Shown here piece after piece: positions 1-64,000 of a stretch of DNA of 64,000 bases (positions are counted from its first letter, which is position 1; every line of letters begins with the position of its first letter). The stretch is from an uncultured Gellertiella sp. (GTDB lineage Bacteria; Pseudomonadota; Alphaproteobacteria; Rhizobiales; Rhizobiaceae): NCBI RefSeq assembly GCF_963457605.1, contig NZ_OY735139.1:1364001-1428000 (forward strand). Direction: 5' to 3'. The notes below the pieces were generated by a model, which saw only the letters and a program-made list of their open reading frames with translations, was not told where the DNA came from and ran no database searches. The translations under genes were made by a program, and so were the position numbers.

Positions 1-123
1 TATACCCAGCAGGGCACGGCGGGCAATGTGCCGCTTGCCGCCGCCTTCTCGGTGGTGCCGATCCTGATCATGGGCGTCTATCTCTGGGCCGCGAAGAAGA
101 AGGGGGCCTTCGATGCGCTCTGA
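1..123 (+). CDS. ABC transporter permease, C-terminal end (partial)
   Basis: Only the last 40 codons are present, open at the window edge and ending in TGA. The visible residues ([20 protein letters not shown]) form one last transmembrane helix followed by a basic tail, as expected at the C-terminus of a PotB-type permease. The next gene, a PotC-type permease, starts inside it with an 11-bp overlap, so the two are translationally coupled partners of one importer. The binding protein and ATPase genes must lie upstream of the window. The family call rests mostly on this context. Confidence 0.7.
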
Positions 124-925
124 CACGCAATCCGCACCGGCGCCGCTGAAGGCTGCCGCCATTGCCGGGCTCCTGTTCCTGCATCTGCCGATCTTCCTGA
201 TTTTTGCCTATGCCTTCACCACCGAGGAGAAGAGCTACCAATGGCCGCCGCCGGGCCTGACGATGAAATGGTTTGCCATCGCCTGGGACCGGCCCGACGT
301 CTGGCAGGCGCTGAGCCTCTCCGTCCGGGTCGGCACGGTGGCAACGGCCATCGCGCTTGTTCTCGGCACGCTCTGCGCGGCAGCGGTCTCGCGCTCGAAA
401 TTCTTCGGCAGCGAGGCGATCTCGCTCTTGGTGATCCTGCCGATTGCACTGCCCGGCATCATCACCGGCATCGCGCTGCGCTCCGCCTTTTCGATGCTCG
501 ACATCCCGTTCTCGATCTGGACGATCATTCTCGGCCACGCCACCTTCTGCGTCGTGGTGGTCTATAACAATGCGGTTGCCCGCTTCCGGCGGATGTCGGG
601 ATCGCTGATCGAGGCCTCGATGGATCTCGGTGCCGACGGCTTCCAGACCTTTCGCCACGTGGTGCTGCCGAATATCGGCACCGCGCTGCTGGCAGGCGGG
701 ATGCTGGCCTTTGCGCTTTCCTTCGACGAGGTCATCGTCACCACCTTTACCGGCGGGCAGCAATCCACCCTGCCGATCTGGATGCTCGAGGAACTGATCC
801 GCCCGCACCAGCGGCCCGTCACCAATGTGGTGGCAATGATCGTGGTGCTGGTGACCTTCCTGCCGATCCTTGCCGCCTATTACCTGACCCGCGATGGTGA
901 CCAGATCGCCGGCGGGGGGAAATGA
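113..925 (+). CDS. Polyamine-type ABC transporter permease (PotC/YdcV-like)
   Basis: A 270-residue inner-membrane permease with about six hydrophobic helices. It has a binding-protein-dependent transport signature (EAA loop) near residues 165-185, [16 protein letters not shown], which contacts the ATPase. Length and motif fit the PotC/YdcV group that imports putrescine or spermidine. It overlaps the preceding permease by 11 bp and is followed 30 bp later by a gamma-aminobutyraldehyde dehydrogenase. This indicates a transport-plus-catabolism operon for putrescine-like diamines. Substrate is inferred from that neighbour rather than from the permease itself. Confidence 0.85.
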
Positions 926-955
926 CACCACGTTCCTGATGATGAGGAGAAGACC

Positions 956-2383
956 ATGGACACCCAGATGCTGATCGGGTCCCGTTTCGAAACCGGCACG
1001 GAAACAGAGGAATCGATCTACAATCCGAAGACCGGCGAAACGGTGCTGACCCTTGCCGAAGCCTCGCTGACACAGCTCGACGAGGCCGTCGAGGCAGCCG
1101 CCCGCGCCTTTGACAGCTGGTCGCAGACGACACCCGCCCAGCGCTCCGGCTATCTCCTGCAGATCGCCGATGCCATCGAGAAGGATGCGGCAGGCTTTGC
1201 CGCGCTCGAGGCGCTGAATTGCGGCAAGCCGATCAATGCGGTGCTGAACGATGAAATCCCGGCCATCGTCGATTGCTGGCGCTTCTTTGCCGGTGCCATC
1301 CGCACGCTTCACGCCCCCGTCGCGGGGGAATATCTGCCCGGCCATACCTCGATGATCCGCCGCGACCCCGTCGGCATCATCGGCTCGATTGCGCCCTGGA
1401 ACTATCCGCTGATGATGATGGCCTGGAAGCTGGCGCCTGCCATCGGCGCGGGCAATACGGTGGTGTTCAAGCCCTCCGAACAGACGCCGCTGACGGCACT
1501 GAAGCTTGCCCGGGTGCTTGCCGATATCCTGCCCGAGGGCGTCGTCAATATCGTGCTTGGCCGGGGGGAAAGCATCGGCAATGCGCTGATCAACCATCCG
1601 AAGATCGCCATGGTGTCGATCACCGGCGATGTCGCGACCGGCAAGAAGGTGCTGGTGGCGGCGTCGAAGACCGTCAAGCGCACCCATCTGGAACTCGGCG
1701 GCAAGGCCCCCGTCATCGTCCATGCCGATGCGGATATCGAGGCGGTGGTCGCCGGCATCCGCACCTTCGGCTATTACAATGCCGGGCAGGATTGCACCGC
1801 CGCCTGCCGGATCTATGCGGATCGCCGGATCCATGACCGGCTGGTCGCCGATCTCTCCGCCGCCGTCTCGACCATCCGGCTCAACGAGGCTGACGACACG
1901 CTGAACGAAATCGGCCCGCTGATCTCGCGCCGCCAGCGCGACCGGGTGGAAAGCTTCGTCTCGCGCGCAGCCGAACTCAAGCATATCGAGATCACCGCCG
2001 GTGGCTCGGTGCTCGGCGACCGCGGCTATTTCTATCGCCCGACGGTGGTGGCAGGCGCCCTTCAGGATGACGAGATCGTCCGCCGCGAGGTTTTTGGCCC
2101 GGTTGTCTCCGTCACCCGCTTCGACGAACCGGAACAGGCGGTGACCTGGGCCAATGACAGCGACTATGGCCTCGCCTCCTCCGTCTGGACGAAGGACATC
2201 TCGCTCGCCATGAAGACCGCTGCCCGCCTTCAGTATGGCTGCACCTGGGTCAATACCCATTTCATGCTGACCAATGAAATGCCGCATGGCGGCGTCAAGC
2301 AATCGGGCTATGGCAAGGACATGTCGATCTACGCGCTGGAAGACTATACCGCGGTTCGTCACGTGATGATCGCGCACGGGTAA
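956..2383 (+). CDS. patD: Gamma-aminobutyraldehyde dehydrogenase (PatD/YdcW-like)
   Basis: A 475-residue NAD-dependent aldehyde dehydrogenase that should oxidise 4-aminobutanal, made from putrescine by a transaminase or oxidase, to GABA. The catalytic cysteine lies in [17 protein letters not shown], a string that closely matches E. coli YdcW/PatD. The general-base glutamate is in LELGGKAP and the cofactor region in SIAPWNYPL. The start is preceded by a GAGGAGAAG ribosome site. It is the last gene of the polyamine transporter operon, matching the E. coli ydcSTUVW arrangement. Other omega-amino aldehydes remain possible substrates. Confidence 0.9.
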
Positions 2384-2407
2384 AATCGGCACAGGACCGG
2401 TATTGCA

Positions 2408-2435
2408 GGGGCAGATCCGACTGGCTTTCTGCCCC
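2408..2435. terminator. Possible bidirectional terminator hairpin
   Basis: Perfect 8-bp arms GGGGCAGA (2408-2415) and TCTGCCCC (2428-2435) with a 12-base loop lie between the convergent ends of the aldehyde dehydrogenase and the DUF1345 gene. There is no long T-run on either side, so termination is inferred from position and stem. Confidence 0.45.
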
Positions 2436-3112
2436 TACAGCACACTCGCTCCGACATTCACCGCCAGCGCCAGAATGGTGGTGTTGAACAGGAAGGAGAG
2501 GATCGAGTGGGCAAGCACCAGTCGCCGCATCGGCATCGAGGTGACCGAGACATCGGCGGTCTGGGCGGCAACGCCGATGGTGAAGGAGAAACAGAGGAAA
2601 TCCCAGTAGACCGGCTCGAGGCAATCTGCCGGGAAATGCAGGCCCCGCGCCGGGCCGTCGTTGGCGTAGAAAATATGGGCGTAATGCACGGTGAACAGCG
2701 TGTGGACGAAGACCCATGACAGGAAAATCGTGCCCACCGCCTCATAGGGCCGAGCTGAAAGCGGCTCCGGCGGGGTCTGGTGCACGCCCTTCAGCAGCAG
2801 GAAGATCACCGACAGGCTGGCAGCGGCAGCGACCAGCGAGAAGAACAGCAACTGGCTGTCGGGCACATCGATATCGTTGGCGCGCTGCTTCAGCCGGTCG
2901 ACGGAACTTGTCAGCATGAAATACCAGCTGGTGAACAAGTAGACGGTTGCGCCCGCATCCCAGCCAAAGACGAAATTGTCCGCCTTGAAGGCCCGCGACG
3001 TCAACACCAGAAAGGCGAGTATCCCCGCCCCGACCGCTGCCACCACCGCCGGATGCAGCCGCAGCAGCGCTTTGCCCGACCAGCGGTTTGAAGCCTGCCT
3101 GTCCTCATCCAT
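2435..3112 (-). CDS. DUF1345 family membrane protein
   Basis: A 225-residue protein with about five hydrophobic segments, matching the DUF1345 family of predicted integral membrane proteins of unknown function. Family-like features are the WDAGATVYLFTSWYFM stretch near residue 50 and the acid-aromatic region HFPADCLEPVYWDFLCFSF near residue 170. The start at 3112 is chosen because GGGGAG lies 8 bases upstream. An in-frame extension to 3175 runs into the palindromic repeat and has no such site. It stands alone, convergent with the preceding operon. No function can be assigned. Confidence 0.8.
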   Translation of the reverse strand: MDEDRQASNRWSGKALLRLHPAVVAAVGAGILAFLVLTSRAFKADNFVFGWDAGATVYLFTSWYFMLTSSVDRLKQRANDIDVPDSQLLFFSLVAAAASLSVIFLLLKGVHQTPPEPLSARPYEAVGTIFLSWVFVHTLFTVHYAHIFYANDGPARGLHFPADCLEPVYWDFLCFSFTIGVAAQTADVSVTSMPMRRLVLAHSILSFLFNTTILALAVNVGASVL

Positions 3113-3143
3113 ATCGCGTGCTCCCCGGTGCCTCCCCCACGAT

Positions 3144-3413
3144 CTAGTGGAATGAATTTGACATTCGATGCCCATTCGCCGCGATCTCGCGGATCGAATG
3201 TCAAATTCGTAAATTCCACTAGAATCATAGTGTCACTAGAGTTTGTCAGGGAAAAGTGGAATCCGGTTTTCCCGAAAAGACAAACGAAAACAAAGAGAAT
3301 TAGAGTTTGTCTGGTTCAGTCTGAACCTGACAAACTCTAGTGGTTTTCATGATTCCGACATTTGCTCCCGAGGGTAAAGCGGACGGTAGCAAATGTCGGA
3401 ATCAAACCACTAG
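3144..3413. repeat. Mosaic palindromic intergenic repeat, copy A (modules 1-2-3)
   Basis: The 430-bp gap between the DUF1345 and SDR genes is filled by three abutting palindromes, each bounded by CTAG. Module 1 is 3144-3222 (79 bp, arms around GAATTTGACATTCGAT). Module 2 is 3236-3340, starting CTAGAGTTTGTCAG and ending CTGACAAACTCTAG. Module 3 is 3337-3413 (77 bp, arms around GATTCCGACATTTGCT). A 13-base linker lies between modules 1 and 2. The same modules recur at 53366-53636 on the opposite strand in a different order. The style resembles Rhizobium intergenic mosaic elements; it is non-coding and could form long RNA hairpins. Confidence 0.9.
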
Positions 3414-3542
3414 CGCAAAATTATGGATTGGGTAATCGGTTTCGTCGCCCGAGTGATACCATCTTGCGTCAGGCTTCACCCGCCGCGGCACCCTGAGCAG
3501 GCACGGGCCGGAGATTCTCAACGAGACAACCCGCGTACCCCC

Positions 3543-4274
3543 TCAGAGGCTCCAGCCGCCATCGATCACATGGGTCTGGCCCGTGGTGAAGGCGGCGTCG
3601 TCGCTGGCCAGGTAGGTGACGAGACGGGCGATTTCCTCCGGCGTGCCGATCCGGCCCATCGGCTGGCGACCGATGAATTCGGCCATGGCCTTTTCATAGT
3701 CGCCGGTGGCACGCAGGCGGTCATGCAGCGAGGGGCTGTCGACGGTTCCGGGGCAGATGGCATTGCAGCGGATGCCTTTGGTGACGAAATCGGCGGCAAT
3801 CGCCTTGGTGAGCCCGATGACGGCGGCCTTCGAGGCGCAATAGACGAAGCGATTCGGCACCCCCTTCACGCTTGAAGCGACCGAGGCCATGTTGATGATC
3901 GAGCCCCGGCCCTGCGCCAGCATGCCGGGCAACACCGCCTTGCAGAGCCGGTACATCGCCTTGGCATTGAGGTCGAAGGCGAAATCCCAGTCCTTTTCCT
4001 CCGCGTCGAGAATTGACCCGGCATGGACGAAACCGGCGCAATTGAACAGCACGTCGACCGTGCCGACCTCCGCGACAAAGGCCCTGACCGCCTCGCTGTC
4101 GAGCACGTTGAGCTTCTTCTTTTCAGCGCCTTCTAGCGTTGAAAGCGCTACCTCGTTGATATCGGTGGCAATCACCTTCGCGCCCCGGCTGACGAAGCGT
4201 TCGGCAGTCGCCCGGCCGATCCCCTGTGCGGCAGCCGTGATCACGACAACCCTGCCTTCCAGTCCATGTGCCAT
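3543..4274 (-). CDS. SDR oxidoreductase, probable 2-keto-3-deoxy-L-fuconate dehydrogenase
   Basis: A 243-residue classical short-chain dehydrogenase. The NAD-binding motif is TAAAQGIGRA near residue 14 and the catalytic residues are the serine in NMASVAS and tyrosine/lysine in YCASKAA. The N-terminal pattern and ATDINE segment resemble the 2-keto-3-deoxy-L-fuconate 4-dehydrogenase branch of the BDH2-like SDRs, which oxidises the dehydrated sugar acid to a diketo acid. It is the last gene of a minus-strand operon with a UxaA-type dehydratase and a Gfo/Idh oxidoreductase, facing an IclR regulator and a lactonase. The enzyme class is certain; the exact substrate is inferred from context. Confidence 0.8.
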   Translation of the reverse strand: MAHGLEGRVVVITAAAQGIGRATAERFVSRGAKVIATDINEVALSTLEGAEKKKLNVLDSEAVRAFVAEVGTVDVLFNCAGFVHAGSILDAEEKDWDFAFDLNAKAMYRLCKAVLPGMLAQGRGSIINMASVASSVKGVPNRFVYCASKAAVIGLTKAIAADFVTKGIRCNAICPGTVDSPSLHDRLRATGDYEKAMAEFIGRQPMGRIGTPEEIARLVTYLASDDAAFTTGQTHVIDGGWSL

Positions 4275-4328
4275 CGATAAAGTCCTTGTTGTCCTCGAAA
4301 CGGGGGATGAATGCGAAAAAGACAGCCG

Positions 4329-5540
4329 TCAGGCAACGCGCCGACCGGGCTGGGTGGGCAGGCAGGAAGGGCCAATCGGCTCGAAGCTCTTGTAGGTCAG
4401 GATGAATTCCTGATGGCCGAGATCCTCGGACTTGGTCTTTTCGCCATTGCAGACCCGCTTGATCAGATCATGGATCTCGCGGCCGACATCATCAACCGAG
4501 GCGGTGCCCTCCAGAATGCGGCCGGCATTGACATCCATGTCCTCTTCCATCCGCCGGTAGGTGGCGGGATTGGCGCAGACCTTGATCACCGGAGCGAGCG
4601 CCGATCCGACGACCGAGCCACGACCGGTGGCAAACAGGATGACATGGCTGCCGCAGGCGATCAGTTCTGCGATTTCGGCATTGTCCGAGATATTCGGGAA
4701 GCCGAAGCGCACCTCGCCATCCGGGATGACATCGAGCAGGTAGAGCCCCCCGGTCGGCGGCACGTCGCCGGGCTTGATCAGGCCGGCGATCGTTGCCTGG
4801 CCGCTCTTGGCATAGGCGCCGAGCGACTTTTCCTCGATGGTGGTCAAGCCGCCATCGGCATTGCCGGGCGCAAAGCTCGCATGTCCCAGCGTGTCGTAAT
4901 ATTTGGCGGTCTTCTGCATGCAGGAGAGGATTTCACCCGCCAGTTCCGGCGTGGCGGCCCGGTCCATCATCACCTGCTCGAGGCCGATCAGTTCGCCGGT
5001 TTCCTCGAAGATCGCCGCTCCGCCCTCGCTCACCAGATAATCGAAGGCGCGGCCCATCGCCGGATTGGCGGTGAGCCCGGAGGTCGCATCGGATCCGCCG
5101 CAGATCGTGCCGACGATCAGTTCCGACGGCAGGATTTCGGCGCGCGGCGTCGATTTCAGACCCTCCAGCGTCTCGGCGATCCATTCCCGGCCTTCGCGGA
5201 TGGTGGTGCGGGTGCCACCTGCGGCCTGAATGCCGATCAGCCGCACCGGACGACCGGATTTTTCGATAGTTTCATAAAGCGTGTGCCGGTTGAAGCCTTC
5301 GCAGCCGAGCGACACCATCAGCACTGCCGCCACATTCGGATGGGTGCAAAGTTTCTGCAGCATGCGCTGCGAGTAATCGTTGGGGAAGCAGCCGGGGAAG
5401 CCGATGACATGCACATCCTGGTCGCGAAACGGGATCTGGATCTCGCGGCTGACATGATGGGCGCATTCGACCAGATAGACGACGGCGATGATGTTGCGAA
5501 TGCCCTTCCGGCCATCGGGGCGGAGATAACCGTTGATCAT
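4329..5540 (-). CDS. UxaA-family sugar-acid dehydratase, large (catalytic) subunit
   Basis: A 403-residue protein matching the C-terminal catalytic domain of altronate/galactarate dehydratases (UxaA/GarD family). These enzymes remove water from sugar acids to give 2-keto-3-deoxy acids. Family-like segments include MVSLGCEGFN, GGSDATSGLTANPAMG and ATGRGSVVGSALAPVIKV. The usual N-terminal SAF domain is missing because it is encoded separately by the next gene upstream, 2 bp away, so the two proteins probably form one enzyme. Split SAF/large pairs are also seen in sulfolactate sulfo-lyase (SuyAB), so that activity is an alternative. The neighbouring lactonase and 2-keto-3-deoxy acid dehydrogenase favour a sugar acid such as L-fuconate. 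Confidence 0.82.
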   Translation of the reverse strand: MINGYLRPDGRKGIRNIIAVVYLVECAHHVSREIQIPFRDQDVHVIGFPGCFPNDYSQRMLQKLCTHPNVAAVLMVSLGCEGFNRHTLYETIEKSGRPVRLIGIQAAGGTRTTIREGREWIAETLEGLKSTPRAEILPSELIVGTICGGSDATSGLTANPAMGRAFDYLVSEGGAAIFEETGELIGLEQVMMDRAATPELAGEILSCMQKTAKYYDTLGHASFAPGNADGGLTTIEEKSLGAYAKSGQATIAGLIKPGDVPPTGGLYLLDVIPDGEVRFGFPNISDNAEIAELIACGSHVILFATGRGSVVGSALAPVIKVCANPATYRRMEEDMDVNAGRILEGTASVDDVGREIHDLIKRVCNGEKTKSEDLGHQEFILTYKSFEPIGPSCLPTQPGRRVA

Positions 5541-5542
5541 GT

Positions 5543-5848
5543 TCAGGCCTCCTTCTTGCTGTCGCCCGAAAGCGTATAGGTGGGCAGGTAATCGCTCTTC
5601 AGATTGTGGATATGGACGTAGTCGCCCGGCGCAATCGCCAGCCTGGCCGAACCGATGGGCGTGCGGTACTTGATCACCTTTTCGCCGGGCGCAATGGCGC
5701 GGATCGCCAGCTTGTGGCCGGTCGGCGTATCGCGCTCCAGCGTGATGGCCGCGCCATCGACCGTGACCACGGTACCGCGCACGAGATCCCGGCGGGCAAG
5801 GGCGATATTGTCGGAGGCGTCAAGGATCAGCAGGGAAGGGTCGCTCAT
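5543..5848 (-). CDS. UxaA-family dehydratase, small SAF-domain subunit
   Basis: A 101-residue protein matching the SAF domain found at the N-terminus of altronate dehydratases. Recognisable parts are an early alanine-rich DNIALARRDL segment, GHKLAIRAIAPGEKVIKY in the middle and GDYVHIHNL near the end. Start ATG at 5848 is one base from the stop of the upstream oxidoreductase, and its own stop is 2 bp before the large subunit start, so all are co-translated. Together with the downstream 403-residue protein it would rebuild a complete UxaA-type enzyme. Confidence 0.82.
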   Translation of the reverse strand: MSDPSLLILDASDNIALARRDLVRGTVVTVDGAAITLERDTPTGHKLAIRAIAPGEKVIKYRTPIGSARLAIAPGDYVHIHNLKSDYLPTYTLSGDSKKEA

Positions 5849-5849
5849 G

Positions 5850-6929
5850 TCAGGTCTCCGGCAGGCTTGCGATGGGGGTTGCGGGGGCAGCGCTGGAGGC
5901 ATAGGCGGCTTCGACCAGCGCCATTGTCGACCAGGCGTCCTCGACGCTGCCGACCAGCACCTCGTCCTCTCCGCAGGCAAAGCGCTGCAAATTGGCCATG
6001 CGGTTGAGGAAAGCATCGGGGAACCATGCCCCTTCCAGCCGGACCTCGACCCAGTCCCTGCCCCCCGCCGGCCGGATGAAGAGCTCATCCGGCTCGCCCC
6101 GGGGATAATCGAGATTGACGCCGAGCTTGACGTAGGCAGCCCCCCTTGTCCCGGAAATGCGGAACTCGCAGGCCTGGTATTTGCGGCCGAAATCATGGTC
6201 GTGATTGACCGACAGCTGACAGCGCAGCCGGTCGCCGTAATCGAGGATCGCCGAGGTGCGGGTCTGCGCCACCGCGTGGTTGGGATGGCCGAGCGTCCTG
6301 GCATGGACACCCAGCGGATTGCCAAGCAGGCTGCGGATGAAATCCAGATAATGGATCGAGTGCATGGCGATCTCGATGCGCGGCAGGCCCTTCAGAAACG
6401 GCCAGAGACCCCAGGGCGTATCGAGCGCGATCCAGGCGTCGAAATCCACCACCTCGCCGAGCAAACCCCGTTCGACGGCGTCCTTGAGAGCCAGCATCAT
6501 CGGCGCAAAGCGAAGCTGCAGATTGACGGCGGCTTTCAAATGCCGGGCACGGCAGATCCCGAGAATGTCGGTCGCCGCCGCGAGATCGGAACCCATCGGC
6601 TTCTGGATCAGTGCAGGCGATCCCTCCGGCAGGCGGGAGAGGATCGCGGCATGGGCTGCGGGCGGGGTGGCAAGATCGAAGATGGCATCTGGCACCGCAA
6701 GCGCTTCCGTCTGGCTTGCAAAGGCCCGCACGCCAAAGCGTGCAGCCAGCGCGCCCGCCTTGCCGAGATCAGAATCATAGATCCCGGCGACGGGAAAGCC
6801 GCCCTTGAGATAGGCGGGCAGATGCGCATCACCGACAATCGACCCCGCCCCGAAGATCACGACCGGGCGCGGGCGGGCGGGCTTCGGCCACCATTGGCGC
6901 AAACTCGACGGCTCAAACCCTTCAGTCAC
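5850..6929 (-). CDS. Gfo/Idh/MocA family oxidoreductase
   Basis: A 359-residue NAD(P)-dependent dehydrogenase. The Rossmann motif VVIFGAGSIVGDAHLPAYL lies at residues 23-41, and IQKPMGSD near residue 130 matches the family's EKP catalytic stretch with I-Q in place of the usual E. It is the first gene of the minus-strand operon, transcribed away from the IclR regulator. In a non-phosphorylative pathway this protein would oxidise the free sugar to its lactone, the substrate of the lactonase encoded on the other side. That role is inferred from gene order; this family acts on many sugars and inositols. Confidence 0.8.
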   Translation of the reverse strand: MTEGFEPSSLRQWWPKPARPRPVVIFGAGSIVGDAHLPAYLKGGFPVAGIYDSDLGKAGALAARFGVRAFASQTEALAVPDAIFDLATPPAAHAAILSRLPEGSPALIQKPMGSDLAAATDILGICRARHLKAAVNLQLRFAPMMLALKDAVERGLLGEVVDFDAWIALDTPWGLWPFLKGLPRIEIAMHSIHYLDFIRSLLGNPLGVHARTLGHPNHAVAQTRTSAILDYGDRLRCQLSVNHDHDFGRKYQACEFRISGTRGAAYVKLGVNLDYPRGEPDELFIRPAGGRDWVEVRLEGAWFPDAFLNRMANLQRFACGEDEVLVGSVEDAWSTMALVEAAYASSAAPATPIASLPET

Positions 6930-7118
6930 GGCAACACCTCTTCCCTAATCGCAATAAAAGACAATTTCATCGACTGCCGGTCACGCCTGTCGTGGTTGCG
7001 TCTTCCCATCCTGTCCGGCACGATGCCCTGGCCGTGGGGATTACCTTGCAGGAAAATGCACACCGTCTAAAATGCGGCTTTCTGCGCGCTCAGGCAATGG
7101 GTCGCCGTTTCTCCTGAC

Positions 7119-7214
7119 TCATATATGGATTAACAATTCATATGTAAACTAGTTATTCGCCAGTCGTCAAGCTGTCAATTCGCTGCGTTGCAATTCGCTA
7201 TCATTCATATATGA
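7119..7214. promoter_or_regulatory. Divergent promoter with three CATATATG-type repeats (candidate IclR operator)
   Basis: The AT-rich gap between the divergent oxidoreductase and IclR genes holds TCATATATGG (7119-7128), TTCATATGTA (7138-7147) and TTCATATATGA (7204-7214). The last covers the IclR start codon, which would give tight autorepression. IclR proteins commonly bind short palindromes next to their own gene. Assignment is from spacing and repetition only. Confidence 0.5.
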
Positions 7215-8029
7215 CGGTAAAATCCCTTCTGACAGGACAGGCTTCCGTGACACAGGACGACGATTCCGACCGCTACCGCGCCCCCGCCCTCGACAAGGGG
7301 CTCGATATCCTGGAACTGCTTGCCCATACGGATGGCGGGCTCACCCAGGCGGAAATCGCCAAGGGTCTGAACAAGAGCCCGAATGAATTCTACCGGATGC
7401 TCGACCGGCTGGTCAGGCGCGGCTATGTGCAGCGCCAGGGCGGCGACCGGTTCTATCTGACGCTGAAGCTGTTCGGGCTTGCCCATTTCCATGCGCCTGT
7501 GCGCCGGCTCGTGTCTTTTGCGACCCCGGTGATGCGGGAATTTTCAAACCGTGCCGAGCAATCCTGCCACCTCGCCATCTATGACCGGGGCTCGGTGGTC
7601 GTCATCGCCCAGCAGGACAGCCCGACCTACTGGGGCATATCGATCCGGGTCGGCGCGACGATCAGCCTGTTCAACACCGGCTCCGGCCATATCCTGCTCG
7701 CCTTCCGCGACGAAGCCCAGCGCCAGATGATGATGGCCGAACAGGAACGGCTGAAGGCCGACACACGCCGCCCGGATGATCTCGAGGAACGGCTGCAATC
7801 CCTTAGCCAGCGCGGGTTTGAAACCATGGACAGCCTGCAGACGGCGGGCGTGCGCAATATTTCGGCACCGGTCCTCGCCCTCGACGGCAATGCGCTGGCG
7901 GCGCTGACCTGTCCCTATATCTCGCCGATCAATGCCGACGCCCCGTCTTTCGACACGGTGATCGACCATCTCCGGGAGGCCGCCAGGCAGATTTCGGAAA
8001 TCGTCGCCGGACGCTCCGAGGATATCTGA
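7211..8029 (+). CDS. IclR family transcriptional regulator
   Basis: A 272-residue regulator with an N-terminal winged helix (residues about 25-85, ALDKGLDILELL followed by LTQAEIAKGLNKSPNEFYRM) and a C-terminal IclR effector domain. It stands divergent to the sugar-acid operon and 84 bp before the lactonase, so it very likely controls both. The ATG at 7211 lies inside a CATATATG repeat; GTG at 7247 is an alternative start that would free that site. Effector is unknown but probably a sugar-acid intermediate. Confidence 0.9.
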   Translation: MTVKSLLTGQASVTQDDDSDRYRAPALDKGLDILELLAHTDGGLTQAEIAKGLNKSPNEFYRMLDRLVRRGYVQRQGGDRFYLTLKLFGLAHFHAPVRRLVSFATPVMREFSNRAEQSCHLAIYDRGSVVVIAQQDSPTYWGISIRVGATISLFNTGSGHILLAFRDEAQRQMMMAEQERLKADTRRPDDLEERLQSLSQRGFETMDSLQTAGVRNISAPVLALDGNALAALTCPYISPINADAPSFDTVIDHLREAARQISEIVAGRSEDI

Positions 8030-8113
8030 CCTCAATTTCCATTTGAAGAGACTATTCCTTCGTGAATATATTGCGGTGCAGGCCGAAACCCCGGACTGAC
8101 CAAAGCGGAGGGA

Positions 8114-8956
8114 ATGCCGATGCTGACCGACTGTCACCTGCATCTGATCGACCGGTCCAAGCTCAGCTACCCCTGGCTTGAAACGGTGGGTGCCCTCAAC
8201 CACGACCATCTCTACGAGACCTATGCACGCGAAGCCCGCCGGGCCGGCATTTCCCGGTGCCTGCATATGGAAGTGGATGTCGCGCCTCACGATATCGGGC
8301 GCGAGACCGCGATGATCGAGGCGCTTGCCCGCCGACCGGAGTCTTTGATTGCAGGGGCCATCTCGGCCTGCCGACCGGAAGAGGCTGATTTTCCTGCATT
8401 TCTCGACCATATCCGCGCCAATCCCTTCGTCAGGGGCCTGCGCCGGGTTCTGCATGTGATGCCCGACGACCTGTCCGAAACGCCGCTGTTTCGCGACAAT
8501 ATCCGCCTGTTGTCCGGCACCGGCCTGACCTTCGATCTCTGCACCCTGCCCCACCAGATCACGCGCGCCATTGCCCTTGCCGATCTCGCGCCCGATGTCA
8601 CCTTCATTCTCGACCATTGCGGCGTGCCCGCCATTGCCTCGGGCGCTCACGATTCCTGGGCCCGCGGCATCGCCGACATCGCGAGACGGCCCAATGTCAT
8701 CGTCAAGATATCAGGGATCATCGCCTATGCGGATGCGGGAAGCTGGGATCTGGAGGTGCTGCGGCCTTATGTCGAGACGGTCACCGGCGCCTTCGGTTTC
8801 GACCGCATGATCTGGGGCAGCGACTGGCCCGTCTGCACGCTCGGCGGCTCACTGTCGACCTGGGTGGCCGCGACCCATGCGCTGTTTGGCGGCGCGAGCA
8901 ACGAAGAAAGGCGCAAGCTGTTCAGCGGCAATGCCAGCCGTCTCTGGGGCCTGTAA
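8114..8956 (+). CDS. Amidohydrolase, probable L-fucono-1,5-lactonase
   Basis: A 280-residue TIM-barrel metal hydrolase of the COG3618 type. It shows the N-terminal metal motif DCHLHLID (residues 6-13), the VTFILDHCGVPAI strand in mid-protein and the terminal metal aspartate in MIWGSDWPVC. Characterised members hydrolyse L-fucono-, L-rhamnono- and related sugar lactones. Placed just after the IclR regulator and opposite the dehydratase operon, it supplies the missing lactone-opening step. The family is clear; the specific sugar is inferred. Confidence 0.8.
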   Translation: MPMLTDCHLHLIDRSKLSYPWLETVGALNHDHLYETYAREARRAGISRCLHMEVDVAPHDIGRETAMIEALARRPESLIAGAISACRPEEADFPAFLDHIRANPFVRGLRRVLHVMPDDLSETPLFRDNIRLLSGTGLTFDLCTLPHQITRAIALADLAPDVTFILDHCGVPAIASGAHDSWARGIADIARRPNVIVKISGIIAYADAGSWDLEVLRPYVETVTGAFGFDRMIWGSDWPVCTLGGSLSTWVAATHALFGGASNEERRKLFSGNASRLWGL

Positions 8957-8965
8957 AGGCAGGAC

Positions 8966-9003
8966 GGGCGCCCCGGCCCGAAAGGGGACCGGAGCGCCTT
9001 TCT
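8966..9003 (+). terminator. Rho-independent terminator after the lactonase
   Basis: A GC-rich stem of GGCGCCCCGG with CCGGAGCGCC (one mismatch), extended by partly pairing bases around a central GAAA, is followed by TTTCT. It lies just after the lactonase stop and before the convergent transaldolase, so it probably ends the plus-strand transcript. Confidence 0.7.
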
Positions 9004-9013
9004 CGTCAGCCGC

Positions 9014-9970
9014 TCAGGCGGCGATTTCCCTCGCCACCATGGCGCGCAGCGCATGCAGGTCCTTGGCAAACTGGCGGATGCCTTCCGCCAGTTTCTCGGT
9101 TGCCATCGCATCCTCGTTCATCATCCAGCGGAAGGTCTTCTCGTCCATGGCGACGGGCGCATCGGCCTCGGACCTGTCAGGAGACAGGCGGCGTTCCAGC
9201 TTGCCCTCGTCCTTCGACAGTTCCTCCAGCAGCGCCGGGCTGATGGTGAGCCGGTCACATCCCGCTAGCGCCTCGATTTCGCCCGCATTGCGGAAGGATG
9301 CGCCCATGACGATGGTCTTGATGCCGTTCGCCTTGTAGTAATTGTAGATCGAGCGCACCGAGACCACGCCCGGATCATCTTCCGCCGTGTAGGTCTTGCC
9401 GGTCGACTTGGCATACCAGTCGAGAATCCGCCCGACGAAGGGCGAGATCAGGAAGGCACCGGCATCGGCACAGGCAATCGCCTGCGCCTTGGAGAAGAGC
9501 AGCGTCAGATTGCAGTCGATCCCTTCCTTCTGCAGCACTTCGGCAGCGCGGATGCCTTCCCAGTTGGAGGCAAGCTTGATGAGGATGCGTTCGCGGGCGA
9601 TGCCGCGCGCCTCATAGGCCTTGATGATCTGACGTCCCTTTTCAACCGAGGCATGGGTATCGAAGGAAAGATCCGCATCGACTTCCGTCGAGACCCGGCC
9701 CGGCACCAGACCGGCGAGCGCCGCACCGACCGAGATCGCCAGCCGGTCGGCAACCGAAGCGATCACCTGGTCGCCAGATCCGCTCTGGCCCTTGCCCCAG
9801 TTGATCGCTTCCTTGACCGCATCGGCAAACATCGGTGTGCCGAGAGCCTTGAGGACGATGGTCGGGTTGGTGGTGCAATCCACCGGTTTCAGGCGCGCAA
9901 CCGCCTCGATATCGCCGGTATCGGCGACAACGGTGGTGATGGCACGGAGTTGGTCAAGTTTGGAACTCAT
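9014..9970 (-). CDS. tal: Transaldolase
   Basis: A 318-residue cytosolic transaldolase of the TalB class, moving a dihydroxyacetone unit between sugar phosphates in the pentose phosphate pathway. It contains the family's [14 protein letters not shown] motif near the N-terminus, the Schiff-base lysine in [11 protein letters not shown] and the [10 protein letters not shown] and FVGRILDWY signatures. Asparagine replaces the usual threonine of ASTWEG. The start at 9970 is chosen for AAGGA placed 9 bases upstream; an ATG 9 bases further up lacks that spacing. It is a single gene, convergent with the lactonase. Confidence 0.95.
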
Positions 9971-10247
9971 GGGACGCAATCCTTGTAATGCTTGAAAATG
10001 AAATGGCCATCGGCCGGACGAAAGGGTGAGGAATATCAGCGGCGCATATCAGGTTTTCGCGGAATGGCGGCCGGCGGGAGCAAGGCCGAAACCCCGCGAA
10101 GTCGATGGCACATCGTCCATCCGGACAAAAGCCACCGCACAGGGAAGCGCAAGCCGGGCATGGCCATGCCGCCTCCGTCCTGACGTCCCGAATTCCTGAC
10201 CCATCGGCATTCTCCCCGGGCATGGCATGACGCGCGGCCCGATGTCC

Positions 10248-10345
10248 AGAGTTTGTCAGGGAAAACACGCAAACGAAGTTTTGCGTCTGGAAGTCGGTTT
10301 TCCCGCTCAAACTTGTCTGTTCGCGTGAACAGGCGAACGAAAACA
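10248..10345. repeat. Palindromic repeat remnant, copy C (module 2 variant)
   Basis: The 495-bp gap between the transaldolase and the Ada-like gene has no convincing gene. It holds AGAGTTTGTCAGGGAAAA, then GCAAACGAAGTTTTGCGTC, GGTTTTCCC and AACGAAAACA, all shared with module 2 of the larger repeats and most closely with the copy at 61606-61747. The left CTAG border has decayed to CCAGAG. A separate perfect 8-bp hairpin (10359-10366 with 10379-10386) follows it. Confidence 0.75.
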
Positions 10346-10465
10346 GCAAGACCTGGATCCTCTCCGCTCAGCATGACCCGGAGAGGCCCCAGTCCCCGAC
10401 TATCGCCAGCCGGGCGACCGCTTGTCAAGCTGCCTGCACGGCCCTCGCCTCTCCGGCTCCGCACG

Positions 10466-11347
10466 TCAGCCCTCAGCCGTTTTCCCCGCCTCCCAGCCGA
10501 GCATCGCCCGCTTGCGGGTGAGACCCCAGTGATAGCCGGTGAGCGCACCATTCTTGCCCAGTGCCCGATGGCAGGGCACGACGAAGGAGATCGGATTGCG
10601 CCCGACGGCAGCACCGACGGCGCGGGCGGCTTTCGGCTGGCCGATGGCACCGGCGATATCGGAATAGGTGACAGCCTTGCCGAGCGGTATCTTCAGCAGG
10701 CTTTCCCAGACCCGCACCTGAAAATCTGATCCTATCAGCACAACGCGGAGCGGCTCGTCCCGGTTCCAGCAGGCGGGATCGAAAATCCGCTTCACCTGCG
10801 TTGCGGTGGCCTGCTGGTCCCTGACATAGCGGGCATTCGGCCAGCGGTCGGCCATGTCGCGAAAGCACGCCTCTTCCCCCGCCGCGTCGGCAAAGGCAAG
10901 CCCTGCCAGGCCTCTGTCCGTTGCCATCACCAGCGCCGTGCCGAAGGGAGAGGGATGGAAGCCATAGCGGATCAACAGGCCCTCGCCGCGCGATTTCCAT
11001 TCGCCGGGGGACATCGCCTCATGGGTGACGAAGAGATCATGCAGCCGGCCCGGCCCGGACAATCCCACCTCGAACGAGGTTTCCAGCAGCGGCAACCCCT
11101 CGTCGCCGAGCAGCCGTTTGGCATGATCCAGTGTCACCGCCTGCAGAAAGGCCTTGGGCGACAGCCCCGCCCAGCGGGTAAAGGTCTTCTGCAACTGGGT
11201 GGGCGACAGGCCGAGCCTGCTCGCGATGGCTTCGAGCGTCGGCTGCTCGCGATAATCCGCGCTGAGCAACTCGATGACCCGGCAGACAATGTCATATTCT
11301 TCGCCCTGCGGGGTAATGTCGGTATAAGGCGCTGCAGTCATGGTCAT
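10466..11347 (-). CDS. AraC-type regulator / O6-methylguanine-DNA methyltransferase (Ada-like)
   Basis: A 293-residue fusion of an AraC helix-turn-helix domain (residues about 20-115, with LEAIASRLGLSPTQLQKTF) and a C-terminal alkyltransferase. The acceptor cysteine lies in ISFVVPCHRALG. The N-terminal zinc/methylphosphotriester domain of full-length Ada is absent, as in many rhizobial homologues, so how it senses alkylation for gene control is unclear. It repairs O6-methylguanine in a single-use reaction. Start 11347 has GGAG 8 bases upstream; an in-frame extension to 11458 runs over the end of the next gene and is disfavoured. Confidence 0.88.
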   Translation of the reverse strand: MTMTAAPYTDITPQGEEYDIVCRVIELLSADYREQPTLEAIASRLGLSPTQLQKTFTRWAGLSPKAFLQAVTLDHAKRLLGDEGLPLLETSFEVGLSGPGRLHDLFVTHEAMSPGEWKSRGEGLLIRYGFHPSPFGTALVMATDRGLAGLAFADAAGEEACFRDMADRWPNARYVRDQQATATQVKRIFDPACWNRDEPLRVVLIGSDFQVRVWESLLKIPLGKAVTYSDIAGAIGQPKAARAVGAAVGRNPISFVVPCHRALGKNGALTGYHWGLTRKRAMLGWEAGKTAEG

Positions 11348-11426
11348 GGCAAAAACTCCGGTTACCGCGACAACACCATGGACTGATCTGTCGATCCACC
11401 CGATTCTTGCCGGGCGGGCACATGCA

Positions 11427-11939
11427 TCAGATCCGTCGCCGCACCGTTGCCAGCGCACCGGTCATCGCCCTGGCAAAGCTTTCGCGGTCTTCCGGATTGA
11501 GAAAAGACCCGACATCCGACCGCCGCCCCTCGCCCGAAACCAGCATCGAGACGATGCCGAATTCCTGATGCCGCCTGACATCGAATCGAAGCCGGAAGGG
11601 ATTGAAGCCGATGTCGACGCTTCTGCCCGCCGGGTCGAATTTGCGGATCTTCAAGGCTGTGCGCGACAGCATCACCTCCTCGCGCGTCAGGCCAGAGCGG
11701 TAATTCAGGTAGAAGGCACCGTAGAGCAGCGCAAAATCCAGACCGAAAAACAGCGCCACCGGCCAGGCACCGGTGGTCAGGAACAGCCCGGCATGCAGGG
11801 TGGAGAGCAGGCCGGTCAACAGCATCAGCACCCGCCAGCCCCGGCGTCCGAGCGACCGGTAGGGGACCAGTTCCGCCGCAAAGACCGGCCTGTCATTGAT
11901 GCCGTCATCGCAGACCCCGTCACCGTTGATTTCCGCCAT
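11427..11939 (-). CDS. DUF2244 family membrane protein
   Basis: A 170-residue protein matching DUF2244, a family of predicted inner-membrane proteins common in alphaproteobacteria. Two hydrophobic helices lie near residues 35-75 (MLLTGLLSTLHAGLFLTTG and the following segment), followed by a soluble domain. Start codons GTG-GTG-ATG are stacked; ATG at 11939 is the conservative choice. It is divergent from endonuclease III with only 22 bp between start codons. Function is unknown. Confidence 0.8.
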   Translation of the reverse strand: MAEINGDGVCDDGINDRPVFAAELVPYRSLGRRGWRVLMLLTGLLSTLHAGLFLTTGAWPVALFFGLDFALLYGAFYLNYRSGLTREEVMLSRTALKIRKFDPAGRSVDIGFNPFRLRFDVRRHQEFGIVSMLVSGEGRRSDVGSFLNPEDRESFARAMTGALATVRRRI

Positions 11940-11961
11940 CACCACTCGCTATAGATCAGGT

Positions 11962-12744
11962 ATGAAGACACCGAAGCCGAAATCCAGCACGCAAATTGCC
12001 AAAAAGTCAAACGCGCCACCCGGACGCCATCAGCCCGGCAAGGACATGCCCCGGCGCACCGCCTATAGCGTGGAGGAGATTGCCGAGATCTTCCGGCGCT
12101 TCCAGATCCAGCGGCCTGAGCCGAAGGGCGAACTCGACCATGTCAATGCCTATACATTGCTGGTGGCCGTTGCCCTGTCTGCCCAGGCCACCGATATCGG
12201 CGTCAACAAGGCGACACGGGCGCTGTTCCAGCGGGCGGATACACCGGAAAAGATGATCGCGCTTGGCGAGGCCGAGTTGGTCTCGCATATCAGGACCATC
12301 GGCCTCTATCGCAACAAGGCGAAGAATGTCATGGCGCTCAGCCAGATGCTGATCGACCACCATGGCGGCGACGTGCCCGAAAGCCGGGACGCGCTGATGA
12401 CGCTGCCCGGCGTCGGCCGCAAGACCGCAAATGTGGTGATGTCCATGGCCTTCGGCATCCCGACCATGGCCGTCGATACCCATGTGTTCCGGATTGCCAA
12501 CCGGATCGGCCTTGCACCGGGAAAGACACCCGACGCGGTGGAGGCAGTCCTGATGGCCGTCATTCCGGAAAACTACCTTTTCCATGCCCATCATTGGCTG
12601 ATCCTGCACGGTCGCTATTGCTGCAAGGCACGCAAGCCCGAATGCGGGCTCTGCATTCTCGCCGATATCTGCAAGTCACCCGAGAAGACCAGCGCAATTG
12701 CCGCCCCGCTTGTTGCGGAAAATATCGAGCAAACGCCCCAATAA
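11962..12744 (+). CDS. nth: Endonuclease III
   Basis: A 260-residue DNA glycosylase/AP lyase that removes oxidised pyrimidines in base excision repair. The helix-hairpin-helix LPGVGRKTANVV carries the catalytic lysine, VDTHVFR the catalytic aspartate, and the C-terminal cysteines are spaced C-x6-C-x2-C-x5-C (CKARKPECGLCILADIC) for the [4Fe-4S] cluster. About 40 lysine- and proline-rich residues precede the domain, a disordered extension common in rhizobial homologues. ATG at 11962 is preferred over the longer reading at 11896, which would overlap the divergent gene. Confidence 0.95.
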   Translation: MKTPKPKSSTQIAKKSNAPPGRHQPGKDMPRRTAYSVEEIAEIFRRFQIQRPEPKGELDHVNAYTLLVAVALSAQATDIGVNKATRALFQRADTPEKMIALGEAELVSHIRTIGLYRNKAKNVMALSQMLIDHHGGDVPESRDALMTLPGVGRKTANVVMSMAFGIPTMAVDTHVFRIANRIGLAPGKTPDAVEAVLMAVIPENYLFHAHHWLILHGRYCCKARKPECGLCILADICKSPEKTSAIAAPLVAENIEQTPQ

Positions 12745-12989
12745 AGAATATTTTCTCAGTTTCGGCGTTTTTCGCGCCTGATGATCGAAAATGTCGCCGA
12801 AAAATTGCAATTAAATAGAATTATTTTGTAAAATCACATTTAATTGCCCCGGCATACCCTTGTCAGGGCAGAACTTTCTAATATAAACTTACGCTTAAGG
12901 AGTTACGGTTTTATAGTTTGCTATGACAGACCGAATTCGTGGCTGCGCCCGGGGCCAAAACGGGCAACAGAATACGGGGGCTTTGTGTT

Positions 12990-13829
12990 TTGCTAGATAC
13001 GCTTTTTGAGAGATTCAACCAGAGCCTGAAAAATGGCACCCCGGCTGAACGCCGCCTTGCCAAATATTATCTGGAACATCCCGGCGACATATCGTTCGAG
13101 ACGGCCGCAAGCGTCGCCGACAAGCTGGATCTGAGCCCGATGACCGTCGGGCGGTTTCTGCGGGCGCTGAATATCGACACTTTCGCCCATCAGCCGCACC
13201 CGATCATGCCGACAACGGCCAATGGCAGCGCGGCCGAGCGCTCCTATGGTGCCCATTCCGCCGAAACCGCCAATGGCCATGATCCCGTGCGCCATCAGGT
13301 CGAGGCGCTCTATCAGGTGCAGGCGCTGACCCTGCAGCCGGACTGGCGCACCATCGTCATGCTTCTGTCGCGGGCCTCGGAAGTATTTCTGACGTCACTT
13401 GGACAGACCCTGCCAATGTCGGCCTATTTTGCCGGTCGCCTGGCCGAAACCCGGGACGGCGTGCGGCACCTCAGCGGCGGCGATGGCACCTATCTGGAAT
13501 TGCTCGGCAGCAGGCGCACCGATTGTCTGCTGATTATTGTCGATGATCCCCATTCCTCGCCCCGGCTGCAGCGGCTGTCCAAGGCCGCCAGGGAGGCCGG
13601 TCATACGGTGCTGATGGTGACCCATTCTCCCGCCAGCACGAAAGACGATCCGGCCGATCATCTGATCCGCGCCCCGGCGCTCATCAACCGGAGCGGACCT
13701 GATCCCGTCGCCCTTGCCGCGCTCATCGAATATGCCTGTGCAGGCGTCGCCGCCGAAAGTGGCCCCTTTGCAACCGAACGCGCCGGCCGGGTGGCGGAAC
13801 TGCTGCGCTATTTCGGCGAAGTCGCCTGA
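12990..13829 (+). CDS. RpiR/MurR-type transcriptional regulator
   Basis: About 279 residues with an N-terminal RpiR helix-turn-helix (residues 1-70: LAKYYLEHPGDISFETAASVADKLDLSP followed by MTVGRFLRALNI), given here as two adjoining pieces, and a C-terminal region resembling a diverged SIS sugar-isomerase fold. The TTG at 12990 is proposed because GGGGG lies 8 bases upstream; GTG at 12939 would add 17 unlike residues. An AT-rich 245-bp leader precedes it. It has no obvious target operon beside it, so the regulated pathway is unknown. Confidence 0.75.
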   Translation: MLDTLFERFNQSLKNGTPAERRLAKYYLEHPGDISFETAASVADKLDLSPMTVGRFLRALNIDTFAHQPHPIMPTTANGSAAERSYGAHSAETANGHDPVRHQVEALYQVQALTLQPDWRTIVMLLSRASEVFLTSLGQTLPMSAYFAGRLAETRDGVRHLSGGDGTYLELLGSRRTDCLLIIVDDPHSSPRLQRLSKAAREAGHTVLMVTHSPASTKDDPADHLIRAPALINRSGPDPVALAALIEYACAGVAAESGPFATERAGRVAELLRYFGEVA

Positions 13830-13887
13830 GGCAGGACAGGGCGGCCAGGCAGAGTTTGAACCATTCGTTCACCCCCGACGGGGCCGT

Positions 13888-14682
13888 TCAACGGCGAAAG
13901 CGGGCGTAAATCTCCGGTCGCCGGTCGGCCAGATAGGGCGTTTCCGCCTCGGTGACCACATAGGCTGCCGGATTGATCCGGGCAAACAGCAGGGTTTCCT
14001 CCAGCCCGGCGCGGGCCAGATATTCCCCATCCGGTGCGGCAATCACCGAGCGCCCCTCATAGGCGCAGCCATTCTCCGCGCCGCAAAGGTCGGCATAGGC
14101 AATGAACAGCTGGTTTTCCATCGCCCGCGCCGGGACAATCAGGTTTGACACCAGCCGGGCGGAAGGTCCGGCCGGCAGTGCGGTCGGCACCACGATCAAT
14201 TGCGCGCCGGACAGCGCGAGTCCACGCACCATTTCCGGAAATTCTACGTCATAGCAGATCAGCATGCCAAGCTTCAGCGAGCCGAGACTGACAAGGTCGG
14301 GTGGATCGTGGGAGACCGAAAAAGTTGCCCGCTCGGCGGGACCATAGAGATGGCATTTCCGGTAGCAATGGACGGTTCCATCCGGCTGCACCAACACGGC
14401 GGAATTGTAGATGTCCGGGCCGGCCCGCTCGGGAAACCCGGCGACGATGGCAAGGCCGCATTCAGCCGCAATCGCCTTGAGCCTTATGACGGCAGGGCCA
14501 TCCAGCGGCTCGGCAAGCGTCCTGAACAATGGCCCCAGCGCATAGCCGGACACCGCCAGTTCCGGTGCCACCAGCAGGCCTGCGCCCATGGCCGCTGCGT
14601 TGCGGGCGGCCTGCTCGATCTTGCCAATATTTGCGGCGAAATCCCCGGGCACCGGTTCCATCTGCAATGCGGCAATCAACAT
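13888..14682 (-). CDS. Nitrilase-superfamily carbon-nitrogen hydrolase
   Basis: A 264-residue hydrolase with the full Glu-Lys-Cys triad: glutamate in VAPELAVSGY (about residue 41), lysine in CYRKCHLYG (about 108) and cysteine in LICYDVEFPE (about 144). Such enzymes hydrolyse amides, omega-amides or carbamoyl compounds. Its stop lies 58 bp from the convergent regulator and it is 47 bp downstream of the FucU-like gene on the same strand, so the two may be co-transcribed. The substrate cannot be told from sequence. Confidence 0.85.
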   Translation of the reverse strand: MLIAALQMEPVPGDFAANIGKIEQAARNAAAMGAGLLVAPELAVSGYALGPLFRTLAEPLDGPAVIRLKAIAAECGLAIVAGFPERAGPDIYNSAVLVQPDGTVHCYRKCHLYGPAERATFSVSHDPPDLVSLGSLKLGMLICYDVEFPEMVRGLALSGAQLIVVPTALPAGPSARLVSNLIVPARAMENQLFIAYADLCGAENGCAYEGRSVIAAPDGEYLARAGLEETLLFARINPAAYVVTEAETPYLADRRPEIYARFRR

Positions 14683-14729
14683 CAGATGGCGCTCCCCTCC
14701 GGCCAGTCAGATACGCCCGTCAAAAAGCC

Positions 14730-15182
14730 TCAGGCGTCCGGCGGCAACACGCCCATGGTAAAGGCCGCACAGCCATAGAACCGTCGCTCGCCCGTCTGCA
14801 CGATGCAGTAGGAGGATCGCGCCTTGGCATAGAAGGCATAGCGTTCGAGGCTGACGAGCGGCCAGGCCTGCCCGGCCGCCTGATTGATCGCGGCCTGCAC
14901 CTCCCGCTGAACCTCGGGAACCTCGTCCGGTGCCCCCACCACCTCCATCCGCACCGCCGCATCCTCGACAAAGGTGTCGAGCGGCATCAGGGCGAGGATT
15001 GCCGACACCGCCTCGGCGGCGGTGGAACAGCCGATCTTCAGCGGCCTGCCCAGCACCGTCGAGCGGGCAAAGGCATCGGCGGGAAAATTCGTATCGACGA
15101 TGGTGATGACATCGCCATGCCCCATGGCCCGCAGGGCATGCAGCAGATCCGCATCCAGCAGCGGTGAAATTCCCTTCAGCAT
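14730..15182 (-). CDS. RbsD/FucU family sugar mutarotase
   Basis: A 150-residue protein of the RbsD/FucU fold, which interconverts sugar anomers. The N-terminal LLHALRAMGHGD contains the family's catalytic histidine, and the C-terminus RRFYGCAAFTMGVLP carries the conserved aromatic end. FucU members act on L-fucose, RbsD on D-ribose. Start 15182 follows GGGGAGG by 4 bases. It lies 6 kb from the putative fuconate-type operon, which hints at a shared sugar but does not prove it. Confidence 0.85.
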   Translation of the reverse strand: MLKGISPLLDADLLHALRAMGHGDVITIVDTNFPADAFARSTVLGRPLKIGCSTAAEAVSAILALMPLDTFVEDAAVRMEVVGAPDEVPEVQREVQAAINQAAGQAWPLVSLERYAFYAKARSSYCIVQTGERRFYGCAAFTMGVLPPDA

Positions 15183-15310
15183 GTCGCCTCCCCAGGACCT
15201 GTTCGCGCTCACCACAAAGCTTCGCGCGGAAAACGGAAAAAATATCGGCGCGGACCAACCGGTGCCTTCGGCACGGCAAATGCCGCCATGCCGGGTTAAA
15301 TCAGCCACCC

Positions 15311-15982
15311 CTATATCAGAACAGAGGAAATCAGGAAGATCAATGCCTTCAGCAGCGCATAGGCCACGCCGCCCACAACAAGCGTGGATACACCTGCCAT
15401 CACCATGCCAAGCAGCATGCACACCCCGTCCCGCTCAAGGATGGCGAAGGAAAAGAAGCAGATCGCCAGCGCCGGCAGCATGTTGCCAAGCGGCACCGGC
15501 AAGGCCAGCACGATCGCCAGCAGCAACGACAGCAAGCCGATCACATATTCCACAGGTGGCAGGACCAGCCATGTCAGGCGGGGTTTCAGCAGGCGCTCGG
15601 CGCGGGCTAGCCATGGCGTGATGCGCGCGGCGACTTTTGCGAAATCCTCCCGCGCCATCGACCGGTTGGCAATGATCCCCGGCAACCAGGGTGACATGCC
15701 AAGCGTAAGCTGCGCCGTCAGGAAAACCAGCGGTGCGCCGAGTATCGCGGAAGTGCCGGGCGGCGTTGGAAAAATGTTCGGCAGCGCGAAAACCAGCATC
15801 AGCGCACCAATGGCGCGATCCCCCAGCGCTGCAAACAGATCGCGGATCGAAATGCGTGAGCGTGATTCGTCGGCACCAAGCGCCTGAAGCGCGACAGACA
15901 GGCGCTGGCTGGAGGGGGATGACCGGTTTTGCCCCTGTTGCTCCCCCAGCCCGTCCACCGTCTCTTCGTCAATCGCCATCAT
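15311..15982 (-). CDS. exoD: ExoD-like membrane protein
   Basis: About 223 residues matching the ExoD family, first met in Sinorhizobium, where mutants have altered exopolysaccharide and alkali sensitivity. A short polar N-terminus is followed by a conserved SRISIRDLFAALGDRAIGAL segment and four or five hydrophobic helices. Start is one of two adjacent ATGs (15982 or 15979); upstream in-frame residues are not family-like. It is alone on the minus strand. A role in envelope or export is likely, the mechanism unknown. Confidence 0.85.
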   Translation of the reverse strand: MMAIDEETVDGLGEQQGQNRSSPSSQRLSVALQALGADESRSRISIRDLFAALGDRAIGALMLVFALPNIFPTPPGTSAILGAPLVFLTAQLTLGMSPWLPGIIANRSMAREDFAKVAARITPWLARAERLLKPRLTWLVLPPVEYVIGLLSLLLAIVLALPVPLGNMLPALAICFFSFAILERDGVCMLLGMVMAGVSTLVVGGVAYALLKALIFLISSVLI

Positions 15983-16082
15983 GCCATCCTGCCGTTCGCT
16001 TCGTCGGACAACACTATCCCCAAAAAATGTGATGAGATAATGCCGATCAGCCGATATGTGAAAATTCCGGCCTTGCGATGCC

Positions 16083-17609
16083 TCACGCTCCGATGGAGGC
16101 GGATCTGGGGCCATCCGCCGTCAGCGTGGTCAGGGCGAGCGTCTGGTCGAGATGGCAGGCACGCAGCGACAGCAATTTCTCCGCGCAGGCGAGGCGGACG
16201 GGCAGATAGGCCGGATCCTCCGCGACATCGACCGTTTCCGAAGGGTCCTTGGCGAGATCGAACAGCAGGGGCGGCAAACCATTGAAATGCACATATTTGA
16301 ATGCGGCATCACGCAGGACGGCGAGATTGCAGGCGCGGGACGCCAGCCCGAAATGCCGCTCCTGGGCTCCTCCGGCCACATCGCGGAAATCGAATTCCCA
16401 GAAGATCGCCTCGCGCCAGCGGTCGGGCGTGTCGCCCCGCAGGAACGGCTGAAGCGAGGCTCCGTCAAGCCCGTTACGCGGGGCCACAGCCCATGCTTCG
16501 CTCAGCGTCGGGAAAATATCGGCGGCGGAGGTGAAGTGGTCGATGCGCCCGCCATGGCCCTCGGGGTGACGGGGATCGCGGATGACGAGCGGAATGTGAT
16601 AGCTGCCATCGAAAAAGCCCCCCTTGCCAAAGGACCAGTGGTCGCCCGCCATTTCCGCGTGGTCGGAGGTGAAGATAATGATGGTGTTGTCCCAGAGCCC
16701 GCGTTGCTTCAGCGCCTCGAAGATGCGGCCAAGCTGGGCATCCGTTTCGGTGATCATGCCGTGATAGATCGCCCGGATCAGGGCAATATCCTCCGCCGAC
16801 CAGTCTGCCACCGCACCCGACGCGCCATAGACGAAATGCGCCTGGCGCTGGCGCTGGAGATCATAGGCCACAAACGGATGCAGCGCCATTTCCGCTGCCC
16901 GGTCCTTTGCCCGATGGAAGGCTTCCGGCGGTTGTGGCGGGTAAAGGCGATTATAGGGCTCCGGCACCACGAAGGGCGGATGGGGGCGCAGGAAGGAGAG
17001 ATGGGCAAACCACGGCGCCTCCTGCTCGTCCATCCAGCGGATCAGTTCACCCGCGAGAAAGGCCGACTGGGTTTCCTCGCTTGCATAGGGCGGTGGCTCG
17101 CGGGAGAGTTCCCCCGCAGGCACGCCGAGCGGCAGGTGCACGTCGCGGTTTTGCGCATGCGTGTTGCCGCGCGCGCGCAGCCAGGAGAGCCACGGCTTTT
17201 CATGCTCCGGCAACAATTGCCGTACGGTGAAGCCCGGAAGAACGCCTTCATAGCTGGTCAGGTGCGGATCGGCGGGATCGAGACCGCGCGGGTCCGGGGC
17301 AGTGTCGGTATAGCCGAACAGGGTCGGATCATAGCCCGCCCGCCGCCCGGCAAGCGCCAGATTGTCAAACCGCCGGTCGAGCGGCGTGCCATTGCGGCAG
17401 ACCCGGTGGTTCATCTGGTAGAGCCCGGTATAAAGCCCGGCCCTTGCGGGAGAACAGGGGGCAGCCGACGCATAGTGGCGGGCAAACAGCACGCCCTCGC
17501 GGGCAAGAGCATCCACATGCGGCGTTTTCACCACTGGATGGCCGACCGCAGAAAGGCTGTCGCCGCGCCACTGGTCGGCAGTGACAAGCAGGATATTTGG
17601 CTTCATCAT
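16083..17609 (-). CDS. Phosphonate monoester hydrolase/phosphodiesterase-type sulfatase-fold enzyme
   Basis: A 508-residue alkaline-phosphatase-superfamily enzyme. Cysteine in APCSPARAGLYTG (about residue 52) is the site converted to formylglycine. Metal-ligand motifs are NILLVTADQWRGD near the N-terminus and IIIFTSDHAEMAGDH in the middle. Segments such as LYQMNHRVCRNGTPLD, LRPHPPFV and EFDFRDV closely resemble rhizobial phosphonate monoester hydrolase rather than classic aryl sulfatases. It probably hydrolyses phosphonate monoesters or phosphodiesters, often with side activity on sulfate esters. It needs a formylglycine-generating enzyme, not seen here. An EamA exporter follows 11 bp away upstream. 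Confidence 0.85.
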   Translation of the reverse strand: MMKPNILLVTADQWRGDSLSAVGHPVVKTPHVDALAREGVLFARHYASAAPCSPARAGLYTGLYQMNHRVCRNGTPLDRRFDNLALAGRRAGYDPTLFGYTDTAPDPRGLDPADPHLTSYEGVLPGFTVRQLLPEHEKPWLSWLRARGNTHAQNRDVHLPLGVPAGELSREPPPYASEETQSAFLAGELIRWMDEQEAPWFAHLSFLRPHPPFVVPEPYNRLYPPQPPEAFHRAKDRAAEMALHPFVAYDLQRQRQAHFVYGASGAVADWSAEDIALIRAIYHGMITETDAQLGRIFEALKQRGLWDNTIIIFTSDHAEMAGDHWSFGKGGFFDGSYHIPLVIRDPRHPEGHGGRIDHFTSAADIFPTLSEAWAVAPRNGLDGASLQPFLRGDTPDRWREAIFWEFDFRDVAGGAQERHFGLASRACNLAVLRDAAFKYVHFNGLPPLLFDLAKDPSETVDVAEDPAYLPVRLACAEKLLSLRACHLDQTLALTTLTADGPRSASIGA

Positions 17610-17620
17610 GAAAGATCCGT

Positions 17621-18514
17621 TCAGACAGGCAGGGCGGGTGTTTCCCGGGTGCGCCGCATCTCGACCAGGATATGGCCGAAGAGCGCCAGCGCCACCACCG
17701 ATCCGCCGACAATGGTGGCGATGGTTGGCGTCTCGTTGAGGAAAAGCCAGACCCAGAGCGGCGTCAGCGGCACTTCCAGCGAGACCAGCAGGCTGGCATC
17801 CGCCGCCGGGACGCGGTGGCTGCCATAGGTATAGAGGATCAGCCCCAGCGCATTCTGCACCACGGCAAAGGCGGCAATCAGCCCGAGATTATGAGCGGTG
17901 ACCGAAAGAGGGCTTGCAAACCAGAAGGTCGCCAGCGAGCAGAGCCAGGCGGAGGCCGCCATCGCGGGCAGCATCGGCATCGCCTTGTGCTGGCGCATGA
18001 TCGTTGCCATGAAGGCCACGGTCACGGCCATCATGAAGGCGAGGAACTTGCCGAACAGGCTCGCCGCCCCGCCGGAACGGTCCGACATCATGACCAGCAC
18101 GCCTGCAATGGCCACGGCGGCGGCGATGAGGGTCGAGCGGCTCGGAATTTCGCGGATCATCAGGAAGGCCACCCCCGCCGTCAGGAAGGGCACCGTGGCA
18201 TAGATCACCATCGCATCGGCAACCGAGGCAAAGCGCATCGCGCCGAGCCCGCACATCATGCTGGCGGCGGAAAAAAACGTGATCTGCACGAAGGGCCAGC
18301 CCATCGACCTGAGGATAGCAAAGCCGCGCCCCCGTTCCACCAGAAAGAAGAAGGAAAAGATCGCCGTGCCCGAAATCAGGCCGCGCAGGCAGATCAGCGT
18401 CGTGAGTTCGGTGGTGATCGAGCGGATGAACAGCCCCGACATCGACCATGCAAGCGCCGACAGCGCGACATAGAAAGCGCCCAGACGATATTGCTGCTGT
18501 TCTGAATGGCTCAT
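17621..18514 (-). CDS. EamA/DMT-superfamily transporter
   Basis: A 297-residue protein with about ten hydrophobic helices in two repeated EamA halves. The family usually exports amino acids or other metabolites. The start MSHSEQQQY at 18514 is preferred to an in-frame extension to 18565. It lies 11 bp upstream of the phosphonate hydrolase-type gene on the same strand, so they form a probable two-gene operon. Substrate cannot be inferred. Confidence 0.85.
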   Translation of the reverse strand: MSHSEQQQYRLGAFYVALSALAWSMSGLFIRSITTELTTLICLRGLISGTAIFSFFFLVERGRGFAILRSMGWPFVQITFFSAASMMCGLGAMRFASVADAMVIYATVPFLTAGVAFLMIREIPSRSTLIAAAVAIAGVLVMMSDRSGGAASLFGKFLAFMMAVTVAFMATIMRQHKAMPMLPAMAASAWLCSLATFWFASPLSVTAHNLGLIAAFAVVQNALGLILYTYGSHRVPAADASLLVSLEVPLTPLWVWLFLNETPTIATIVGGSVVALALFGHILVEMRRTRETPALPV

Positions 18515-18659
18515 GGAAGGGATTTCGCGACAAAGGAAATGAGGAAAGACGTCTCGGCAAATCACGTATCAGGCAACAAGCTAACGGATTGGAGCGGCCA
18601 CGCAATGCGCGGGCGGAAAATATTTCAGTACATGGATTTTTACGCGCGCGGCAGGCTAA

Positions 18660-18977
18660 TGGTTCCGGATCAGGGTCGTCGTCGGGCTCAATGCTCAGGG
18701 CTGGCGGCTTCATTTGGCCAGCCCGGATCGTGACGATTTCAATCAGGTCGCCGTTCCAAGTGTAGTCCGGCAGATAATCGCCAGTCACCCATGTTCGGGC
18801 CCCGGGAACAGGAAGTTGCCATTCCCTGCTCCCCATGTCCGGAACAGTTCAAGATTTCTGCGGGCTTCCCTTATGCGACGTGTGAACTTTGCCGCCGCAT
18901 TTTGGATTTTTGGCTTTGAGGTACTCGGCTTCCTTCCGCAAATAGTTGATCGCAGAACGAGACAGGATGACGCGCAT
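18660..18977 (-). pseudogene. Frameshifted ParE/RelE-type toxin
   Basis: The reading begins MRVILSRSAINYLRKEAEYL at 18977 in an overlap with the antitoxin stop (TGATG). After NPK one extra base moves the toxin sequence into the next frame (AAAKFTRRIREARRNLELF), and the start frame hits TGA at 18849. A second shift near 18840 restores the first frame, giving PVPGARTWVTGDY and GDLIEIVTIRAGQ, typical of the ParE C-terminal half. No in-frame stop follows around 18660, so the end is approximate. The toxin is almost certainly inactive unless these are sequencing errors. Confidence 0.75.
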
Positions 18978-19237
18978 CAAGCAACCTTTTCAGACGCGAT
19001 CCGATCCAGATCGGCCAGCACGACATCAAAATCCTCGACATCGCCATTGGCGATTTCCTGCCTGCCCTTGCGATAGGCGAGGATGTCGGCGCCTTCCTGC
19101 AGCAGATAGGTTCTCAAGGCCCGCACGATGATCCAGCTTCTCGAACGGTCGGTTGTTTCACAAATAGCTTCGATATCGGCGAGAACGTCGACGGGGATCC
19201 GAAGGGTTACAGGGTCGGACAGGTTTTGTTTGGCCAC
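18977..19237 (-). CDS. ParD/CopG-type ribbon-helix-helix antitoxin
   Basis: About 86 residues. The N-terminal part (VTLRIPVDVLADIEAICE) is a ribbon-helix-helix DNA-binding fold and the acidic C-terminus should wrap the toxin. GTG at 19237 is taken as start because the in-frame ATG 12 bases upstream contains the GGAGG that serves as its ribosome site. Its stop overlaps the start of the broken ParE toxin gene by one base. As a leftover antitoxin it could still neutralise related toxins or repress its own promoter. Confidence 0.8.
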   Translation of the reverse strand: MAKQNLSDPVTLRIPVDVLADIEAICETTDRSRSWIIVRALRTYLLQEGADILAYRKGRQEIANGDVEDFDVVLADLDRIASEKVA

Positions 19238-19249
19238 GATTGCCTCCAT

Positions 19250-19276
19250 ATTTTGTCATACAGAGTATTACAAAAT
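19250..19276 (-). promoter_or_regulatory. Palindromic operator of the toxin-antitoxin operon
   Basis: Perfect dyad immediately upstream of the antitoxin: ATTTTGT (19250-19256) pairs with ACAAAAT (19270-19276), and an inner ATA/TAT pair flanks a 5-base centre. This is the size and place expected for autorepression by a ParD dimer pair. Confidence 0.6.
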
Positions 19277-19376
19277 CCGCCGCTTTCAAGCCTGCCGTTC
19301 AAACTGAAACGGCAGCCTGGTTTCGCCAGGCCGGTGAAAGATTTGAAATCGATAATCCGCACTCTTCAGCATACAC

Positions 19377-19409
19377 AAAAAAGGCGCGGCACCGGAATGC
19401 CGCGCCCTT
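19377..19409 (-). terminator. Rho-independent terminator of the aldehyde dehydrogenase
   Basis: A perfect 9-bp stem (GGCGCGGCA at 19383-19391 with TGCCGCGCC at 19398-19406) closes a 6-base loop. On the minus strand it is followed by six T (19382-19377), directly after the dehydrogenase stop. Confidence 0.85.
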
Positions 19410-19422
19410 TGATCCGTGAGGC

Positions 19423-20850
19423 TTATTCGCCGTAGCCGACGATGCCCTTGACTTCGACGAAGTCATGGATGGCCCAGTCGGCATATTCGCGGCCGTTGCC
19501 GGACTGCTTGTAGCCGCCGAACGGGGCGTGGGTGTCCCAGTCGGGGTAGTTGAGGTTGACCGTGCCGGCACGCATGCGCAGGGCGACCTTGCGGGCATGG
19601 GCGATGTCCTGCGACTGGATATAGGCAGCCAGGCCATAGACCGTGTCATTGGCGATATGGATCGCCTCTTCCTCGTCCTTGTAGGAGATGACCGACAGAA
19701 CCGGTCCGAAGATTTCCTCGCGGGCAACCGTCATGTCGGGGGTGACATGGCCGAACACGGTCGGACGAACGAAATAGCCGCGATTGACGCCTTCGGGACG
19801 GCCAAGACCGCCGGTGACCAGCGTTGCGCCTTCCTTGATGCCCTTTTCGATCAGGCCCTGGATCTTGTTATACTGCATTTCGCTGACGACAGGGCCGAGT
19901 TCGATTTCTTCCGAACGGGGATCGCCGACCGACATCGCTTCGGCAGCAACCTTGGCGATGGCAAGCGCTTCGTCGTGACGGTCCGCAGGAACCAGCATGC
20001 GGGTCGGCGCGTCGCAGGACTGGCCGGTATTGCCGAAGCAGGCCTGCACGCCCTGGGTGACGGCCGATTCCAGATCGGCGTCGGGCAGGATGATGTTGGC
20101 CGACTTGCCACCCAGTTCCTGGGCAACGCGCTTGACCGTATCGGCTGCCGTCTTGGCGACGATGATGCCGGCGCGGGTGGAGCCGGTGAAGGAGACCATG
20201 TCCACATCGGGATGGCCGGCCATGTGCTGGCCGACATCCGGGCCGGTGCCGTTGACCAGGTTGAAGACGCCCTTCGGCGTGCCGGCGGCTTCCATCACTT
20301 CGGCAAAGATGATGCCGGAGATCGGCGCGATTTCCGACGGCTTCAGCACCACGGTGCAGCCTGCGGCAATCGCCGGGGCCACCTTGCAGACGATCTGGTT
20401 CAGCGGCCAGTTCCACGGGGTGATCAGCGCGCAGACGCCGATCGGCTCCTTGACGATCATGGTCGAGCCGCGCTTGTGACTGAACTCGAATTCTTCGAAA
20501 GCCTTGATGGTGGCTTCCATATGGGCCTGGCCGGCCCAGGCCTGCGCGGTGCGGGCGAAGGTGATCGGCGCGCCCATTTCCTGGCTGACAGCCTGGGCGA
20601 TATCTTCATAACGCTCGTTATAGACTTCGAGAATGCGCTTCAGAAGCTTCAGCCGCTCTTCCTTCGAGACGAAGGCAAAGGTTTCGAAGGCCTTCTTGGC
20701 AGCGGCAACGGCACGGTCCACATCAGCCTTTGAACCGCCGGAAATCTGCGTGTAGACTTCCTCCGTCGAGGGATCGATGACATCGATCGGCGAGGGCGTT
20801 ACAGGATCAACCCACGCACCGTCGATGAAAAATTTCAGATGATGACTCAT
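19423..20850 (-). CDS. NAD-dependent aldehyde dehydrogenase
   Basis: A 475-residue member of the aldehyde dehydrogenase superfamily. The general-base glutamate is in QELGGKSANI, the catalytic cysteine in NTGQSCDAPTRML, and PWNWPLNQ marks the cofactor site. A GGGAG site precedes the start. It is a single gene with its own terminator and a 267-bp upstream region in which I see no clear operator. The substrate is unknown; the family includes enzymes for aliphatic and aromatic aldehydes. Confidence 0.88.
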   Translation of the reverse strand: MSHHLKFFIDGAWVDPVTPSPIDVIDPSTEEVYTQISGGSKADVDRAVAAAKKAFETFAFVSKEERLKLLKRILEVYNERYEDIAQAVSQEMGAPITFARTAQAWAGQAHMEATIKAFEEFEFSHKRGSTMIVKEPIGVCALITPWNWPLNQIVCKVAPAIAAGCTVVLKPSEIAPISGIIFAEVMEAAGTPKGVFNLVNGTGPDVGQHMAGHPDVDMVSFTGSTRAGIIVAKTAADTVKRVAQELGGKSANIILPDADLESAVTQGVQACFGNTGQSCDAPTRMLVPADRHDEALAIAKVAAEAMSVGDPRSEEIELGPVVSEMQYNKIQGLIEKGIKEGATLVTGGLGRPEGVNRGYFVRPTVFGHVTPDMTVAREEIFGPVLSVISYKDEEEAIHIANDTVYGLAAYIQSQDIAHARKVALRMRAGTVNLNYPDWDTHAPFGGYKQSGNGREYADWAIHDFVEVKGIVGYGE

Positions 20851-21117
20851 AGTTCACTCCCAGTTTGGAAAAAGGTCGGACAGGCAGGACGCACGGGTCT
20901 CGCCGCAAGAGGCCACGGGAATAGCGGCAAGAGCCGTAGCACAGGCAAACCCGCTTGCGGAGGCCCTGAAGCCGTGATTCCGGAAAAAATCTGAAATATT
21001 CCACGGCCCGGAACGCCGGAAAGCGCCAGTTCACCCCTGCAAATCATGGATTTAGGGATACTGTCGTAAACCAATATCACTTTTGCAGAAATGGATTTTG
21101 GTTGAACGTCCAGCAAA

Positions 21118-21813
21118 TCACGTGGGATTTTCGGGCAGGTGCCAGTCGATTTTGCCGCGTCCGTGGCGTTCCAGCCAGTCATTCGCCTGGGAAAATGGCC
21201 TGGAGCCAAGAAAGCCCGCATGGGCCGACAGCGGTGAGGGATGGGCGGATTTCAGCACCAGATGCCTGCTCTGGTCGACAAAAGCCGCCTTCTTCTGCGC
21301 ATAGGCGCCCCAGAGCAGGAACACCGCATGGTCAACCCGATCATTGACGACCTTGATCACCGCATCGGTGAAGCGTTCCCACCCCCTGCCCTGATGGGAG
21401 GCGGCGCGGGCCTCCTCTACCGTCAGCACGCTGTTCAGCAACAGCACGCCCTGCCGCGCCCAGCTTTCGAGAAAGCCGTGCCGCGCCGGGTCAATGCCGA
21501 GATCGCTGTTGAGTTCCTTGTAGATGTTGACCAGCGACGGCGGGATGCGCACGCCCGGCTGGACGCTGAAGCACAGCCCATGCGCCTGGCCTGCCCCATG
21601 ATAGGGGTCCTGCCCGAGGATCACGATCCGGACCCCGTCCACCGGGGTCAGGTCGAGTGCGCGGAAAATGGCGCTGCCCTTGGGGAAAATCCGTTTGCCC
21701 GCCGCCTTTTCGGCCCGCAGAAAGTCCCGGAGGTTTCCCATGTAGGGGCTAGCAAATTCCGCCGACAGGGCCACCTTCCAGCTCTCGTCGAGTTTTACGT
21801 CGCCTTCTGTCAT
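21118..21813 (-). CDS. ung: Uracil-DNA glycosylase
   Basis: A 231-residue family 1 uracil-DNA glycosylase, which excises uracil from DNA. The water-activating aspartate is in ILGQDPYHG and the minor-groove loop is [18 protein letters not shown]. Length is as expected. MTEGDVKL at 21813 is used as start because GGGGGTGGA lies just before it; a TTG start 12 bases upstream is possible. It is a monocistronic gene convergent with nothing nearby. Confidence 0.95.
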
Positions 21814-21880
21814 TTCCACCCCCAACTTCCCCGTCGCTGAAGCCAGTTTATCGCCTCAGGCGACAGGTGCAAACGGAAGG

Positions 21881-23584
21881 TCAGGCCCCGCGCGTGGCAA
21901 CGGCGCGGCTATAGAGCAGGCGTCCGACAGCATAGAGCAGACCAAGAATCAGCCCGCAGGCCAGACCCGCAAAGATGCAGCCGAGCAGCAGGATCGACCG
22001 GCCCGGCCCGTCGGCGGCAAGCGGCGGTTCGGCAGGAGAGATGACCCTTATATTGCTCGTGAGCAGCCGTTGCTCCTCGCTGGTCTGACGGGTGCGCTTC
22101 AGGACGGTCTCGTAAATCTCGCGTGCCGCATCCGCCTTGCGTTGCAATTCGCGATATTCGATCAGCCGGCCGGACAGGTTGTTGTCGAGCGCCTTCTGGA
22201 CCGACAGTTCCTTGGCAACCGCCGTTTCCTCCGTCTGGGCCCGTTCATAATCCGCCTCGGCTGTGGTGATCATCCGGGTGATTTCGCGGCGAATGGCAGC
22301 CGAGGCCCCTTCCAGCGTTGCCCGGGCGGCGACCAGTTGCGGATGCCGCGCCCCGAGCTTCGTCTCCAGACTGCTGACATTGGAGGCAGCCGTTGCATAT
22401 TGCTGCTGGAGTTGCAAAAGGGCAGACGACGCGCCCGAGGCAGGCGTCGTTCCATTGGCGAGATCGGCGACCTGGAATTTGGCAATCGCGTCATAGGCGG
22501 CCTTGGCCGCAATGGTCTTGCTCTGGGCTGCCAGCACCAGCGCTTCGAGCGCCTTGCTGCGATTGCCGGTGGCCGGGTCGGTCACGACGGTGGCATCGAT
22601 ATCATTTGCCGCCTTGAAGTCGGCAACGGCCTGCTCGGATTTGCGCAATTCTTCGCCAAGCGCCCCCAGCCGTCCGCCCAGCGTGGTGTTGGCGGTGTCA
22701 TAGGCCCCGTTGACCGTGGTTTCCTGCTCGACCGTAAAGGCCGAGACAATGCCATTGGCAATCGCGGCAGCCTTGTCGGCATCCTTGGCCTTCACCGAGA
22801 GATTGACCACATAGGTGTTTTCCTGCCGCTCGACCGTGACCGCCTTCGACAATTTGGCCCCGACCGCCACCGGCGGTCCGCCGAATTCCCGGTCATCGGC
22901 AAGCTTCAGGTCGGTCGCGACACGATTGAGCACCCGCCGGGACACAAGGATTTGCGACTGGCTGTCGATCACCGCCAGCAGGGCCTCCTGCGACAGCGGC
23001 GAGGCGGATTGCCCGCCATCCGTCAGCTTCACCTGCTGCGGGTCGAAATAGAGCGTGGTGGAGGCGGTAAATTTGCGGGGCAACAGCGGCGAGGCCAGAC
23101 CGCCAAGGATGGCCATGCCGATCACCAGAACCGCGACGGTCTTGCGATAGGTCCAGGCCGATTGCAGCACCATGGCCGCATCCAGCACCGGGGCACTGGC
23201 GTCCCCTGGCGGACGTGCCGCCGCCTCGGCAGGCTTTGGGCGGGCGGGTGGCTCAACGGTTGGCGGTGCCGACACCTCCACCTCGGGCTCTGGAGGCATC
23301 CGGCGGGGAAAGATGCGGGGATTGGCACTGTCGGGGGCAAGCCGGGACAGCCGGTTCGGGACCGCAGGCTCCGACGCCAGGGGCTGTTCCACCGGATCAG
23401 GCGAGGTTTCCGCTACGGCCCTGGCCGCAGGTGCAGCCCTGGCTGGCGCGACGAAATCCGAGGTGCGGATCACCGGACCCCGCCGCGCGGGGCGGCCTGT
23501 CTCGCCTTCTGGTCCATCGGGGGCAGCGCCCTGTTCATTGCCTGTCATCACGTCACTCGTTGCGGCCGGCCTCTTGCCAAACAT
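21881..23584 (-). CDS. Wzz/GumC-type polysaccharide chain-length or export protein
   Basis: About 567 residues. A proline- and alanine-rich cytoplasmic head of about 150 residues leads to a first transmembrane helix (VAVLVIGMAILGGLASPLL), a long periplasmic region rich in coiled coil, and a second helix near the C-terminus (SILLLGCIFAGLACGLILG). The PAEPPLAADGPGRS stretch before it is typical of polysaccharide co-polymerases. There is no C-terminal tyrosine kinase domain. The start is uncertain (23626, 23584 or 23548). It follows a GH5 enzyme and a Wzy-like polymerase, forming a polysaccharide module. Confidence 0.85.
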   Translation of the reverse strand: MFGKRPAATSDVMTGNEQGAAPDGPEGETGRPARRGPVIRTSDFVAPARAAPAARAVAETSPDPVEQPLASEPAVPNRLSRLAPDSANPRIFPRRMPPEPEVEVSAPPTVEPPARPKPAEAAARPPGDASAPVLDAAMVLQSAWTYRKTVAVLVIGMAILGGLASPLLPRKFTASTTLYFDPQQVKLTDGGQSASPLSQEALLAVIDSQSQILVSRRVLNRVATDLKLADDREFGGPPVAVGAKLSKAVTVERQENTYVVNLSVKAKDADKAAAIANGIVSAFTVEQETTVNGAYDTANTTLGGRLGALGEELRKSEQAVADFKAANDIDATVVTDPATGNRSKALEALVLAAQSKTIAAKAAYDAIAKFQVADLANGTTPASGASSALLQLQQQYATAASNVSSLETKLGARHPQLVAARATLEGASAAIRREITRMITTAEADYERAQTEETAVAKELSVQKALDNNLSGRLIEYRELQRKADAAREIYETVLKRTRQTSEEQRLLTSNIRVISPAEPPLAADGPGRSILLLGCIFAGLACGLILGLLYAVGRLLYSRAVATRGA

Positions 23585-23729
23585 CCCGGGCAGGAGTGCA
23601 TGGCACCCTGAAAGGTGTATTGACACCAGTTTTCGGCTGCTTCCCGCTGGCTATGCTGCCAATTGCTACACAGTTTTGGTTAAGGCATCCTTGAAGCCGG
23701 CGTGGGCCGTCTCAAAAACGCACGTATTT

Positions 23730-24791
23730 TCAGGGTGCTCGACACCGGCTGGGGTCTGCGGGCCCGGCTTGAAGCGCGGGCAGCAGGGCGGCAAGCTGCG
23801 GGCGGTCCTGCCCCTTGCGCGGCTGGATGTTCAGGGCTTCGTCTTCCGGCCACCATTCCCCCGCCGCCCAATAGGCCCAGCCGATCCAGACATCGCTGTC
23901 TTCGGCCACGGTTTCGGTCAGGGCGGAAAGACCCGTGATGCAGGCCTGCTGCTTCGACCCGCCGAATTCGCCGAGATAGCCGCGCTTGCCATTCTTGCGC
24001 AGCCAGGCCGAAACTTTGACGAGGGCCTGCCGTGCATCCTCGTTACGATCACAAGCAGAATGCGTTCCCGAATAGTTGCTGTCGAGGTATTGGTGAAACT
24101 CATAGGCGAAATTGTTGCCGCTGTCCCTGATCCCCAGCATGACCGTCGCATTCGATCCACCGGCAATGTCCTTTTCCCAGCTATGCGCACCCGTCCAGAT
24201 CGTGCCGGGAACAAGGATGAGATTGTTGGCCTTGACCGCGCGGATGGCGGCAATCGCCTGGTTGGACGCTTCAAGCCATGCCGGTGCCGTCACATCATAG
24301 GGCTCGTTCATCAGGCCGAAGACAATGTCCGGCTGGCCCGCAAATTCCACCGCCAGGCGCGCCCAGAAATCGGCAAAGGCCGAATTCGGCACCGCGGGAC
24401 TGCCAATCTGCTGCTTGTCATAATAGCCGTAATTATGCGGGTCGAGAATGACGGTGAGGCCAGCCCGCCGGATGCTGAGGACGCTGGCACGGAGCCGGTC
24501 CATCTCGTCCGCGTCCAGGCGCTGGTTGAGCAGCGGCTGCAGACGCTCCCACTTGATCGGCAGGCGAATGGAATTCATGCCCTTGGCAGCAAAATAGGCA
24601 ATCGTTGCCTCGCTCGGATAGATGTAATCCTTGCCGATGGTGCCGCCCTTTTCCCCATATTCGGCCCCGGAAAGATTGATGCCCCGATAGCAAAGCGGCT
24701 CCGCAGCACGCATCGGCGCTGCCGACAGGATCAGTGAAAGGGCAAGCGCCGCAGGCAAACAGCAAAAACCCCGAAAGCATTTCAAACTCAA
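23730..24791 (-). CDS. Secreted glycoside hydrolase family 5 endoglucanase-type enzyme
   Basis: A 353-residue protein with a signal peptide (residues 1-29, ending near MRAAEP) and a GH5 barrel. Acid/base and nucleophile glutamates are in VFGLMNEPYDV and RGYLGEFGGSK; the AGLTVILDPHNYGYY strand is typical of endo-beta-1,4-glucanases. Its start overlaps the polymerase stop by 4 bp (ATGA). Placed between polymerase and Wzz genes, it probably trims or releases an exopolysaccharide in the periplasm rather than feeding on plant cellulose. Confidence 0.88.
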   Translation of the reverse strand: MSLKCFRGFCCLPAALALSLILSAAPMRAAEPLCYRGINLSGAEYGEKGGTIGKDYIYPSEATIAYFAAKGMNSIRLPIKWERLQPLLNQRLDADEMDRLRASVLSIRRAGLTVILDPHNYGYYDKQQIGSPAVPNSAFADFWARLAVEFAGQPDIVFGLMNEPYDVTAPAWLEASNQAIAAIRAVKANNLILVPGTIWTGAHSWEKDIAGGSNATVMLGIRDSGNNFAYEFHQYLDSNYSGTHSACDRNEDARQALVKVSAWLRKNGKRGYLGEFGGSKQQACITGLSALTETVAEDSDVWIGWAYWAAGEWWPEDEALNIQPRKGQDRPQLAALLPALQAGPADPSRCRAP

Positions 24792-26089
24792 ATCAGAGAT
24801 CCTTCTGCAAGCGATGGTAGGGCGGCGGCGACCGGCCCCGTATAGGCCACGCGTCCGCCCCGTTGGGAGAACCGGGCATGTCCGACCAGCAGCCAGAGCA
24901 ATCCGGCAATCTTCGAGGTGAACACGGGCGTTGCACCGATCATCAGATTGAGCGCGAGAAAAATGGCAACCGCATGGCCCAGACGCCGTTCAATGGCCGT
25001 ATCGCCCGCCGGATAGAGCGTGACAAAGGCCCAGAAGACGAACAGGCCCGGAAGCGTGCTGGCATAGATGATATAGACATAGCCGCTGTCGGCAAACTGC
25101 ATCGCCAGCCGCGAGCTGAAGCCGAGCATGGCAAAGACATCGGTTGAAAACAGATGATGCATGGTCAGCACCACACGACCCTGGATATTGTCACCTTCAG
25201 CATCGGGATAGAGCAGCACCAGCATCAGCCCGCCAAACAACATTAGCGGCATCATCAGCAGGTTCCACAACTTCGGAATGTAAGGAAACACAAAATAACC
25301 GAAGATGCAAATGCCCGAAAAGATCAGCATGGTGCGGGAAGCCGTGGTGAGCAGGATGGCCGCAATCATCGCCGCCATGATGAAACGGGTCGCGATTGTC
25401 ATCCGTGGCCAGAAATAGATGCAGTATATCATCGAGATGCCGGAGAAATTCGCCAGCGACACCTGTTCGAGAAACAGCGACGAGGCGCGATGGTCAATGA
25501 CACCAAAGCTGAGCCGCCCCTTGAAGCCCAGCGCATTGGCAAACAAGCCCCGCGAATCGTAGGTCGCCTGTTTCAGCCCGCGCGTCTTTTCAAAATAGAG
25601 GCCCGGCTTGAAGATCGCGGCATAGAGATCGAGGTTGAACACCTCGCAGGCCAGAAACAGGGTGACGAAAAAGCAGCTGACATAGAAGGCCAGCACCACG
25701 GTCCGCTCGTTGACCCAGGAGCCGGCCATGGCAAACAGGCAGATGATCAGCACATTGCGGAAATAGTCGATATAGATCGTGCCATTGGCGATCGACATAT
25801 AGACCGCGAACACCACCGCAATGCCCATGAACAGCAGGATCGACAGATCCTCGCGATAGAGCCCGCGCTTCAGCACGAACAGCAGGCATCCCAGCAGGAT
25901 GCCCATTTCGCTCGCAGCGACAATGGCGAAATTCATCGTGATGCCATGGGCATTCACGAATGCGAGGATCGCGTTGTAGGTCACCGACAGAACGGCCATG
26001 GTGACGATAAAAGGGTTGGCACTTCGGCTGGTCAACGTGAAGGTCCTGGCGGCTTGACGGGGTCCCTTTTCGTGCCGCTTTTGGCACAT
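24788..26089 (-). CDS. Wzy/O-antigen ligase-like polysaccharide polymerase
   Basis: About 433 residues with 11-12 hydrophobic helices and a longer periplasmic loop after the middle, the usual shape of Wzy polymerases and WaaL-type ligases. There are no strict catalytic motifs in this family, so the call is from topology and from co-transcription with the GH5 and Wzz genes (4-bp overlap with the former). The start MCQKRHEKG at 26089 is chosen over a longer frame to 26194, which has an atypical N-terminus; a shorter start within the first helix is possible. Confidence 0.75.
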   Translation of the reverse strand: MCQKRHEKGPRQAARTFTLTSRSANPFIVTMAVLSVTYNAILAFVNAHGITMNFAIVAASEMGILLGCLLFVLKRGLYREDLSILLFMGIAVVFAVYMSIANGTIYIDYFRNVLIICLFAMAGSWVNERTVVLAFYVSCFFVTLFLACEVFNLDLYAAIFKPGLYFEKTRGLKQATYDSRGLFANALGFKGRLSFGVIDHRASSLFLEQVSLANFSGISMIYCIYFWPRMTIATRFIMAAMIAAILLTTASRTMLIFSGICIFGYFVFPYIPKLWNLLMMPLMLFGGLMLVLLYPDAEGDNIQGRVVLTMHHLFSTDVFAMLGFSSRLAMQFADSGYVYIIYASTLPGLFVFWAFVTLYPAGDTAIERRLGHAVAIFLALNLMIGATPVFTSKIAGLLWLLVGHARFSQRGGRVAYTGPVAAALPSLAEGSLI

Positions 26090-26298
26090 GGACGGGGAGA
26101 GCCAGGACCGTAATCGCAAGCGAGCGGCAATCCGCCACAAGCACGAATCACAGCGGTTCTGGACCCGCTCCCGCCCGAGCCTGACAGCAAACATTTGGCG
26201 AAGGGTTAACGTTTTCCTGCCCGGAGCATTTCCAAAAAACCGTCCCGCGGTGCCGCAACCCCGTTTGCGACACCATCCGCAAATGCGTCAAAACGAGG

Positions 26299-27930
26299 TC
26301 AGGACTCAAACCCCTCGCGGCGATAGACCTCGACACCGCCAAGCACCGTGAGCAACACTTCGGTCTTGCCGATCTCATAGACGTCGCAATCGAGGATATC
26401 CTGATCGATGATGATGAAATCGGCATATTTGCCGAGGCTGAGCGAGCCGCATTTTTCCGCGTTCCACGCCGCGCGCGCCGCATTGATCGTGTAGCCGCGC
26501 AGCGCCTCCTCGCGCGTCATGCGCTGCTCGGGCATCAGCACCGGATGGTGCGGCTCGCCCGGGGGCTGGCGGGTGATGGCGGTTTCCATGATCTGGAAAG
26601 GGTTCAGTGTCGAAACGCTCCAGTCGCTCGACAACGCGCAGGTTGCCCCGGCATCGATCAGCGACCGGTTGGCATAGATGTAACGCGAGCGTTCCGGCCC
26701 GATCATCGGCTGCACCATGTCGGTAATCGATGGCTCGACCTGGGCCCAGAGCGGCTGCAGGTTCGCCATCACGCCAAGTTCGAAGAAGCGCGGGATATCG
26801 GCGGGGTCGATGACCTGGACATGGGCGATCTGGTGAAGACCGGGCCACTGACCATTCTGGCGGCGTGCCGCCTCCATGCCGTCAAGCCCCGCCCGCACCG
26901 CCTCGTCGCCGATGGCATGGATATGCAGCTGGAATCGCGCCGCATCGAACAGCGGAAAGAATTCCATGATCTGCGCGCGGCTGAACATCAGCTCCGCATT
27001 GCCACCCTTCGCATCGGCATAGGGTTCGATCATCGCGGCGGTGCGGTTTTCGAACACGCCGTCGAGGAAGAATTTCGCCGAATGCACCTTGAACATGTCG
27101 GACTGATGGGCCGCCCGGATGGCCGATACCCGTTCGAGCGCTTGCGCCGGCACTTCGTTCGCATCGACACGCGCCGTCGCGGAGACACGCACCGTCAATT
27201 CACCGGCCTCTTCCAGCTGAGCATAGACCCGTGTGTGGCGTTCATAGACGCTGGCATCAAGCACCCCGGTAAAGCCGTGCCGGTTGGCCAGTTTCTGTCC
27301 ATGGCGCACGCCTTGCTGATAATCGGCATCGGTGAGCGCCGGCATCCGGTCGAGCGCCCAGAAGATCGCATCCTCATAGAGCAGGCCCGATGGGGTGCCG
27401 TCCGCTTCCTGCACGAAATGTCCGTTGGCGGGATCAGGGGTGCCCTTGATCAGGCCGATAACCTCACAGGCCCGTGTATTCAGGCAGGCATTGTGGCCGT
27501 CCGACGCCATGGTGAAACAGGGCCGGTCCGGCACGACCTGATCCAGCACATGACGGTTGAGATTGGCCGCGCCAAAATAGCCGCTGTTCCAGCCCGCCCC
27601 TTTCACCCATTCGCCCGGATTGGCCGCCGCATGGTCTGCCAGGGCGGCCTGCATTTCTTCAACCGTGGTGACCGACAGCAGGTCTGCCGAACAATAGTCC
27701 GCCTGCCCGCCTTCCAGCAGGTGGATATGGGTATCCTGAAAGCCCGGCAGCACCAGATTGCCCGCCGCATCGACGATCTGGGTCTGCGAATTGGCCATCA
27801 GCCGGAGATCGGCCCATTCGCCAAGCGCGATGATGCGCCCGTCTTTGACGGCCATTGCCTTGGCTTCCGGCAGGAAGGGGTCGATGGTGACAATACGGGC
27901 ATTGACGACGATCAGGTCGGCAAATGTCAT
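26299..27930 (-). CDS. Amidohydrolase family 3 protein (YtcJ-like)
   Basis: A 543-residue metal-dependent hydrolase of the YtcJ / N-substituted formamide deformylase group. Metal motifs are QDTHIHLLEG (about residue 64), HIHAIGDEAV (about 340) and IAHVQVIDP (about 370). Such enzymes hydrolyse N-formyl or other amide-protected amines. It lies 57 bp downstream of the flavin oxidoreductase on the same strand and closes the amine island; it could release an amine or acid from a formylated or amide intermediate. That role is inference. Confidence 0.82.
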   Translation of the reverse strand: MTFADLIVVNARIVTIDPFLPEAKAMAVKDGRIIALGEWADLRLMANSQTQIVDAAGNLVLPGFQDTHIHLLEGGQADYCSADLLSVTTVEEMQAALADHAAANPGEWVKGAGWNSGYFGAANLNRHVLDQVVPDRPCFTMASDGHNACLNTRACEVIGLIKGTPDPANGHFVQEADGTPSGLLYEDAIFWALDRMPALTDADYQQGVRHGQKLANRHGFTGVLDASVYERHTRVYAQLEEAGELTVRVSATARVDANEVPAQALERVSAIRAAHQSDMFKVHSAKFFLDGVFENRTAAMIEPYADAKGGNAELMFSRAQIMEFFPLFDAARFQLHIHAIGDEAVRAGLDGMEAARRQNGQWPGLHQIAHVQVIDPADIPRFFELGVMANLQPLWAQVEPSITDMVQPMIGPERSRYIYANRSLIDAGATCALSSDWSVSTLNPFQIMETAITRQPPGEPHHPVLMPEQRMTREEALRGYTINAARAAWNAEKCGSLSLGKYADFIIIDQDILDCDVYEIGKTEVLLTVLGGVEVYRREGFES

Positions 27931-27987
27931 GACAAACTCCTGAACAACCCCACATCCGGGTGGGAAACACTATTCGGCAAACAAGTA

Positions 27988-30006
27988 TCAGATAATGACA
28001 CGGTCCCGCCGGACTATCAGTTCGTCTGGTAAACGACCAAAGGCCCTTGCATGCTGATGGCCATCGAGAACCGCCTGCGCGATGATGCCGGGTGCCTTGC
28101 AATCGCCCATGCGGACCAGCGTTTTCAGCCCCTTGCCGTTGAGGTCGTGATAGAGTGCATCCTGCGGCTCGCGGCTGGTCACCGGCACGAAGGCGGCGCA
28201 GGGCAACTCCCGTTGGCGGCCACTATAGACGCATTGCAGCACCGCAGTCCCGTCCCCCAGCGCGCAGACCGTGGTGTTGACGATGATCTCGACGCCGAGT
28301 TCCAGAAGCCGCGTCTGGGAACGGGCCTGTTCGACGGTATTCTCGCCCCAGGACCCCACCACGCCGCGCGGTGTGACGAGGGTGACGGAAAAGCCTTCCG
28401 TCACCAGCCTTTCCGCCAGCACGGAGCCCATGTAATAGTGATCGTCGTCAAACAGCACCACCGGCCCCCGGGCAGGACGTTCGCCGCGCATCAGGTGGTC
28501 CGGCGAGATGGTACGGGGATCGTTGAAACTGTCGACAGGCCGCGCGAAGGAATGGCCGCGGCCGTCGGTGCGCCAGCTGGCCCCGGTGGCAATCATCACA
28601 TGCCCGATGCCGGTGTCGAGGATATCGGCAACACCCATGCGGCTCTCGCGGAAAATCTCGACATGCGGCAGTTTTTCGAGCTGGCCCACCCGCCAGTCGC
28701 GCACCCGCGCCCATTCGGACAGGCCGGGAAGCCGTGATTCCAGTGTGACACGGCCACCGAGATCGCGGTCGGCTTCTGCCAGCATCACCGGCACGCCAGC
28801 CTTGCCGAGCACCATCGCGGCCTCAAGTCCCGCTGGCCCCGCACCGATGATCAGCACCGGCTCCGGCACGGCAACCGCCGGAACATGTTCCGGATGCCAG
28901 CCGCGCCGCCATTCCTCGCCCATGGTAGGGTTCTGGGTGCAGCGGATGGCAACGCCAAGCGAATCCTGCGCATAGCAGATATTGCAGCCGATGCATTCGC
29001 GGATGTCGTCGAAGCGGCCTTCGCGGATTTTTTCCGGCAGGAAGGGATCGGCAATCGACGGACGGGCAGCACCGACCAGATCGAGCACCCCGCGCCGGAC
29101 CTGGGACAGCATGGTCTCCGGGCTGGTGAACCGGCCGACCGAGACCACCGGCTTGCCGGTGACCGCCCGGATATGGGCAATGTCGGCTTCCAGCGAGGCT
29201 TCCTTGACGAAGCGGGAAACGCCCATTTCCTGCGAATAGTCCGGCACCGTCACGTCGAACAGGTCGATCAGCGGGGCAAGCGTTTCGAGAAGGTGGGCGC
29301 GCTCGTCGCGGCCATGCCCGTCATCGTTCAGCGTCTCGATGCGGATGGCGATGGCGCAACGGTCGCCGATGGCGGCCCGCATGTCCTCCACCACCTCGCG
29401 CAGCAATCGCGACCGGTTGGCAAGCTCGCCACCATACTCATCCGTCCGGTTGTTGATCACCGGATCGAGAAATTGCGCCAGCATGTAGCTGTGGGCGGCA
29501 TAGGCATAGACGATGTCGAAATCCGCCTGCCGGGCCCGGCGCGCCGCCGCCAGGTGCCATTCGCGAAACTGCTGGATGTCGGCCCTGTCCATCCGCTGGC
29601 TTTGCCAGGGCGCATAGGAGGTCGGCATGCTTGTGGGCGCAAGGGCTGCCGAGCGCGAGGCGAGGTTGGAGGTCCGGATGCCGCCATACCAGAGTTCGAC
29701 GCCTGCCAGCGCGCCGTGGCGGTGCACGGCCTCTGTCATTCCGGAGAGATTTCGGACATCACCTTCGTCCCAGAGGCTTGCAAACGGATGCGGCATGTCG
29801 TCGGAAGAGGGATGAATCGAGCAATATTCGGTATTGACGACCCCCCAGCCGCCCTCGGCCTTGATCTCGCGCATCGCATTCAGCGTCGCCGGCATGCTGT
29901 AGCCCATGCCGGTACAATGCGGCACCTGATAGAAGCGGTTCGGCGTCGTGACGGGGCCAAGCCTGACGCTTTCAAACAGGATATCGAAACGGGGATCACG
30001 GGTCAT
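27988..30006 (-). CDS. TMADH/dimethylglycine-type FMN-[4Fe-4S]-FAD oxidoreductase
   Basis: A 672-residue Old Yellow Enzyme-type flavoprotein. Residues 1-340 form the FMN barrel; ECIGCNICYAQ plus a later cysteine in AIRCTQNP bind a [4Fe-4S] cluster; from about 385 a nucleotide-binding domain follows (VLIIGAGPAGLEAAMVLG). This is the layout of trimethylamine dehydrogenase, DgcA and the stachydrine/betaine demethylases, which oxidatively remove N-methyl groups, and also of 2,4-dienoyl-CoA reductase. Neighbouring Rieske, P450 and glutamine-synthetase-like genes support the amine demethylation reading. Confidence 0.85.
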   Translation of the reverse strand: MTRDPRFDILFESVRLGPVTTPNRFYQVPHCTGMGYSMPATLNAMREIKAEGGWGVVNTEYCSIHPSSDDMPHPFASLWDEGDVRNLSGMTEAVHRHGALAGVELWYGGIRTSNLASRSAALAPTSMPTSYAPWQSQRMDRADIQQFREWHLAAARRARQADFDIVYAYAAHSYMLAQFLDPVINNRTDEYGGELANRSRLLREVVEDMRAAIGDRCAIAIRIETLNDDGHGRDERAHLLETLAPLIDLFDVTVPDYSQEMGVSRFVKEASLEADIAHIRAVTGKPVVSVGRFTSPETMLSQVRRGVLDLVGAARPSIADPFLPEKIREGRFDDIRECIGCNICYAQDSLGVAIRCTQNPTMGEEWRRGWHPEHVPAVAVPEPVLIIGAGPAGLEAAMVLGKAGVPVMLAEADRDLGGRVTLESRLPGLSEWARVRDWRVGQLEKLPHVEIFRESRMGVADILDTGIGHVMIATGASWRTDGRGHSFARPVDSFNDPRTISPDHLMRGERPARGPVVLFDDDHYYMGSVLAERLVTEGFSVTLVTPRGVVGSWGENTVEQARSQTRLLELGVEIIVNTTVCALGDGTAVLQCVYSGRQRELPCAAFVPVTSREPQDALYHDLNGKGLKTLVRMGDCKAPGIIAQAVLDGHQHARAFGRLPDELIVRRDRVII

Positions 30007-30193
30007 CGGAACTGCTGCTTCTCGGGTGGTGTCAGGCTCACGTCAGCAGCGGAGGCTGGATCTGCAAGCGACGGAATGAAGGAGGCATCGCGTATGAAAC
30101 GGCCCGCCGACGGGTGTGTCTGCGGGCCGGGACGGAAAGCAACAGCGGGCGTTGCAGCCCACCCGAAGGCAAGCTGTCCGCCCCTTTGGCTGA

Positions 30194-31303
30194 TCAGGAA
30201 GCTGCCTTCACATCGGACCAGACGCGGGTGATGGCGCGGTCCTGTTCAGGGGTGAAGGGTGCCGGCGCCCACAGCCGCTTCATCACGGCCGCATCGGGAT
30301 AGACGGCTGGATTGGCGAGGATTTCCGGTTTGATGAATGCCTTCGACGCCAGATTGCCATTGGCATAGTTCGTCAGGTTGCTGCAGCTGGCAACGACTTC
30401 CGGCTGCAGCATGTATTCGAGGAACTTGTAGGCGCTTTCCTTGTTCGGTGCGTCCGTGGGGATGCACATGCAGTCGGCCCAGGCCGGTGCGCCGGTCTTT
30501 GGAACAAAGTAGCCGAGCTTGATGTCGATGCCGGCATCCTTGGCGCGGTTGCTGGCGGTCGAATAGTCACCCGACCAGTTGTTGATCGCGCAGAGTTCCT
30601 TGTTGGGGATCGCGTTCAGGTAATTGGTGTTGTCGAAGGTACGGATATATTTGCGGATCGGCTTGAACACCTGTGCCGCCTTTTCATAGTCCGCTTCGGT
30701 GGCATTGTCCGGATCGACGCCGACATATTTCAGCACCATCAGCAGGATATCGGTGGGACTGTCGAGGACCGAGATGCCGCAATCGTTGAGCTTGGCGGCA
30801 TTTTCTGGCTTGAAGATCGTGTCCATCGATTCAAGATCGGCGTCTGGCAGCCGTTGCTTGACCATGTCGAGATTATAGGTGAAGCCGACCGAGCCCCACA
30901 TGTAGGGAATGCCATATTCATTGTTCGGATCCCAGGAAGAAACGATCCGCAAGACGTCGGGGTCGAGATTGGACCAGCTTGGCAGTTTGGTGCGGTCGAG
31001 TTTCTCGTAAACGCCTGCCTGGATGAAGGTTGGCAGCGACAGGCCGGCATGCACGGCGACATCATATCCCGATTTGCCCGCCAGCATCTTGGCCTGCATT
31101 TCTTCAGCCGAACTGTAGGTGTCGTAGGACACCGTTATGCCGGTCTCCTGCTGAAAATCCTGAATGGTGGTTTCGCCGATATAATCGGCCCAGTTATAGA
31201 CGTTCAGCGCCTTGTCGTCGGCGCGGGCGCGCCGGACGAAGGGGGCACTGAGCGCCGTTGCCCCGATCAGGGTCAGCGCCGTGCGCCGGGTCATCGTGAT
31301 CAT
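30194..31303 (-). CDS. Polyamine-type ABC substrate-binding protein (PotF/PotD-like) 1
   Basis: A 369-residue periplasmic binding protein. A twin-arginine-like leader (TRRTALTLIGATALSAPFVRRARA) — given here as positions 5-28 in two halves, TRRTALTLIGAT and ALSAPFVRRARA — is followed by the family's mature start LNVYNWADYIGE and the ligand region IPYMWGSVGFTYN. GGAGG lies 6 bases before the start. It is a paralogue of the next gene upstream. No permease or ATPase gene is beside it, so it may dock onto the importer at the left edge of the window or onto one elsewhere. Confidence 0.9.
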   Translation of the reverse strand: MITMTRRTALTLIGATALSAPFVRRARADDKALNVYNWADYIGETTIQDFQQETGITVSYDTYSSAEEMQAKMLAGKSGYDVAVHAGLSLPTFIQAGVYEKLDRTKLPSWSNLDPDVLRIVSSWDPNNEYGIPYMWGSVGFTYNLDMVKQRLPDADLESMDTIFKPENAAKLNDCGISVLDSPTDILLMVLKYVGVDPDNATEADYEKAAQVFKPIRKYIRTFDNTNYLNAIPNKELCAINNWSGDYSTASNRAKDAGIDIKLGYFVPKTGAPAWADCMCIPTDAPNKESAYKFLEYMLQPEVVASCSNLTNYANGNLASKAFIKPEILANPAVYPDAAVMKRLWAPAPFTPEQDRAITRVWSDVKAAS

Positions 31304-31397
31304 GCCAAACCTCCTGGTTTTTGTTCCCTACTTTGCAGTCTTCCATCCCGCAGCATCTCTGCGGATGCTTGGCCGGGATGGCGTTTTCAGCACTGCG

Positions 31398-31431
31398 TCC
31401 GGTCTGGCCGTTTTGTGCCAGGCAGACCGGA
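31398..31431 (-). terminator. Hairpin between the two binding-protein genes
   Basis: Perfect 9-bp arms TCCGGTCTG (31398-31406) and CAGACCGGA (31423-31431) with a 16-base loop lie just after the stop of the upstream binding-protein gene. No T-run follows, so it may stabilise the upstream mRNA or attenuate read-through rather than terminate fully. Confidence 0.4.
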
Positions 31432-31445
31432 CAAGTCCACCGACA

Positions 31446-32555
31446 TCAGGACCCGGTCATGATCTTGGCCCAGGCGCGGGTGCGAAGGGAATCATATTCT
31501 GGTGATACATCCTTTGGCAACCACACCCTCTTCATGACCTCGGCATCGGGATAGACTGCGGTATTCTGCAAAATTTCCTTCTTGATCAACGACTTGGCAT
31601 CTTTGTTCGCATTCGCATAGGCCGTGTAGTCGGTGCATTTGGCGATGACTTCGGGCTGCAGCATATAATTGAGGAACGTGTGGGCTTCCTCGACATTCGG
31701 CGCATCTGTCGGGATGATGAAGGCATCGAGCCACAGGGTTCCGCCCGAATCCGGCACAACATAGCGCAGCTTGACGTCGAGGCCCGCCTCCTTGGCGCGC
31801 AGGCTGGCGCTGGCATAGTCGCCTGCCCAGTTGGTGGAGACACAGATTTCCTGGGTGGCAAGCTGCGCCGTATACTGGTTGTTGTCGAAGGAACGGATAT
31901 CCTTGCGCACCTTCATGAAAGCGTCGACGACCGCTTCGAGATCCTTCGGGTCTTCCGACAGCGGATCCTTGCCGAGATAGGCAAGCACCATCGGTATGAT
32001 CGTGCCGGGGCTGTCGATCATGTTGATGCCGCACCCCTGAAGCTTTTCGGCGATTTCCGGCTTGAACAGCATGTCGAAGGAGTTATACGGCGCTCCGGGT
32101 GCGTTCTTGTCCACCAGAGTGGTGTTATAGGTTACACCTGTCGTGCCCCACATGTAGGGCACCGCATGGGCATTGTCGGGATCGAGCTTGGCCAGGATCG
32201 CGAGCAGCGTCTCGTCGAGGTGACCCCAATTCGTCAGCTTGGACCTGTCCAGCGGCTTCATGATGCCCGCCCGGGCAAAACGCGGCAGGTTGCGCGACGC
32301 CGTTACCACCAGATCGTAGCCGCTGCTGCCGGCCATCAACTTGGCTTCGGCAGCTTCGGCGGAATCGTAGCTGTCATAAACAACCTTGATTCCCGAGGCC
32401 GCCTCGAAATCAGCCACCACGGTCTCGCCGATATAGTCTGCCCAATTGAACACATTCACCGTCCGCTCTGCGGCCCGTGCGCTGCGCAGGAACACCGGCG
32501 CCGCCAGTGCGGCGACGCCTGCCTGTAGAACCGTTCGTCTTGTCAGGCCTGTCAT
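31446..32555 (-). CDS. Polyamine-type ABC substrate-binding protein (PotF/PotD-like) 2
   Basis: A 369-residue paralogue of the preceding protein, with twin-arginine-like leader (LTRRTVLQAGVAALAAPVF), mature start VNVFNWADYIGE and VPYMWGTTGVTYN in the ligand cleft. ATG at 32555 is supported by GGGGAGG eight bases upstream; a longer open frame to 33125 only reflects the reverse side of the Rieske gene. It lies 38 bp downstream of the Rieske oxygenase, so it is probably co-transcribed with it and delivers the oxygenase substrate or a related amine. Confidence 0.9.
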   Translation of the reverse strand: MTGLTRRTVLQAGVAALAAPVFLRSARAAERTVNVFNWADYIGETVVADFEAASGIKVVYDSYDSAEAAEAKLMAGSSGYDLVVTASRNLPRFARAGIMKPLDRSKLTNWGHLDETLLAILAKLDPDNAHAVPYMWGTTGVTYNTTLVDKNAPGAPYNSFDMLFKPEIAEKLQGCGINMIDSPGTIIPMVLAYLGKDPLSEDPKDLEAVVDAFMKVRKDIRSFDNNQYTAQLATQEICVSTNWAGDYASASLRAKEAGLDVKLRYVVPDSGGTLWLDAFIIPTDAPNVEEAHTFLNYMLQPEVIAKCTDYTAYANANKDAKSLIKKEILQNTAVYPDAEVMKRVWLPKDVSPEYDSLRTRAWAKIMTGS

Positions 32556-32593
32556 CTTGGTATCCTCCCCTTTGTAGCGCCCCCTCCCAGGGA

Positions 32594-33736
32594 TTACGCC
32601 AGTTGCTTCAAGACCCATTGCTGGAAGCGGTAAACGTCGAATTCCTGCGGCATCAGCGTGCCACCGGTGAAGGCGGCATTGCGCAGGCCGCGCTGGTTCA
32701 TCTCGGCGGCGTCGCCATCCTGCTTCAGCACCATCGTGGCGAAATCGACGACATTGTGAATGTCGAAACCCGGCTGGTTCAGAACCTCGGGCAGGAACAG
32801 CCATTCCGCGCACAGTTCGGTCTGCTCGGGGCTGATGGGCTTCAGCGACACGGCGCGGACATAATCCGGATGGGCAACGACGAACATCGTCGGCAGCATG
32901 GTGACAAAATGCAGGCCTGCATCGCGTTCCTTGTCGGTCAGACCGGGGAATACAGGGCCGCAGAGTTCGCCATTCATCGACCAGGTTGCAGCACCATCCT
33001 TCAGCGGCGTGCCCATGCCCTGTTCCGGCGTCCAGCCCGGGGCTTCGTTGGCAGCCATGTAGCCCTGGCTGTAGATCGGCACCATCTGCGACAGCTCCGG
33101 ATGGATGCCCGGGCAATGCAGGCATTCATTGTAGTTTTCCCAGAAGACCTTCCAGTTGCAGTTCATCACCTTGGTGAAGGTGTGGCCCGTCACCAGGTCC
33201 TTCATCGGCCAGTTGTCGAGATAGCCGGCACCGAGGTCGGGAACCTTGTTGAAGTCGGGCGCATCCGGGTCGACGCAGACATAGAGGAAACCGTTCCAGT
33301 CGCGCACATGCACCTTCAGCAGGCCATGCTCTTCCTTCTTGAAGTCGTCGGTGACGGAGACGAAGGGGGTGCGGACCAGTTCGCCAGTCAGCGCATAGCT
33401 CCACTGGTGGTAGGGGCAGCTGATCAGCTTGGATTTCAGGGTCTTTTCAGGCTCCGAGCACATTTCTGCGCCACGGTGGCGGCAGGTGTTGTAAAAGCCC
33501 GTGACCGCGCCGTCGCGGTCCTTGATCAGCATCAGGTTCTGGCCCGCCACCGAAATCTTGCGCACCGTGCTCGGCGGCAGGTCGTTGTTGCGACCGACAT
33601 AGACCCAGTTCTTCGCCCAGACATGCTTCAGTTCCTGCTGGTAGCGATCCTCGTCATAGTAATAACGTGCAGGCAAAGACGGCTTGCATTCATTCAGCAG
33701 GGGGGACGCGGGGTGGATCGTATGATTATGGCCCAT
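32594..33736 (-). CDS. Rieske non-haem iron oxygenase, alpha subunit (GbcA/Stc2/CntA-like)
   Basis: A 380-residue oxygenase. Rieske ligands are CRHRGAEM and CPYHQW near residues 85-110. The mononuclear iron site is in the ENYNECLHCPGIHPEL segment near residue 200. Size and motifs fit the single-component monooxygenases that N-demethylate or cleave quaternary amines (glycine betaine, stachydrine, carnitine). The usual reductase partner (GbcB-like) is missing; only a small ferredoxin lies upstream. Start MGHNHTIHP at 33736 replaces a 17-residue longer frame without family similarity. An operator-like dyad lies 220 bp upstream. Confidence 0.88.
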   Translation of the reverse strand: MGHNHTIHPASPLLNECKPSLPARYYYDEDRYQQELKHVWAKNWVYVGRNNDLPPSTVRKISVAGQNLMLIKDRDGAVTGFYNTCRHRGAEMCSEPEKTLKSKLISCPYHQWSYALTGELVRTPFVSVTDDFKKEEHGLLKVHVRDWNGFLYVCVDPDAPDFNKVPDLGAGYLDNWPMKDLVTGHTFTKVMNCNWKVFWENYNECLHCPGIHPELSQMVPIYSQGYMAANEAPGWTPEQGMGTPLKDGAATWSMNGELCGPVFPGLTDKERDAGLHFVTMLPTMFVVAHPDYVRAVSLKPISPEQTELCAEWLFLPEVLNQPGFDIHNVVDFATMVLKQDGDAAEMNQRGLRNAAFTGGTLMPQEFDVYRFQQWVLKQLA

Positions 33737-33956
33737 GACAAGGCTCCTTCTACCAGCAAAAACGACGGGAGAAAATGTAGCGGTCAAGCCCGCCCGTCAG
33801 CATCGTACCGACAGAACAGCGGATGGGGCGAACCTGACCGGGCACGCCATGGCGCACCAACCGGCCCCGGTTTCAGACCCATGCCCGCGCCGATGAGCGC
33901 GCGAAGCGACCCGGCAGACCTTTCGCAAACTCCCGTAAGCCTAGATTGAAGGAATT

Positions 33957-33972
33957 TTGACTGAACTGTCAA
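33957..33972 (-). promoter_or_regulatory. Dyad TTGAC-N6-GTCAA before the Rieske gene (candidate promoter/operator)
   Basis: The 380-bp gap between Rieske and ferredoxin genes holds a perfect 5-bp dyad in an AT-rich stretch. On the minus strand its arm reads TTGACA, a good -35 hexamer, directed at the Rieske gene. The remaining gap towards 33737 shows no gene. Confidence 0.4.
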
Positions 33973-34056
33973 TTAATATATTCGGCGCACCGGATTTTTT
34001 TGAAACCCTTGGAATTTCAGTCACCAGCACGGGAAAACCCGCAGGCCGGACACGCG

Positions 34057-34086
34057 AAAAGAGCCGGCCCCGCAGCGGACCGGCTC
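34057..34086 (-). terminator. Rho-independent terminator of the ferredoxin operon
   Basis: GAGCCGG (34061-34067) pairs with CCGGCTC (34080-34086), with further pairing inside, followed on the minus strand by TTTT. It closes the P450-ligase-ferredoxin transcript and separates it from the Rieske transcript. Confidence 0.8.
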
Positions 34087-34116
34087 TCGATAATCGATAA
34101 TTTGACGCGCATCAAT

Positions 34117-34431
34117 TCACGCCGGAACGTGGAGCACCAGACCATTCAGCTCGGCGGAGGCGATGATCTGGCAACTGAGCCGGCTTTCGGCCTTGCGCGG
34201 CGCATCGGTGGCGTCGAGGATCGCATCCTCGGTTGCATCCGGCGCACCGGCCTTCTCCGTCCATGCGGGATCGACATAGACATGGCAGGTCGCGCAGGAG
34301 AGGCACCCCCCGCATTCGCCGATGATCCCCGGCACATTGTGCTGGGCGGCGGCATTCATCAGGTTGTTGCCATCGGCAACTTCGGCGGTGATCCGGGTTC
34401 CGTCATGCAGGATCCAGGTGATTTCAGACAT
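34117..34431 (-). CDS. Adrenodoxin-type [2Fe-2S] ferredoxin
   Basis: A 104-residue ferredoxin with cluster ligands C40, C46, C49 (GECGGCLSCATCHVYVD) and C87 (RLSCQII), the C-x5-C-x2-C...C spacing of adrenodoxin/putidaredoxin proteins that feed electrons to P450s and some oxygenases. An additional cysteine, C43, lies between the ligands. It follows the glutamine-synthetase-like gene by 23 bp and ends the operon started by a P450. No ferredoxin reductase is encoded in the island, so it must share a housekeeping one. Confidence 0.92.
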   Translation of the reverse strand: MSEITWILHDGTRITAEVADGNNLMNAAAQHNVPGIIGECGGCLSCATCHVYVDPAWTEKAGAPDATEDAILDATDAPRKAESRLSCQIIASAELNGLVLHVPA

Positions 34432-34454
34432 GTAACGATCCTCTTTCAGCCGTG

Positions 34455-35732
34455 TCAGATATAGGGAAGATAGAAATCGCGCAGCGCCTCGCCTTCGAGC
34501 TCCGCCGCCTTGGTGATCTCGTCGCGCTTGATGAAGATGTGGTTTTCGCAAAGCAGACGCCCGACCGCGTCCATCAGCGGCATGTCCGCCTCCAGCGCAT
34601 CCAGCGCCCCGCCCAGATTGTCCGGCACCCCGTCCTTTGCATCGATGGCTTCGAAACAGTCGCCGGTCTCCGCTGGCGGCAGGGGATATTTGTCGACATA
34701 GCCGAGGCGGGCGGCCTGCAGCACGGTTGCCACCAGAGTATAGGGATTGGCCGCGCCATCGCCCATCCGGTGTTCGATGCGGGCCTTCGGGCCGCGCTCT
34801 GCCGAAATGCGGGTGGTAACACCGCGATGGTCTCCACCCCAGTTGCGCCAGTAGCCGCTGAGTGCTGCGGGTTTCAGCCGCTGATAGGAGTTGACGGTCG
34901 GAGCGACCAGCGCCGCCATCGCCTGATGATGGTGCATCAGCCCGGCAATGCAGCCCTCGGCAACCGGGCTCAGCCGGTCGGGCTCGCCCACCGCATTGTT
35001 GCCGTCGCGGTCGCGGAAGGAGAAATTGACATGCAGCCCGCTGCCGCCCTTCGACAGGATCGGCTTCGGCAGGAAGGTCAGCACGATGCCATGCTCCAGC
35101 GCCACTTCCCGCGCCAGCTGGCGGAACAGGAAGATGTCGTCCACCGCCTTCAGCGCATGATCGAAGGTCAGGGTGAACTCGAACTGCGGCGTGTCGAATT
35201 CTGATGTGGCGGAATCGATGGCAAACCCGAGTTCGCTCGCCCGGTCCCAGACCGCTTCGGTAAAGCCTGCGGGATCGGCGAAGGGGCCGGTCGAATAGAC
35301 ATAGGCCTTCGGCGTCTCGTAGGGCACGAGCGAACCGTCTTCCCGCTGCTGGAAGGCGAAGCATTCCAGCTCCAGCCCGACCATCGGGTCAAAGCCCAGC
35401 GCCTGCCAGTCGGCAATCGCCCGTTTCAGCGCCTGGCGGCCACAGGCCCCGAAGGGCTTGCCGTCTTCGTGGAGGTCGCCGACCACCACCTTGGTATCGG
35501 GATACCAGCTGTCGCGGATATCTTCGGCGCGATAGCGGATTTCCACATCCGGCAGGCCTTCCAGAACCTTTGATCCCGGAGCCGGGATCAGGTCCTTGTC
35601 ATAGGTCACGCCAAAGGTGCCCTGGCAGATGCGGGTCGCCCCGCCCGATGCCTTTTTCAGCGGCAGATACTTGCCGCGCGCAAGGTTCAAGTGGTCACAG
35701 AACAACACCCGGAGGCGCTCGTTGGTCATCAA
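34455..35732 (-). CDS. Glutamine-synthetase-like gamma-glutamyl amine ligase
   Basis: A 425-residue type III glutamine synthetase homologue. Active-site segments are VGLELECFAF (about residue 118), GSGLHVNFSF (about 233) and HRGVTTRISAERGP with EHRMGDGAANPY (about 305-330). Members such as PuuA, IpuC and GlnT ligate glutamate to putrescine, isopropylamine or other amines using ATP. Its place between a P450 and a ferredoxin, with an amidotransferase-fold gene divergent nearby, suggests gamma-glutamylation of an amine released or imported here. Ordinary glutamine synthesis is unlikely in this context. Confidence 0.85.
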   Translation of the reverse strand: MMTNERLRVLFCDHLNLARGKYLPLKKASGGATRICQGTFGVTYDKDLIPAPGSKVLEGLPDVEIRYRAEDIRDSWYPDTKVVVGDLHEDGKPFGACGRQALKRAIADWQALGFDPMVGLELECFAFQQREDGSLVPYETPKAYVYSTGPFADPAGFTEAVWDRASELGFAIDSATSEFDTPQFEFTLTFDHALKAVDDIFLFRQLAREVALEHGIVLTFLPKPILSKGGSGLHVNFSFRDRDGNNAVGEPDRLSPVAEGCIAGLMHHHQAMAALVAPTVNSYQRLKPAALSGYWRNWGGDHRGVTTRISAERGPKARIEHRMGDGAANPYTLVATVLQAARLGYVDKYPLPPAETGDCFEAIDAKDGVPDNLGGALDALEADMPLMDAVGRLLCENHIFIKRDEITKAAELEGEALRDFYLPYI

Positions 35733-35762
35733 TGTTCCTCCCAGAACGGCAGACGGGAATTC

Positions 35763-37025
35763 CTATTGCAGGCTGATGCGGACCGGCAGCGACTTGATGC
35801 CGCCGACGATGTTTGAGCGCAGGAAGGCATGCGGCGCAATCTGCTCGATCGACTTTATGCGTTTCGCGAGTTCCTGGAACAGCAGCCGCACTTCAAGCCG
35901 CGCCAGCCACATGCCGAGGCAGACATGCGCGCCCCCCTGGCCGAAGGACAGATGCCGGTTGGGGGTGCGGCGAAAATCGACGGTCATCGGAGCATCGAAG
36001 GCCGTTTCATCGCGGTTGCCGGAGACGAACCAGAACAGCACCTTGTCGCCTTCGCGCACCGTCTTGCCATGCATGTCGAAATCCCGGGTCGCGGTGCGGC
36101 GGAAATACATGGCGGGCGAGGCCCAGCGGATCACCTCGTCGGGCATGGTCTCCCAGATTGCGGCATCGCCGGACTTGAGATCGGCAAGCAGTCCCGGCTG
36201 GTTGGCCAGCGCATGCAGGCCTGCGGCAATCGAATAGCGGGTCGTGTCATTGCCGGCGGCCACCAGCAGGCAGAAGAAATTGCGGAACTCGGTTTCCGAA
36301 ATCACGTTGCCTTCCGCATCCGGCCTGGTGATCAGGCTGAGAATGCCGCTGTCATCACCCCGCCGCCGCTTGTCTTCCATCAGCCGCTTGGCATAATCGA
36401 AAAGATCGGCTCCGGCGGGCGAGCGGAACGGCATCAGCCGGTAGGCATCCGTATCGGTCTTGTCGAGCACGTGCTCGGTGAATTCCGGGTCGGTATTGGC
36501 AATCAGCGCATCGCCGCGCTCCACCAGCCAGTCGAGATCCTCGTCCGGCGTGCCGATGATCTGGCCAAGCATCCGCATCGGCAATTGCCGGGCAATGGTC
36601 TTCACCGCATCGAACTCGCGGGTCTCAAGCGTCTGGTCGAGGATTTCGTCGCAGAGCCTGCGGATCTGCTCTTCGAAAAGCGCAATCACCGGCCTCGAAA
36701 AGGCCTTGGCCACCAGAGTGCGCACCCGCGTATGTTCCGGCGGATCGGTCTCCTGAAAGGTCCGGCGGGCCAGATATTCCTCATAGGTCTGGTCTTCCAT
36801 CCGGATGCCGCGCGCCGAACTCAACAGCTTGTTGTCGCGGTTAAGCTCCATGATGTCGGCATGGCGGGTCACCGACCAGAAACCCTTGCCACCGGCATAA
36901 TCGCACCAGGCCAGCGGATCTTCCCTTCGCAGCCGGGCAAAGGTGTTGTGCGGCGCCCCCTGCTCGAACGTGTCATGGCTGGAAAGATCGGCACGGCCAT
37001 CATCCAAAGGCGTCCAGACTGTCAT
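35763..37025 (-). CDS. Cytochrome P450 (first of two)
   Basis: A 420-residue soluble bacterial P450. The haem cysteine is in FGQGGAHVCLGMWLARLE, the I-helix oxygen-activating motif is AAGNDTTR with the normal acid-alcohol pair, and the ExxR motif is EVIRW. It heads the operon P450, glutamyl ligase, ferredoxin (gaps 30 and 23 bp) and is divergent from the amidotransferase gene. A 20-bp palindrome in the shared promoter also occurs before the permease gene. It probably hydroxylates an N-alkyl or ring carbon of an amine. Confidence 0.92.
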   Translation of the reverse strand: MTVWTPLDDGRADLSSHDTFEQGAPHNTFARLRREDPLAWCDYAGGKGFWSVTRHADIMELNRDNKLLSSARGIRMEDQTYEEYLARRTFQETDPPEHTRVRTLVAKAFSRPVIALFEEQIRRLCDEILDQTLETREFDAVKTIARQLPMRMLGQIIGTPDEDLDWLVERGDALIANTDPEFTEHVLDKTDTDAYRLMPFRSPAGADLFDYAKRLMEDKRRRGDDSGILSLITRPDAEGNVISETEFRNFFCLLVAAGNDTTRYSIAAGLHALANQPGLLADLKSGDAAIWETMPDEVIRWASPAMYFRRTATRDFDMHGKTVREGDKVLFWFVSGNRDETAFDAPMTVDFRRTPNRHLSFGQGGAHVCLGMWLARLEVRLLFQELAKRIKSIEQIAPHAFLRSNIVGGIKSLPVRISLQ

Positions 37026-37057
37026 CGCATCCTCCCTCGCTTGACCATTGCGGGAAA

Positions 37058-37077
37058 ATAGAACACATGTTAAGTAT
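37058..37077. promoter_or_regulatory. 20-bp palindromic operator, site 1 (P450/amidotransferase promoter)
   Basis: Sequence fits ATAGnnCACATGTTAAnTAT, centred on ACATGT, in the 113-bp gap between the divergent P450 and amidotransferase genes. It matches 17 of 20 bases with the site at 41382-41401. A GntR/FCD regulator gene close by is the obvious candidate to bind it. Confidence 0.65.
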
Positions 37078-37138
37078 ATTTACAAGTGTCATATGCACAC
37101 AAAAACCAGTCAAACCGCATGCAAAGGGGAAAAGGAAT

Positions 37139-37855
37139 ATGGCGCGCTCTATCGGCATTCTGCTGACCAGCAACGACCAATCGGAATTCGCGCAACGGTT
37201 CGACCATGATGGCGAGCGCTTTGCAGACCTGCTGTCGCCCCTGCGCCCCGACTGGAGCTTCACCACCATCCCCGCCAAGGACGACGTTTTTCCCGACAGT
37301 CCCGATGCCTATGACGGCTATATCATCACCGGCAGCCCGGCTTCGGTCCAGGGCAATGATCCCTGGATCCTGCATCTCCTCGATTTCATCAGGGACGTCG
37401 AGGCAAGGCGCATTCCGCTGTTCGGGGCCTGTTTCGGCCATCAGGCGATTGCGCTGGCGCTGGGTGGCGCGGTGCAGCATTGCAACAAAGGCTGGGGTCT
37501 CGGGACGTCGATGACCCATTTCACCCGGTTTGCGCCCTGGATGCAGCCGGAAAGGCGCGATGTCAGGCTCTATTCCGCCCATGAGGAACAGGTGACGCGC
37601 CTGCCCGACGGGGCCGAACTTCTGGGCGGCGACGATTTCTGTCCCATCGGGTCGTTCCGTATTGCAGACCATGTCTTCACCACCGAATTTCATCCGGAAA
37701 TGACGCCGGCCTTCATCAGCGGACTGGTCGATTATCTCGAGGACCATCTCGACAGCACCACCATTTCGCGCGCCCGCGACACCCTGCAGCATCCGGCGGA
37801 AGGGGCGGAATTTGCCCGCTGGATGGCAAATTTCCTGGATGGCACGAAGCCCTGA
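37139..37855 (+). CDS. Class I glutamine amidotransferase-fold hydrolase
   Basis: A 238-residue type 1 amidotransferase domain. The nucleophile cysteine is in LFGACFGHQAIA (about residue 99) and the histidine-glutamate pair in TTEFHPEM. There is no synthase domain, so it should act as a free gamma-glutamyl hydrolase or transferase. Paired with the glutamine-synthetase-like ligase it parallels PuuA/PuuD, where the hydrolase removes glutamate at the end of the pathway, though PuuD itself has GACRG rather than GACFG. Start 37139 follows AAAGG; an in-frame extension to 37067 lies in the promoter. Confidence 0.85.
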   Translation: MARSIGILLTSNDQSEFAQRFDHDGERFADLLSPLRPDWSFTTIPAKDDVFPDSPDAYDGYIITGSPASVQGNDPWILHLLDFIRDVEARRIPLFGACFGHQAIALALGGAVQHCNKGWGLGTSMTHFTRFAPWMQPERRDVRLYSAHEEQVTRLPDGAELLGGDDFCPIGSFRIADHVFTTEFHPEMTPAFISGLVDYLEDHLDSTTISRARDTLQHPAEGAEFARWMANFLDGTKP

Positions 37856-37864
37856 TCAGGGCTT
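37847..37864. other. Perfect 18-bp palindrome carrying two back-to-back stop codons
   Basis: AAGCCCTGATCAGGGCTT spans the junction of the convergent amidotransferase and GntR genes. Each strand's TGA stop lies in its centre, so the two genes abut with no spacer. It may act as a minimal bidirectional terminator. Confidence 0.6.
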
Positions 37865-38512
37865 GAACAGCACCGCCAGCAGATCCATCGCCGTGACGCT
37901 GTCAAAGGTGACGTGGTTGACCATCAGCTTTTCGGCAGCGTCTGAATCCCGGTCGAGGATCAGCGCGGCAATCTCGCGGTGTTCTTTCGCCGACTTGCCG
38001 ATGCTGCCCTTGTAGCGATAACGCGCCCGGTAATAGGCGAGCAGCTTGCGGCCATTGGTGCGGATCATGTCAAGCAGCACCGGATTGTGGGCGGCAAGTG
38101 CAATGGTGCGGTGGAAATCGAGATTGTGCTGGTAATAGGCGTCTGGCAGGCTGTCGCCAAGGGTTGCGACATGGGCGTCGCAGGCCGCGCAGGCCTTTTC
38201 CAGCGCTTCCGCATCTGCCCGCGACAGACGCCGGGCGGCAAGGGCTGCGGCATGGCCTTCGAGCTTGCCATGCACTTCGAGGATCGCCAGAAACTCCTCC
38301 AGCGTCGGGCGGAACACCTCCGCTCCGCCCCGCGCCTTGCGCTTCAGGATACCGACGGCATCAAGCTGCAAAAGTGCTTCGCGCACCGGCGTCCGCGACA
38401 CGCCGAAGGTGCTGACCAGTGCCTTCTCCTCGATCACATCGCCGGGATTGAAACGCCCATCCTCGATCCCGCGCACGATATGGTCGACAATGATATCCGT
38501 CTGATTCCCCAT
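37856..38512 (-). CDS. GntR/FCD family transcriptional regulator
   Basis: A 218-residue regulator. The N-terminal winged helix (residues 5-70) has ALVSTFGVSRTPVREALLQL, the classic GntR recognition segment, and the C-terminal all-helical FCD domain shows the metal-ligand histidine in DFHRTIALAAHN. The start MGNQTD at 38512 is chosen because the longer frame runs into the neighbouring P450 stop. It is the only regulator in the amine island, ends against the amidotransferase and follows the second P450 by 52 bp. Confidence 0.92.
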   Translation of the reverse strand: MGNQTDIIVDHIVRGIEDGRFNPGDVIEEKALVSTFGVSRTPVREALLQLDAVGILKRKARGGAEVFRPTLEEFLAILEVHGKLEGHAAALAARRLSRADAEALEKACAACDAHVATLGDSLPDAYYQHNLDFHRTIALAAHNPVLLDMIRTNGRKLLAYYRARYRYKGSIGKSAKEHREIAALILDRDSDAAEKLMVNHVTFDSVTAMDLLAVLFKP

Positions 38513-38523
38513 GCCCCATCCTA

Positions 38524-38550
38524 TGTATTTTCCCGGACCATGGGAATATA
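38524..38550 (-). promoter_or_regulatory. Inverted repeat before the GntR gene (candidate autoregulatory site)
   Basis: GTATTTTCCC (38524-38533) and GGGAATATAC (38541-38550) form 10-bp arms with one mismatch and a 7-base loop in the 52-bp gap upstream of the regulator. It could be an operator or the end of the upstream P450 message. Confidence 0.45.
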
Positions 38551-38564
38551 CACGAAAACAGGTA

Positions 38565-39746
38565 TTATCGCAGCAACACATGAAGATGCTGCGGTGCACG
38601 GAATTCCCATCCGCCGAACACCGGCGGCAGGGAGGGATCGAGGGTCAGCGAGGGATAGCGGGCCAGCAGCACCGACAGCATGATCTCGATCTGCGCCTTT
38701 GCAAACCATTTTCCCGCACAGAAGTGGCCGCCGAAGCCGAACGTGGCGATGGACGGTCGATCCCGGTGGATATCGAAGCGATCCGGATCGGCAAAGCGCT
38801 GTTCGTCCCGATTGGCGGAAGCGAGGATCGCCGCCACCGGCGCCCCCTTCGGTATGACCACGCCGCCAAGCTCGACATCACGGGTGGCAATCCGCATTTG
38901 CGTGCCGATTGGCGCGACCCAGCGCAGGCCCTCTTCGACGGCGCGGGCAAGCAATGTTTCGGGAGCGGCGAGCAGTTCGGAAAACTGGGCGGGCTCACCA
39001 AGCAATCCGGCCAATACGCTGCCTGCGCCATGGCCGGGCTCCTGCATGCCGCCAAGCAGGGTGACCTTGATCGTCGGCAGCACCATTTCCGGACTGCGCG
39101 GATTTCCAGGCTCGCGCCCGTGATGCAACAATGCCGACAGGGGCGAGGCGTCGGGCGACGTCAACCGCGCCTCCAGGAGTGGAACAAGGGCCGCATCGAT
39201 CTCGCCACAGACGGCATCGCAAATCGCCTGGCGGGCCGGATCGCATTCATAGTTGATCGCCCCCTGCGACAGACCGTGGAACCAGTGCCGGAGCGTGTCC
39301 ACATCCACATCGTGAAATCCGAAGGAGCGGGCAAGGCTGAGCACCGAGACCGGTTCGAAATAATCGGCCATCAGTTCGGCGCTGTCACGACCTTCCAGCC
39401 TTGCCAATTGTGCTTCGGCAAGCGGCCTCACCAGCGGTTCCACCCAGGACTGCACCTGCTTCGGGCGGTAATGCGGCTCGATGCCACCCCTGAGTTCGCG
39501 ATGCACGCCGCCATCGACCGTCAGGATCGTCGGCCTGCCGAAGGAAATCTCGACCGGAGAGGTCGGCGCTTCGGCGGAAAACAGGTCCGGTGACTTGGTC
39601 ACCGCCTCGACATCCGGCCAGCGCGTGGCAAACCAGACATTGGCGGCAGGCACATGGGCGACCGGCTGCTCCCGCCGCAAATGCGCATAGAAGGGATAGG
39701 GATCGGCCTCCAGTTCGCCAATGGTGATCGTCTCAGCCCAGGTCAT
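38565..39746 (-). CDS. Cytochrome P450 (second), atypical I-helix
   Basis: A 393-residue P450 with haem motif FGFGGHFCAGKWFAKAQ and ExxR motif EGLRW. In the I-helix the usual acid-alcohol pair is replaced: GGMQEPGHG instead of AGxxT-like sequence, so the proton-relay threonine is a proline. Such proteins may use another relay residue or different oxygen chemistry. Start MTWAET at 39746 is preferred to a 17-residue longer frame. It lies between the permease and the GntR regulator and is well diverged from the first P450, so the two probably act on different steps. Confidence 0.9.
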   Translation of the reverse strand: MTWAETITIGELEADPYPFYAHLRREQPVAHVPAANVWFATRWPDVEAVTKSPDLFSAEAPTSPVEISFGRPTILTVDGGVHRELRGGIEPHYRPKQVQSWVEPLVRPLAEAQLARLEGRDSAELMADYFEPVSVLSLARSFGFHDVDVDTLRHWFHGLSQGAINYECDPARQAICDAVCGEIDAALVPLLEARLTSPDASPLSALLHHGREPGNPRSPEMVLPTIKVTLLGGMQEPGHGAGSVLAGLLGEPAQFSELLAAPETLLARAVEEGLRWVAPIGTQMRIATRDVELGGVVIPKGAPVAAILASANRDEQRFADPDRFDIHRDRPSIATFGFGGHFCAGKWFAKAQIEIMLSVLLARYPSLTLDPSLPPVFGGWEFRAPQHLHVLLR

Positions 39747-39830
39747 GTCGTTTCCCCTCCTCCTGCATGTGAAAAGGCCCGGCCATGCCTGAGGCATGCC
39801 GGGCCGGATTGCGGTTCGATTTGCGTGGCC

Positions 39831-41282
39831 TTACTCGAATGAACCGGAGCCCATCCGGTCGAACCGGCCCCGGTCGCGCGCGGCAAGCCGCGACGACAGG
39901 ATGAAGCCGATGACGGCGGCGACCAGCACCAGCGACGGCAGGATGACGCCGAGCGAACCGACAGCACCGGTGAGAACGCCGAACTGCGAGAAGATGTAGA
40001 AGAACAGATAGACGAGGATCAGCCCGACGATGGTGGGCAGGACCTTGGTGACGACGGGATTTTCGCCCATGTCGCCGTTGCGGACGAAGAAGCCGATGAC
40101 CGCAAAGGAGGTCAGCGCCATCAGGCCGAGGATGCCGAGCGTGCCGAGCTGGGTGAGCCAGGTGAACATCGCCAGCACCGGATCGAGCTGCAGATAGGCA
40201 AACAGCGCCACCACCGCGACGGCGATCACCGTCTGGATCATCGAACCGACATGCGGGCTCTGGAACCGGTCATGGGTAACGCCGACGCTGTCCGGCAGGA
40301 TGCCTTCCCGGCCGGCCACATATTTGTAGCGGGCAACGCCATTGTGGAAGGCGAGAACGGCGGCAAACAGGCTCGAGACGAACAGGAAGCCCATGATGGT
40401 CGGAACGGGACCGCCGACGTAGCGACCGGCGAGATCAAACAGGAAGGTCGTCGGATCTTTCAGGCCCTGAAGCGTCGGCATCAGCTTGTCGATCCCCGCA
40501 CCATCGGCCATCAGCCAGGCGGTGATCATGTAGAACACTCCGATCAGCACCACCGAAATATAGGTGGCGCGCGGTACGGTCTTTTCCGGCTCGCGGGCTT
40601 CTTCCGAATAGATGGTGGTCGCTTCAAAGCCGATGAAGGCGGCAAAGCAGAACAGGATGCCGATGGCCGGCGTGCCGCTCATCACCTGCGAGGCGCTGAA
40701 GGGCGCCAGCGACAGGCCGGCATCGCCGCCCTTCAGAAAGATCGCGCCATCGATCAGCAGCACGATGACATATTCGAGCAGCACCAGAACCATCAGGATC
40801 CTGGCCGACAGGTCGACCTGCCGGTAGCCAAGCACTGCGACGATGGCAACCGCGATCAGCGACCAGCCATACCAGGGAATGTCCAGGTGAATCAGCGGAT
40901 TGAACGTGCCGCTGGCCGCCGCGCCGAGCAGGCCGAGAATGCCGATCTGCATGGCGTTGTAGCTAAGGATGGCGATGAGGGCTGCGGCACCGCCGAGATG
41001 ACCGCCAAGGCCGCGGGCGGTATAGGCGTAGAAGGCGCCGGCATTCTTCACATGCCGCGCCATGGCGACATAGCCGACGGCAAACAGCAGCAGAACGATG
41101 GTGACAAGGGCAAACGAGCCCGCAATGCCCGCACCATTGCCGAGCAGCATGCTGATCGGCACACCGCCCGCAACCGCAGTCAGCGGGGCCGCAGCCGAAA
41201 TGACCAGAAAGGTCACAGCCCCTACCCCGAGACTGTTCTTGCGAAGCTGGTTGGTGCCAGCTTCCGATGACGTAGAAGCCAT
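39831..41282 (-). CDS. APC-superfamily amine/amino-acid permease (PuuP-like)
   Basis: A 483-residue transporter with twelve hydrophobic helices and the APC N-terminal pattern SLGVGAVTFLVISAAAPLTA. Helix 6 carries the CFAAFIGFEATTIYSEEARE segment typical of amine and amino-acid permeases. GGAGGA precedes ATG at 41282. It is the first gene of the permease, P450, GntR transcript, and the second 20-bp palindrome lies about 100 bp upstream. It most likely imports the amine handled by the island. Confidence 0.9.
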   Translation of the reverse strand: MASTSSEAGTNQLRKNSLGVGAVTFLVISAAAPLTAVAGGVPISMLLGNGAGIAGSFALVTIVLLLFAVGYVAMARHVKNAGAFYAYTARGLGGHLGGAAALIAILSYNAMQIGILGLLGAAASGTFNPLIHLDIPWYGWSLIAVAIVAVLGYRQVDLSARILMVLVLLEYVIVLLIDGAIFLKGGDAGLSLAPFSASQVMSGTPAIGILFCFAAFIGFEATTIYSEEAREPEKTVPRATYISVVLIGVFYMITAWLMADGAGIDKLMPTLQGLKDPTTFLFDLAGRYVGGPVPTIMGFLFVSSLFAAVLAFHNGVARYKYVAGREGILPDSVGVTHDRFQSPHVGSMIQTVIAVAVVALFAYLQLDPVLAMFTWLTQLGTLGILGLMALTSFAVIGFFVRNGDMGENPVVTKVLPTIVGLILVYLFFYIFSQFGVLTGAVGSLGVILPSLVLVAAVIGFILSSRLAARDRGRFDRMGSGSFE

Positions 41283-41381
41283 GGTTTCCTCCTCCAAGGT
41301 ATCAGGGGCATGCGAATATGGTTTATCTTTTGTGAACCCCGCCCGACCGGCACAGTCGCAACGATGCCGGGTTTTGTCAAT

Positions 41382-41401
41382 ATAGTTCACATGTTAATTA
41401 T
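41382..41401 (-). promoter_or_regulatory. 20-bp palindromic operator, site 2 (permease promoter)
   Basis: ATAGTTCACATGTTAATTAT is a near-perfect palindrome (ATAnTTnACATGTnAAnTAT) upstream of the permease. It shares 17 of 20 bases with the site at the P450/amidotransferase promoter, so both promoters are probably controlled by the same protein. Confidence 0.7.
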
Positions 41402-41545
41402 GATCCCGACGAAAAACACCCGACATGACGCAACCTTTGATTTGCAAAACAACAATTTCCCGTTCCGGCTGGTCGCGAATTGATTTGATAAGCAATGCCG
41501 CTACCGGTTAAAACGCCACGAGAATCTCAATGGACCCTGCCTTTC

Positions 41546-43495
41546 ATGAATCAAGCCCGTATCATTGGTGCGCTGCTGGCCATCCCCCGGTATCAGAAAC
41601 GGCTGGCCGCCCTGATCCTGGATGCCGGCCTGTGTACACTGACGGTCTGGCTTGCCTATTGCCTTCGACTGGACGGCTGGGTGGCGCTGAGCGGTGAGGA
41701 ATGGCTGCCGGTCGGAGTTTCACTGCTGCTGGCCCTGCCGATTTTCATATCGTTCGGCCTCTACAGGGCAATTTTCCGCTATGCCGGGATTGCCGCCTTC
41801 ACGGCCATTCTGCGCGCCTGCGGCATTTACAGCCTGGCCTATATGGCCGCCTTTACCATTGTCGGCGTGACAGGCGTGCCGCGCACCATCGGCATTCTGC
41901 AACCGCTGCTGTTGCTGGTCTTCATCAGCTTTTCCCGATTGCTGGCGCGCTACTGGCTTGGCAATGACTATCGTTCCGAATTGAAGCGGCAGGCGCGCAC
42001 CCCCATCCTGATCTATGGCGCGGGAACGGCCGGACGACAGATCGTCTCTGCCCTCGAGAGCAGTCTTGAACTGCTGGTCGTCGGCTTCCTCGATGATGAT
42101 ATCCGCATGCAGGGCAACCTGCTGAAAGGCCTGCCGATCTGGTCGCCTGCGGACCTGCAGGCCCTGGCGGAAACACGACAGATCAAGGAAGTGCTGCTGG
42201 CACTGCCCTCCGCCTCCCGTCAGCGGCGCAAGGAAATTCTCGAGCAGATGCGCCGATACCGGGTGGTGGTCCGCACCGTGCCCGATATCAACGACATCGC
42301 CCAGGGCCGGGTCACCGTCAATGATATCAAGGAACTGGAAATCGAGGACCTGCTTGGCCGCGATGCCATCGCGCCGCGCCAGCCGCTGATGCAAAAGGCC
42401 ATTTCCGGCAAGACGGTGATGGTCACCGGGGCCGGCGGCTCGATTGGCAGCGAACTCTGCCGCCAGATCGTCCTCAACCAGCCGGCCTGTCTTGTAATCG
42501 TCGAGCAGAGCGAATATGCGCTCTATGCGATCCACGGCGAACTGGCGAAATCCGGCATCAGGATCATTCCCCTGCTGGCTTCAGTGCGGGACGCGGCACG
42601 AATCCGCCAGATCATCGAAACCCTGAAACCGGACACGCTCTACCATGCCGCCGCCTACAAGCATGTGCCGCTGGTCGAGCAGAATCCGGCGGAAGGCGTG
42701 CGCAACAATGTTTTCGGCACGATGATCACCGCCCTTGCCGCGCGCGATTTCGGCGTCAGGGATTTCGTGCTGATCAGCACGGACAAGGCCGTACGTCCGA
42801 CCAATGTCATGGGTGCAACCAAGCGGCTTGCGGAGATGGTGCTTCAGGCACTCTCTGCCGAAGCAAACGGAGCCGGATCAACGAATTTCAGCATGGTGCG
42901 CTTCGGCAATGTGCTGGGCTCCTCCGGATCGGTGGTGCCGCTGTTTCGCCAGCAGATCCGCGACGGTGGTCCGATCACATTGACCCATCCCGATGTCACC
43001 CGCTACTTCATGACCATTCCCGAGGCCTCGCAACTGGTGATCCAGGCGGGTGCCATGTCCGGGGGAGGCGACGTGTTCCTGCTCGACATGGGAGAGCCTG
43101 TCCGAATCTATGATCTCGCCCGCCGCATGGTGGAACTCTCGGGCCTGCAGGTCAGGGATGCCGACAATCCGGATGGCGATATCGAGATTTCCGTCAGCGG
43201 CCTGCGCCCCGGTGAAAAACTGTTTGAAGAATTGCTGATCGGCGACAATCCGATGCCAACCGACCATCCCCGCATCCTGAAGGCACTGGAGGATTACCTG
43301 CCCTGGCCCGAATTGCAGGCAAGCCTCGAACGGCTGGACGCAAGCTTCGACAATCATGACCCGGACTCCGTGCGCCAGATGCTGTCGCAACTGGTGGCCG
43401 GTTACCAGCCGGAGGCCGGAATGCATGACCTGCTGCTGTCGGAAGCAGAGCATGGCCCCGTCGCAGGCATGTCCGCAGACCGGCGAGACCATTGA
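41546..43495 (+). CDS. CapD/FlaA1-type nucleotide-sugar epimerase/dehydratase
   Basis: About 649 residues. Four N-terminal membrane helices are followed by a CoA-binding-like Rossmann domain (residues about 150-270) and a catalytic SDR domain with VTGAGGSIGSELCRQIV and STDKAVRPTNVMGATKR. This is the WbpM/CapD layout, making UDP-4-keto-6-deoxy sugars for surface polysaccharide. Start MNQARIIG at 41546 fits the family; 41495 would add 17 residues. It ends 6 bp from the convergent sugar transferase gene, which probably uses its product. Confidence 0.9.
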   Translation: MNQARIIGALLAIPRYQKRLAALILDAGLCTLTVWLAYCLRLDGWVALSGEEWLPVGVSLLLALPIFISFGLYRAIFRYAGIAAFTAILRACGIYSLAYMAAFTIVGVTGVPRTIGILQPLLLLVFISFSRLLARYWLGNDYRSELKRQARTPILIYGAGTAGRQIVSALESSLELLVVGFLDDDIRMQGNLLKGLPIWSPADLQALAETRQIKEVLLALPSASRQRRKEILEQMRRYRVVVRTVPDINDIAQGRVTVNDIKELEIEDLLGRDAIAPRQPLMQKAISGKTVMVTGAGGSIGSELCRQIVLNQPACLVIVEQSEYALYAIHGELAKSGIRIIPLLASVRDAARIRQIIETLKPDTLYHAAAYKHVPLVEQNPAEGVRNNVFGTMITALAARDFGVRDFVLISTDKAVRPTNVMGATKRLAEMVLQALSAEANGAGSTNFSMVRFGNVLGSSGSVVPLFRQQIRDGGPITLTHPDVTRYFMTIPEASQLVIQAGAMSGGGDVFLLDMGEPVRIYDLARRMVELSGLQVRDADNPDGDIEISVSGLRPGEKLFEELLIGDNPMPTDHPRILKALEDYLPWPELQASLERLDASFDNHDPDSVRQMLSQLVAGYQPEAGMHDLLLSEAEHGPVAGMSADRRDH

Positions 43496-43501
43496 GAACG
43501 A

Positions 43502-44062
43502 TCAGTGGCTGACCCCTGCCGCGCCAAAAATCCGGAAGGCCGTCAAGAACAGGATCTTGAGATCCAGCCCGAAAGACCTTTGCTGCAGATAGACCGCGTC
43601 AAGCGCTACCTTTTCCGGGATCGGCAATTCGTCGCGGCCATTGACCTGCGCCCAGCCGGTCAGCCCCGGCAGCAGCACATGCACGCCCCTTTCGGTTCGA
43701 AGCGCGATCAGGTCATGCTGATTGAACAGGGCCGGACGCGGGCCGACAAGGCTCATCTCCCCCTTCAGGATGCACCAGAGCTGCGGCAATTCGTCGAGGC
43801 TCGACTTGCGCAGGAAAGAGCCGATCGGGGTCAGGTGCGATTTGGCATCGGCAAGAAGATGGGTGGCGACCGCAGGCGTTCCGACCCGCATGCTGCGAAA
43901 TTTCGGCATCCGGAACAGCTTGTTGTTGCGGCCAACCCGATCTGACCAGTAGAGCGCCGGACCCGGCGAGGTCAGCCGCACCGCGATTGCCACCAGAGCA
44001 ATCGGCACGGCCAGAAACAGGCCGGCCGTCACGGCCACGACCAGATCGAATGTCCGCTTCAT
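43502..44062 (-). CDS. Undecaprenyl-phosphate sugar phosphotransferase (PglC/WcaJ C-terminal type)
   Basis: A 186-residue small sugar-1-phosphate transferase with one N-terminal hydrophobic segment and the bacterial sugar transferase core: [40 protein letters not shown] and [14 protein letters not shown]. It starts lipid-linked polysaccharide assembly. It lacks the N-terminal membrane domain of WcaJ, so it is of the short PglC kind. It is convergent with the CapD-like gene and lies 15 bp upstream of purC on the same strand. Confidence 0.92.
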
Positions 44063-44077
44063 CCCGTCGCGCTCCGC

Positions 44078-45025
44078 TCAGAAATAGGGCGCAAGATTGG
44101 CGCGGACGCGGTCGAGCGGCGTCGCCCCGCTGTCAACGGGGACAAAGGCCTGGCCGGTGATCGCCTCGAAGGCGCGGATATAGACTTTCGAGGTCTCCTC
44201 GATCAGGCTTTGCGGGATCTCAGGGATCGGATCATGGTAGGGGTCGCAGCGCTCCCCCACCCAGGCGCGGACGAAATCCTTGTCGAAGCTTTCCGGCCGC
44301 GTGCCCGCCGTAAAGGCGTGCGGATAGGACCCGGCGATCCAGTAACGGCTGCTGTCCGGCGTGTGGATCTCGTCGGCAAGCACGATCCGCCCGGTTTCGT
44401 CGGTGCCGAATTCATATTTGGTATCGACCAGGATCAGCCCCCGTTCGGCAGCCAGCTGCTGGCCGCGGGCAAACAGCGCCAGCGCATAGCCGGACAGCCT
44501 GTCCCATTGCGCCTGGGTCAGGAGGCCCTGGCCGACGATCTGGTCAGGTGTCAGCGGTTCGTCATGGCCGCCATCAAATGCCTTGCTGGTGGGGGTGATG
44601 ATCGGTTCGGGAAGCTTCTGATTGTCCTTCAGGCCCTCCGGCAGGCTGACCCCGTACATTTGCCGTTCGCCCTTCTTGTAGAGCGTCAGGATCGAGGTGC
44701 CGGTGGTGCCCGCGAGATAGCCGCGCACCACGATTTCGACCGGCAGGATGTCGAGCCGCTTGCCGACGACGACCGCCGGGTCGGGATAGGCGATCACGTG
44801 ATTGGGGCAGATATCGGCGGTTTTTTCAAACCAGTAGCGGGCGGTCTGGGTCAGCACCTGGCCCTTGTAGGGGATGCAGGTGAGAATCCGGTCGAAGGCG
44901 CTCAAGCGGTCCGTCGAGATGATGATGCGGCTGCCATCGGCGAGATCGTAATTTTCGCGCACCTTGCCGCGATAATAATTCGGGAGCTCGGGGAAATGGG
45001 CTTCGGAGAGGATTCGCAAGCGCAA
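44078..45025 (-). CDS. purC: Phosphoribosylaminoimidazole-succinocarboxamide synthase
   Basis: A 315-residue SAICAR synthetase of purine synthesis. It shows [37 protein letters not shown] and the aspartate-binding LVDTKYEFG motif. It is of the longer, yeast Ade1-like form rather than the 240-residue form. Its N-terminus [15 protein letters not shown] is family-like. Close spacing to the sugar transferase may be accidental. Confidence 0.95.
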
Positions 45026-45260
45026 TCAACCTTCTGTCTGGCGATCCCCGGCACGCCACCGGAGGCGTCAGGGACAGGGCAATTCTCGGGCCGGAACCTC
45101 GTTTCTTCAGGGCTTTTTGTCAAGCAAGGAACCGGCCTTGTCGGTCGATCCGCAGGGATATTCCCGGTCGAAATGCCGCATTGCCGGATTTCACCGCGCA
45201 CTTTAGCAGGCTGTTTCCTGACACTTGACAGAAATCAACAGGACATCCGGAGACCATCCC

Positions 45261-45473
45261 ATGCTGAAACTCGTCTATCACGTGCCGGTAGTCGGCTGGG
45301 TGCTGAAGGAAGCCGCCGGCGGTTCGGACACGGCCAAAGTGCTGTTCGTCCTCAATCTCGTGCTGCTCTGGCTTCTGGCCATTTTCGTCTTCGGCTATCC
45401 CGCCATCATCCTGCCCGCACTTGCCGCCGTTCCGGCGATGTTTGCCATCCTGATCCTGATCACCAAGGGCTGA
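45261..45473 (+). CDS. Small two-helix membrane protein of unknown function
   Basis: About 70 residues. GGAG lies 8 bases before ATG at 45261. After [19 protein letters not shown] come two hydrophobic helices ([19 protein letters not shown] and [19 protein letters not shown]). It is isolated, divergent from purC and upstream of hutH. Composition and ribosome site support a real gene, but I do not recognise the family. Confidence 0.65.
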
Positions 45474-45565
45474 CGCCCCACTACCGCTCCGGACGGCAAG
45501 GATCACCCCGCTACCGGGTTTTTCGCCAGAACCCGGGGGCGGACATCTTGCGTTCAAGGTTATTT

Positions 45566-45575
45566 TGTCTATACA
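45566..45575 (+). promoter_or_regulatory. TGTCTATACA dyad upstream of hutH (HutC-like half-match)
   Basis: A short palindrome in an AT-rich patch 70 bp before hutH. HutC, a GntR-family histidine-use repressor, is known to bind TGTATNNACA-like sites, but no hutC gene is in the window and the match is short. Confidence 0.3.
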
Positions 45576-45643
45576 TATTCCATCGAAACGGTGCCCGCCC
45601 GCCCGAAAGGGCGCGCCGTCGCCCTGCTGTCATGGAACCCGAG

Positions 45644-47209
45644 ATGCGCGATTTTTCTGGTCAGACCCACCTTCTTCTCCCCGGCCAGGTGCCGCTTTCC
45701 ACCTGGCGCGCCATCTATTTCGGCGCCGCCTGCACCCTCCAGCAGTCCTCGCGCGAAAAGGTCGACGCGGCAGCAGCAACGGTTGCGGCAATCATTGCGA
45801 AGGGCGAGCCGGTTTACGGGATCAACACCGGCTTCGGCAAACTCGCCAGTGTCCGCATCGCCGATGCGGATCTCGTTGAATTGCAGCGCAATATCGTGCT
45901 GTCCCATGCCGCCGGTGTCGGCGAACCGCTGTCGATCCCGGTCACACGGCTGATCCTGGCACTGAAGATGGCAAGCCTTGCCCAGGGCGCATCGGGTGTC
46001 AAATGGCAGACGGTGCAGTTCCTTGAAACCTGCCTGACGAAAAACCTCCTTCCCGTGATCCCCGGCCAGGGCTCGGTCGGGGCCTCCGGCGATCTTGCCC
46101 CCCTCTCCCACATGACGGCGGCGATGATGGGCACCGGCGAATTCTTCGTCGATGGCGAAAGGCTGGAGGCGAAGGCAGCGCTTTCCAATCACGGGCTCGA
46201 CCCTCTCGTGCTCGGCCCGAAGGAAGGGCTGGCGCTGCTGAACGGCACGCAGGTCTCGACGGCGCTGGCCCTCGCCGGCCTGTTTGAAACCGAACGGCTG
46301 TTCCAGTCGGCGCTGATCACCGGCGCGCTGTCGGTCGATGCGGCCAAGGGCTCCGACGGGCCGTTCGATCCGCGCATCCACGAATTGCGCCGCCATCAGG
46401 GCCAGAAGGATGTGGCGGCCACGCTGCGCAGCCTGCTGGCGGGCTCGGCCATCCGCCAGTCGCATCTGGAAAACGACACCCGCGTGCAGGACCCCTATTG
46501 CCTGCGCTGCCAGCCGCAGGTGATGGGAGCCTGCCTCGACATGCTGCGCCAGGCCGCCCATACGCTGGCCGACGAGGCCAATGGCGTCTCCGACAATCCG
46601 CTGGTCTTTACCGATACCGGCGAGGTGATCTCCGGCGGCAATTTCCACGCCGAGCCGGTGGCCTTTGCCGCCGACATGATTGCAATGGCGATTTGCGAGA
46701 TCGGTTCGATTTCCGAGCGCCGGATTGCCATGCTGGTCGATCCCGCCCTGTCGGGCCTGCCCGCCTTCCTCACCCCCGTGCCGGGGCTGAATTCCGGCTT
46801 CATGATCCCGCAGGTGACGGCGGCAGCGCTGGTCTCGGAAAACAAGCAGCAGGCCTATCCCGCGAGCGTCGACAGCATCCCGACCTCCGCCAACCAGGAA
46901 GACCATGTCTCGATGGCGGCGCATGGGGCGCGGCGGCTGGCGCGGATGGCGGAGAATGCCGCCAATGTCATCGGCATCGAATGGCTGGCGGCAGCCCAGG
47001 CCTGCGATTTCCACGCACCGCTGACCTCGAGCCCCGCTCTCGAACAGGCGCGGGCAACCCTGCGCGCGGTGGTGCCGACCCTGAACCAGGACCGCTATTT
47101 CGCGCCCGATATGGCCGATGCCACCCGTCTGGTGCGCTCGGGCGCGCTGATTGCAGCCGTCGGCACAGATCTGCTGCCGGGCATCTGCGGGGAACAGGAC
47201 GGTTCCTGA
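45644..47209 (+). CDS. hutH: Histidine ammonia-lyase
   Basis: A 521-residue member of the aromatic amino acid lyase family, converting histidine to urocanate and ammonia. The self-formed MIO cofactor comes from Ala-Ser-Gly in [26 protein letters not shown] and [13 protein letters not shown] are also family motifs. ATG at 45644 or 45632 starts the protein; the much longer open frame is an artefact. No hutU, hutI or hutG is adjacent, so this lyase stands apart from a full histidine pathway. Phenylalanine/tyrosine lyase activity is a less likely alternative. Confidence 0.92.
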
Positions 47210-47246
47210 CAGGCCTTTTGCGCGCCGGAAGAAGGCCCGTCAGGAA
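47203..47246. terminator. Bidirectional terminator between hutH and aldehyde dehydrogenase
   Basis: TTCCTGAC-A-GGCCTT pairs with AAGGCC-C-GTCAGGAA, a 15-bp stem with one mismatch around a 14-base loop. The hutH stop codon lies in the left arm. It separates two convergent genes. Confidence 0.7.
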
Positions 47247-47255
47247 TGTTCGAGA

Positions 47256-48689
47256 TCAGGCGAGCGTATAGGCCGTCTTCACGGTGGTGAAGAATTCGGC
47301 GGCATAGCGGCCCTGTTCGCGCGGCCCGAAGGACGAGCCCTTGCGGCCGCCGAAGGGGACATGGAAATCGACGCCTGCGGTTGGCAGGTTGACCATCACC
47401 ATGCCGGCCTCGGCATTGCGCTTGTAATGGGTCGCATGCTTCAGGCTGGTGGTGGCAATGCCGGAGGAGAGGCCGAAGGGCGTGTCATTGGCGGTGGCGA
47501 GCGCTTCCTCGTAATTCTTCACCCGGATCACCGAGGCGACGGGCCCGAAGATTTCCTCGCGGCTGATCCGCATCTGGTTGGTGGCTTCGGTGAAGAGCGC
47601 CGGCTGCATGTAGAAGCCGTCGGTGTCGCGCGACAGCCGCTCGCCGCCAAAGGCGAGCTTTGCCCCTTCCCGCTGGCCGATCCCGACATAGTCGAGATCC
47701 TGCGCCAGTTGCTTGTCATCGACGACGGGGCCGATCTGGGTGCCGGATTTCAGCGCATGGTCGACCACGACGGATTTCATCCGCTCGGTCAGCGCCGCGA
47801 CGAAACGGTCATGGATGCCTTCGGTGACGATCAGCCGCGACGAGGCGGTGCAACGCTGGCCGGTGGAGAAGAAGGCCGAGTTCAGCGCCGCCTCGACGGC
47901 GACGGTAAGGTCCGCATCATCCAGCACCACGAAGGGATTCTTGCCGCCCATTTCCAGCTGGAACTTGCGGTTATGCTCGATGGAAGCCATGGCGACGCGC
48001 TTGCCGGTGCCGGTCGAGCCGGTGAAGGTGATGGCGGAAATATCCGGACTGTCGAGCATCGCCTGCCCGACGACCGAGCCCTTGCCCATCACCAGGTTGA
48101 GGACGCCTGCGGGCAAACCGGCCCGGTGCAGGATGTCGACGATGGCCCAGGCCGAGCCCGGCACCAGATCGGCGGGCTTGAAGACCACGGTATTGCCATG
48201 GCAAAGGGCAGGCGCAATCTTCCAGGCGGGAATGGCAATCGGGAAATTCCACGGCGTGATGATGCCGACGACGCCGACACCTTCGCGGCTGATCTCGACG
48301 CTAATGCCGGGGCGCACCGAAGGCAGGCTTTCGCCCGCCAGCCGCAGCGCCTCGCCGGCGAAGAAATCGAAGATCTGCGCGGCACGCACGGTTTCGCCGA
48401 TGCCTTCCACCAGTGTCTTTCCTTCTTCACGCGACAGCAGGCGGCCAAGCTCTTCCTTGCGGGCAAGGATCTCGTCCGAGGCCTTGCGCAGGATGGCATG
48501 GCGCTCGAGAATGCCGGAGCGCGACCAGGCCGGAAAAGCCGCCTTCGCCGCCGCAATGGCGTCAGCCACCTCGCCCGCCCCGGCCCGGGCATAGAGCCCG
48601 ACCACATCGGACGTATCCGAGGGATTGATGTTCTCGATGGCACTGGACCCTGTCCAGGTGCCGCCAATCAGATTCTGGTGAATGGTCAT
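47256..48689 (-). CDS. Aldehyde dehydrogenase, 2-ketoglutarate-semialdehyde type
   Basis: A 477-residue NAD(P)-dependent aldehyde dehydrogenase. Catalytic residues are the glutamate in LEMGGKNPFVVL and cysteine in FFSTGQRCTASSRLIV; GVDFHVPFGGRKGSSFG near the end resembles 2-ketoglutarate semialdehyde dehydrogenases of pentose, glucarate and hydroxyproline pathways. It is monocistronic. An 18-bp near-perfect dyad lies 46 bp upstream of the start, suggesting control by a GntR-type protein encoded elsewhere. The exact substrate is inferred. Confidence 0.82.
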   Translation of the reverse strand: MTIHQNLIGGTWTGSSAIENINPSDTSDVVGLYARAGAGEVADAIAAAKAAFPAWSRSGILERHAILRKASDEILARKEELGRLLSREEGKTLVEGIGETVRAAQIFDFFAGEALRLAGESLPSVRPGISVEISREGVGVVGIITPWNFPIAIPAWKIAPALCHGNTVVFKPADLVPGSAWAIVDILHRAGLPAGVLNLVMGKGSVVGQAMLDSPDISAITFTGSTGTGKRVAMASIEHNRKFQLEMGGKNPFVVLDDADLTVAVEAALNSAFFSTGQRCTASSRLIVTEGIHDRFVAALTERMKSVVVDHALKSGTQIGPVVDDKQLAQDLDYVGIGQREGAKLAFGGERLSRDTDGFYMQPALFTEATNQMRISREEIFGPVASVIRVKNYEEALATANDTPFGLSSGIATTSLKHATHYKRNAEAGMVMVNLPTAGVDFHVPFGGRKGSSFGPREQGRYAAEFFTTVKTAYTLA

Positions 48690-48734
48690 GATGTCCTTCC
48701 CGATGTGCCTTCGGTGCCCAAGCGGCTGGTGATG

Positions 48735-48752
48735 ATCTGATATATCACATCG
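48735..48752 (-). promoter_or_regulatory. Operator-like dyad GATcTGATATATCAcATC
   Basis: An 18-bp palindrome with a single mismatched pair, centred on TGATATATCA, upstream of the aldehyde dehydrogenase. TGATATATCA-type sites are typical of FCD-class GntR repressors of sugar-acid genes. No regulator of that class is adjacent. Confidence 0.6.
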
Positions 48753-48867
48753 CCCGGCATAGGCAATGTCGATGGCGGTGAGAGTGGGAGGAGAGGAAAC
48801 AGCTTGAGCTTCCAGCCACTGGAGGGTTTATGGAAGCGAGGAATCCAATGCTGGCAAGGAATGACAG

Positions 48868-49266
48868 ATGAATATCGGCGCTGCCTCCCGGAAATCCGGC
48901 CTGTCTGCAAAGACCATCCGGTATTACGAAGACATCGGCCTGTTGACGGCAGACCGGCGGGAAAACGGCTATCGCGACTATTCCGCAGGCCATATCCGCC
49001 GCCTGCATTTCCTGCACCGCGCCCGCGACCTCGGTTTTTCGGTCGAGGAATGCCGCCAACTGCTGTCGCTTTATGACGACGATCACCGCGAAAGCAGCGA
49101 GGTGAAGGCTCTGGCCCAGTTCAAGCTCGACGAAATCGACGAGAAGATTGCCGAGCTTACCAGCCTCCGGAAGGCGCTCTCCCACCTCGTCGCCAATTGC
49201 CATGGCGATGACCGGCCGGAATGCCCGATCATCGAGGGGCTCACCCGCCCCGCCTCAGACGGCTGA
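48868..49266 (+). CDS. cueR: Copper-responsive MerR-family regulator (CueR/HmrR)
   Basis: A 132-residue MerR regulator. The N-terminal [20 protein letters not shown] is the winged-helix core, a long dimer helix follows, and the metal loop has two cysteines seven residues apart ([11 protein letters not shown]), the CueR arrangement for Cu(I)/Ag(I)/Au(I). Its last 12 bp overlap the end of the convergent CopA gene. Candidate target sites lie at the copA and copZ promoters 2.5 kb away. Confidence 0.92.
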
Positions 49267-51711
49267 GCGGAACCGCTTCAGCCGCAGCGCATTGCCGAGC
49301 ACGAAGACGCTGGACAGCGCCATGGCGCCCGCCGCCAGCATCGGCGACAGGGTGAGGCCGAATGCGGGGTAGAGCGCACCGGCAGCGACCGGGATCAGCA
49401 CGACATTATAGGCAAAGGCCCAGAACAGGTTGCCCCGGATATTGGCCATGGTGGCGCGCGACAGCGCGATGGCATTGGCGACACCCCTGAGATCGCTGCC
49501 CATCAGCACGACATCGGCGCTTTCAATCGCGATATCGGTGCCGGTGCCGACGGCAAAGCCGATATCGGCTTCGGCAAGCGCCGGGGCGTCATTGATGCCG
49601 TCGCCGACAAAGGCCACCGGCAGGCCCGGTCCTTTCAACCGCCTGATGACATCGACCTTGCCTTGCGGCAGGACATCGGCAATCACCTCGTCGATTCCGA
49701 GTTCCCGCCCGATGACCTCGGCGGTCTTCGTCGCATCGCCTGATATCATCACCACTTTCAGGCCCTGGGCGTGGAAGGACCGGATTGCCTCCGGCGTCGT
49801 CTTGCGGACCGGATCTGCAACCGCAAACAGCGCCGCCAGATGTCCGTCGACGGCCATGTAGAGGGTGGACCGCGCCTTGCCTGCCAGCTCCTGCGCCTCA
49901 CTTGCCAGCACCGAAACATCGGTGCCCAGCTTTTCCATGTAGCGCAGCGCGCCGATGGCGATTTCCTGCCCGGCCACCCGGGCCCGCACGCCAAAACCGG
50001 CCTCGGCGGCAAAATCCGAGATCGCCGCAAGCGCCAGCCCCTCGACCCTCGCCGCATCGACGATGGCGCGGGCAACCGGATGTTCGGACCTCTCCTCGAT
50101 AGAGGCTGCAGTGGCGAGAATGGCCCCGCGCTCGAAGCCCGGCGCGACATGGATGTCGGTCATAACCGGATGGCCTTCCGTCAGCGTGCCTGTCTTGTCC
50201 AGCGCGATGATGCCGGTTTCCTTCAGCCCCTGCAGCGCCTCGCCGTTTCGAAACAGGATGCCGAGTTCGGCGGCGCGACCGGTGCCGGTCATGATCGAGG
50301 CAGGCGTGGCGAGCCCCATGGCGCAGGGGCAGGCGATGATCAGCACCGCCACCGCATTGACCAGCCCATGCGAGAGGGAAGGCTCCGGCCCGAGCAGATA
50401 CCAGACCGCGAAGGTGACGAGGGCAACCAGCATCACCGCCGGCACGAACCAGGCGGTCACCCGGTCGACCAGCGCCTGCACCGGCAGCTTTGCGCCTTGC
50501 GCATTCTCCACCATCCGGATGATCTGCGACAGCACCGTGTCGGCCCCGACCCGGGTTACCCGGTAGGTGAGCCCGCCGGTGCCATTGACTGTGCCGCCGG
50601 TGAGCTGGCCGCCCTTTGCCTTTTCGACCGGCAGCGGTTCGCCCGAGATCATCGCCTCATCGACATAGGACTGGCCTTCGACCACCTCGCCATCGACCGG
50701 CACCCGCTCGCCGGGGCGCAACTGGACGATGTCGCCCGCCCTCACCTCGTCGATGGGAACCTCGACGGCGAGGCCGTCGCGCTCGATCCGGGCGGTCTTT
50801 GCCTGCAGCCCCATCAGCTTCTGGATCGCCTCGCTCGTCCGCCCCTTGGCCCTGGCCTCCATCATCCGGCCGAACAGGATCAGCACCACGATGACGGCGG
50901 CGGATTCGAAATAGACCTCTGCCGTTCCCGCAGGCAGCAGCGACGGCAGGAAGGTGGCAACGGTCGAATAGGCCCAGGCCGCACCCGTGCCGACCACCAC
51001 CAGCGAATTCATGTCGGGGCTCAGGCGCCAGAGCGCCGGAATGCCCTTTTGAAAGAAGCGCAGGCCCGGCCCGAACAGCACCAGCGTCGTCAGCACGAAG
51101 GAGGTGATGAACAGCAGCTGTTCGCCGAAACGCATCATCAGCGCGTGATGGAAGGCGGGAATGAGATGCCCGCCCATTTCCAGCACGACGACAGGAACCG
51201 ACAACAGCCCGGCGATGATCAGATCGCGGCGCAGGCCATGATATTCCTCGTCACGCGCCTTCTGCCGGCTCCAGGAGGCCTCAGCCGCATCGACAACGGG
51301 GCGGGCCGCGTAGCCGGCCTTGCTGACGGCGGCGGAGAGGTCGGAGGGCGTGACGGTGGCGAGTGCATTGACCCGCGCCTGACTGGTGGCAAGATTGACC
51401 GTCGCCGAGACCACGCCGGGGACAGAGGACAAGGCCTTTTCCACCCGCCGCACGCAGGAGGCACAGGTCATGCCTTCAATATCGAGCGTGGTCTCCTGTT
51501 CGGCGACACGGTATCCCGCTTTCTCGATGGCCGCGACCACCGCTGCCGTGGCACCGGCTTCCAGGGTGACGTCAGCGCTTTCGGAGGCGAGATTGACCGT
51601 GGCGCTTTCAACCCCCGGCACGGCGGCAACGGCCTTTTCGACCCGCCGCACACAGGAGGCACAGGTCATGCCTTCCACCGGGAAACTTTGACGGATTGTC
51701 TCAATCGCCAT
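49255..51711 (-). CDS. copA: Copper-exporting P1B-type ATPase
   Basis: An 818-residue Cu(I) pump. Two N-terminal heavy-metal domains each carry [14 protein letters not shown] (residues about 14 and 82). Eight membrane helices surround the CPC ion motif ([13 protein letters not shown]), with phosphorylation site DKTGTLTEG and hinge [10 protein letters not shown]. It exports copper to the periplasm. Start MAIETIRQ at 51711 replaces a longer frame that would run through the promoter. A CueR-type promoter precedes it. Confidence 0.95.
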
Positions 51712-51748
51712 GGGTTCGTTCCTTTCTAGAAGCAGATCAGTTGCACCA

Positions 51749-51779
51749 TGCCTAGTCCTTCCTGCGACGGGAAGGTCAA
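51749..51779 (-). promoter_or_regulatory. CueR-type promoter of copA
   Basis: On the minus strand TTGACC (-35, 51779-51774) and TAGGCA (-10, 51754-51749) are separated by 19 bp. The over-long spacer carries the dyad CCTTCC-N7-GGAAGG, as in MerR/CueR promoters that need DNA untwisting by the metal-bound regulator. Confidence 0.8.
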
Positions 51780-51813
51780 CACGGTCGAGCGGCATCTGAT
51801 GTTTTTTTCAGGC

Positions 51814-51846
51814 TTGACCTTCTCGCTGCGGGAAGGTCGATAGACA
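51814..51846 (+). promoter_or_regulatory. CueR-type promoter of copZ
   Basis: TTGACC (51814-51819) is followed by the dyad ACCTTC-N9-GAAGGT and a weak -10 near 51839-51846 (GATAGACA). It mirrors the copA site on the other strand 40 bp away, so one regulator can fire both genes. Confidence 0.7.
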
Positions 51847-51949
51847 ATTCCGGCTGAACCTTGCGACATGCAGGCAGCAGCCGACCAAGATCGTTCCGCC
51901 CGCGACGGAACAGGTCAACATCACGATAACCCTTGAGAAAGGACATCCC

Positions 51950-52147
51950 ATGCTTGAACTTCTGATTCCAGACATGAGCTGCGGCCACTGCGTGGCAACC
52001 ATTACCAAAACCGTGAAGGCGCTCGACAGCGAAGCGACGGTTGCCGCCGATCTTGCCCGGCACACCGTGACGATTGCCGCAAGCGTCGAACCGAAGCAGA
52101 TCGCTGACGCTCTCGAACAGGCAGGCTATCCCGCAACCGTGGCATGA
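51950..52147 (+). CDS. copZ: CopZ-like copper chaperone
   Basis: A 65-residue heavy-metal-associated domain. The copper site is IPDMSCGHCVATITKT (M-x-C-x2-C). Size and fold pattern fit cytosolic chaperones that carry Cu(I) to CopA. It is divergent from copA and preceded by its own CueR-type promoter and a GAGAAAGGA ribosome site. Confidence 0.92.
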   Translation: MLELLIPDMSCGHCVATITKTVKALDSEATVAADLARHTVTIAASVEPKQIADALEQAGYPATVA

Positions 52148-52211
52148 TGCCAGGGATCACTGATCCGCACACAGCCCTGGCCGGGCCAACCACTCCCGAA
52201 GGGAACATTCT

Positions 52212-53327
52212 ATGGATGCGCTTCTTTCATTTCTGCCCCGGCTCATCCCTGCCCTGCCCCGCATCCCGCCCCGTGAAGTCCTTCGGATCGGCGCGGGCGC
52301 GCTTGTCGGCATTGCCCTGACCGCGATGATCACGGCGCTGCTGGTGCCGGGCTCCGCCCTGCCGATGCTGATCCCGCCGCTCGGCGCCTCCGCCGTGCTG
52401 CTGTTCGGCGTGCCCGCCAGCCCTTTGGCCCAGCCCTGGTCGATCATCGGCGGCAATGGCGTGAGCGCGTTTGTCGGCGTCACCGTCGCGCTGCTGGTGC
52501 CCGATGTGCCGGTGGCGGCGGCACTGGCGGCGTCGCTTGCCATTGTCGCGATGATCCTGCTCAGATGCCTGCATCCGCCGGGCGGTGCCGTGGCGCTGAC
52601 CGCCGTTATCGGCCCGCCCGCCATTCATGCGGCGGGCTATGGCTTCGTGCTGATGCCGACGCTGCTCAATTCCGCCCTGCTGCTGGCCGGGGCGCTGATC
52701 TACAACAATCTGACCGGCCACCGCTATCCCCATGCCGCGACCCCGCCAAAGCCTGTCCAGCACAAGACCGAAGACCGTCCGCCCAGCGAAAGGGCAGGCC
52801 TTCTGCCGGAGGACCTGCAAGGCGCGCTCGCGCAATACGAGGACATTCTCGACGTCGACCCTGACGATCTGGAGGCGATCCTGCACCAGATCCAGCTGAA
52901 GATCTTCAACCGGCGCTCCGGCGAAATCACTGTCGGCACCATCATGTCGCGCGACGTGGTGGCCATCACGCCGGAAGCGACTGTGGATGACGCCCTGCAA
53001 CTGATGAACCACCACGTCATCCGGGCATTGCCGGTGGTCTCCGGGCACGGACAGCTTTCAGGCATCATCACCCAGTCCGACCTGTTGCGGGCGCTCGGCG
53101 ATGCCGGACGCGGCAGCCCTTCGGCACGCGTCGAGGCCTGCATGACCCGCAGTGTCGAAACGGCGCGCGAGAACCAGCTGATCGCCACGCTGGTACCGGC
53201 GATGTCCGATCACGGCCTGCATGGCATGCCTGTGGTTGGCGAGGACGGACGGCTTGTCGGGATGCTGACCCAGTCCGACCTGATTGCCGGGCTGTTTGCC
53301 CGCAAGGCCGATCTCGGGCCGGCATGA
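52212..53327 (+). CDS. HPP family membrane protein with two CBS domains
   Basis: A 371-residue protein. Residues 1-170 hold four or five membrane helices with the family signature LRCLHPPGGAVALTA; residues 235-360 form a CBS pair (GTIMSRDVVAITPEATVDD and MTRSVETARENQLIATL). HPP proteins have been linked to nitrite transport in chloroplasts and cyanobacteria; CBS pairs bind adenine nucleotides. It follows copZ by 64 bp and may be co-transcribed. A copper role is not shown. Confidence 0.85.
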   Translation: MDALLSFLPRLIPALPRIPPREVLRIGAGALVGIALTAMITALLVPGSALPMLIPPLGASAVLLFGVPASPLAQPWSIIGGNGVSAFVGVTVALLVPDVPVAAALAASLAIVAMILLRCLHPPGGAVALTAVIGPPAIHAAGYGFVLMPTLLNSALLLAGALIYNNLTGHRYPHAATPPKPVQHKTEDRPPSERAGLLPEDLQGALAQYEDILDVDPDDLEAILHQIQLKIFNRRSGEITVGTIMSRDVVAITPEATVDDALQLMNHHVIRALPVVSGHGQLSGIITQSDLLRALGDAGRGSPSARVEACMTRSVETARENQLIATLVPAMSDHGLHGMPVVGEDGRLVGMLTQSDLIAGLFARKADLGPA

Positions 53328-53365
53328 ATCCGCAAGAAGCGGGGTGACGGGACCGTGCGAAGCAG

Positions 53366-53636
53366 CTAGTGGTTTGATTCCGACATTTGCTACCGTCCGC
53401 TTTACCCTCGAGAGCAAATGTCGGAATCATGAAAACCACTAGTAACACTATGATTCTAGTGGAATTTACGAATTTGACATTCGATCCTCGAGATCGCGGC
53501 GAATGGGCATCGAATGTCAAATTCATTCCACTAGAGTCTGTCAGGTTCATACTGAACCAGGCAGCCTCTAGCGCCCATTGTTTTCGTTTGTCACTATCGG
53601 GAAAACCGGATTCCACTTTTCCCTGACAAACTCTAG
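53366..53636. repeat. Mosaic palindromic intergenic repeat, copy B (modules 3-1-2, inverted)
   Basis: The 345-bp gap before the DUF454 gene is nearly filled by the same three CTAG-bounded palindromes as at 3144-3413, on the opposite strand. Module 3 lies at 53366-53442 (77 bp), the 13-base linker at 53443-53455, module 1 at 53456-53534 (79 bp) and module 2 at 53531-53636. Relative to copy A, module 2 has changed place, so modules move or recombine as units. Sequence identity between copies is high, suggesting recent spread. Confidence 0.9.
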
Positions 53637-53672
53637 CCTCTCCGCTTGTCCCCTCGAAAGCCGGTCTCATCG

Positions 53673-54029
53673 ATGCGTTATCTCTATCTCGGGTTTGGCT
53701 GGTTTTTCGTCGGTCTGGGCATTGTCGGCGCCTTTCTGCCGGTGATGCCGACCACGATCTTCCTGATCATCGCCGCCTGGTGCTTTGCCCGCTCGTCGCC
53801 GGAACTCGAAGCCTGGCTGCTCGCCCATCCCGTCTTTGGCACCGCCCTGCGGCGCTGGCGGGAGAAGGGCGCGATCTCGCGGCGGGCGAAGCTGATGGCG
53901 TCGGGCATGATCGCGGCGAGCTACACGGTTTTCCTGCTCACCGCCCATCCCTCGCCAAGGCTGGTGATCCTCGTAGGGCTGCTGATGGCGGCCCCGGTGA
54001 TTTTCATTACCACCCGCCCCGACGACTGA
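53673..54029 (+). CDS. DUF454 (YbaN-like) membrane protein
   Basis: A 118-residue protein matching YbaN/DUF454. Early GWFFVGLGIVGAFLPVMPTT is followed by CFARSSPELEAWLLAHPVFG and two more hydrophobic stretches. ATG at 53673 gives the family's N-terminus; a TTG nine codons upstream lies next to the repeat. It is isolated before the cytochrome bd genes. Function unknown. Confidence 0.85.
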   Translation: MRYLYLGFGWFFVGLGIVGAFLPVMPTTIFLIIAAWCFARSSPELEAWLLAHPVFGTALRRWREKGAISRRAKLMASGMIAASYTVFLLTAHPSPRLVILVGLLMAAPVIFITTRPDD

Positions 54030-54077
54030 TCCCCTGCGACAACGCGCGCGCCTGCGCGGGCATTATGCCGCAATGGC

Positions 54078-54091
54078 TTGATCTTTGTCAG
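54078..54091 (+). promoter_or_regulatory. FNR/FixK-box-like site upstream of cydA
   Basis: TTGAT-CTTT-GTCAG resembles the FNR/FixK consensus TTGATNNNNATCAA with a perfect left half and two mismatches on the right. It lies 86 bp before the cydA start, a plausible place for oxygen-responsive control of the oxidase. Confidence 0.35.
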
Positions 54092-54176
54092 AAATGGGCA
54101 ACATGTATCGGACAGAAGCCCGATCAGGAGCGTTTGCCAGAGCCACCCGGCGGGCCTCAACAAGGATTGCGCCCCC

Positions 54177-55589
54177 GTGTGGATATTTTCAGACGCCGAA
54201 CATCTCGCCCGCATGCAGTTCGCCTTCACCGTGTCGCTGCATATCATCTTCCCGGCCTTTTCCATCGGGCTTGCCAGCTATCTGGCCGTGCTCGAAGGCC
54301 TGTGGCTCTTTTCGCGCGACCGCACCTATCTCAACCTCTTCGATTTCTGGAAGACGATCTTTGCCATCGCCTTTGCCATGGGCGTGGTCTCGGGCATCGT
54401 CATGTCCTACCAGTTCGGCACCAACTGGAGCACCTTTTCCGACAAGGCCGGTCCCGTCATCGGGCCGCTGATGGGCTATGAGGTGCTGTCGGCGTTTTTC
54501 CTTGAGGCGGGCTTTCTCGGCGTTATGCTGTTCGGGCGCGAGCGCGTCGGTCCGTCGCTGCATTTCCTTGCGACGCTGATGGTGGCGGGCGGCACGCTGA
54601 TGTCGGCCACGTGGATCCTCGCCGTCAATTCCTGGATGCAGACGCCTCAGGGTTTCGACATCAACGCGGTCGGCCAGTTCGTGCCGGTCGACTGGTGGAA
54701 GATCATCTTCAACCCGTCCTTCCCCTATCGCTTCGTGCATATGGTGCTGGCCGCCTATCTGACCACGGCGCTCGTCGTCGGGGCCGTCGGCGGGTGGCAT
54801 CTCCTGATCGGCGACCGCGATCCACGCGCTGTCAGGATGTTTTCGATGGCAATGGGCATGGTGGCGCTGACCGCCCCCTTGCAGATCCTGGCGGGCGACG
54901 AACACGGCCTCAACACGCTCGAACACCAGCCGGTCAAGATCATGGCGATGGAAGGCCATTACGACAGCCATCCCGATGGCGCACCACTGATCCTGTTCGG
55001 CATCCCGAACCCGGCGGCAAAGCGCATCGACTATGCCCTGTCGATCCCGCATGTCTCGAGCCTGATCCTGAAACACCAGTGGAACGCGCCGATGGCCGGG
55101 CTCGATACCATCGACGATGACAGGGAACCGCCGGTCAGCATCCTGTTCTGGTCGTTCCGGGTGATGGTCGGCCTCGGCTTTGCCATGCTGGCGCTCGGGC
55201 TCTTCAGCCTCTGGCACCGGGTGCGGGGCACCCTGTCGCGCGCGCCCTGGCTGCACCGCTTTGCCGTGCTGATGGGACCGGCAGGCTTCATAGCGGTACT
55301 CTCGGGCTGGATCACCACCGAGGTCGGCCGCCAGCCCTACACGGTCTATGGCCAGTTGCTGACATCCCAGTCGCGTTCGGCGATTGCGGCACCTGCGGTC
55401 GCCGCCTCGCTGGTCGCCTTCATCATCGTTTATTTCCTCGTCTTCGGTGCGGGCACATTCTACATCCTGCGGCTGATGAAGACGCTTCCCGCCCATGTGG
55501 AAGACGAGTTGGAAGAAGGGCCGCTGCGCACCGTTTCGCTGGCCGATCCCTCCCATCCCGCATCGAAAGGTCACTCCCATGGCTTTTGA
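54177..55589 (+). CDS. cydA: Cytochrome bd-type quinol oxidase subunit I (CIO type)
   Basis: A 470-residue inner-membrane oxidase subunit with nine or so helices. The haem-ligand histidine is in FTVSLHIIFPAFSIG and the quinol-site motif is VGRQPYTVYG, with tyrosine where E. coli has tryptophan. The Q-loop is short, as in cyanide-insensitive oxidases (CioA). GTG at 54177 is taken as start because it gives the expected WIFSDAEHLARMQFA N-terminus and has AAGGA about 10 bases upstream. It overlaps cydB by 11 bp. Confidence 0.92.
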   Translation: MWIFSDAEHLARMQFAFTVSLHIIFPAFSIGLASYLAVLEGLWLFSRDRTYLNLFDFWKTIFAIAFAMGVVSGIVMSYQFGTNWSTFSDKAGPVIGPLMGYEVLSAFFLEAGFLGVMLFGRERVGPSLHFLATLMVAGGTLMSATWILAVNSWMQTPQGFDINAVGQFVPVDWWKIIFNPSFPYRFVHMVLAAYLTTALVVGAVGGWHLLIGDRDPRAVRMFSMAMGMVALTAPLQILAGDEHGLNTLEHQPVKIMAMEGHYDSHPDGAPLILFGIPNPAAKRIDYALSIPHVSSLILKHQWNAPMAGLDTIDDDREPPVSILFWSFRVMVGLGFAMLALGLFSLWHRVRGTLSRAPWLHRFAVLMGPAGFIAVLSGWITTEVGRQPYTVYGQLLTSQSRSAIAAPAVAASLVAFIIVYFLVFGAGTFYILRLMKTLPAHVEDELEEGPLRTVSLADPSHPASKGHSHGF

Positions 55590-56583
55590 CCTCTCCTTTA
55601 TCTGGGCTGCGATCATCGCCTTTGCGGTGCTTGCCTATGTGGTTATGGATGGCTTCGATCTCGGCATCGGCATCCTGTTTCCGCTGTTTCCCGACAAGGC
55701 CGACCGCGACGTGATGATGAACACCGTCGCTCCCGTCTGGGACGGCAACGAGACTTGGCTGGTGCTTGGCGGCGGCGGGCTGCTGGCGGTGTTTCCACTG
55801 GCCTATGCCATCGTTCTGCCCGCTCTCTACATGCCAATCATCATCATGCTGCTGGCGCTGATTTTTCGGGGTGTCGCCTTTGAATATCGCTGGCGGACCA
55901 AACGCGGCGAATTCTTCTGGAACCATGCCTTTGCCTGGGGCTCGACGGTGGCAGGCTTTTCGCAAGGGCTGGCGCTCGGCGCGCTGGTGCAGGGCATCAG
56001 GGTCAGGGACCGTGCCTATGCCGGTGGCTGGTGGGACTGGCTGACCCCCTTCTCGGTGGCAACGGGCATCGCGCTTGTCATTGGCTATGTCCTGCTCGGC
56101 TCCACCTGGCTGGTGATGAAAACCGAAGGCGATCTGGCGACCAAGGCCCGCATCATCGCCCGCAACGCTGCCTTCGGCACGGTCGGGGCGATGGGCGTGT
56201 TCAGCCTGTGGACGCCTTTCACCGTACCGCTTTATCTCCAGCGCTGGTTTTCCGGCCCGACGGCGATCTTTTCCTTCATCGTGCCGCTGCTGGTGGCGGG
56301 CTGCCTCCATGTCATCGTCAGGGGCCTGAAGACCGGCCATGACCGCTGGCCGTTTCTGGGGGCCCTCGGCCTGTTCCTGCTCGGCTATGCCGGAATCGGC
56401 ATCAGCTTCTACCCATTCATTGTGCCGCCATCGGTGACGATCCGCGACGCGGCAGCGCCCGACAAGAGCCTCGCCTTCCTGTTGACCGGAGCCGTCGTGC
56501 TGATCCCGATGATCCTTGCCTATACCGCCTATTCCTACTGGGTGTTTCGCGGCAAGGTCACGGCAAAGCACGGCTACCACTGA
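55579..56583 (+). CDS. cydB: Cytochrome bd-type quinol oxidase subunit II (CIO type)
   Basis: A 334-residue partner subunit with eight helices. VMDGFDLGIGILFP and WDGNETWLVLGGGGLLAVFP are the family's conserved N-terminal stretches. ATG at 55579 lies within the end of cydA, and the stop overlaps the start of the next small gene (TGATG), so the three are co-translated. Together they reduce oxygen with quinol as donor at low oxygen or when haem-copper oxidases are blocked. Confidence 0.95.
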   Translation: MAFDLSFIWAAIIAFAVLAYVVMDGFDLGIGILFPLFPDKADRDVMMNTVAPVWDGNETWLVLGGGGLLAVFPLAYAIVLPALYMPIIIMLLALIFRGVAFEYRWRTKRGEFFWNHAFAWGSTVAGFSQGLALGALVQGIRVRDRAYAGGWWDWLTPFSVATGIALVIGYVLLGSTWLVMKTEGDLATKARIIARNAAFGTVGAMGVFSLWTPFTVPLYLQRWFSGPTAIFSFIVPLLVAGCLHVIVRGLKTGHDRWPFLGALGLFLLGYAGIGISFYPFIVPPSVTIRDAAAPDKSLAFLLTGAVVLIPMILAYTAYSYWVFRGKVTAKHGYH

Positions 56584-56696
56584 TGGCCGCACCGCTTTTC
56601 GCCCGCCGCCTCCTGTGGTTCTTAGCGCTCTGGGTTGGCGGCGTCGCCGCGACCGGCTTTGTCGCGCTGATCATCAGGCTCTGGCTGAAGGCCTGA
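56583..56696 (+). CDS. DUF2474-type small cytochrome bd accessory protein
   Basis: A 37-residue single-helix protein beginning MAAPLFARRLLWFLALW and ending LIIRLWLKA. Start overlaps the cydB stop. A positively charged N-terminus and one membrane helix at the end of a cyd operon are the marks of the CydX/DUF2474 class, which stabilises the oxidase. It is too short for usual gene finders. Family call is from position, length and the W-x-G-G helix pattern. Confidence 0.8.
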   Translation: MAAPLFARRLLWFLALWVGGVAATGFVALIIRLWLKA

Positions 56697-56711
56697 TCCC
56701 CGGCATGAGGC

Positions 56712-57542
56712 TCAGGCGAGCCAGGCCCTGACCATCAGGCTGCCGGGATCGGCAAGATCGTCGATCACGTCGAAATGGTGCCGGTCCGGTTCCTCCCAGG
56801 CGTGGGTGGTGGCACCAAGGCCGGTCCAGATATTGGCAAGCAGCGCATTCTGGCGGCGAAACTCGGCCCGTTCCGCCCCTCCCACCCAGCACGTCAGCCT
56901 GCTGTTCCTCACCGGGCGCAGCAAGGCCGGGCTTTCGCGAAGGGCGGTTGCCTCGTCGAGACCAAGGGTTTCGCGCATGTCGGTGTGGATCAGCGGCCTG
57001 AGATCATGAACACCTGACAGCGACAGGACATGGGCGACCCGCGCCTGCACCGATGCCGACAGCGGCGAGCCCTCGCAGATCATCCGGGTGACGAGATGCC
57101 CGCCCGCCGAATGTCCGGCAAGGCGGATCGGTCCGGCGATTTCGGCAGCGGCATGGGTGATGGCCCGCGCCACGTCTTGCGCTATCTCGCCAAGCCCGGC
57201 TTCGGGAGCCAGCCGGTAGGAGGGAATGAGAACCGCATGATCGCCTGCGAGTACCCCTTGCGCCAGATGCGACCATGTCGACTTGTCGAAGGCCATCCAG
57301 TAGCCGCCATGGACGAAAACCGCGAGCCCCATCGGCCCGCTTGAAGCAGGCAGGAACAGGTCATAGCGCTGGCGCGGATTTGCGCCATAGGCGACATCGA
57401 GTTTCACCCGCCCGGCGGCACGCATGTCCGCGCGAAATGCCTCGGCTGCGCTGTTCCATGCCCCCGGCCAGCGGTCGCTGCCCGCGATATGGGCACCATT
57501 CTGGTAGGCGATTTCAAAATCCCTGACCCTTTGTCCGAACAT
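56712..57542 (-). CDS. Kynurenine formamidase-type alpha/beta hydrolase
   Basis: A 276-residue alpha/beta hydrolase. The oxyanion motif HGGYW (about residue 78) and the nucleophile elbow RLAGHSAGGHLV (about 144) match the animal/yeast-type arylformamidase (AFMID) rather than the cyclase-like KynB. The C-terminal histidine is in EEPDRHHFDVID. It is divergent from a 2-aminobenzoate-CoA ligase, kynureninase and tryptophan dioxygenase operon, so hydrolysis of N-formylkynurenine is the natural role. Confidence 0.85.
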   Translation of the reverse strand: MFGQRVRDFEIAYQNGAHIAGSDRWPGAWNSAAEAFRADMRAAGRVKLDVAYGANPRQRYDLFLPASSGPMGLAVFVHGGYWMAFDKSTWSHLAQGVLAGDHAVLIPSYRLAPEAGLGEIAQDVARAITHAAAEIAGPIRLAGHSAGGHLVTRMICEGSPLSASVQARVAHVLSLSGVHDLRPLIHTDMRETLGLDEATALRESPALLRPVRNSRLTCWVGGAERAEFRRQNALLANIWTGLGATTHAWEEPDRHHFDVIDDLADPGSLMVRAWLA

Positions 57543-57614
57543 GGTTCGCTCAATCCCCCGCCAAGCCCCGATGCTGTGACCCTATGCGGCAAAACGGTCA
57601 GGATCAAGCGCCGT

Positions 57615-57632
57615 TATTTTAAGCTTGAAATA
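57615..57632. promoter_or_regulatory. Palindrome in the divergent tryptophan-catabolic promoter
   Basis: TATTTTAAGCTTGAAATA is an 18-bp palindrome with one mismatched pair, centred on AAGCTT, between the formamidase and ligase genes. It is a candidate operator for an Lrp- or MarR-type regulator of kynurenine genes; no regulator gene is adjacent. Confidence 0.5.
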
Positions 57633-57775
57633 TATTTGCGCCTGTGTAACCTTCTCCACATTCAGGCCCGTTTTCGCAACGGCGACCTACAAAGAGGACC
57701 CGAAGTGGTCTAGCGTCTTTAGAGAGGCGCACAAAACACCAGACATATATTGACCGCGAGGGGGGAGCACCCGTG

Positions 57776-59404
57776 ATGTTAAGCCCGTCAGCCCATGTGG
57801 ACACGTTCGCCCGGGACAATCTGCCGCCCGCCGACAAATGGCCGGATTTCCTGCTCGAGGGCTTCGACTATCCCGAGCGCCTCAACGCCGCCGTGGAACT
57901 GACCGACCGGATGGTCGAGCGCGGTTTCGGTGACAACACCGCGCTGATCGGCAACGGCCGCCAGCGCACCTACAAGGAACTGACCGACTGGTCGAACCGG
58001 CTCGCCCACGCGCTGGTCGATACCTATGGGGTGAAGCCCGGCAACCGGGTGCTGATCCGCTCGGCCAACAATCCGGCTATGATTGCCTGCTGGCTCGCTG
58101 CCACCAAGGCGGGGGCCGTGGTCGTCAACACCATGCCGATGCTGCGCGCCGGCGAATTGTCGAAGATCATCGACAAGGCGGAAATCACACTGGCGCTCTG
58201 CGACACAAGGATCATGGACGAGCTGACGCTGTCGGCCAAGACCAGCCGCTTCCTGAAACAGGTGATCGGCTTTGACGGCACCGCCAATCACGACGCCGAA
58301 CTTGACCGGGTGGCGCTGGGCAAGCCGGTCCGCTTTGCCGCCGTCGAGACGGGCCGGGATGATGTGGCGCTGCTCGGCTTTACCTCCGGCACCACCGGCA
58401 ATCCCAAGGCCACCATGCATTTCCACCGGGACCTGCTGATCATTGCCGATGCCTATGCCCGCGATGTGCTGAATGTGCGCGCCGACGACGTCTTCGTCGG
58501 TTCGCCGCCAATTGCCTTTACCTTCGGGCTCGGCGGACTGGCGATCTTTCCGCTGCGCTTCGGGGCCGCCGCCGCCCTGCTCGAAACCGCCTCGCCGCCC
58601 AACATGATCGACATCATCGAGACCTACAGGGCAACGATCTGCTTTACCGCACCGACCGCCTACCGCGCCATGCTCGCTGCCATGGATCAGGGGGCCGACC
58701 TTTCCTCGCTGCGGATTGCTGTATCGGCGGGCGAAACGCTGCCCGCGCCCGTCTATGAAAGCTGGGTGGCCAGGACCGGCAAGCCCATCCTCGACGGCAT
58801 CGGCGCGACGGAGATGCTGCATGTGTTCATTTCCAACCGGCTGGAAGATCGCGCAGCAGGCTCGACGGGCCGCCCGGTCGCGGGCTACGAGGCCCGCATC
58901 GTCGATGACCGGATGCAGGAGGTGCCGCGCGGCACCATCGGCAGGCTTGCGGTGCGCGGCCCGACCGGCTGCCGCTACATGGCCGACCCCCGGCAGGAGG
59001 ACTATGTGAAAGCCGGCTGGAACCTGACCGGCGACGCCTTCTTCCAGGATGAGGACGGCCGTTTCCACTTTGCCGCCCGCACCGACGACATGATCGTCTC
59101 GGCAGGCTACAATATTGCCGGTCCCGAAGTCGAAGCCGCCCTGCTTTCCCATCCCGACGTGCTCGAATGCGCGGTGATCGGCGCGCCCGACGAGGAACGC
59201 GGCGAGATTGTCGAGGCGCATGTGGTGCTGCGTCCCGATGTCAGTCCCTCCGACGCCCTGACCCTGCTGTTGCAGATGCATGTCAAGGCGACGATTGCCC
59301 CTTACAAGTATCCCCGCTCGATCCGCTATACCGAAAGCCTGCCCAGGACCCAGACCGGCAAGATCCAGCGCTTCCAGCTGAAAACCATCGCAAGGAACAA
59401 TTGA
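57776..59404 (+). CDS. 2-Aminobenzoate-CoA ligase (benzoate-CoA ligase family)
   Basis: A 542-residue AMP-forming ligase. The P-loop is GFTSGTTGNPKATMHFH, the adenylate motif YMADPRQEDYVKAGWNLTGD and the catalytic lysine lies in LPRTQTGKIQRF. The N-terminal layout matches aryl-CoA ligases for benzoate and anthranilate. It is followed 5 bp later by kynureninase, which makes anthranilate, so activation of anthranilate to 2-aminobenzoyl-CoA is likely. ATG at 57776 follows GGGGGAG by 8 bases; a GTG one codon earlier is possible. Confidence 0.88.
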   Translation: MLSPSAHVDTFARDNLPPADKWPDFLLEGFDYPERLNAAVELTDRMVERGFGDNTALIGNGRQRTYKELTDWSNRLAHALVDTYGVKPGNRVLIRSANNPAMIACWLAATKAGAVVVNTMPMLRAGELSKIIDKAEITLALCDTRIMDELTLSAKTSRFLKQVIGFDGTANHDAELDRVALGKPVRFAAVETGRDDVALLGFTSGTTGNPKATMHFHRDLLIIADAYARDVLNVRADDVFVGSPPIAFTFGLGGLAIFPLRFGAAAALLETASPPNMIDIIETYRATICFTAPTAYRAMLAAMDQGADLSSLRIAVSAGETLPAPVYESWVARTGKPILDGIGATEMLHVFISNRLEDRAAGSTGRPVAGYEARIVDDRMQEVPRGTIGRLAVRGPTGCRYMADPRQEDYVKAGWNLTGDAFFQDEDGRFHFAARTDDMIVSAGYNIAGPEVEAALLSHPDVLECAVIGAPDEERGEIVEAHVVLRPDVSPSDALTLLLQMHVKATIAPYKYPRSIRYTESLPRTQTGKIQRFQLKTIARNN

Positions 59405-59409
59405 GAGCC

Positions 59410-60657
59410 ATGCTGACCAACACACCGCATCCCGCTGAAGACCTGCGCCTCGAGGGCATTTTCGACCGGACCCGCACGCTGTTCGACATCCCCGAGGGCG
59501 TCATCTATCTCGATGGCAATTCGCTGGGGGCCCTGCCGATTGCCACCCGCGAACGGGTCAGCCGCGAGGTCAGCGACAGCTGGGGCAAGGAGTTGATCCG
59601 CGCCTGGAACACGGCGGGATGGGTGGACCTGCCCGCACGGGTCGGCAACCGCATCGGCCGGCTGATCGGTGCGCCCGGGGGCTCGGTGATCTCGACCGAT
59701 TCGACCTCGATCAACCTGTTCAAGGTATTGTCGGCAGCGCTTCGGCTTGCCGCCGGGCGGGATGCTCATCGCAGGGTGATCCTGTCGGATACCGGCAATT
59801 TCCCGAGCGACCTCTATATTGCCGAGGGGGTGATTGCGACCATGGACAAGGGCCATGCCCTGCAGATCGTCACGCCCGAGGATGTGGAAGCGGCCATCGA
59901 TGACAGGGTCGCCGTGCTGATGCTGACCGAGGTCGACTATGCCACCGGACGGCTGCATGACATGCAGCGGCTGACCGCCAAGGCGCGGGCGCACGGGGTG
60001 ATCACCATCTGGGATCTCGCCCATTCCGCCGGTGCCTTTCCGGTCGATCTCACCGCGTGCGGCTGCGACTTCGCGATTGGCTGCGGCTACAAATACCTGA
60101 ATGGCGGGCCCGGCGCGCCGGCCTTCCTCTATGTCCGCCCCGACCTCCAGGACAAGGTGGTGCCGGCGATCTCCGGCTGGTTCGGCCATGACGCGCCCTT
60201 CACCTTCGAGCTCGGCTTCCGGCCCTCGCCCGGCATCGACCGGATGCGGGCGGGAACCGCGCCGGTCCTGTCGATGGCGGCGCTCGACACCTCGCTTTCC
60301 GTCTGGGACGGAATCGACATGCGCGACGTGCGTGCCCGCTCGATTGCGCTCGGCGAGCATTTCATCCGCGAGGTCGAGGCACGTTGCCCGGAGCTGGTGC
60401 TGGCCTCGCCGCGCAACCCCGCCCATCGCGGCTCGCAGGTTTCCTTCCGCTTCGAGCACGGCTATGCGGTGATGCAGGCGCTGATTGCCGATCTCGTCAT
60501 CGGCGATTTCCGCGCCCCCAATATCATCCGCTTCGGCTTCACGCCGCTCTATGTCAGCCTCGACGACGTGACCGAGGCGGCGCGGCGGCTGGAGATCGTG
60601 ATGGCGGAAAAACGCTGGCAGAAGCCGGAATACCAGAAGAGGGGCAAGGTGACGTGA
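59410..60657 (+). CDS. kynU: Kynureninase
   Basis: A 415-residue PLP enzyme that splits kynurenine to anthranilate and alanine. The PLP lysine is in [15 protein letters not shown], the cofactor aspartate/histidine in [11 protein letters not shown], and [11 protein letters not shown] marks the N-terminus. It lies between the CoA ligase and tryptophan dioxygenase genes with almost no spacers, so it belongs to one catabolic operon. Confidence 0.95.
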
Positions 60658-60674
60658 GCAGGGGTGACGGGAGC

Positions 60675-61517
60675 ATGGGTGACGGGAAAGGCATGTCCGG
60701 GGCAGAACACGAGGGCGCCATCCTCGATTTCAGCCGCCGGATGTCCTATTCGAACTATCTGAGCCTCGACAAGGTGCTGCATGCGCAGGCACCGCTGTCG
60801 ACGGCGCATGACGAGATGCTGTTCATCATCCAGCACCAGACGTCGGAACTGTGGATGAAGCTCGCGATCCACGAAATCCGCGCCGCCCTTGCCTGCCTTC
60901 GCGCAGACGATCTGCAACCGGCCTTCAAGATGCTGGCGCGGGTCGCGCGGATCTTCGAGCAGCTGAACAGCGCCTGGGACGTGCTGCGCACCATGACGCC
61001 GTCGGAATATACCGATTTCCGCGATGCGCTCGGCCAGTCCTCCGGCTTCCAGTCCTGGCAATACCGGGCGATCGAATTCCTGGCGGGCAACCGCAACCTC
61101 ACCCTGCTGAAACCGCATGAACATGACCCGGTGATCCTCGCCGAGCTTCAGTCGATCCTCGCCGAGCCCGCGCTCTACGACGAGGCGGTCGCCCTTCTGG
61201 CGCGCAACGGTTTTGATGTCGGCGCGGGCTCGGTCGTCAATCCCGACGGGTCACGCGGCGAAAGCCCCGAGGTGCTTGCCGCCTGGGCAGAGGTCTACCG
61301 CAATCCCCGGCAACACTGGGCGCTCTATGAGCTGGCCGAAAAGCTGATCGACTTCGAGGACTATTTCCGCCGCTGGCGCTTCAACCATGTCACCACGGTC
61401 GAGCGGGTGATAGGCCTCAAACGCGGCACCGGCGGCACAGTCGGCGTGTCCTATCTGAAGAAGATGCTGGAAATCGTGCTGTTTCCGGAGCTTTGGCGGG
61501 TGCGCACCGAGCTTTGA
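60675..61517 (+). CDS. kynA: Tryptophan 2,3-dioxygenase
   Basis: A 280-residue haem dioxygenase that opens tryptophan to N-formylkynurenine. [13 protein letters not shown] and [18 protein letters not shown] are substrate-site motifs and [13 protein letters not shown] holds the haem histidine. The start is uncertain: GTG at 60654 overlaps the kynU stop, while ATGs at 60675 and 60693 each sit behind a copy of GTGACGGGA. It ends the operon with a gap to the repeat remnant. Confidence 0.93.
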
Positions 61518-61605
61518 TGGCTGGAGCTTCAATCCCGGGCATTACAGGGTGAGCCGGGACACCGGCCCCCCGGCCTGTCACGGTTCGGCAGACACTGCTT
61601 TTCCT

Positions 61606-61747
61606 TGTTTTCGTTTGTCTATGCGCTCAAACGAGTTTGAGTGCTCAAACGAAGTTTTGCGTCTGGAATCCGGTTTTCCCGAAAAGACAAACGAAAGCAG
61701 AGGGCACCAGAGTCTGTCTGGTTCAATAAGAACCTGACAAACTCTAG
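61606..61747. repeat. Palindromic repeat, copy D (module 2 variant)
   Basis: Starts TTGTTTTCGTTTGTC and ends CTGACAAACTCTAG, as module 2 of the larger repeats. Its inside has an extra CTCAAACGAGTTTGAG palindrome and the GAAGTTTTGCGTCTGGAA block shared with the copy at 10248-10345. The terminal CTAG (61744-61747) contains the stop codon of methylmalonyl-CoA mutase, so the element reaches into that gene's end. Confidence 0.85.
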
Positions 61748-63885
61748 CTGTTGCGCAATTTTCCCTGCATCAGGTCGAGCACGGCGCGGGCGGCTTCCAG
61801 CACGTTGGTACCGGGGCCGAACACGGCAGAGACACCCCGTTCCATCAGGTAATCATAGTCCTGCCGGGGGATGACCCCGCCGCAGACGACGATGATGTGT
61901 TCCGCCCCCCTGGCCTTCAGCGCCGCCGTCAGCTGTGGCAGCAGGGTCTTGTGGCCGGCGGTCATGGTGGAGGCGCCAATGACATGCACCTTTTCGGCAA
62001 TCGCGAGATCCGCCGCTTCCTCCGGCGTCTGGAACAGGGGACCGGCGACCACCTCGAAGCCGGCATCGCCGAAAGCCGACGCGATGATCTTCGCGCCGCG
62101 ATCATGGCCGTCCTGGCCAAGCTTGGCGACCATCAGCTTGGGCTTGACCTTCAGCGATGTCGCCATGTCGCGCACCCGTGCGGCCAGGTTCTGGTATTCC
62201 GGGTCATCGCCATAGGCCGCCGCATAGACGTCGTGGACCACGACCGGCTTTGCCGCGTGATCGCCGAAAACCGAGCGCAGCGCATCGGAAATTTCCCCGA
62301 CGGTTGCCCGCGCGCGCGCGGCATCGACCGCTGCCGCCAGAATATTGCCCTCGGCTCCGCCGCGTGCCACGCCCGCCAGGTTTTCCAGCGCCCTTGCCAC
62401 CCGGTCCGGGTCGCGCTGGCGCTTCAGCTGTTCCAGCCGCCGGATCTGCGAGGCGCGCACGGCGGTATTGTCGATCTCGAGAATGTCGATTTCGCTTTCC
62501 TGCTCCAGCCGGTACCTGTTGACACCGACGATCACCTCGTCCCCCCGGTCGACCGCCGCCTGGCGACGGGTCGCGGCCTCCTCGATCATCCGTTTCGGAA
62601 AGCCCGAGGCGACCGCCTTCGTCATGCCGCCCATCGCCTCGACTTCCTCGATCAGCGCCCAGGCCCTTGTCGCGAGGTCGTCGGTCAGGCTTTCGACATA
62701 GTAGGAGCCCGCCAGCGGATCGACCACCCTGGTCACCCCGGTTTCGTGCTGGAGGATCAACTGGGTATTGCGGGCGATGCGGGCCGAAAATTCGGTCGGC
62801 AGCGCAATCGCCTCGTCAAAGGAATTGGTATGCAGCGACTGGGTGCCGCCCAGCACCGCCGACATCGCCTCGAAGGCGGTGCGGACAATGTTGTTATAGG
62901 GATCCTGCTCCTGCAGCGACACGCCGGACGTCTGGCAATGGGTGCGCAGCATCAGCGAGGCGGCCTTTTTCGGCTGGAATTCCTCCATGATCTTCGACCA
63001 CAGCAGCCGGGCGGCGCGCAGCTTGGCGGCCTCCATGAAGAAATTCATGCCGATGGCGAAGAAGAAGGACAGCCGTCCGGCGAAATCGTCGATATCGAGG
63101 CCCTTGGCAAGTGCTGCCCGCACATATTCGCGCCCGTCGGCAAGGGTGAAGGCCAGTTCCTGCACCAGCGTCGAGCCCGCTTCCTGCATGTGATAGCCGG
63201 AAATCGAGATCGAATTGAAGCGCGGCATTTCCTTCGCGGTATATTCGATGATGTCAGCCACGATCCGCATCGAAGGCTCCGGCGGATAGATATAGGTGTT
63301 GCGGACCATGAATTCCTTGAGGATGTCGTTCTGGATCGTGCCCGAAAGCGCCGCACGCGGCACGCCCTGTTCCTCGCCCGCAACGATGAAATTGGCAAGA
63401 ATCGGAATGACCGCGCCATTCATCGTCATCGACACCGAGATCTCTTCGAGCGGGATGCCGTCGAACAGGATTTTCATGTCCTCGACGCTGTCGATCGCCA
63501 CGCCCGCCTTGCCGACATCGCCGACCACGCGCGCATGGTCGCTGTCATAGCCGCGATGGGTGGCAAGGTCGAAGGCAACCGAAACGCCCTGCTGACCGGC
63601 GGCAAGCGCCTTGCGATAGAAGTTGTTGGAATCCTCGGCAGTCGAAAAACCGGCATATTGCCGGATCGTCCAGGGCCTGCCGGTATACATGGTGGCGCGC
63701 GGTCCGCGCGTGAAGGGCGCAAAGCCCGGCATGCTGCCGAGATGGGTGGTGGCGGCCAGATCCTCGTCCGTGTAGAGCGGCTTGACGTCGATGCCTTCGG
63801 GCGTGTGCCAGACCAGATTTTCGGCCGGTGATTTCAGCTCCTTCTCGGCGAGCGCCTTCCAGTCGGTGATGGTCTTGCCGGTCAT
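61744..63885 (-). CDS. Methylmalonyl-CoA mutase
   Basis: A 713-residue single-chain B12 enzyme converting methylmalonyl-CoA to succinyl-CoA. The N-terminal barrel shows GTRPFTRG-like [14 protein letters not shown] and [11 protein letters not shown]; the C-terminal cobalamin domain has [17 protein letters not shown] with the cobalt-binding histidine. Its stop TAG is supplied by the edge of the repeat element. The gene follows propionyl-CoA carboxylase alpha by 59 bp, giving the propionyl-CoA to succinyl-CoA route known in rhizobia (bhbA/scpA). Confidence 0.95.
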
Positions 63886-63944
63886 GCGGTTCGTCTCCAG
63901 TTCCTGTGTCGTGTCGGCGGTTGCGGGGCAAGGTTGCCCGTGAC

Positions 63945-64000
63945 CTATTCGAATTCCATGATCAGTTCGTCGACGGCGAGCGATTGCCCGGCGGAAACGG
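63945..64000 (-). CDS. Biotin carboxyl carrier end of propionyl-CoA carboxylase alpha (partial)
   Basis: Only the last 17 codons are visible before [20 protein letters not shown], the typical end of a biotinyl domain after the AMKM lysine. Being 59 bp upstream of methylmalonyl-CoA mutase, it is most likely PccA, which forms methylmalonyl-CoA. The rest lies beyond the window edge. Confidence 0.75.

Follow-up and report, generated by a model that had tools for sequence, protein, structure and literature searches.

A run of twelve genes in an uncultured Gellertiella sp. raises the question of whether two cytochrome P450s, a Rieske oxygenase, a gamma-glutamylation pair and their neighbors serve one catabolic pathway, and on what substrate. 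The window is the whole stretch of DNA analyzed, 64,000 nucleotides of contig NZ_OY735139.1. The initial annotation treated the twelve genes as a single island. The stretch is more likely two catabolic modules, A (34117-41282) and B (26299-33736). On balance, sequence comparisons lead us to favor module A as the upper section of a pathway for arylethylamines and module B as a separate set for N-methylated amines.

Gene content of the locus

All twelve named genes are open frames within 26299-41282 with Pfam, NCBIfam or PDB sequence matches. Eleven lie on the minus strand; the amidotransferase alone is on the plus strand and is divergent. To this extent the initial annotation, which listed these genes and placed nearly all of them on one strand, is confirmed. 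Proteins were identified with Pfam (ten proteins, without P450a and the permease), NCBIfam (ten, both included) and PDB sequence searches. Genes were called with a codon-model caller, chosen over a caller dominated by antisense frames. The features are as follows.

39831..41282, minus strand: module A, APC-type permease (weak model matches and neighborhood homologues)
38565..39746, minus strand: module A, P450a, GcoA/CYP255A-like relative of aromatic O-demethylases (PDB matches, motif)
37856..38512, minus strand: module A, GntR/FCD regulator (Pfam)
about 37139..37855, plus strand: module A, class I glutamine amidotransferase-like protein, putative gamma-glutamyl-amide hydrolase (Pfam/NCBIfam); longest frame begins at 37067
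35763..37025, minus strand: module A, P450b, conserved core oxygenase (PDB matches, conserved neighborhoods)
34455..35732, minus strand: module A, glutamine-synthetase-like ligase, putative gamma-glutamylamine synthetase (Pfam Gln-synt_C, NCBIfam, PDB)
34117..34434, minus strand: module A, 2Fe-2S ferredoxin, probable P450 redox partner (Pfam Fer2, NCBIfam)
33737..34116, no strand: intermodule stretch, 380 bases, no called gene (gene calls)
32594..33736, minus strand: module B, Rieske oxygenase alpha subunit (Pfam, NCBIfam, PDB); longest frame begins at 33787
31446..32555, minus strand: module B, a second extracellular binding protein, belonging to the family of binding protein 1 (Pfam SBP_bac_8)
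30194..31303, minus strand: module B, PotF-like binding protein 1 (SBP_bac_8 in Pfam, PotF-like in NCBIfam)
27988..30006, minus strand: module B, histamine/trimethylamine-dehydrogenase-type flavoprotein (NCBIfam, PDB, motif)
26299..27930, minus strand: module B, amidohydrolase family 3 (Pfam, NCBIfam)

The two P450s are different, as first read: GcoA-type chains are among the best PDB matches of P450a, and CYP125/126/124-type chains among those of P450b. Pattern scans found the P450 Cys-ligand and ExxR motifs, the GATase GxCxGHQ motif and the ferredoxin Cx5Cx2C motif all intact.

Conservation around P450b

A tblastn search of the genome set at a loose limit (E 1e-3) gave 437 relatives of P450b, of which the best 80 were kept. 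The locus set consists of the window and 83 other P450b loci (84 in all). In 70 of the 83 the sequence downstream of P450b is 9.4 kb or longer, and in 75 it is 3.5 kb or longer. L014 is the same contig as L021; it was excluded from the 84-locus cluster, tree and tblastn counts and is included in one earlier neighborhood tally. L011 and L013 are closely related; the three Gellertiella-type genomes are almost identical to one another. Presence at the 83 other loci was counted by tblastn; counting from gene clusters alone would leave out the amidotransferase of L024 and that of L077.

The ligase was found at 81/83 other loci, the amidotransferase at 75/83 and the ferredoxin at 64/83. L041, scored ligase-negative, has a shortened frame that matches both ligase ends, and the L082 stretch terminates at P450b. 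Wherever both genes occur (82/82 loci), the ligase lies within 300 bp of P450b on the same strand, and the GxCxGHQ motif is present in 74/74 clustered amidotransferases. Gene clusters add a class III aminotransferase (47/84), a Tm-1-like protein (39/84), an HAD protein (36/84) and the GntR/FCD cluster of the window's regulator (42/84). On a Streptomyces canus plasmid, proteins related to module-A-linked families include a ligase (32% identity), P450 (39%), reductase (34%), LigB (54%), aldehyde dehydrogenase (64%), ADC-like protein (64%) and FAH (34%). By these comparisons, the module A set is widespread, and the Streptomyces plasmid repeats much of it. Searches of the open-access PMC literature listed no described function for the P450b-ligase-amidotransferase set and no paper on its use with arylethylamines.

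The genes of module B behave differently. At the 83 other P450b loci, the flavoprotein and the amidohydrolase are found at none, and a Rieske protein (28% identity) and a PotF-like protein at one each. Since module B genes are nearly absent there, the single integrated twelve-gene pathway was dropped as the main reading. The initial annotation named the lack of a conserved neighborhood as grounds for refutation; this is the outcome for the whole set, but not for P450b, ligase, ferredoxin and amidotransferase, where conservation is strong. The apparent uniqueness of the locus came from joining two modules.

Probable links between module A and aromatic amines

At least two scored aromatic-pathway genes, with arylacetate ring-cleavage genes among them, occur at 23/84 P450b loci. 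The scored genes include a decarboxylase (17/84), HpaG-like (14), LigB/HpaD-like (11) and HmgA (9) proteins. The best solved relatives of the linked decarboxylase are DOPA and aromatic amino acid decarboxylases. On the P450b tree, the aromatic-gene label changes 5 times, against a shuffled mean of 20.4.

Genes for ring cleavage, a decarboxylase or an aminotransferase are absent from the island itself, and the window's three closest P450b relatives have no such genes adjacent. The window's own genome carries them elsewhere. A second locus (C2, about 2.252-2.270 Mb) holds homoprotocatechuate genes, an aldehyde dehydrogenase and a member of the P450b-linked aminotransferase group. Here HpaD (414.5 bits, cut-off 321.4), HpaE (770.5, cut-off 638.35), HpaH (420, cut-off 351.5) and HpaI (371.1, cut-off 368.8) all score above their NCBIfam cut-offs. 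HpaF- and HpaG-like genes are 44% and 65% identical to linked homologues, though neither matches an NCBIfam model at E 1e-60 or below, and an HpaB-like gene is also present. Near this locus is a PotF-type transporter set. The Hpa set with aminotransferase and HAD genes recurs in the three nearest genomes. At a third place, the own genome has a decarboxylase 64% identical to the P450b-linked one, and it also has HmgA. Its sole LigB-family gene was considered as the ring-cleavage enzyme and rejected: no linked pathway gene surrounds it, and the HpaD at C2:2261602 fits better.

A control asked about HpaD in 21 genomes, chosen by hand and not at random among the 61 loci that lack adjacent scored genes, with the window's order as background. 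HpaD scored above cut-off in 10/21 control genomes, against 33/249 in the order (own genome included). By group, the counts are 6/6 for Alphaproteobacteria outside Rhodobacterales, 4/7 for Rhodobacterales (missing in 3/7) and 0/8 for Betaproteobacteria. For 6/6 against 32/248, Fisher's test gives 7.9e-6, and 3.6e-4 after near-copies are collapsed to 4 lineages. Several results weigh against an aromatic substrate: the betaproteobacterial clade (35 rows) has none of the scored aromatic genes, HpaD above cut-off is missing from 8/8 betaproteobacterial genomes and 3/7 Rhodobacterales, and neither the island nor the surroundings of P450b in its three closest relatives hold such genes.

Taken as homology and linkage, these results suggest that the substrate of module A is probably an aromatic amine. 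The N-alkylated amine, betaine, cyclic amine or polyamine first proposed would suit module B at best and is unsupported for module A; module A recurs with ring-cleavage genes and an O-demethylase-like P450.

P450a and the permease

The best PDB match of P450a is 8u09 (named only Cytochrome P450; E 3e-84), followed by GcoA chains (5ncb, E 2e-82). P450a and GcoA-type enzymes have a QEPGHG motif in common. By hand count, P450a has Ala at GcoA position 169; Ala is reported as the commonest residue there within CYP255A. Residues at about 295/296 differ from GcoA, with one missing in a hand alignment. P450 families are usually bounded at about 40% identity, and P450a is near this border at 40.5% identity to a homologue in Dietzia (L103) beside catA. 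Next to the Dietzia P450 is a gene for a 2Fe-2S protein, about 340 codons long. No GcoB-type reductase is adjacent to P450a in the window, and none is annotated in Rhizobium acidisoli (L100). P450a resembles GcoA-type aromatic O-demethylases, and O-demethylation is predicted. Gellertiella hungarica carries the module A core but no P450a.

The permease matches NCBIfam APC-type models far under their cut-offs (best 63 bits, cut-off 690). Its homologue and P450a relatives (55-60%) are adjacent genes in six Dongia-type P450b loci. P450a relatives also occur without P450b, which speaks against the favored reading, as in L100, where one of the 55-60% relatives lies near permease, aldehyde dehydrogenase, aminotransferase, HAD, Tm-1-like and HpaB-like genes.

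A proposed route and the role of P450b

From the observed gene content, linkage, homology and co-occurrence, substrates, an order of reactions and a mode of regulation can be predicted. The substrates are probably phenethylamine, tyramine or dopamine, or else an O-methylated derivative, for example 3-methoxytyramine. The permease would import the amine or its parent amino acid, and P450a would O-demethylate, or hydroxylate, the aromatic ring. The ligase would then couple glutamate to the amine. P450b, with electrons delivered by the ferredoxin, would oxidize the gamma-glutamyl-amide, ring hydroxylation being favored. The amidotransferase-like enzyme would free glutamate and return excess amide. 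The arylacetate for ring cleavage would come from the action of an omega-aminotransferase and an aldehyde dehydrogenase. Candidates for the last steps are the aldehyde dehydrogenase, aminotransferase, hpaD/E/H/I and hpaG-, hpaF- and hpaB-like genes of the second locus. GntR/FCD may regulate module A.

Tentatively, gamma-glutamylation could act here as a reversible tag: the ligase would tag the arylethylamine, P450b would hydroxylate only the tagged form, and the amidotransferase would untag it. Two observations bear on ring hydroxylation. Ruegeria TM1040 has paaABCD beside module A, which counts against our reading because ring hydroxylation would not need paaABCD. The own genome's HpaB-like hydroxylase means that ring hydroxylation by P450b may be redundant.

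An alternative that we consider rather unlikely keeps the same aromatic amines and has P450b stand in for the flavin oxidase of the Puu scheme. P450b would attack the side-chain carbon next to the amide nitrogen, giving glutamine and an arylacetaldehyde that an aldehyde dehydrogenase would finish. It would suit the occurrence of one P450b family beside the Hpa, Hmg and LigB/ADC routes and the paa genes of TM1040. The stretches examined of Dongia-type, Novosphingobium EMRT-2 and Streptomyces loci, with no amidotransferase and no linked-family aminotransferase, weigh against the favored route and also point this way, as does the linked aldehyde dehydrogenase of L081, whose best NCBIfam match is PuuC (564 bits, cut-off 850). 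Against it, the amidotransferase (75/83) and the class III aminotransferase (47/84) would be redundant.

Module B and its border with module A

The flavoprotein matches its relatives over nearly its full length, and its best solved relative is histamine dehydrogenase (645 bits), with trimethylamine dehydrogenase (TMADH) at 528. It carries QVPHC at residue 27, which we take to be a flavinylation-related motif. The Rieske protein scores 179 bits against the GbcA model NF058607 (cut-off 670), and its assignment as a GbcA equivalog was rejected on this score. Betaine/carnitine-type Rieske proteins and TMADH/histamine dehydrogenase are among the best model or PDB matches of the module B enzymes.

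Rieske homologues on plasmids have 28.7-30.9% identity, with one at 45%, among the matches listed. In the 18 whole genomes with module A, Rieske relatives occur in 12, none above 38% identity. The flavoprotein accompanies the Rieske protein in 1/8 neighborhoods examined (L127); the other 7/8, one a stretch of 5.7 kb, have no other module B gene. Flavoprotein relatives occur alone in L135; they also lie at other places in 10/18 module-A genomes and twice more in the own genome. PotF-like binding protein 1 has a 74% match in L016, and is 64% identical to another PotF-like protein of the genome, one that lies with a transporter set at a different place. A 47% amidohydrolase homologue lies near a Rieske homologue in Fuscovulum (L101). 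In L127, module B relatives are beside MttB-like, aminomethyltransferase and amine-oxidase-like genes, and in L101 and L102 beside aminomethyltransferase and oxidoreductase genes. Module B has partial N-methyl-amine-type neighborhoods elsewhere, and its coherence is only partly supported. It may be a separate, locally inserted set for N-methylated amines that is present beside module A in this lineage. The amine catabolism, gamma-glutamylation handle and Rieske/flavoprotein N-demethylation first suggested for the locus are plausible at this level.

Cooperation of the two modules on an N-/O-methylated phenethylamine alkaloid of the hordenine or candicine type is improbable. The Rieske protein and flavoprotein would strip N-methyls and P450a the O-methyl, and the ligase and P450b would handle the bare amine. 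The modules are adjacent and on the same strand in the window, P450a is O-demethylase-like, and the neighbors of module B relatives in L127, L101 and L102 would fit. Against this stand the near absence of module B from the 83 other P450b loci (flavoprotein 0, amidohydrolase 0, one distant Rieske protein), the low identity (at most 38%) of Rieske relatives in the 18 module-A genomes, and the border itself. Between the ferredoxin and Rieske genes lie about 380 bases in which no gene was called, and neither a Rieske reductase nor ABC permease genes were called in the island. By consensus match only, 33737..34116 contains one minus-strand site that resembles a promoter, where chance would give 0.2, and two sites that resemble terminators, where chance would give 0.6. 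Base composition has no sharp break at the module border, which speaks neither for nor against insertion.

Comparison with known systems

Genes of aerobic aniline oxidation are of the AtdA1-A5 or Tdn type. As described in PMC7500099, that system joins a GS-like ligase, a glutamine-amidotransferase-like enzyme and an oxygenase through a gamma-glutamyl amide. The initial statement that no described pathway joins all these genes is therefore limited, since those three are joined there. Like it, module A links a GS-like ligase to a GATase-like hydrolase (81/83 and 75/83 other loci, both in the window). The aniline system uses an aniline dioxygenase, whereas the conserved oxygenase of module A is a P450, accompanied at most loci by a 2Fe-2S ferredoxin. 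The former oxygenase is Rieske-type; at P450b loci a Rieske protein occurs in 1/83 (28%), and that of the window belongs to module B. Aniline is led to catechol, whereas the lower pathways linked to module A are of the homoprotocatechuate and homogentisate types.

A P450 system for cyclic amines was reportedly described by Poupin in 1999, and a GntR regulator is also said to belong to such systems. For the PipA/MorA systems, PMC9477822 describes loci that combine P450, ferredoxin and GS-like genes, as module A does; the comparison is by gene content only. Module A differs in that some of its loci are linked to decarboxylase and ring-cleavage genes. It is very improbable that module A degrades piperidine, pyrrolidine or morpholine in PipA/MorA fashion, despite this shared gene set, because a cyclic secondary amine leaves no role for the aromatic-pathway genes near P450b in 23/84 loci.

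The Puu putrescine pathway proceeds by gamma-glutamylation, oxidation and hydrolysis. Module A follows this logic without a flavin oxidase. PuuD is a C26-type hydrolase, whereas the module A hydrolase is matched better by GATase (49.4 bits) than by Peptidase_C26 (20.5 bits, at the cut-off, E 4.6e-4). A Puu-like polyamine route with P450 replacing PuuB and the PotF-like proteins as supply would fit the adjoining PotF-like proteins and the transporter set close to the Hpa locus, and is equally improbable: the ligase was rejected as a PuuA-type gamma-glutamylputrescine synthetase (NF045547, 174.6 bits, cut-off 650), and a PotF-like gene is near P450b in 1/83 other loci.

Implications

Should gamma-glutamylation prove to be a reversible tag, module A would parallel the aniline system with a P450 as its oxygenase. 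It would occur across Alpha-, Beta- and Gammaproteobacteria, and more distantly in Streptomyces, and would feed more than one ring-cleavage route. P450b would then be a P450 that accepts tagged amines. If the proposed route is true, module A would give freshwater, marine and root-associated bacteria an upper pathway for amines of biogenic and plant origin, and amine and methoxy-aromatic catabolism would be joined through the O-demethylase-like P450.

Gene content and setting of the island

All 12 genes named in the initial annotation were found inside 26299..41282, and their near-uniform orientation is confirmed, with 11 of the 12 on the minus strand. The amidotransferase of module A is the only gene on the plus strand:

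~37139-37855, plus strand, amidotransferase, between the regulator and P450b

Module A (34117-41282) and module B (26299-33736) are separated by ~380 bases without a called gene, where promoter-like and terminator-like sites are found as consensus matches only. The window corresponds to C2:1364001-1428000 of a 4.17 Mb genome. By eye, translations of window 21881-26194 and 41495-44062 include O-antigen-polymerase-, Wzz-, NDP-sugar epimerase- and sugar-transferase-like proteins. These genes flank the island on both sides, and it appears to sit within an exopolysaccharide region.

Module A is conserved apart from module B

Five aligned P450b proteins served as the query against the GTDB genome set, which gave 437 relatives under a loose cut-off. 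The 80 top-ranking loci (69-92% identity), each taken with flanks of up to 10 kb, and three plasmid loci make up the 83 loci compared with the window. The sequence downstream of P450b extends at least 9.4 kb in 70 of the 83 and at least 3.5 kb in 75. In tblastn searches at E 1e-10 and 40% coverage, the GS-like ligase is present in 81 of the 83 loci, the amidotransferase in 75 and the ferredoxin in 64. Ligase and P450b lie on the same strand, less than 300 bp apart, in 82/82 loci holding both. The two loci without a ligase are L082, where the stretch ends at P450b, and L041, which has a shortened frame. This 255-codon frame (L041:1844-2608) matches just both ends of the ligase (64-67% identity), by deletion or a MAG assembly fault. 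In a sample of 296 further genomes of the order, just one has a close relative of the ligase.

In the same search, the module B flavoprotein and amidohydrolase were found in none of the 83 loci, the Rieske gene in one (28% identity) and a PotF-like gene in one (L016). The initially proposed search for a conserved neighborhood thus succeeds for P450b, ligase, amidotransferase and ferredoxin and fails for the module B genes, and a single joint 12-gene pathway is not supported. The nearest P450b proteins belong to Gellertiella hungarica (92%) and two uncultured Rhizobium MAGs (90 and 84%). In these three genomes, flanks shared with the window enclose permease, GntR, amidotransferase, P450b, ligase and ferredoxin genes; Rieske, flavoprotein, amidohydrolase and P450a genes are absent between them. 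Across 18 whole module-A genomes, Rieske relatives occur in 12 (at most 38% identity, E 1e-30) and flavoprotein relatives in 10 (43-60%). Two more flavoprotein relatives (49%) are encoded in the window's own genome, and the family is common. In the P450b tree, the Limnohabitans-type module A of L032, labelled Akkermansia muciniphila, has a Burkholderiales row as its sister; a binning error in this MAG is probable.

Module B

Among 384 further genomes from the same class, 8 encode Rieske relatives (36-54%). In one locus, L127, the Rieske gene (54%) adjoins a flavoprotein gene (53%), near MttB-like, amine-oxidase-like, aminomethyltransferase and aminotransferase genes and a weakly similar binding protein (25%). 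No further module B genes were found in 7 of the 8 Rieske neighborhoods fetched, one of which spans just 5.7 kb. Fuscovulum L101 encodes a Rieske protein (45%), an amidohydrolase (47%) and a PotF-like protein (55%), the last accompanied by transporter genes. In Parasedimentitalea L102, a flavoprotein gene (55%) occurs together with aminomethyltransferase, transporter and binding-protein genes and distantly similar Rieske genes (22-26%). The module B gene set is not tightly conserved and consists of distant members of known enzyme families; the gene content of L127, L101 and L102 makes a role in N-methyl-amine use plausible.

Elsewhere in the window's own genome (L141:6358-10439; C2 ~2.2464-2.2504 Mb), ~2 kb from an aldehyde dehydrogenase/aminotransferase/Hpa locus, ATPase and permease genes accompany the gene of a PotF-like protein (64% identity to SBP1 of the window). 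This transporter set may serve the window's orphan binding proteins, which have no transporter of their own.

Aromatic genes linked to P450b

In 23 of the 84 P450b loci, two or more of the scored genes are present, which cover aromatic decarboxylation and the ring cleavage of arylacetates. The linked ring-cleavage types are homoprotocatechuate, homogentisate with an MhpA-like hydroxylase and a DUF2783 protein, and LigB with an ADC-like protein. The decarboxylase (17/84) has DOPA and aromatic amino acid decarboxylases as its closest relatives. With midpoint rooting, the earliest branches of the P450b tree are Novosphingobium, Dongia-type loci and one gammaproteobacterial row, and the aromatic association is present there. 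It is absent from the window's clade of four, and no scored aromatic genes were found in the 35-row betaproteobacterial clade. Betaproteobacterial loci instead hold aldehyde dehydrogenase, aminotransferase, Tm-1-like and HAD genes, and their module A may act on a different substrate. HAD (cluster 8) and Tm-1-like (cluster 7) genes occur in 36 and 39 of the 84 loci, respectively.

A candidate lower pathway is encoded at a distance in the window's own genome:

C2 ~2252291-2270000, Hpa locus: HpaI, HpaH, HpaG-like, HpaD, HpaE, HpaF-like and HpaB-family genes

HpaD, HpaE, HpaH and HpaI score above curated cut-offs; the HpaF-like and HpaG-like proteins were identified by their similarity to linked homologues (44% and 65% identity, respectively). 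The locus also encodes IclR (38%), Tm-1-like (53%), HAD (65%) and aminotransferase (53%) proteins, and an aldehyde dehydrogenase that shares 70% identity with a P450b-linked counterpart. The HAD and Tm-1-like families of the module-A loci recur here. The Hpa set, with aminotransferase and HAD, is found in each of the three nearest genomes, and Tm-1-like in two of the three stretches. A decarboxylase 64% identical to the P450b-linked family is encoded near C2:2141212, and HmgA on C1. In the L087 genome, a decarboxylase relative (59%) adjoins HpaD and HpaE homologues.

As a control, 21 genomes were hand-picked from the 61 loci that have no scored gene adjacent, and HpaD exceeded its cut-off in 10. 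Grouped by hand from organism names, these are 6/6 alphaproteobacteria outside Rhodobacterales, 4/7 Rhodobacterales and 0/8 betaproteobacteria. The background in the window's order, which fits Rhodobacterales poorly, is 33/249 with the own genome counted (Fisher, 6/6 versus 32/248, p = 7.9e-6; 3.6e-4 when collapsed to four lineages).

P450a

In the PDB, P450a matches 8u09 best, an entry titled simply Cytochrome P450 (E 3e-84); GcoA-type aromatic O-demethylase chains come next. P450a and GcoA share a QEPGHG motif. By hand count, P450a has alanine at GcoA position 169, the commonest CYP255A residue there according to a GcoA study (PMC6628648). The study also describes a clash of GcoA T296 with C4 substituents; the P450a residues near 295/296 differ from those of GcoA.

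P450a relatives at 55-60% identity form one subgroup. In six Dongia-type loci, the relative adjoins a permease homologue near P450b and ring-cleavage genes. In Rhizobium acidisoli (L100), its neighborhood lacks P450b and encodes permease (68%), aldehyde dehydrogenase (71%), aminotransferase (51%), HAD (68%) and Tm-1-like (55%) homologues and a 4-hydroxyphenylacetate 3-hydroxylase-type protein. Beside the HAD and Tm-1-like genes, and near P450a and this HpaB-type gene, L100:2295-7867 carries two genes of the aminotransferase family and one for a phosphotransferase, which may form a kinase/phospholyase route acting on beta-hydroxylated arylethylamines.

Distant relatives and proposed mechanism

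A Streptomyces canus plasmid encodes homologues of the GS-like ligase (32%), P450 (39%), ADC-like protein (64%), aldehyde dehydrogenase (64%), LigB (54%), reductase (34%) and FAH (34%); its small annotated ferredoxin does not match that of the window. GS-like, P450 and ADC-like homologues also occur in Embleya. In Sagittula, a ligase (25%), amidotransferase (32%) and P450 (38%) lie amid genes annotated for aromatic degradation. More distant triads (P450 38%) are seen in Sagittula and Novosphingobium (L150:6926-10233, L152:7201-10221). They suggest a wider family of GS-amidotransferase-P450 triads.

A GS-like, GATase-like and oxygenase layout is described for aerobic aniline oxidation in PMC7500099. 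Module A has the same layout, with a P450 and ferredoxin. In the scheme we favor, the amine would be tagged, hydroxylated on the ring, untagged, transaminated and oxidized, because many loci retain the amidotransferase and an aminotransferase (47/84 for the latter). Attack of P450b on the side chain instead of the ring remains a serious rival, since both genes are missing nearby in the Dongia-type and Streptomyces versions, although their retention in so many other loci argues against it. The candidate substrates of module A would be arylethylamines.

No paper connecting the P450b-ligase set with aromatic amines was found in the open-access PMC literature. P450, ferredoxin and GS-like genes are known jointly for N-heterocycles, as described in PMC9477822.
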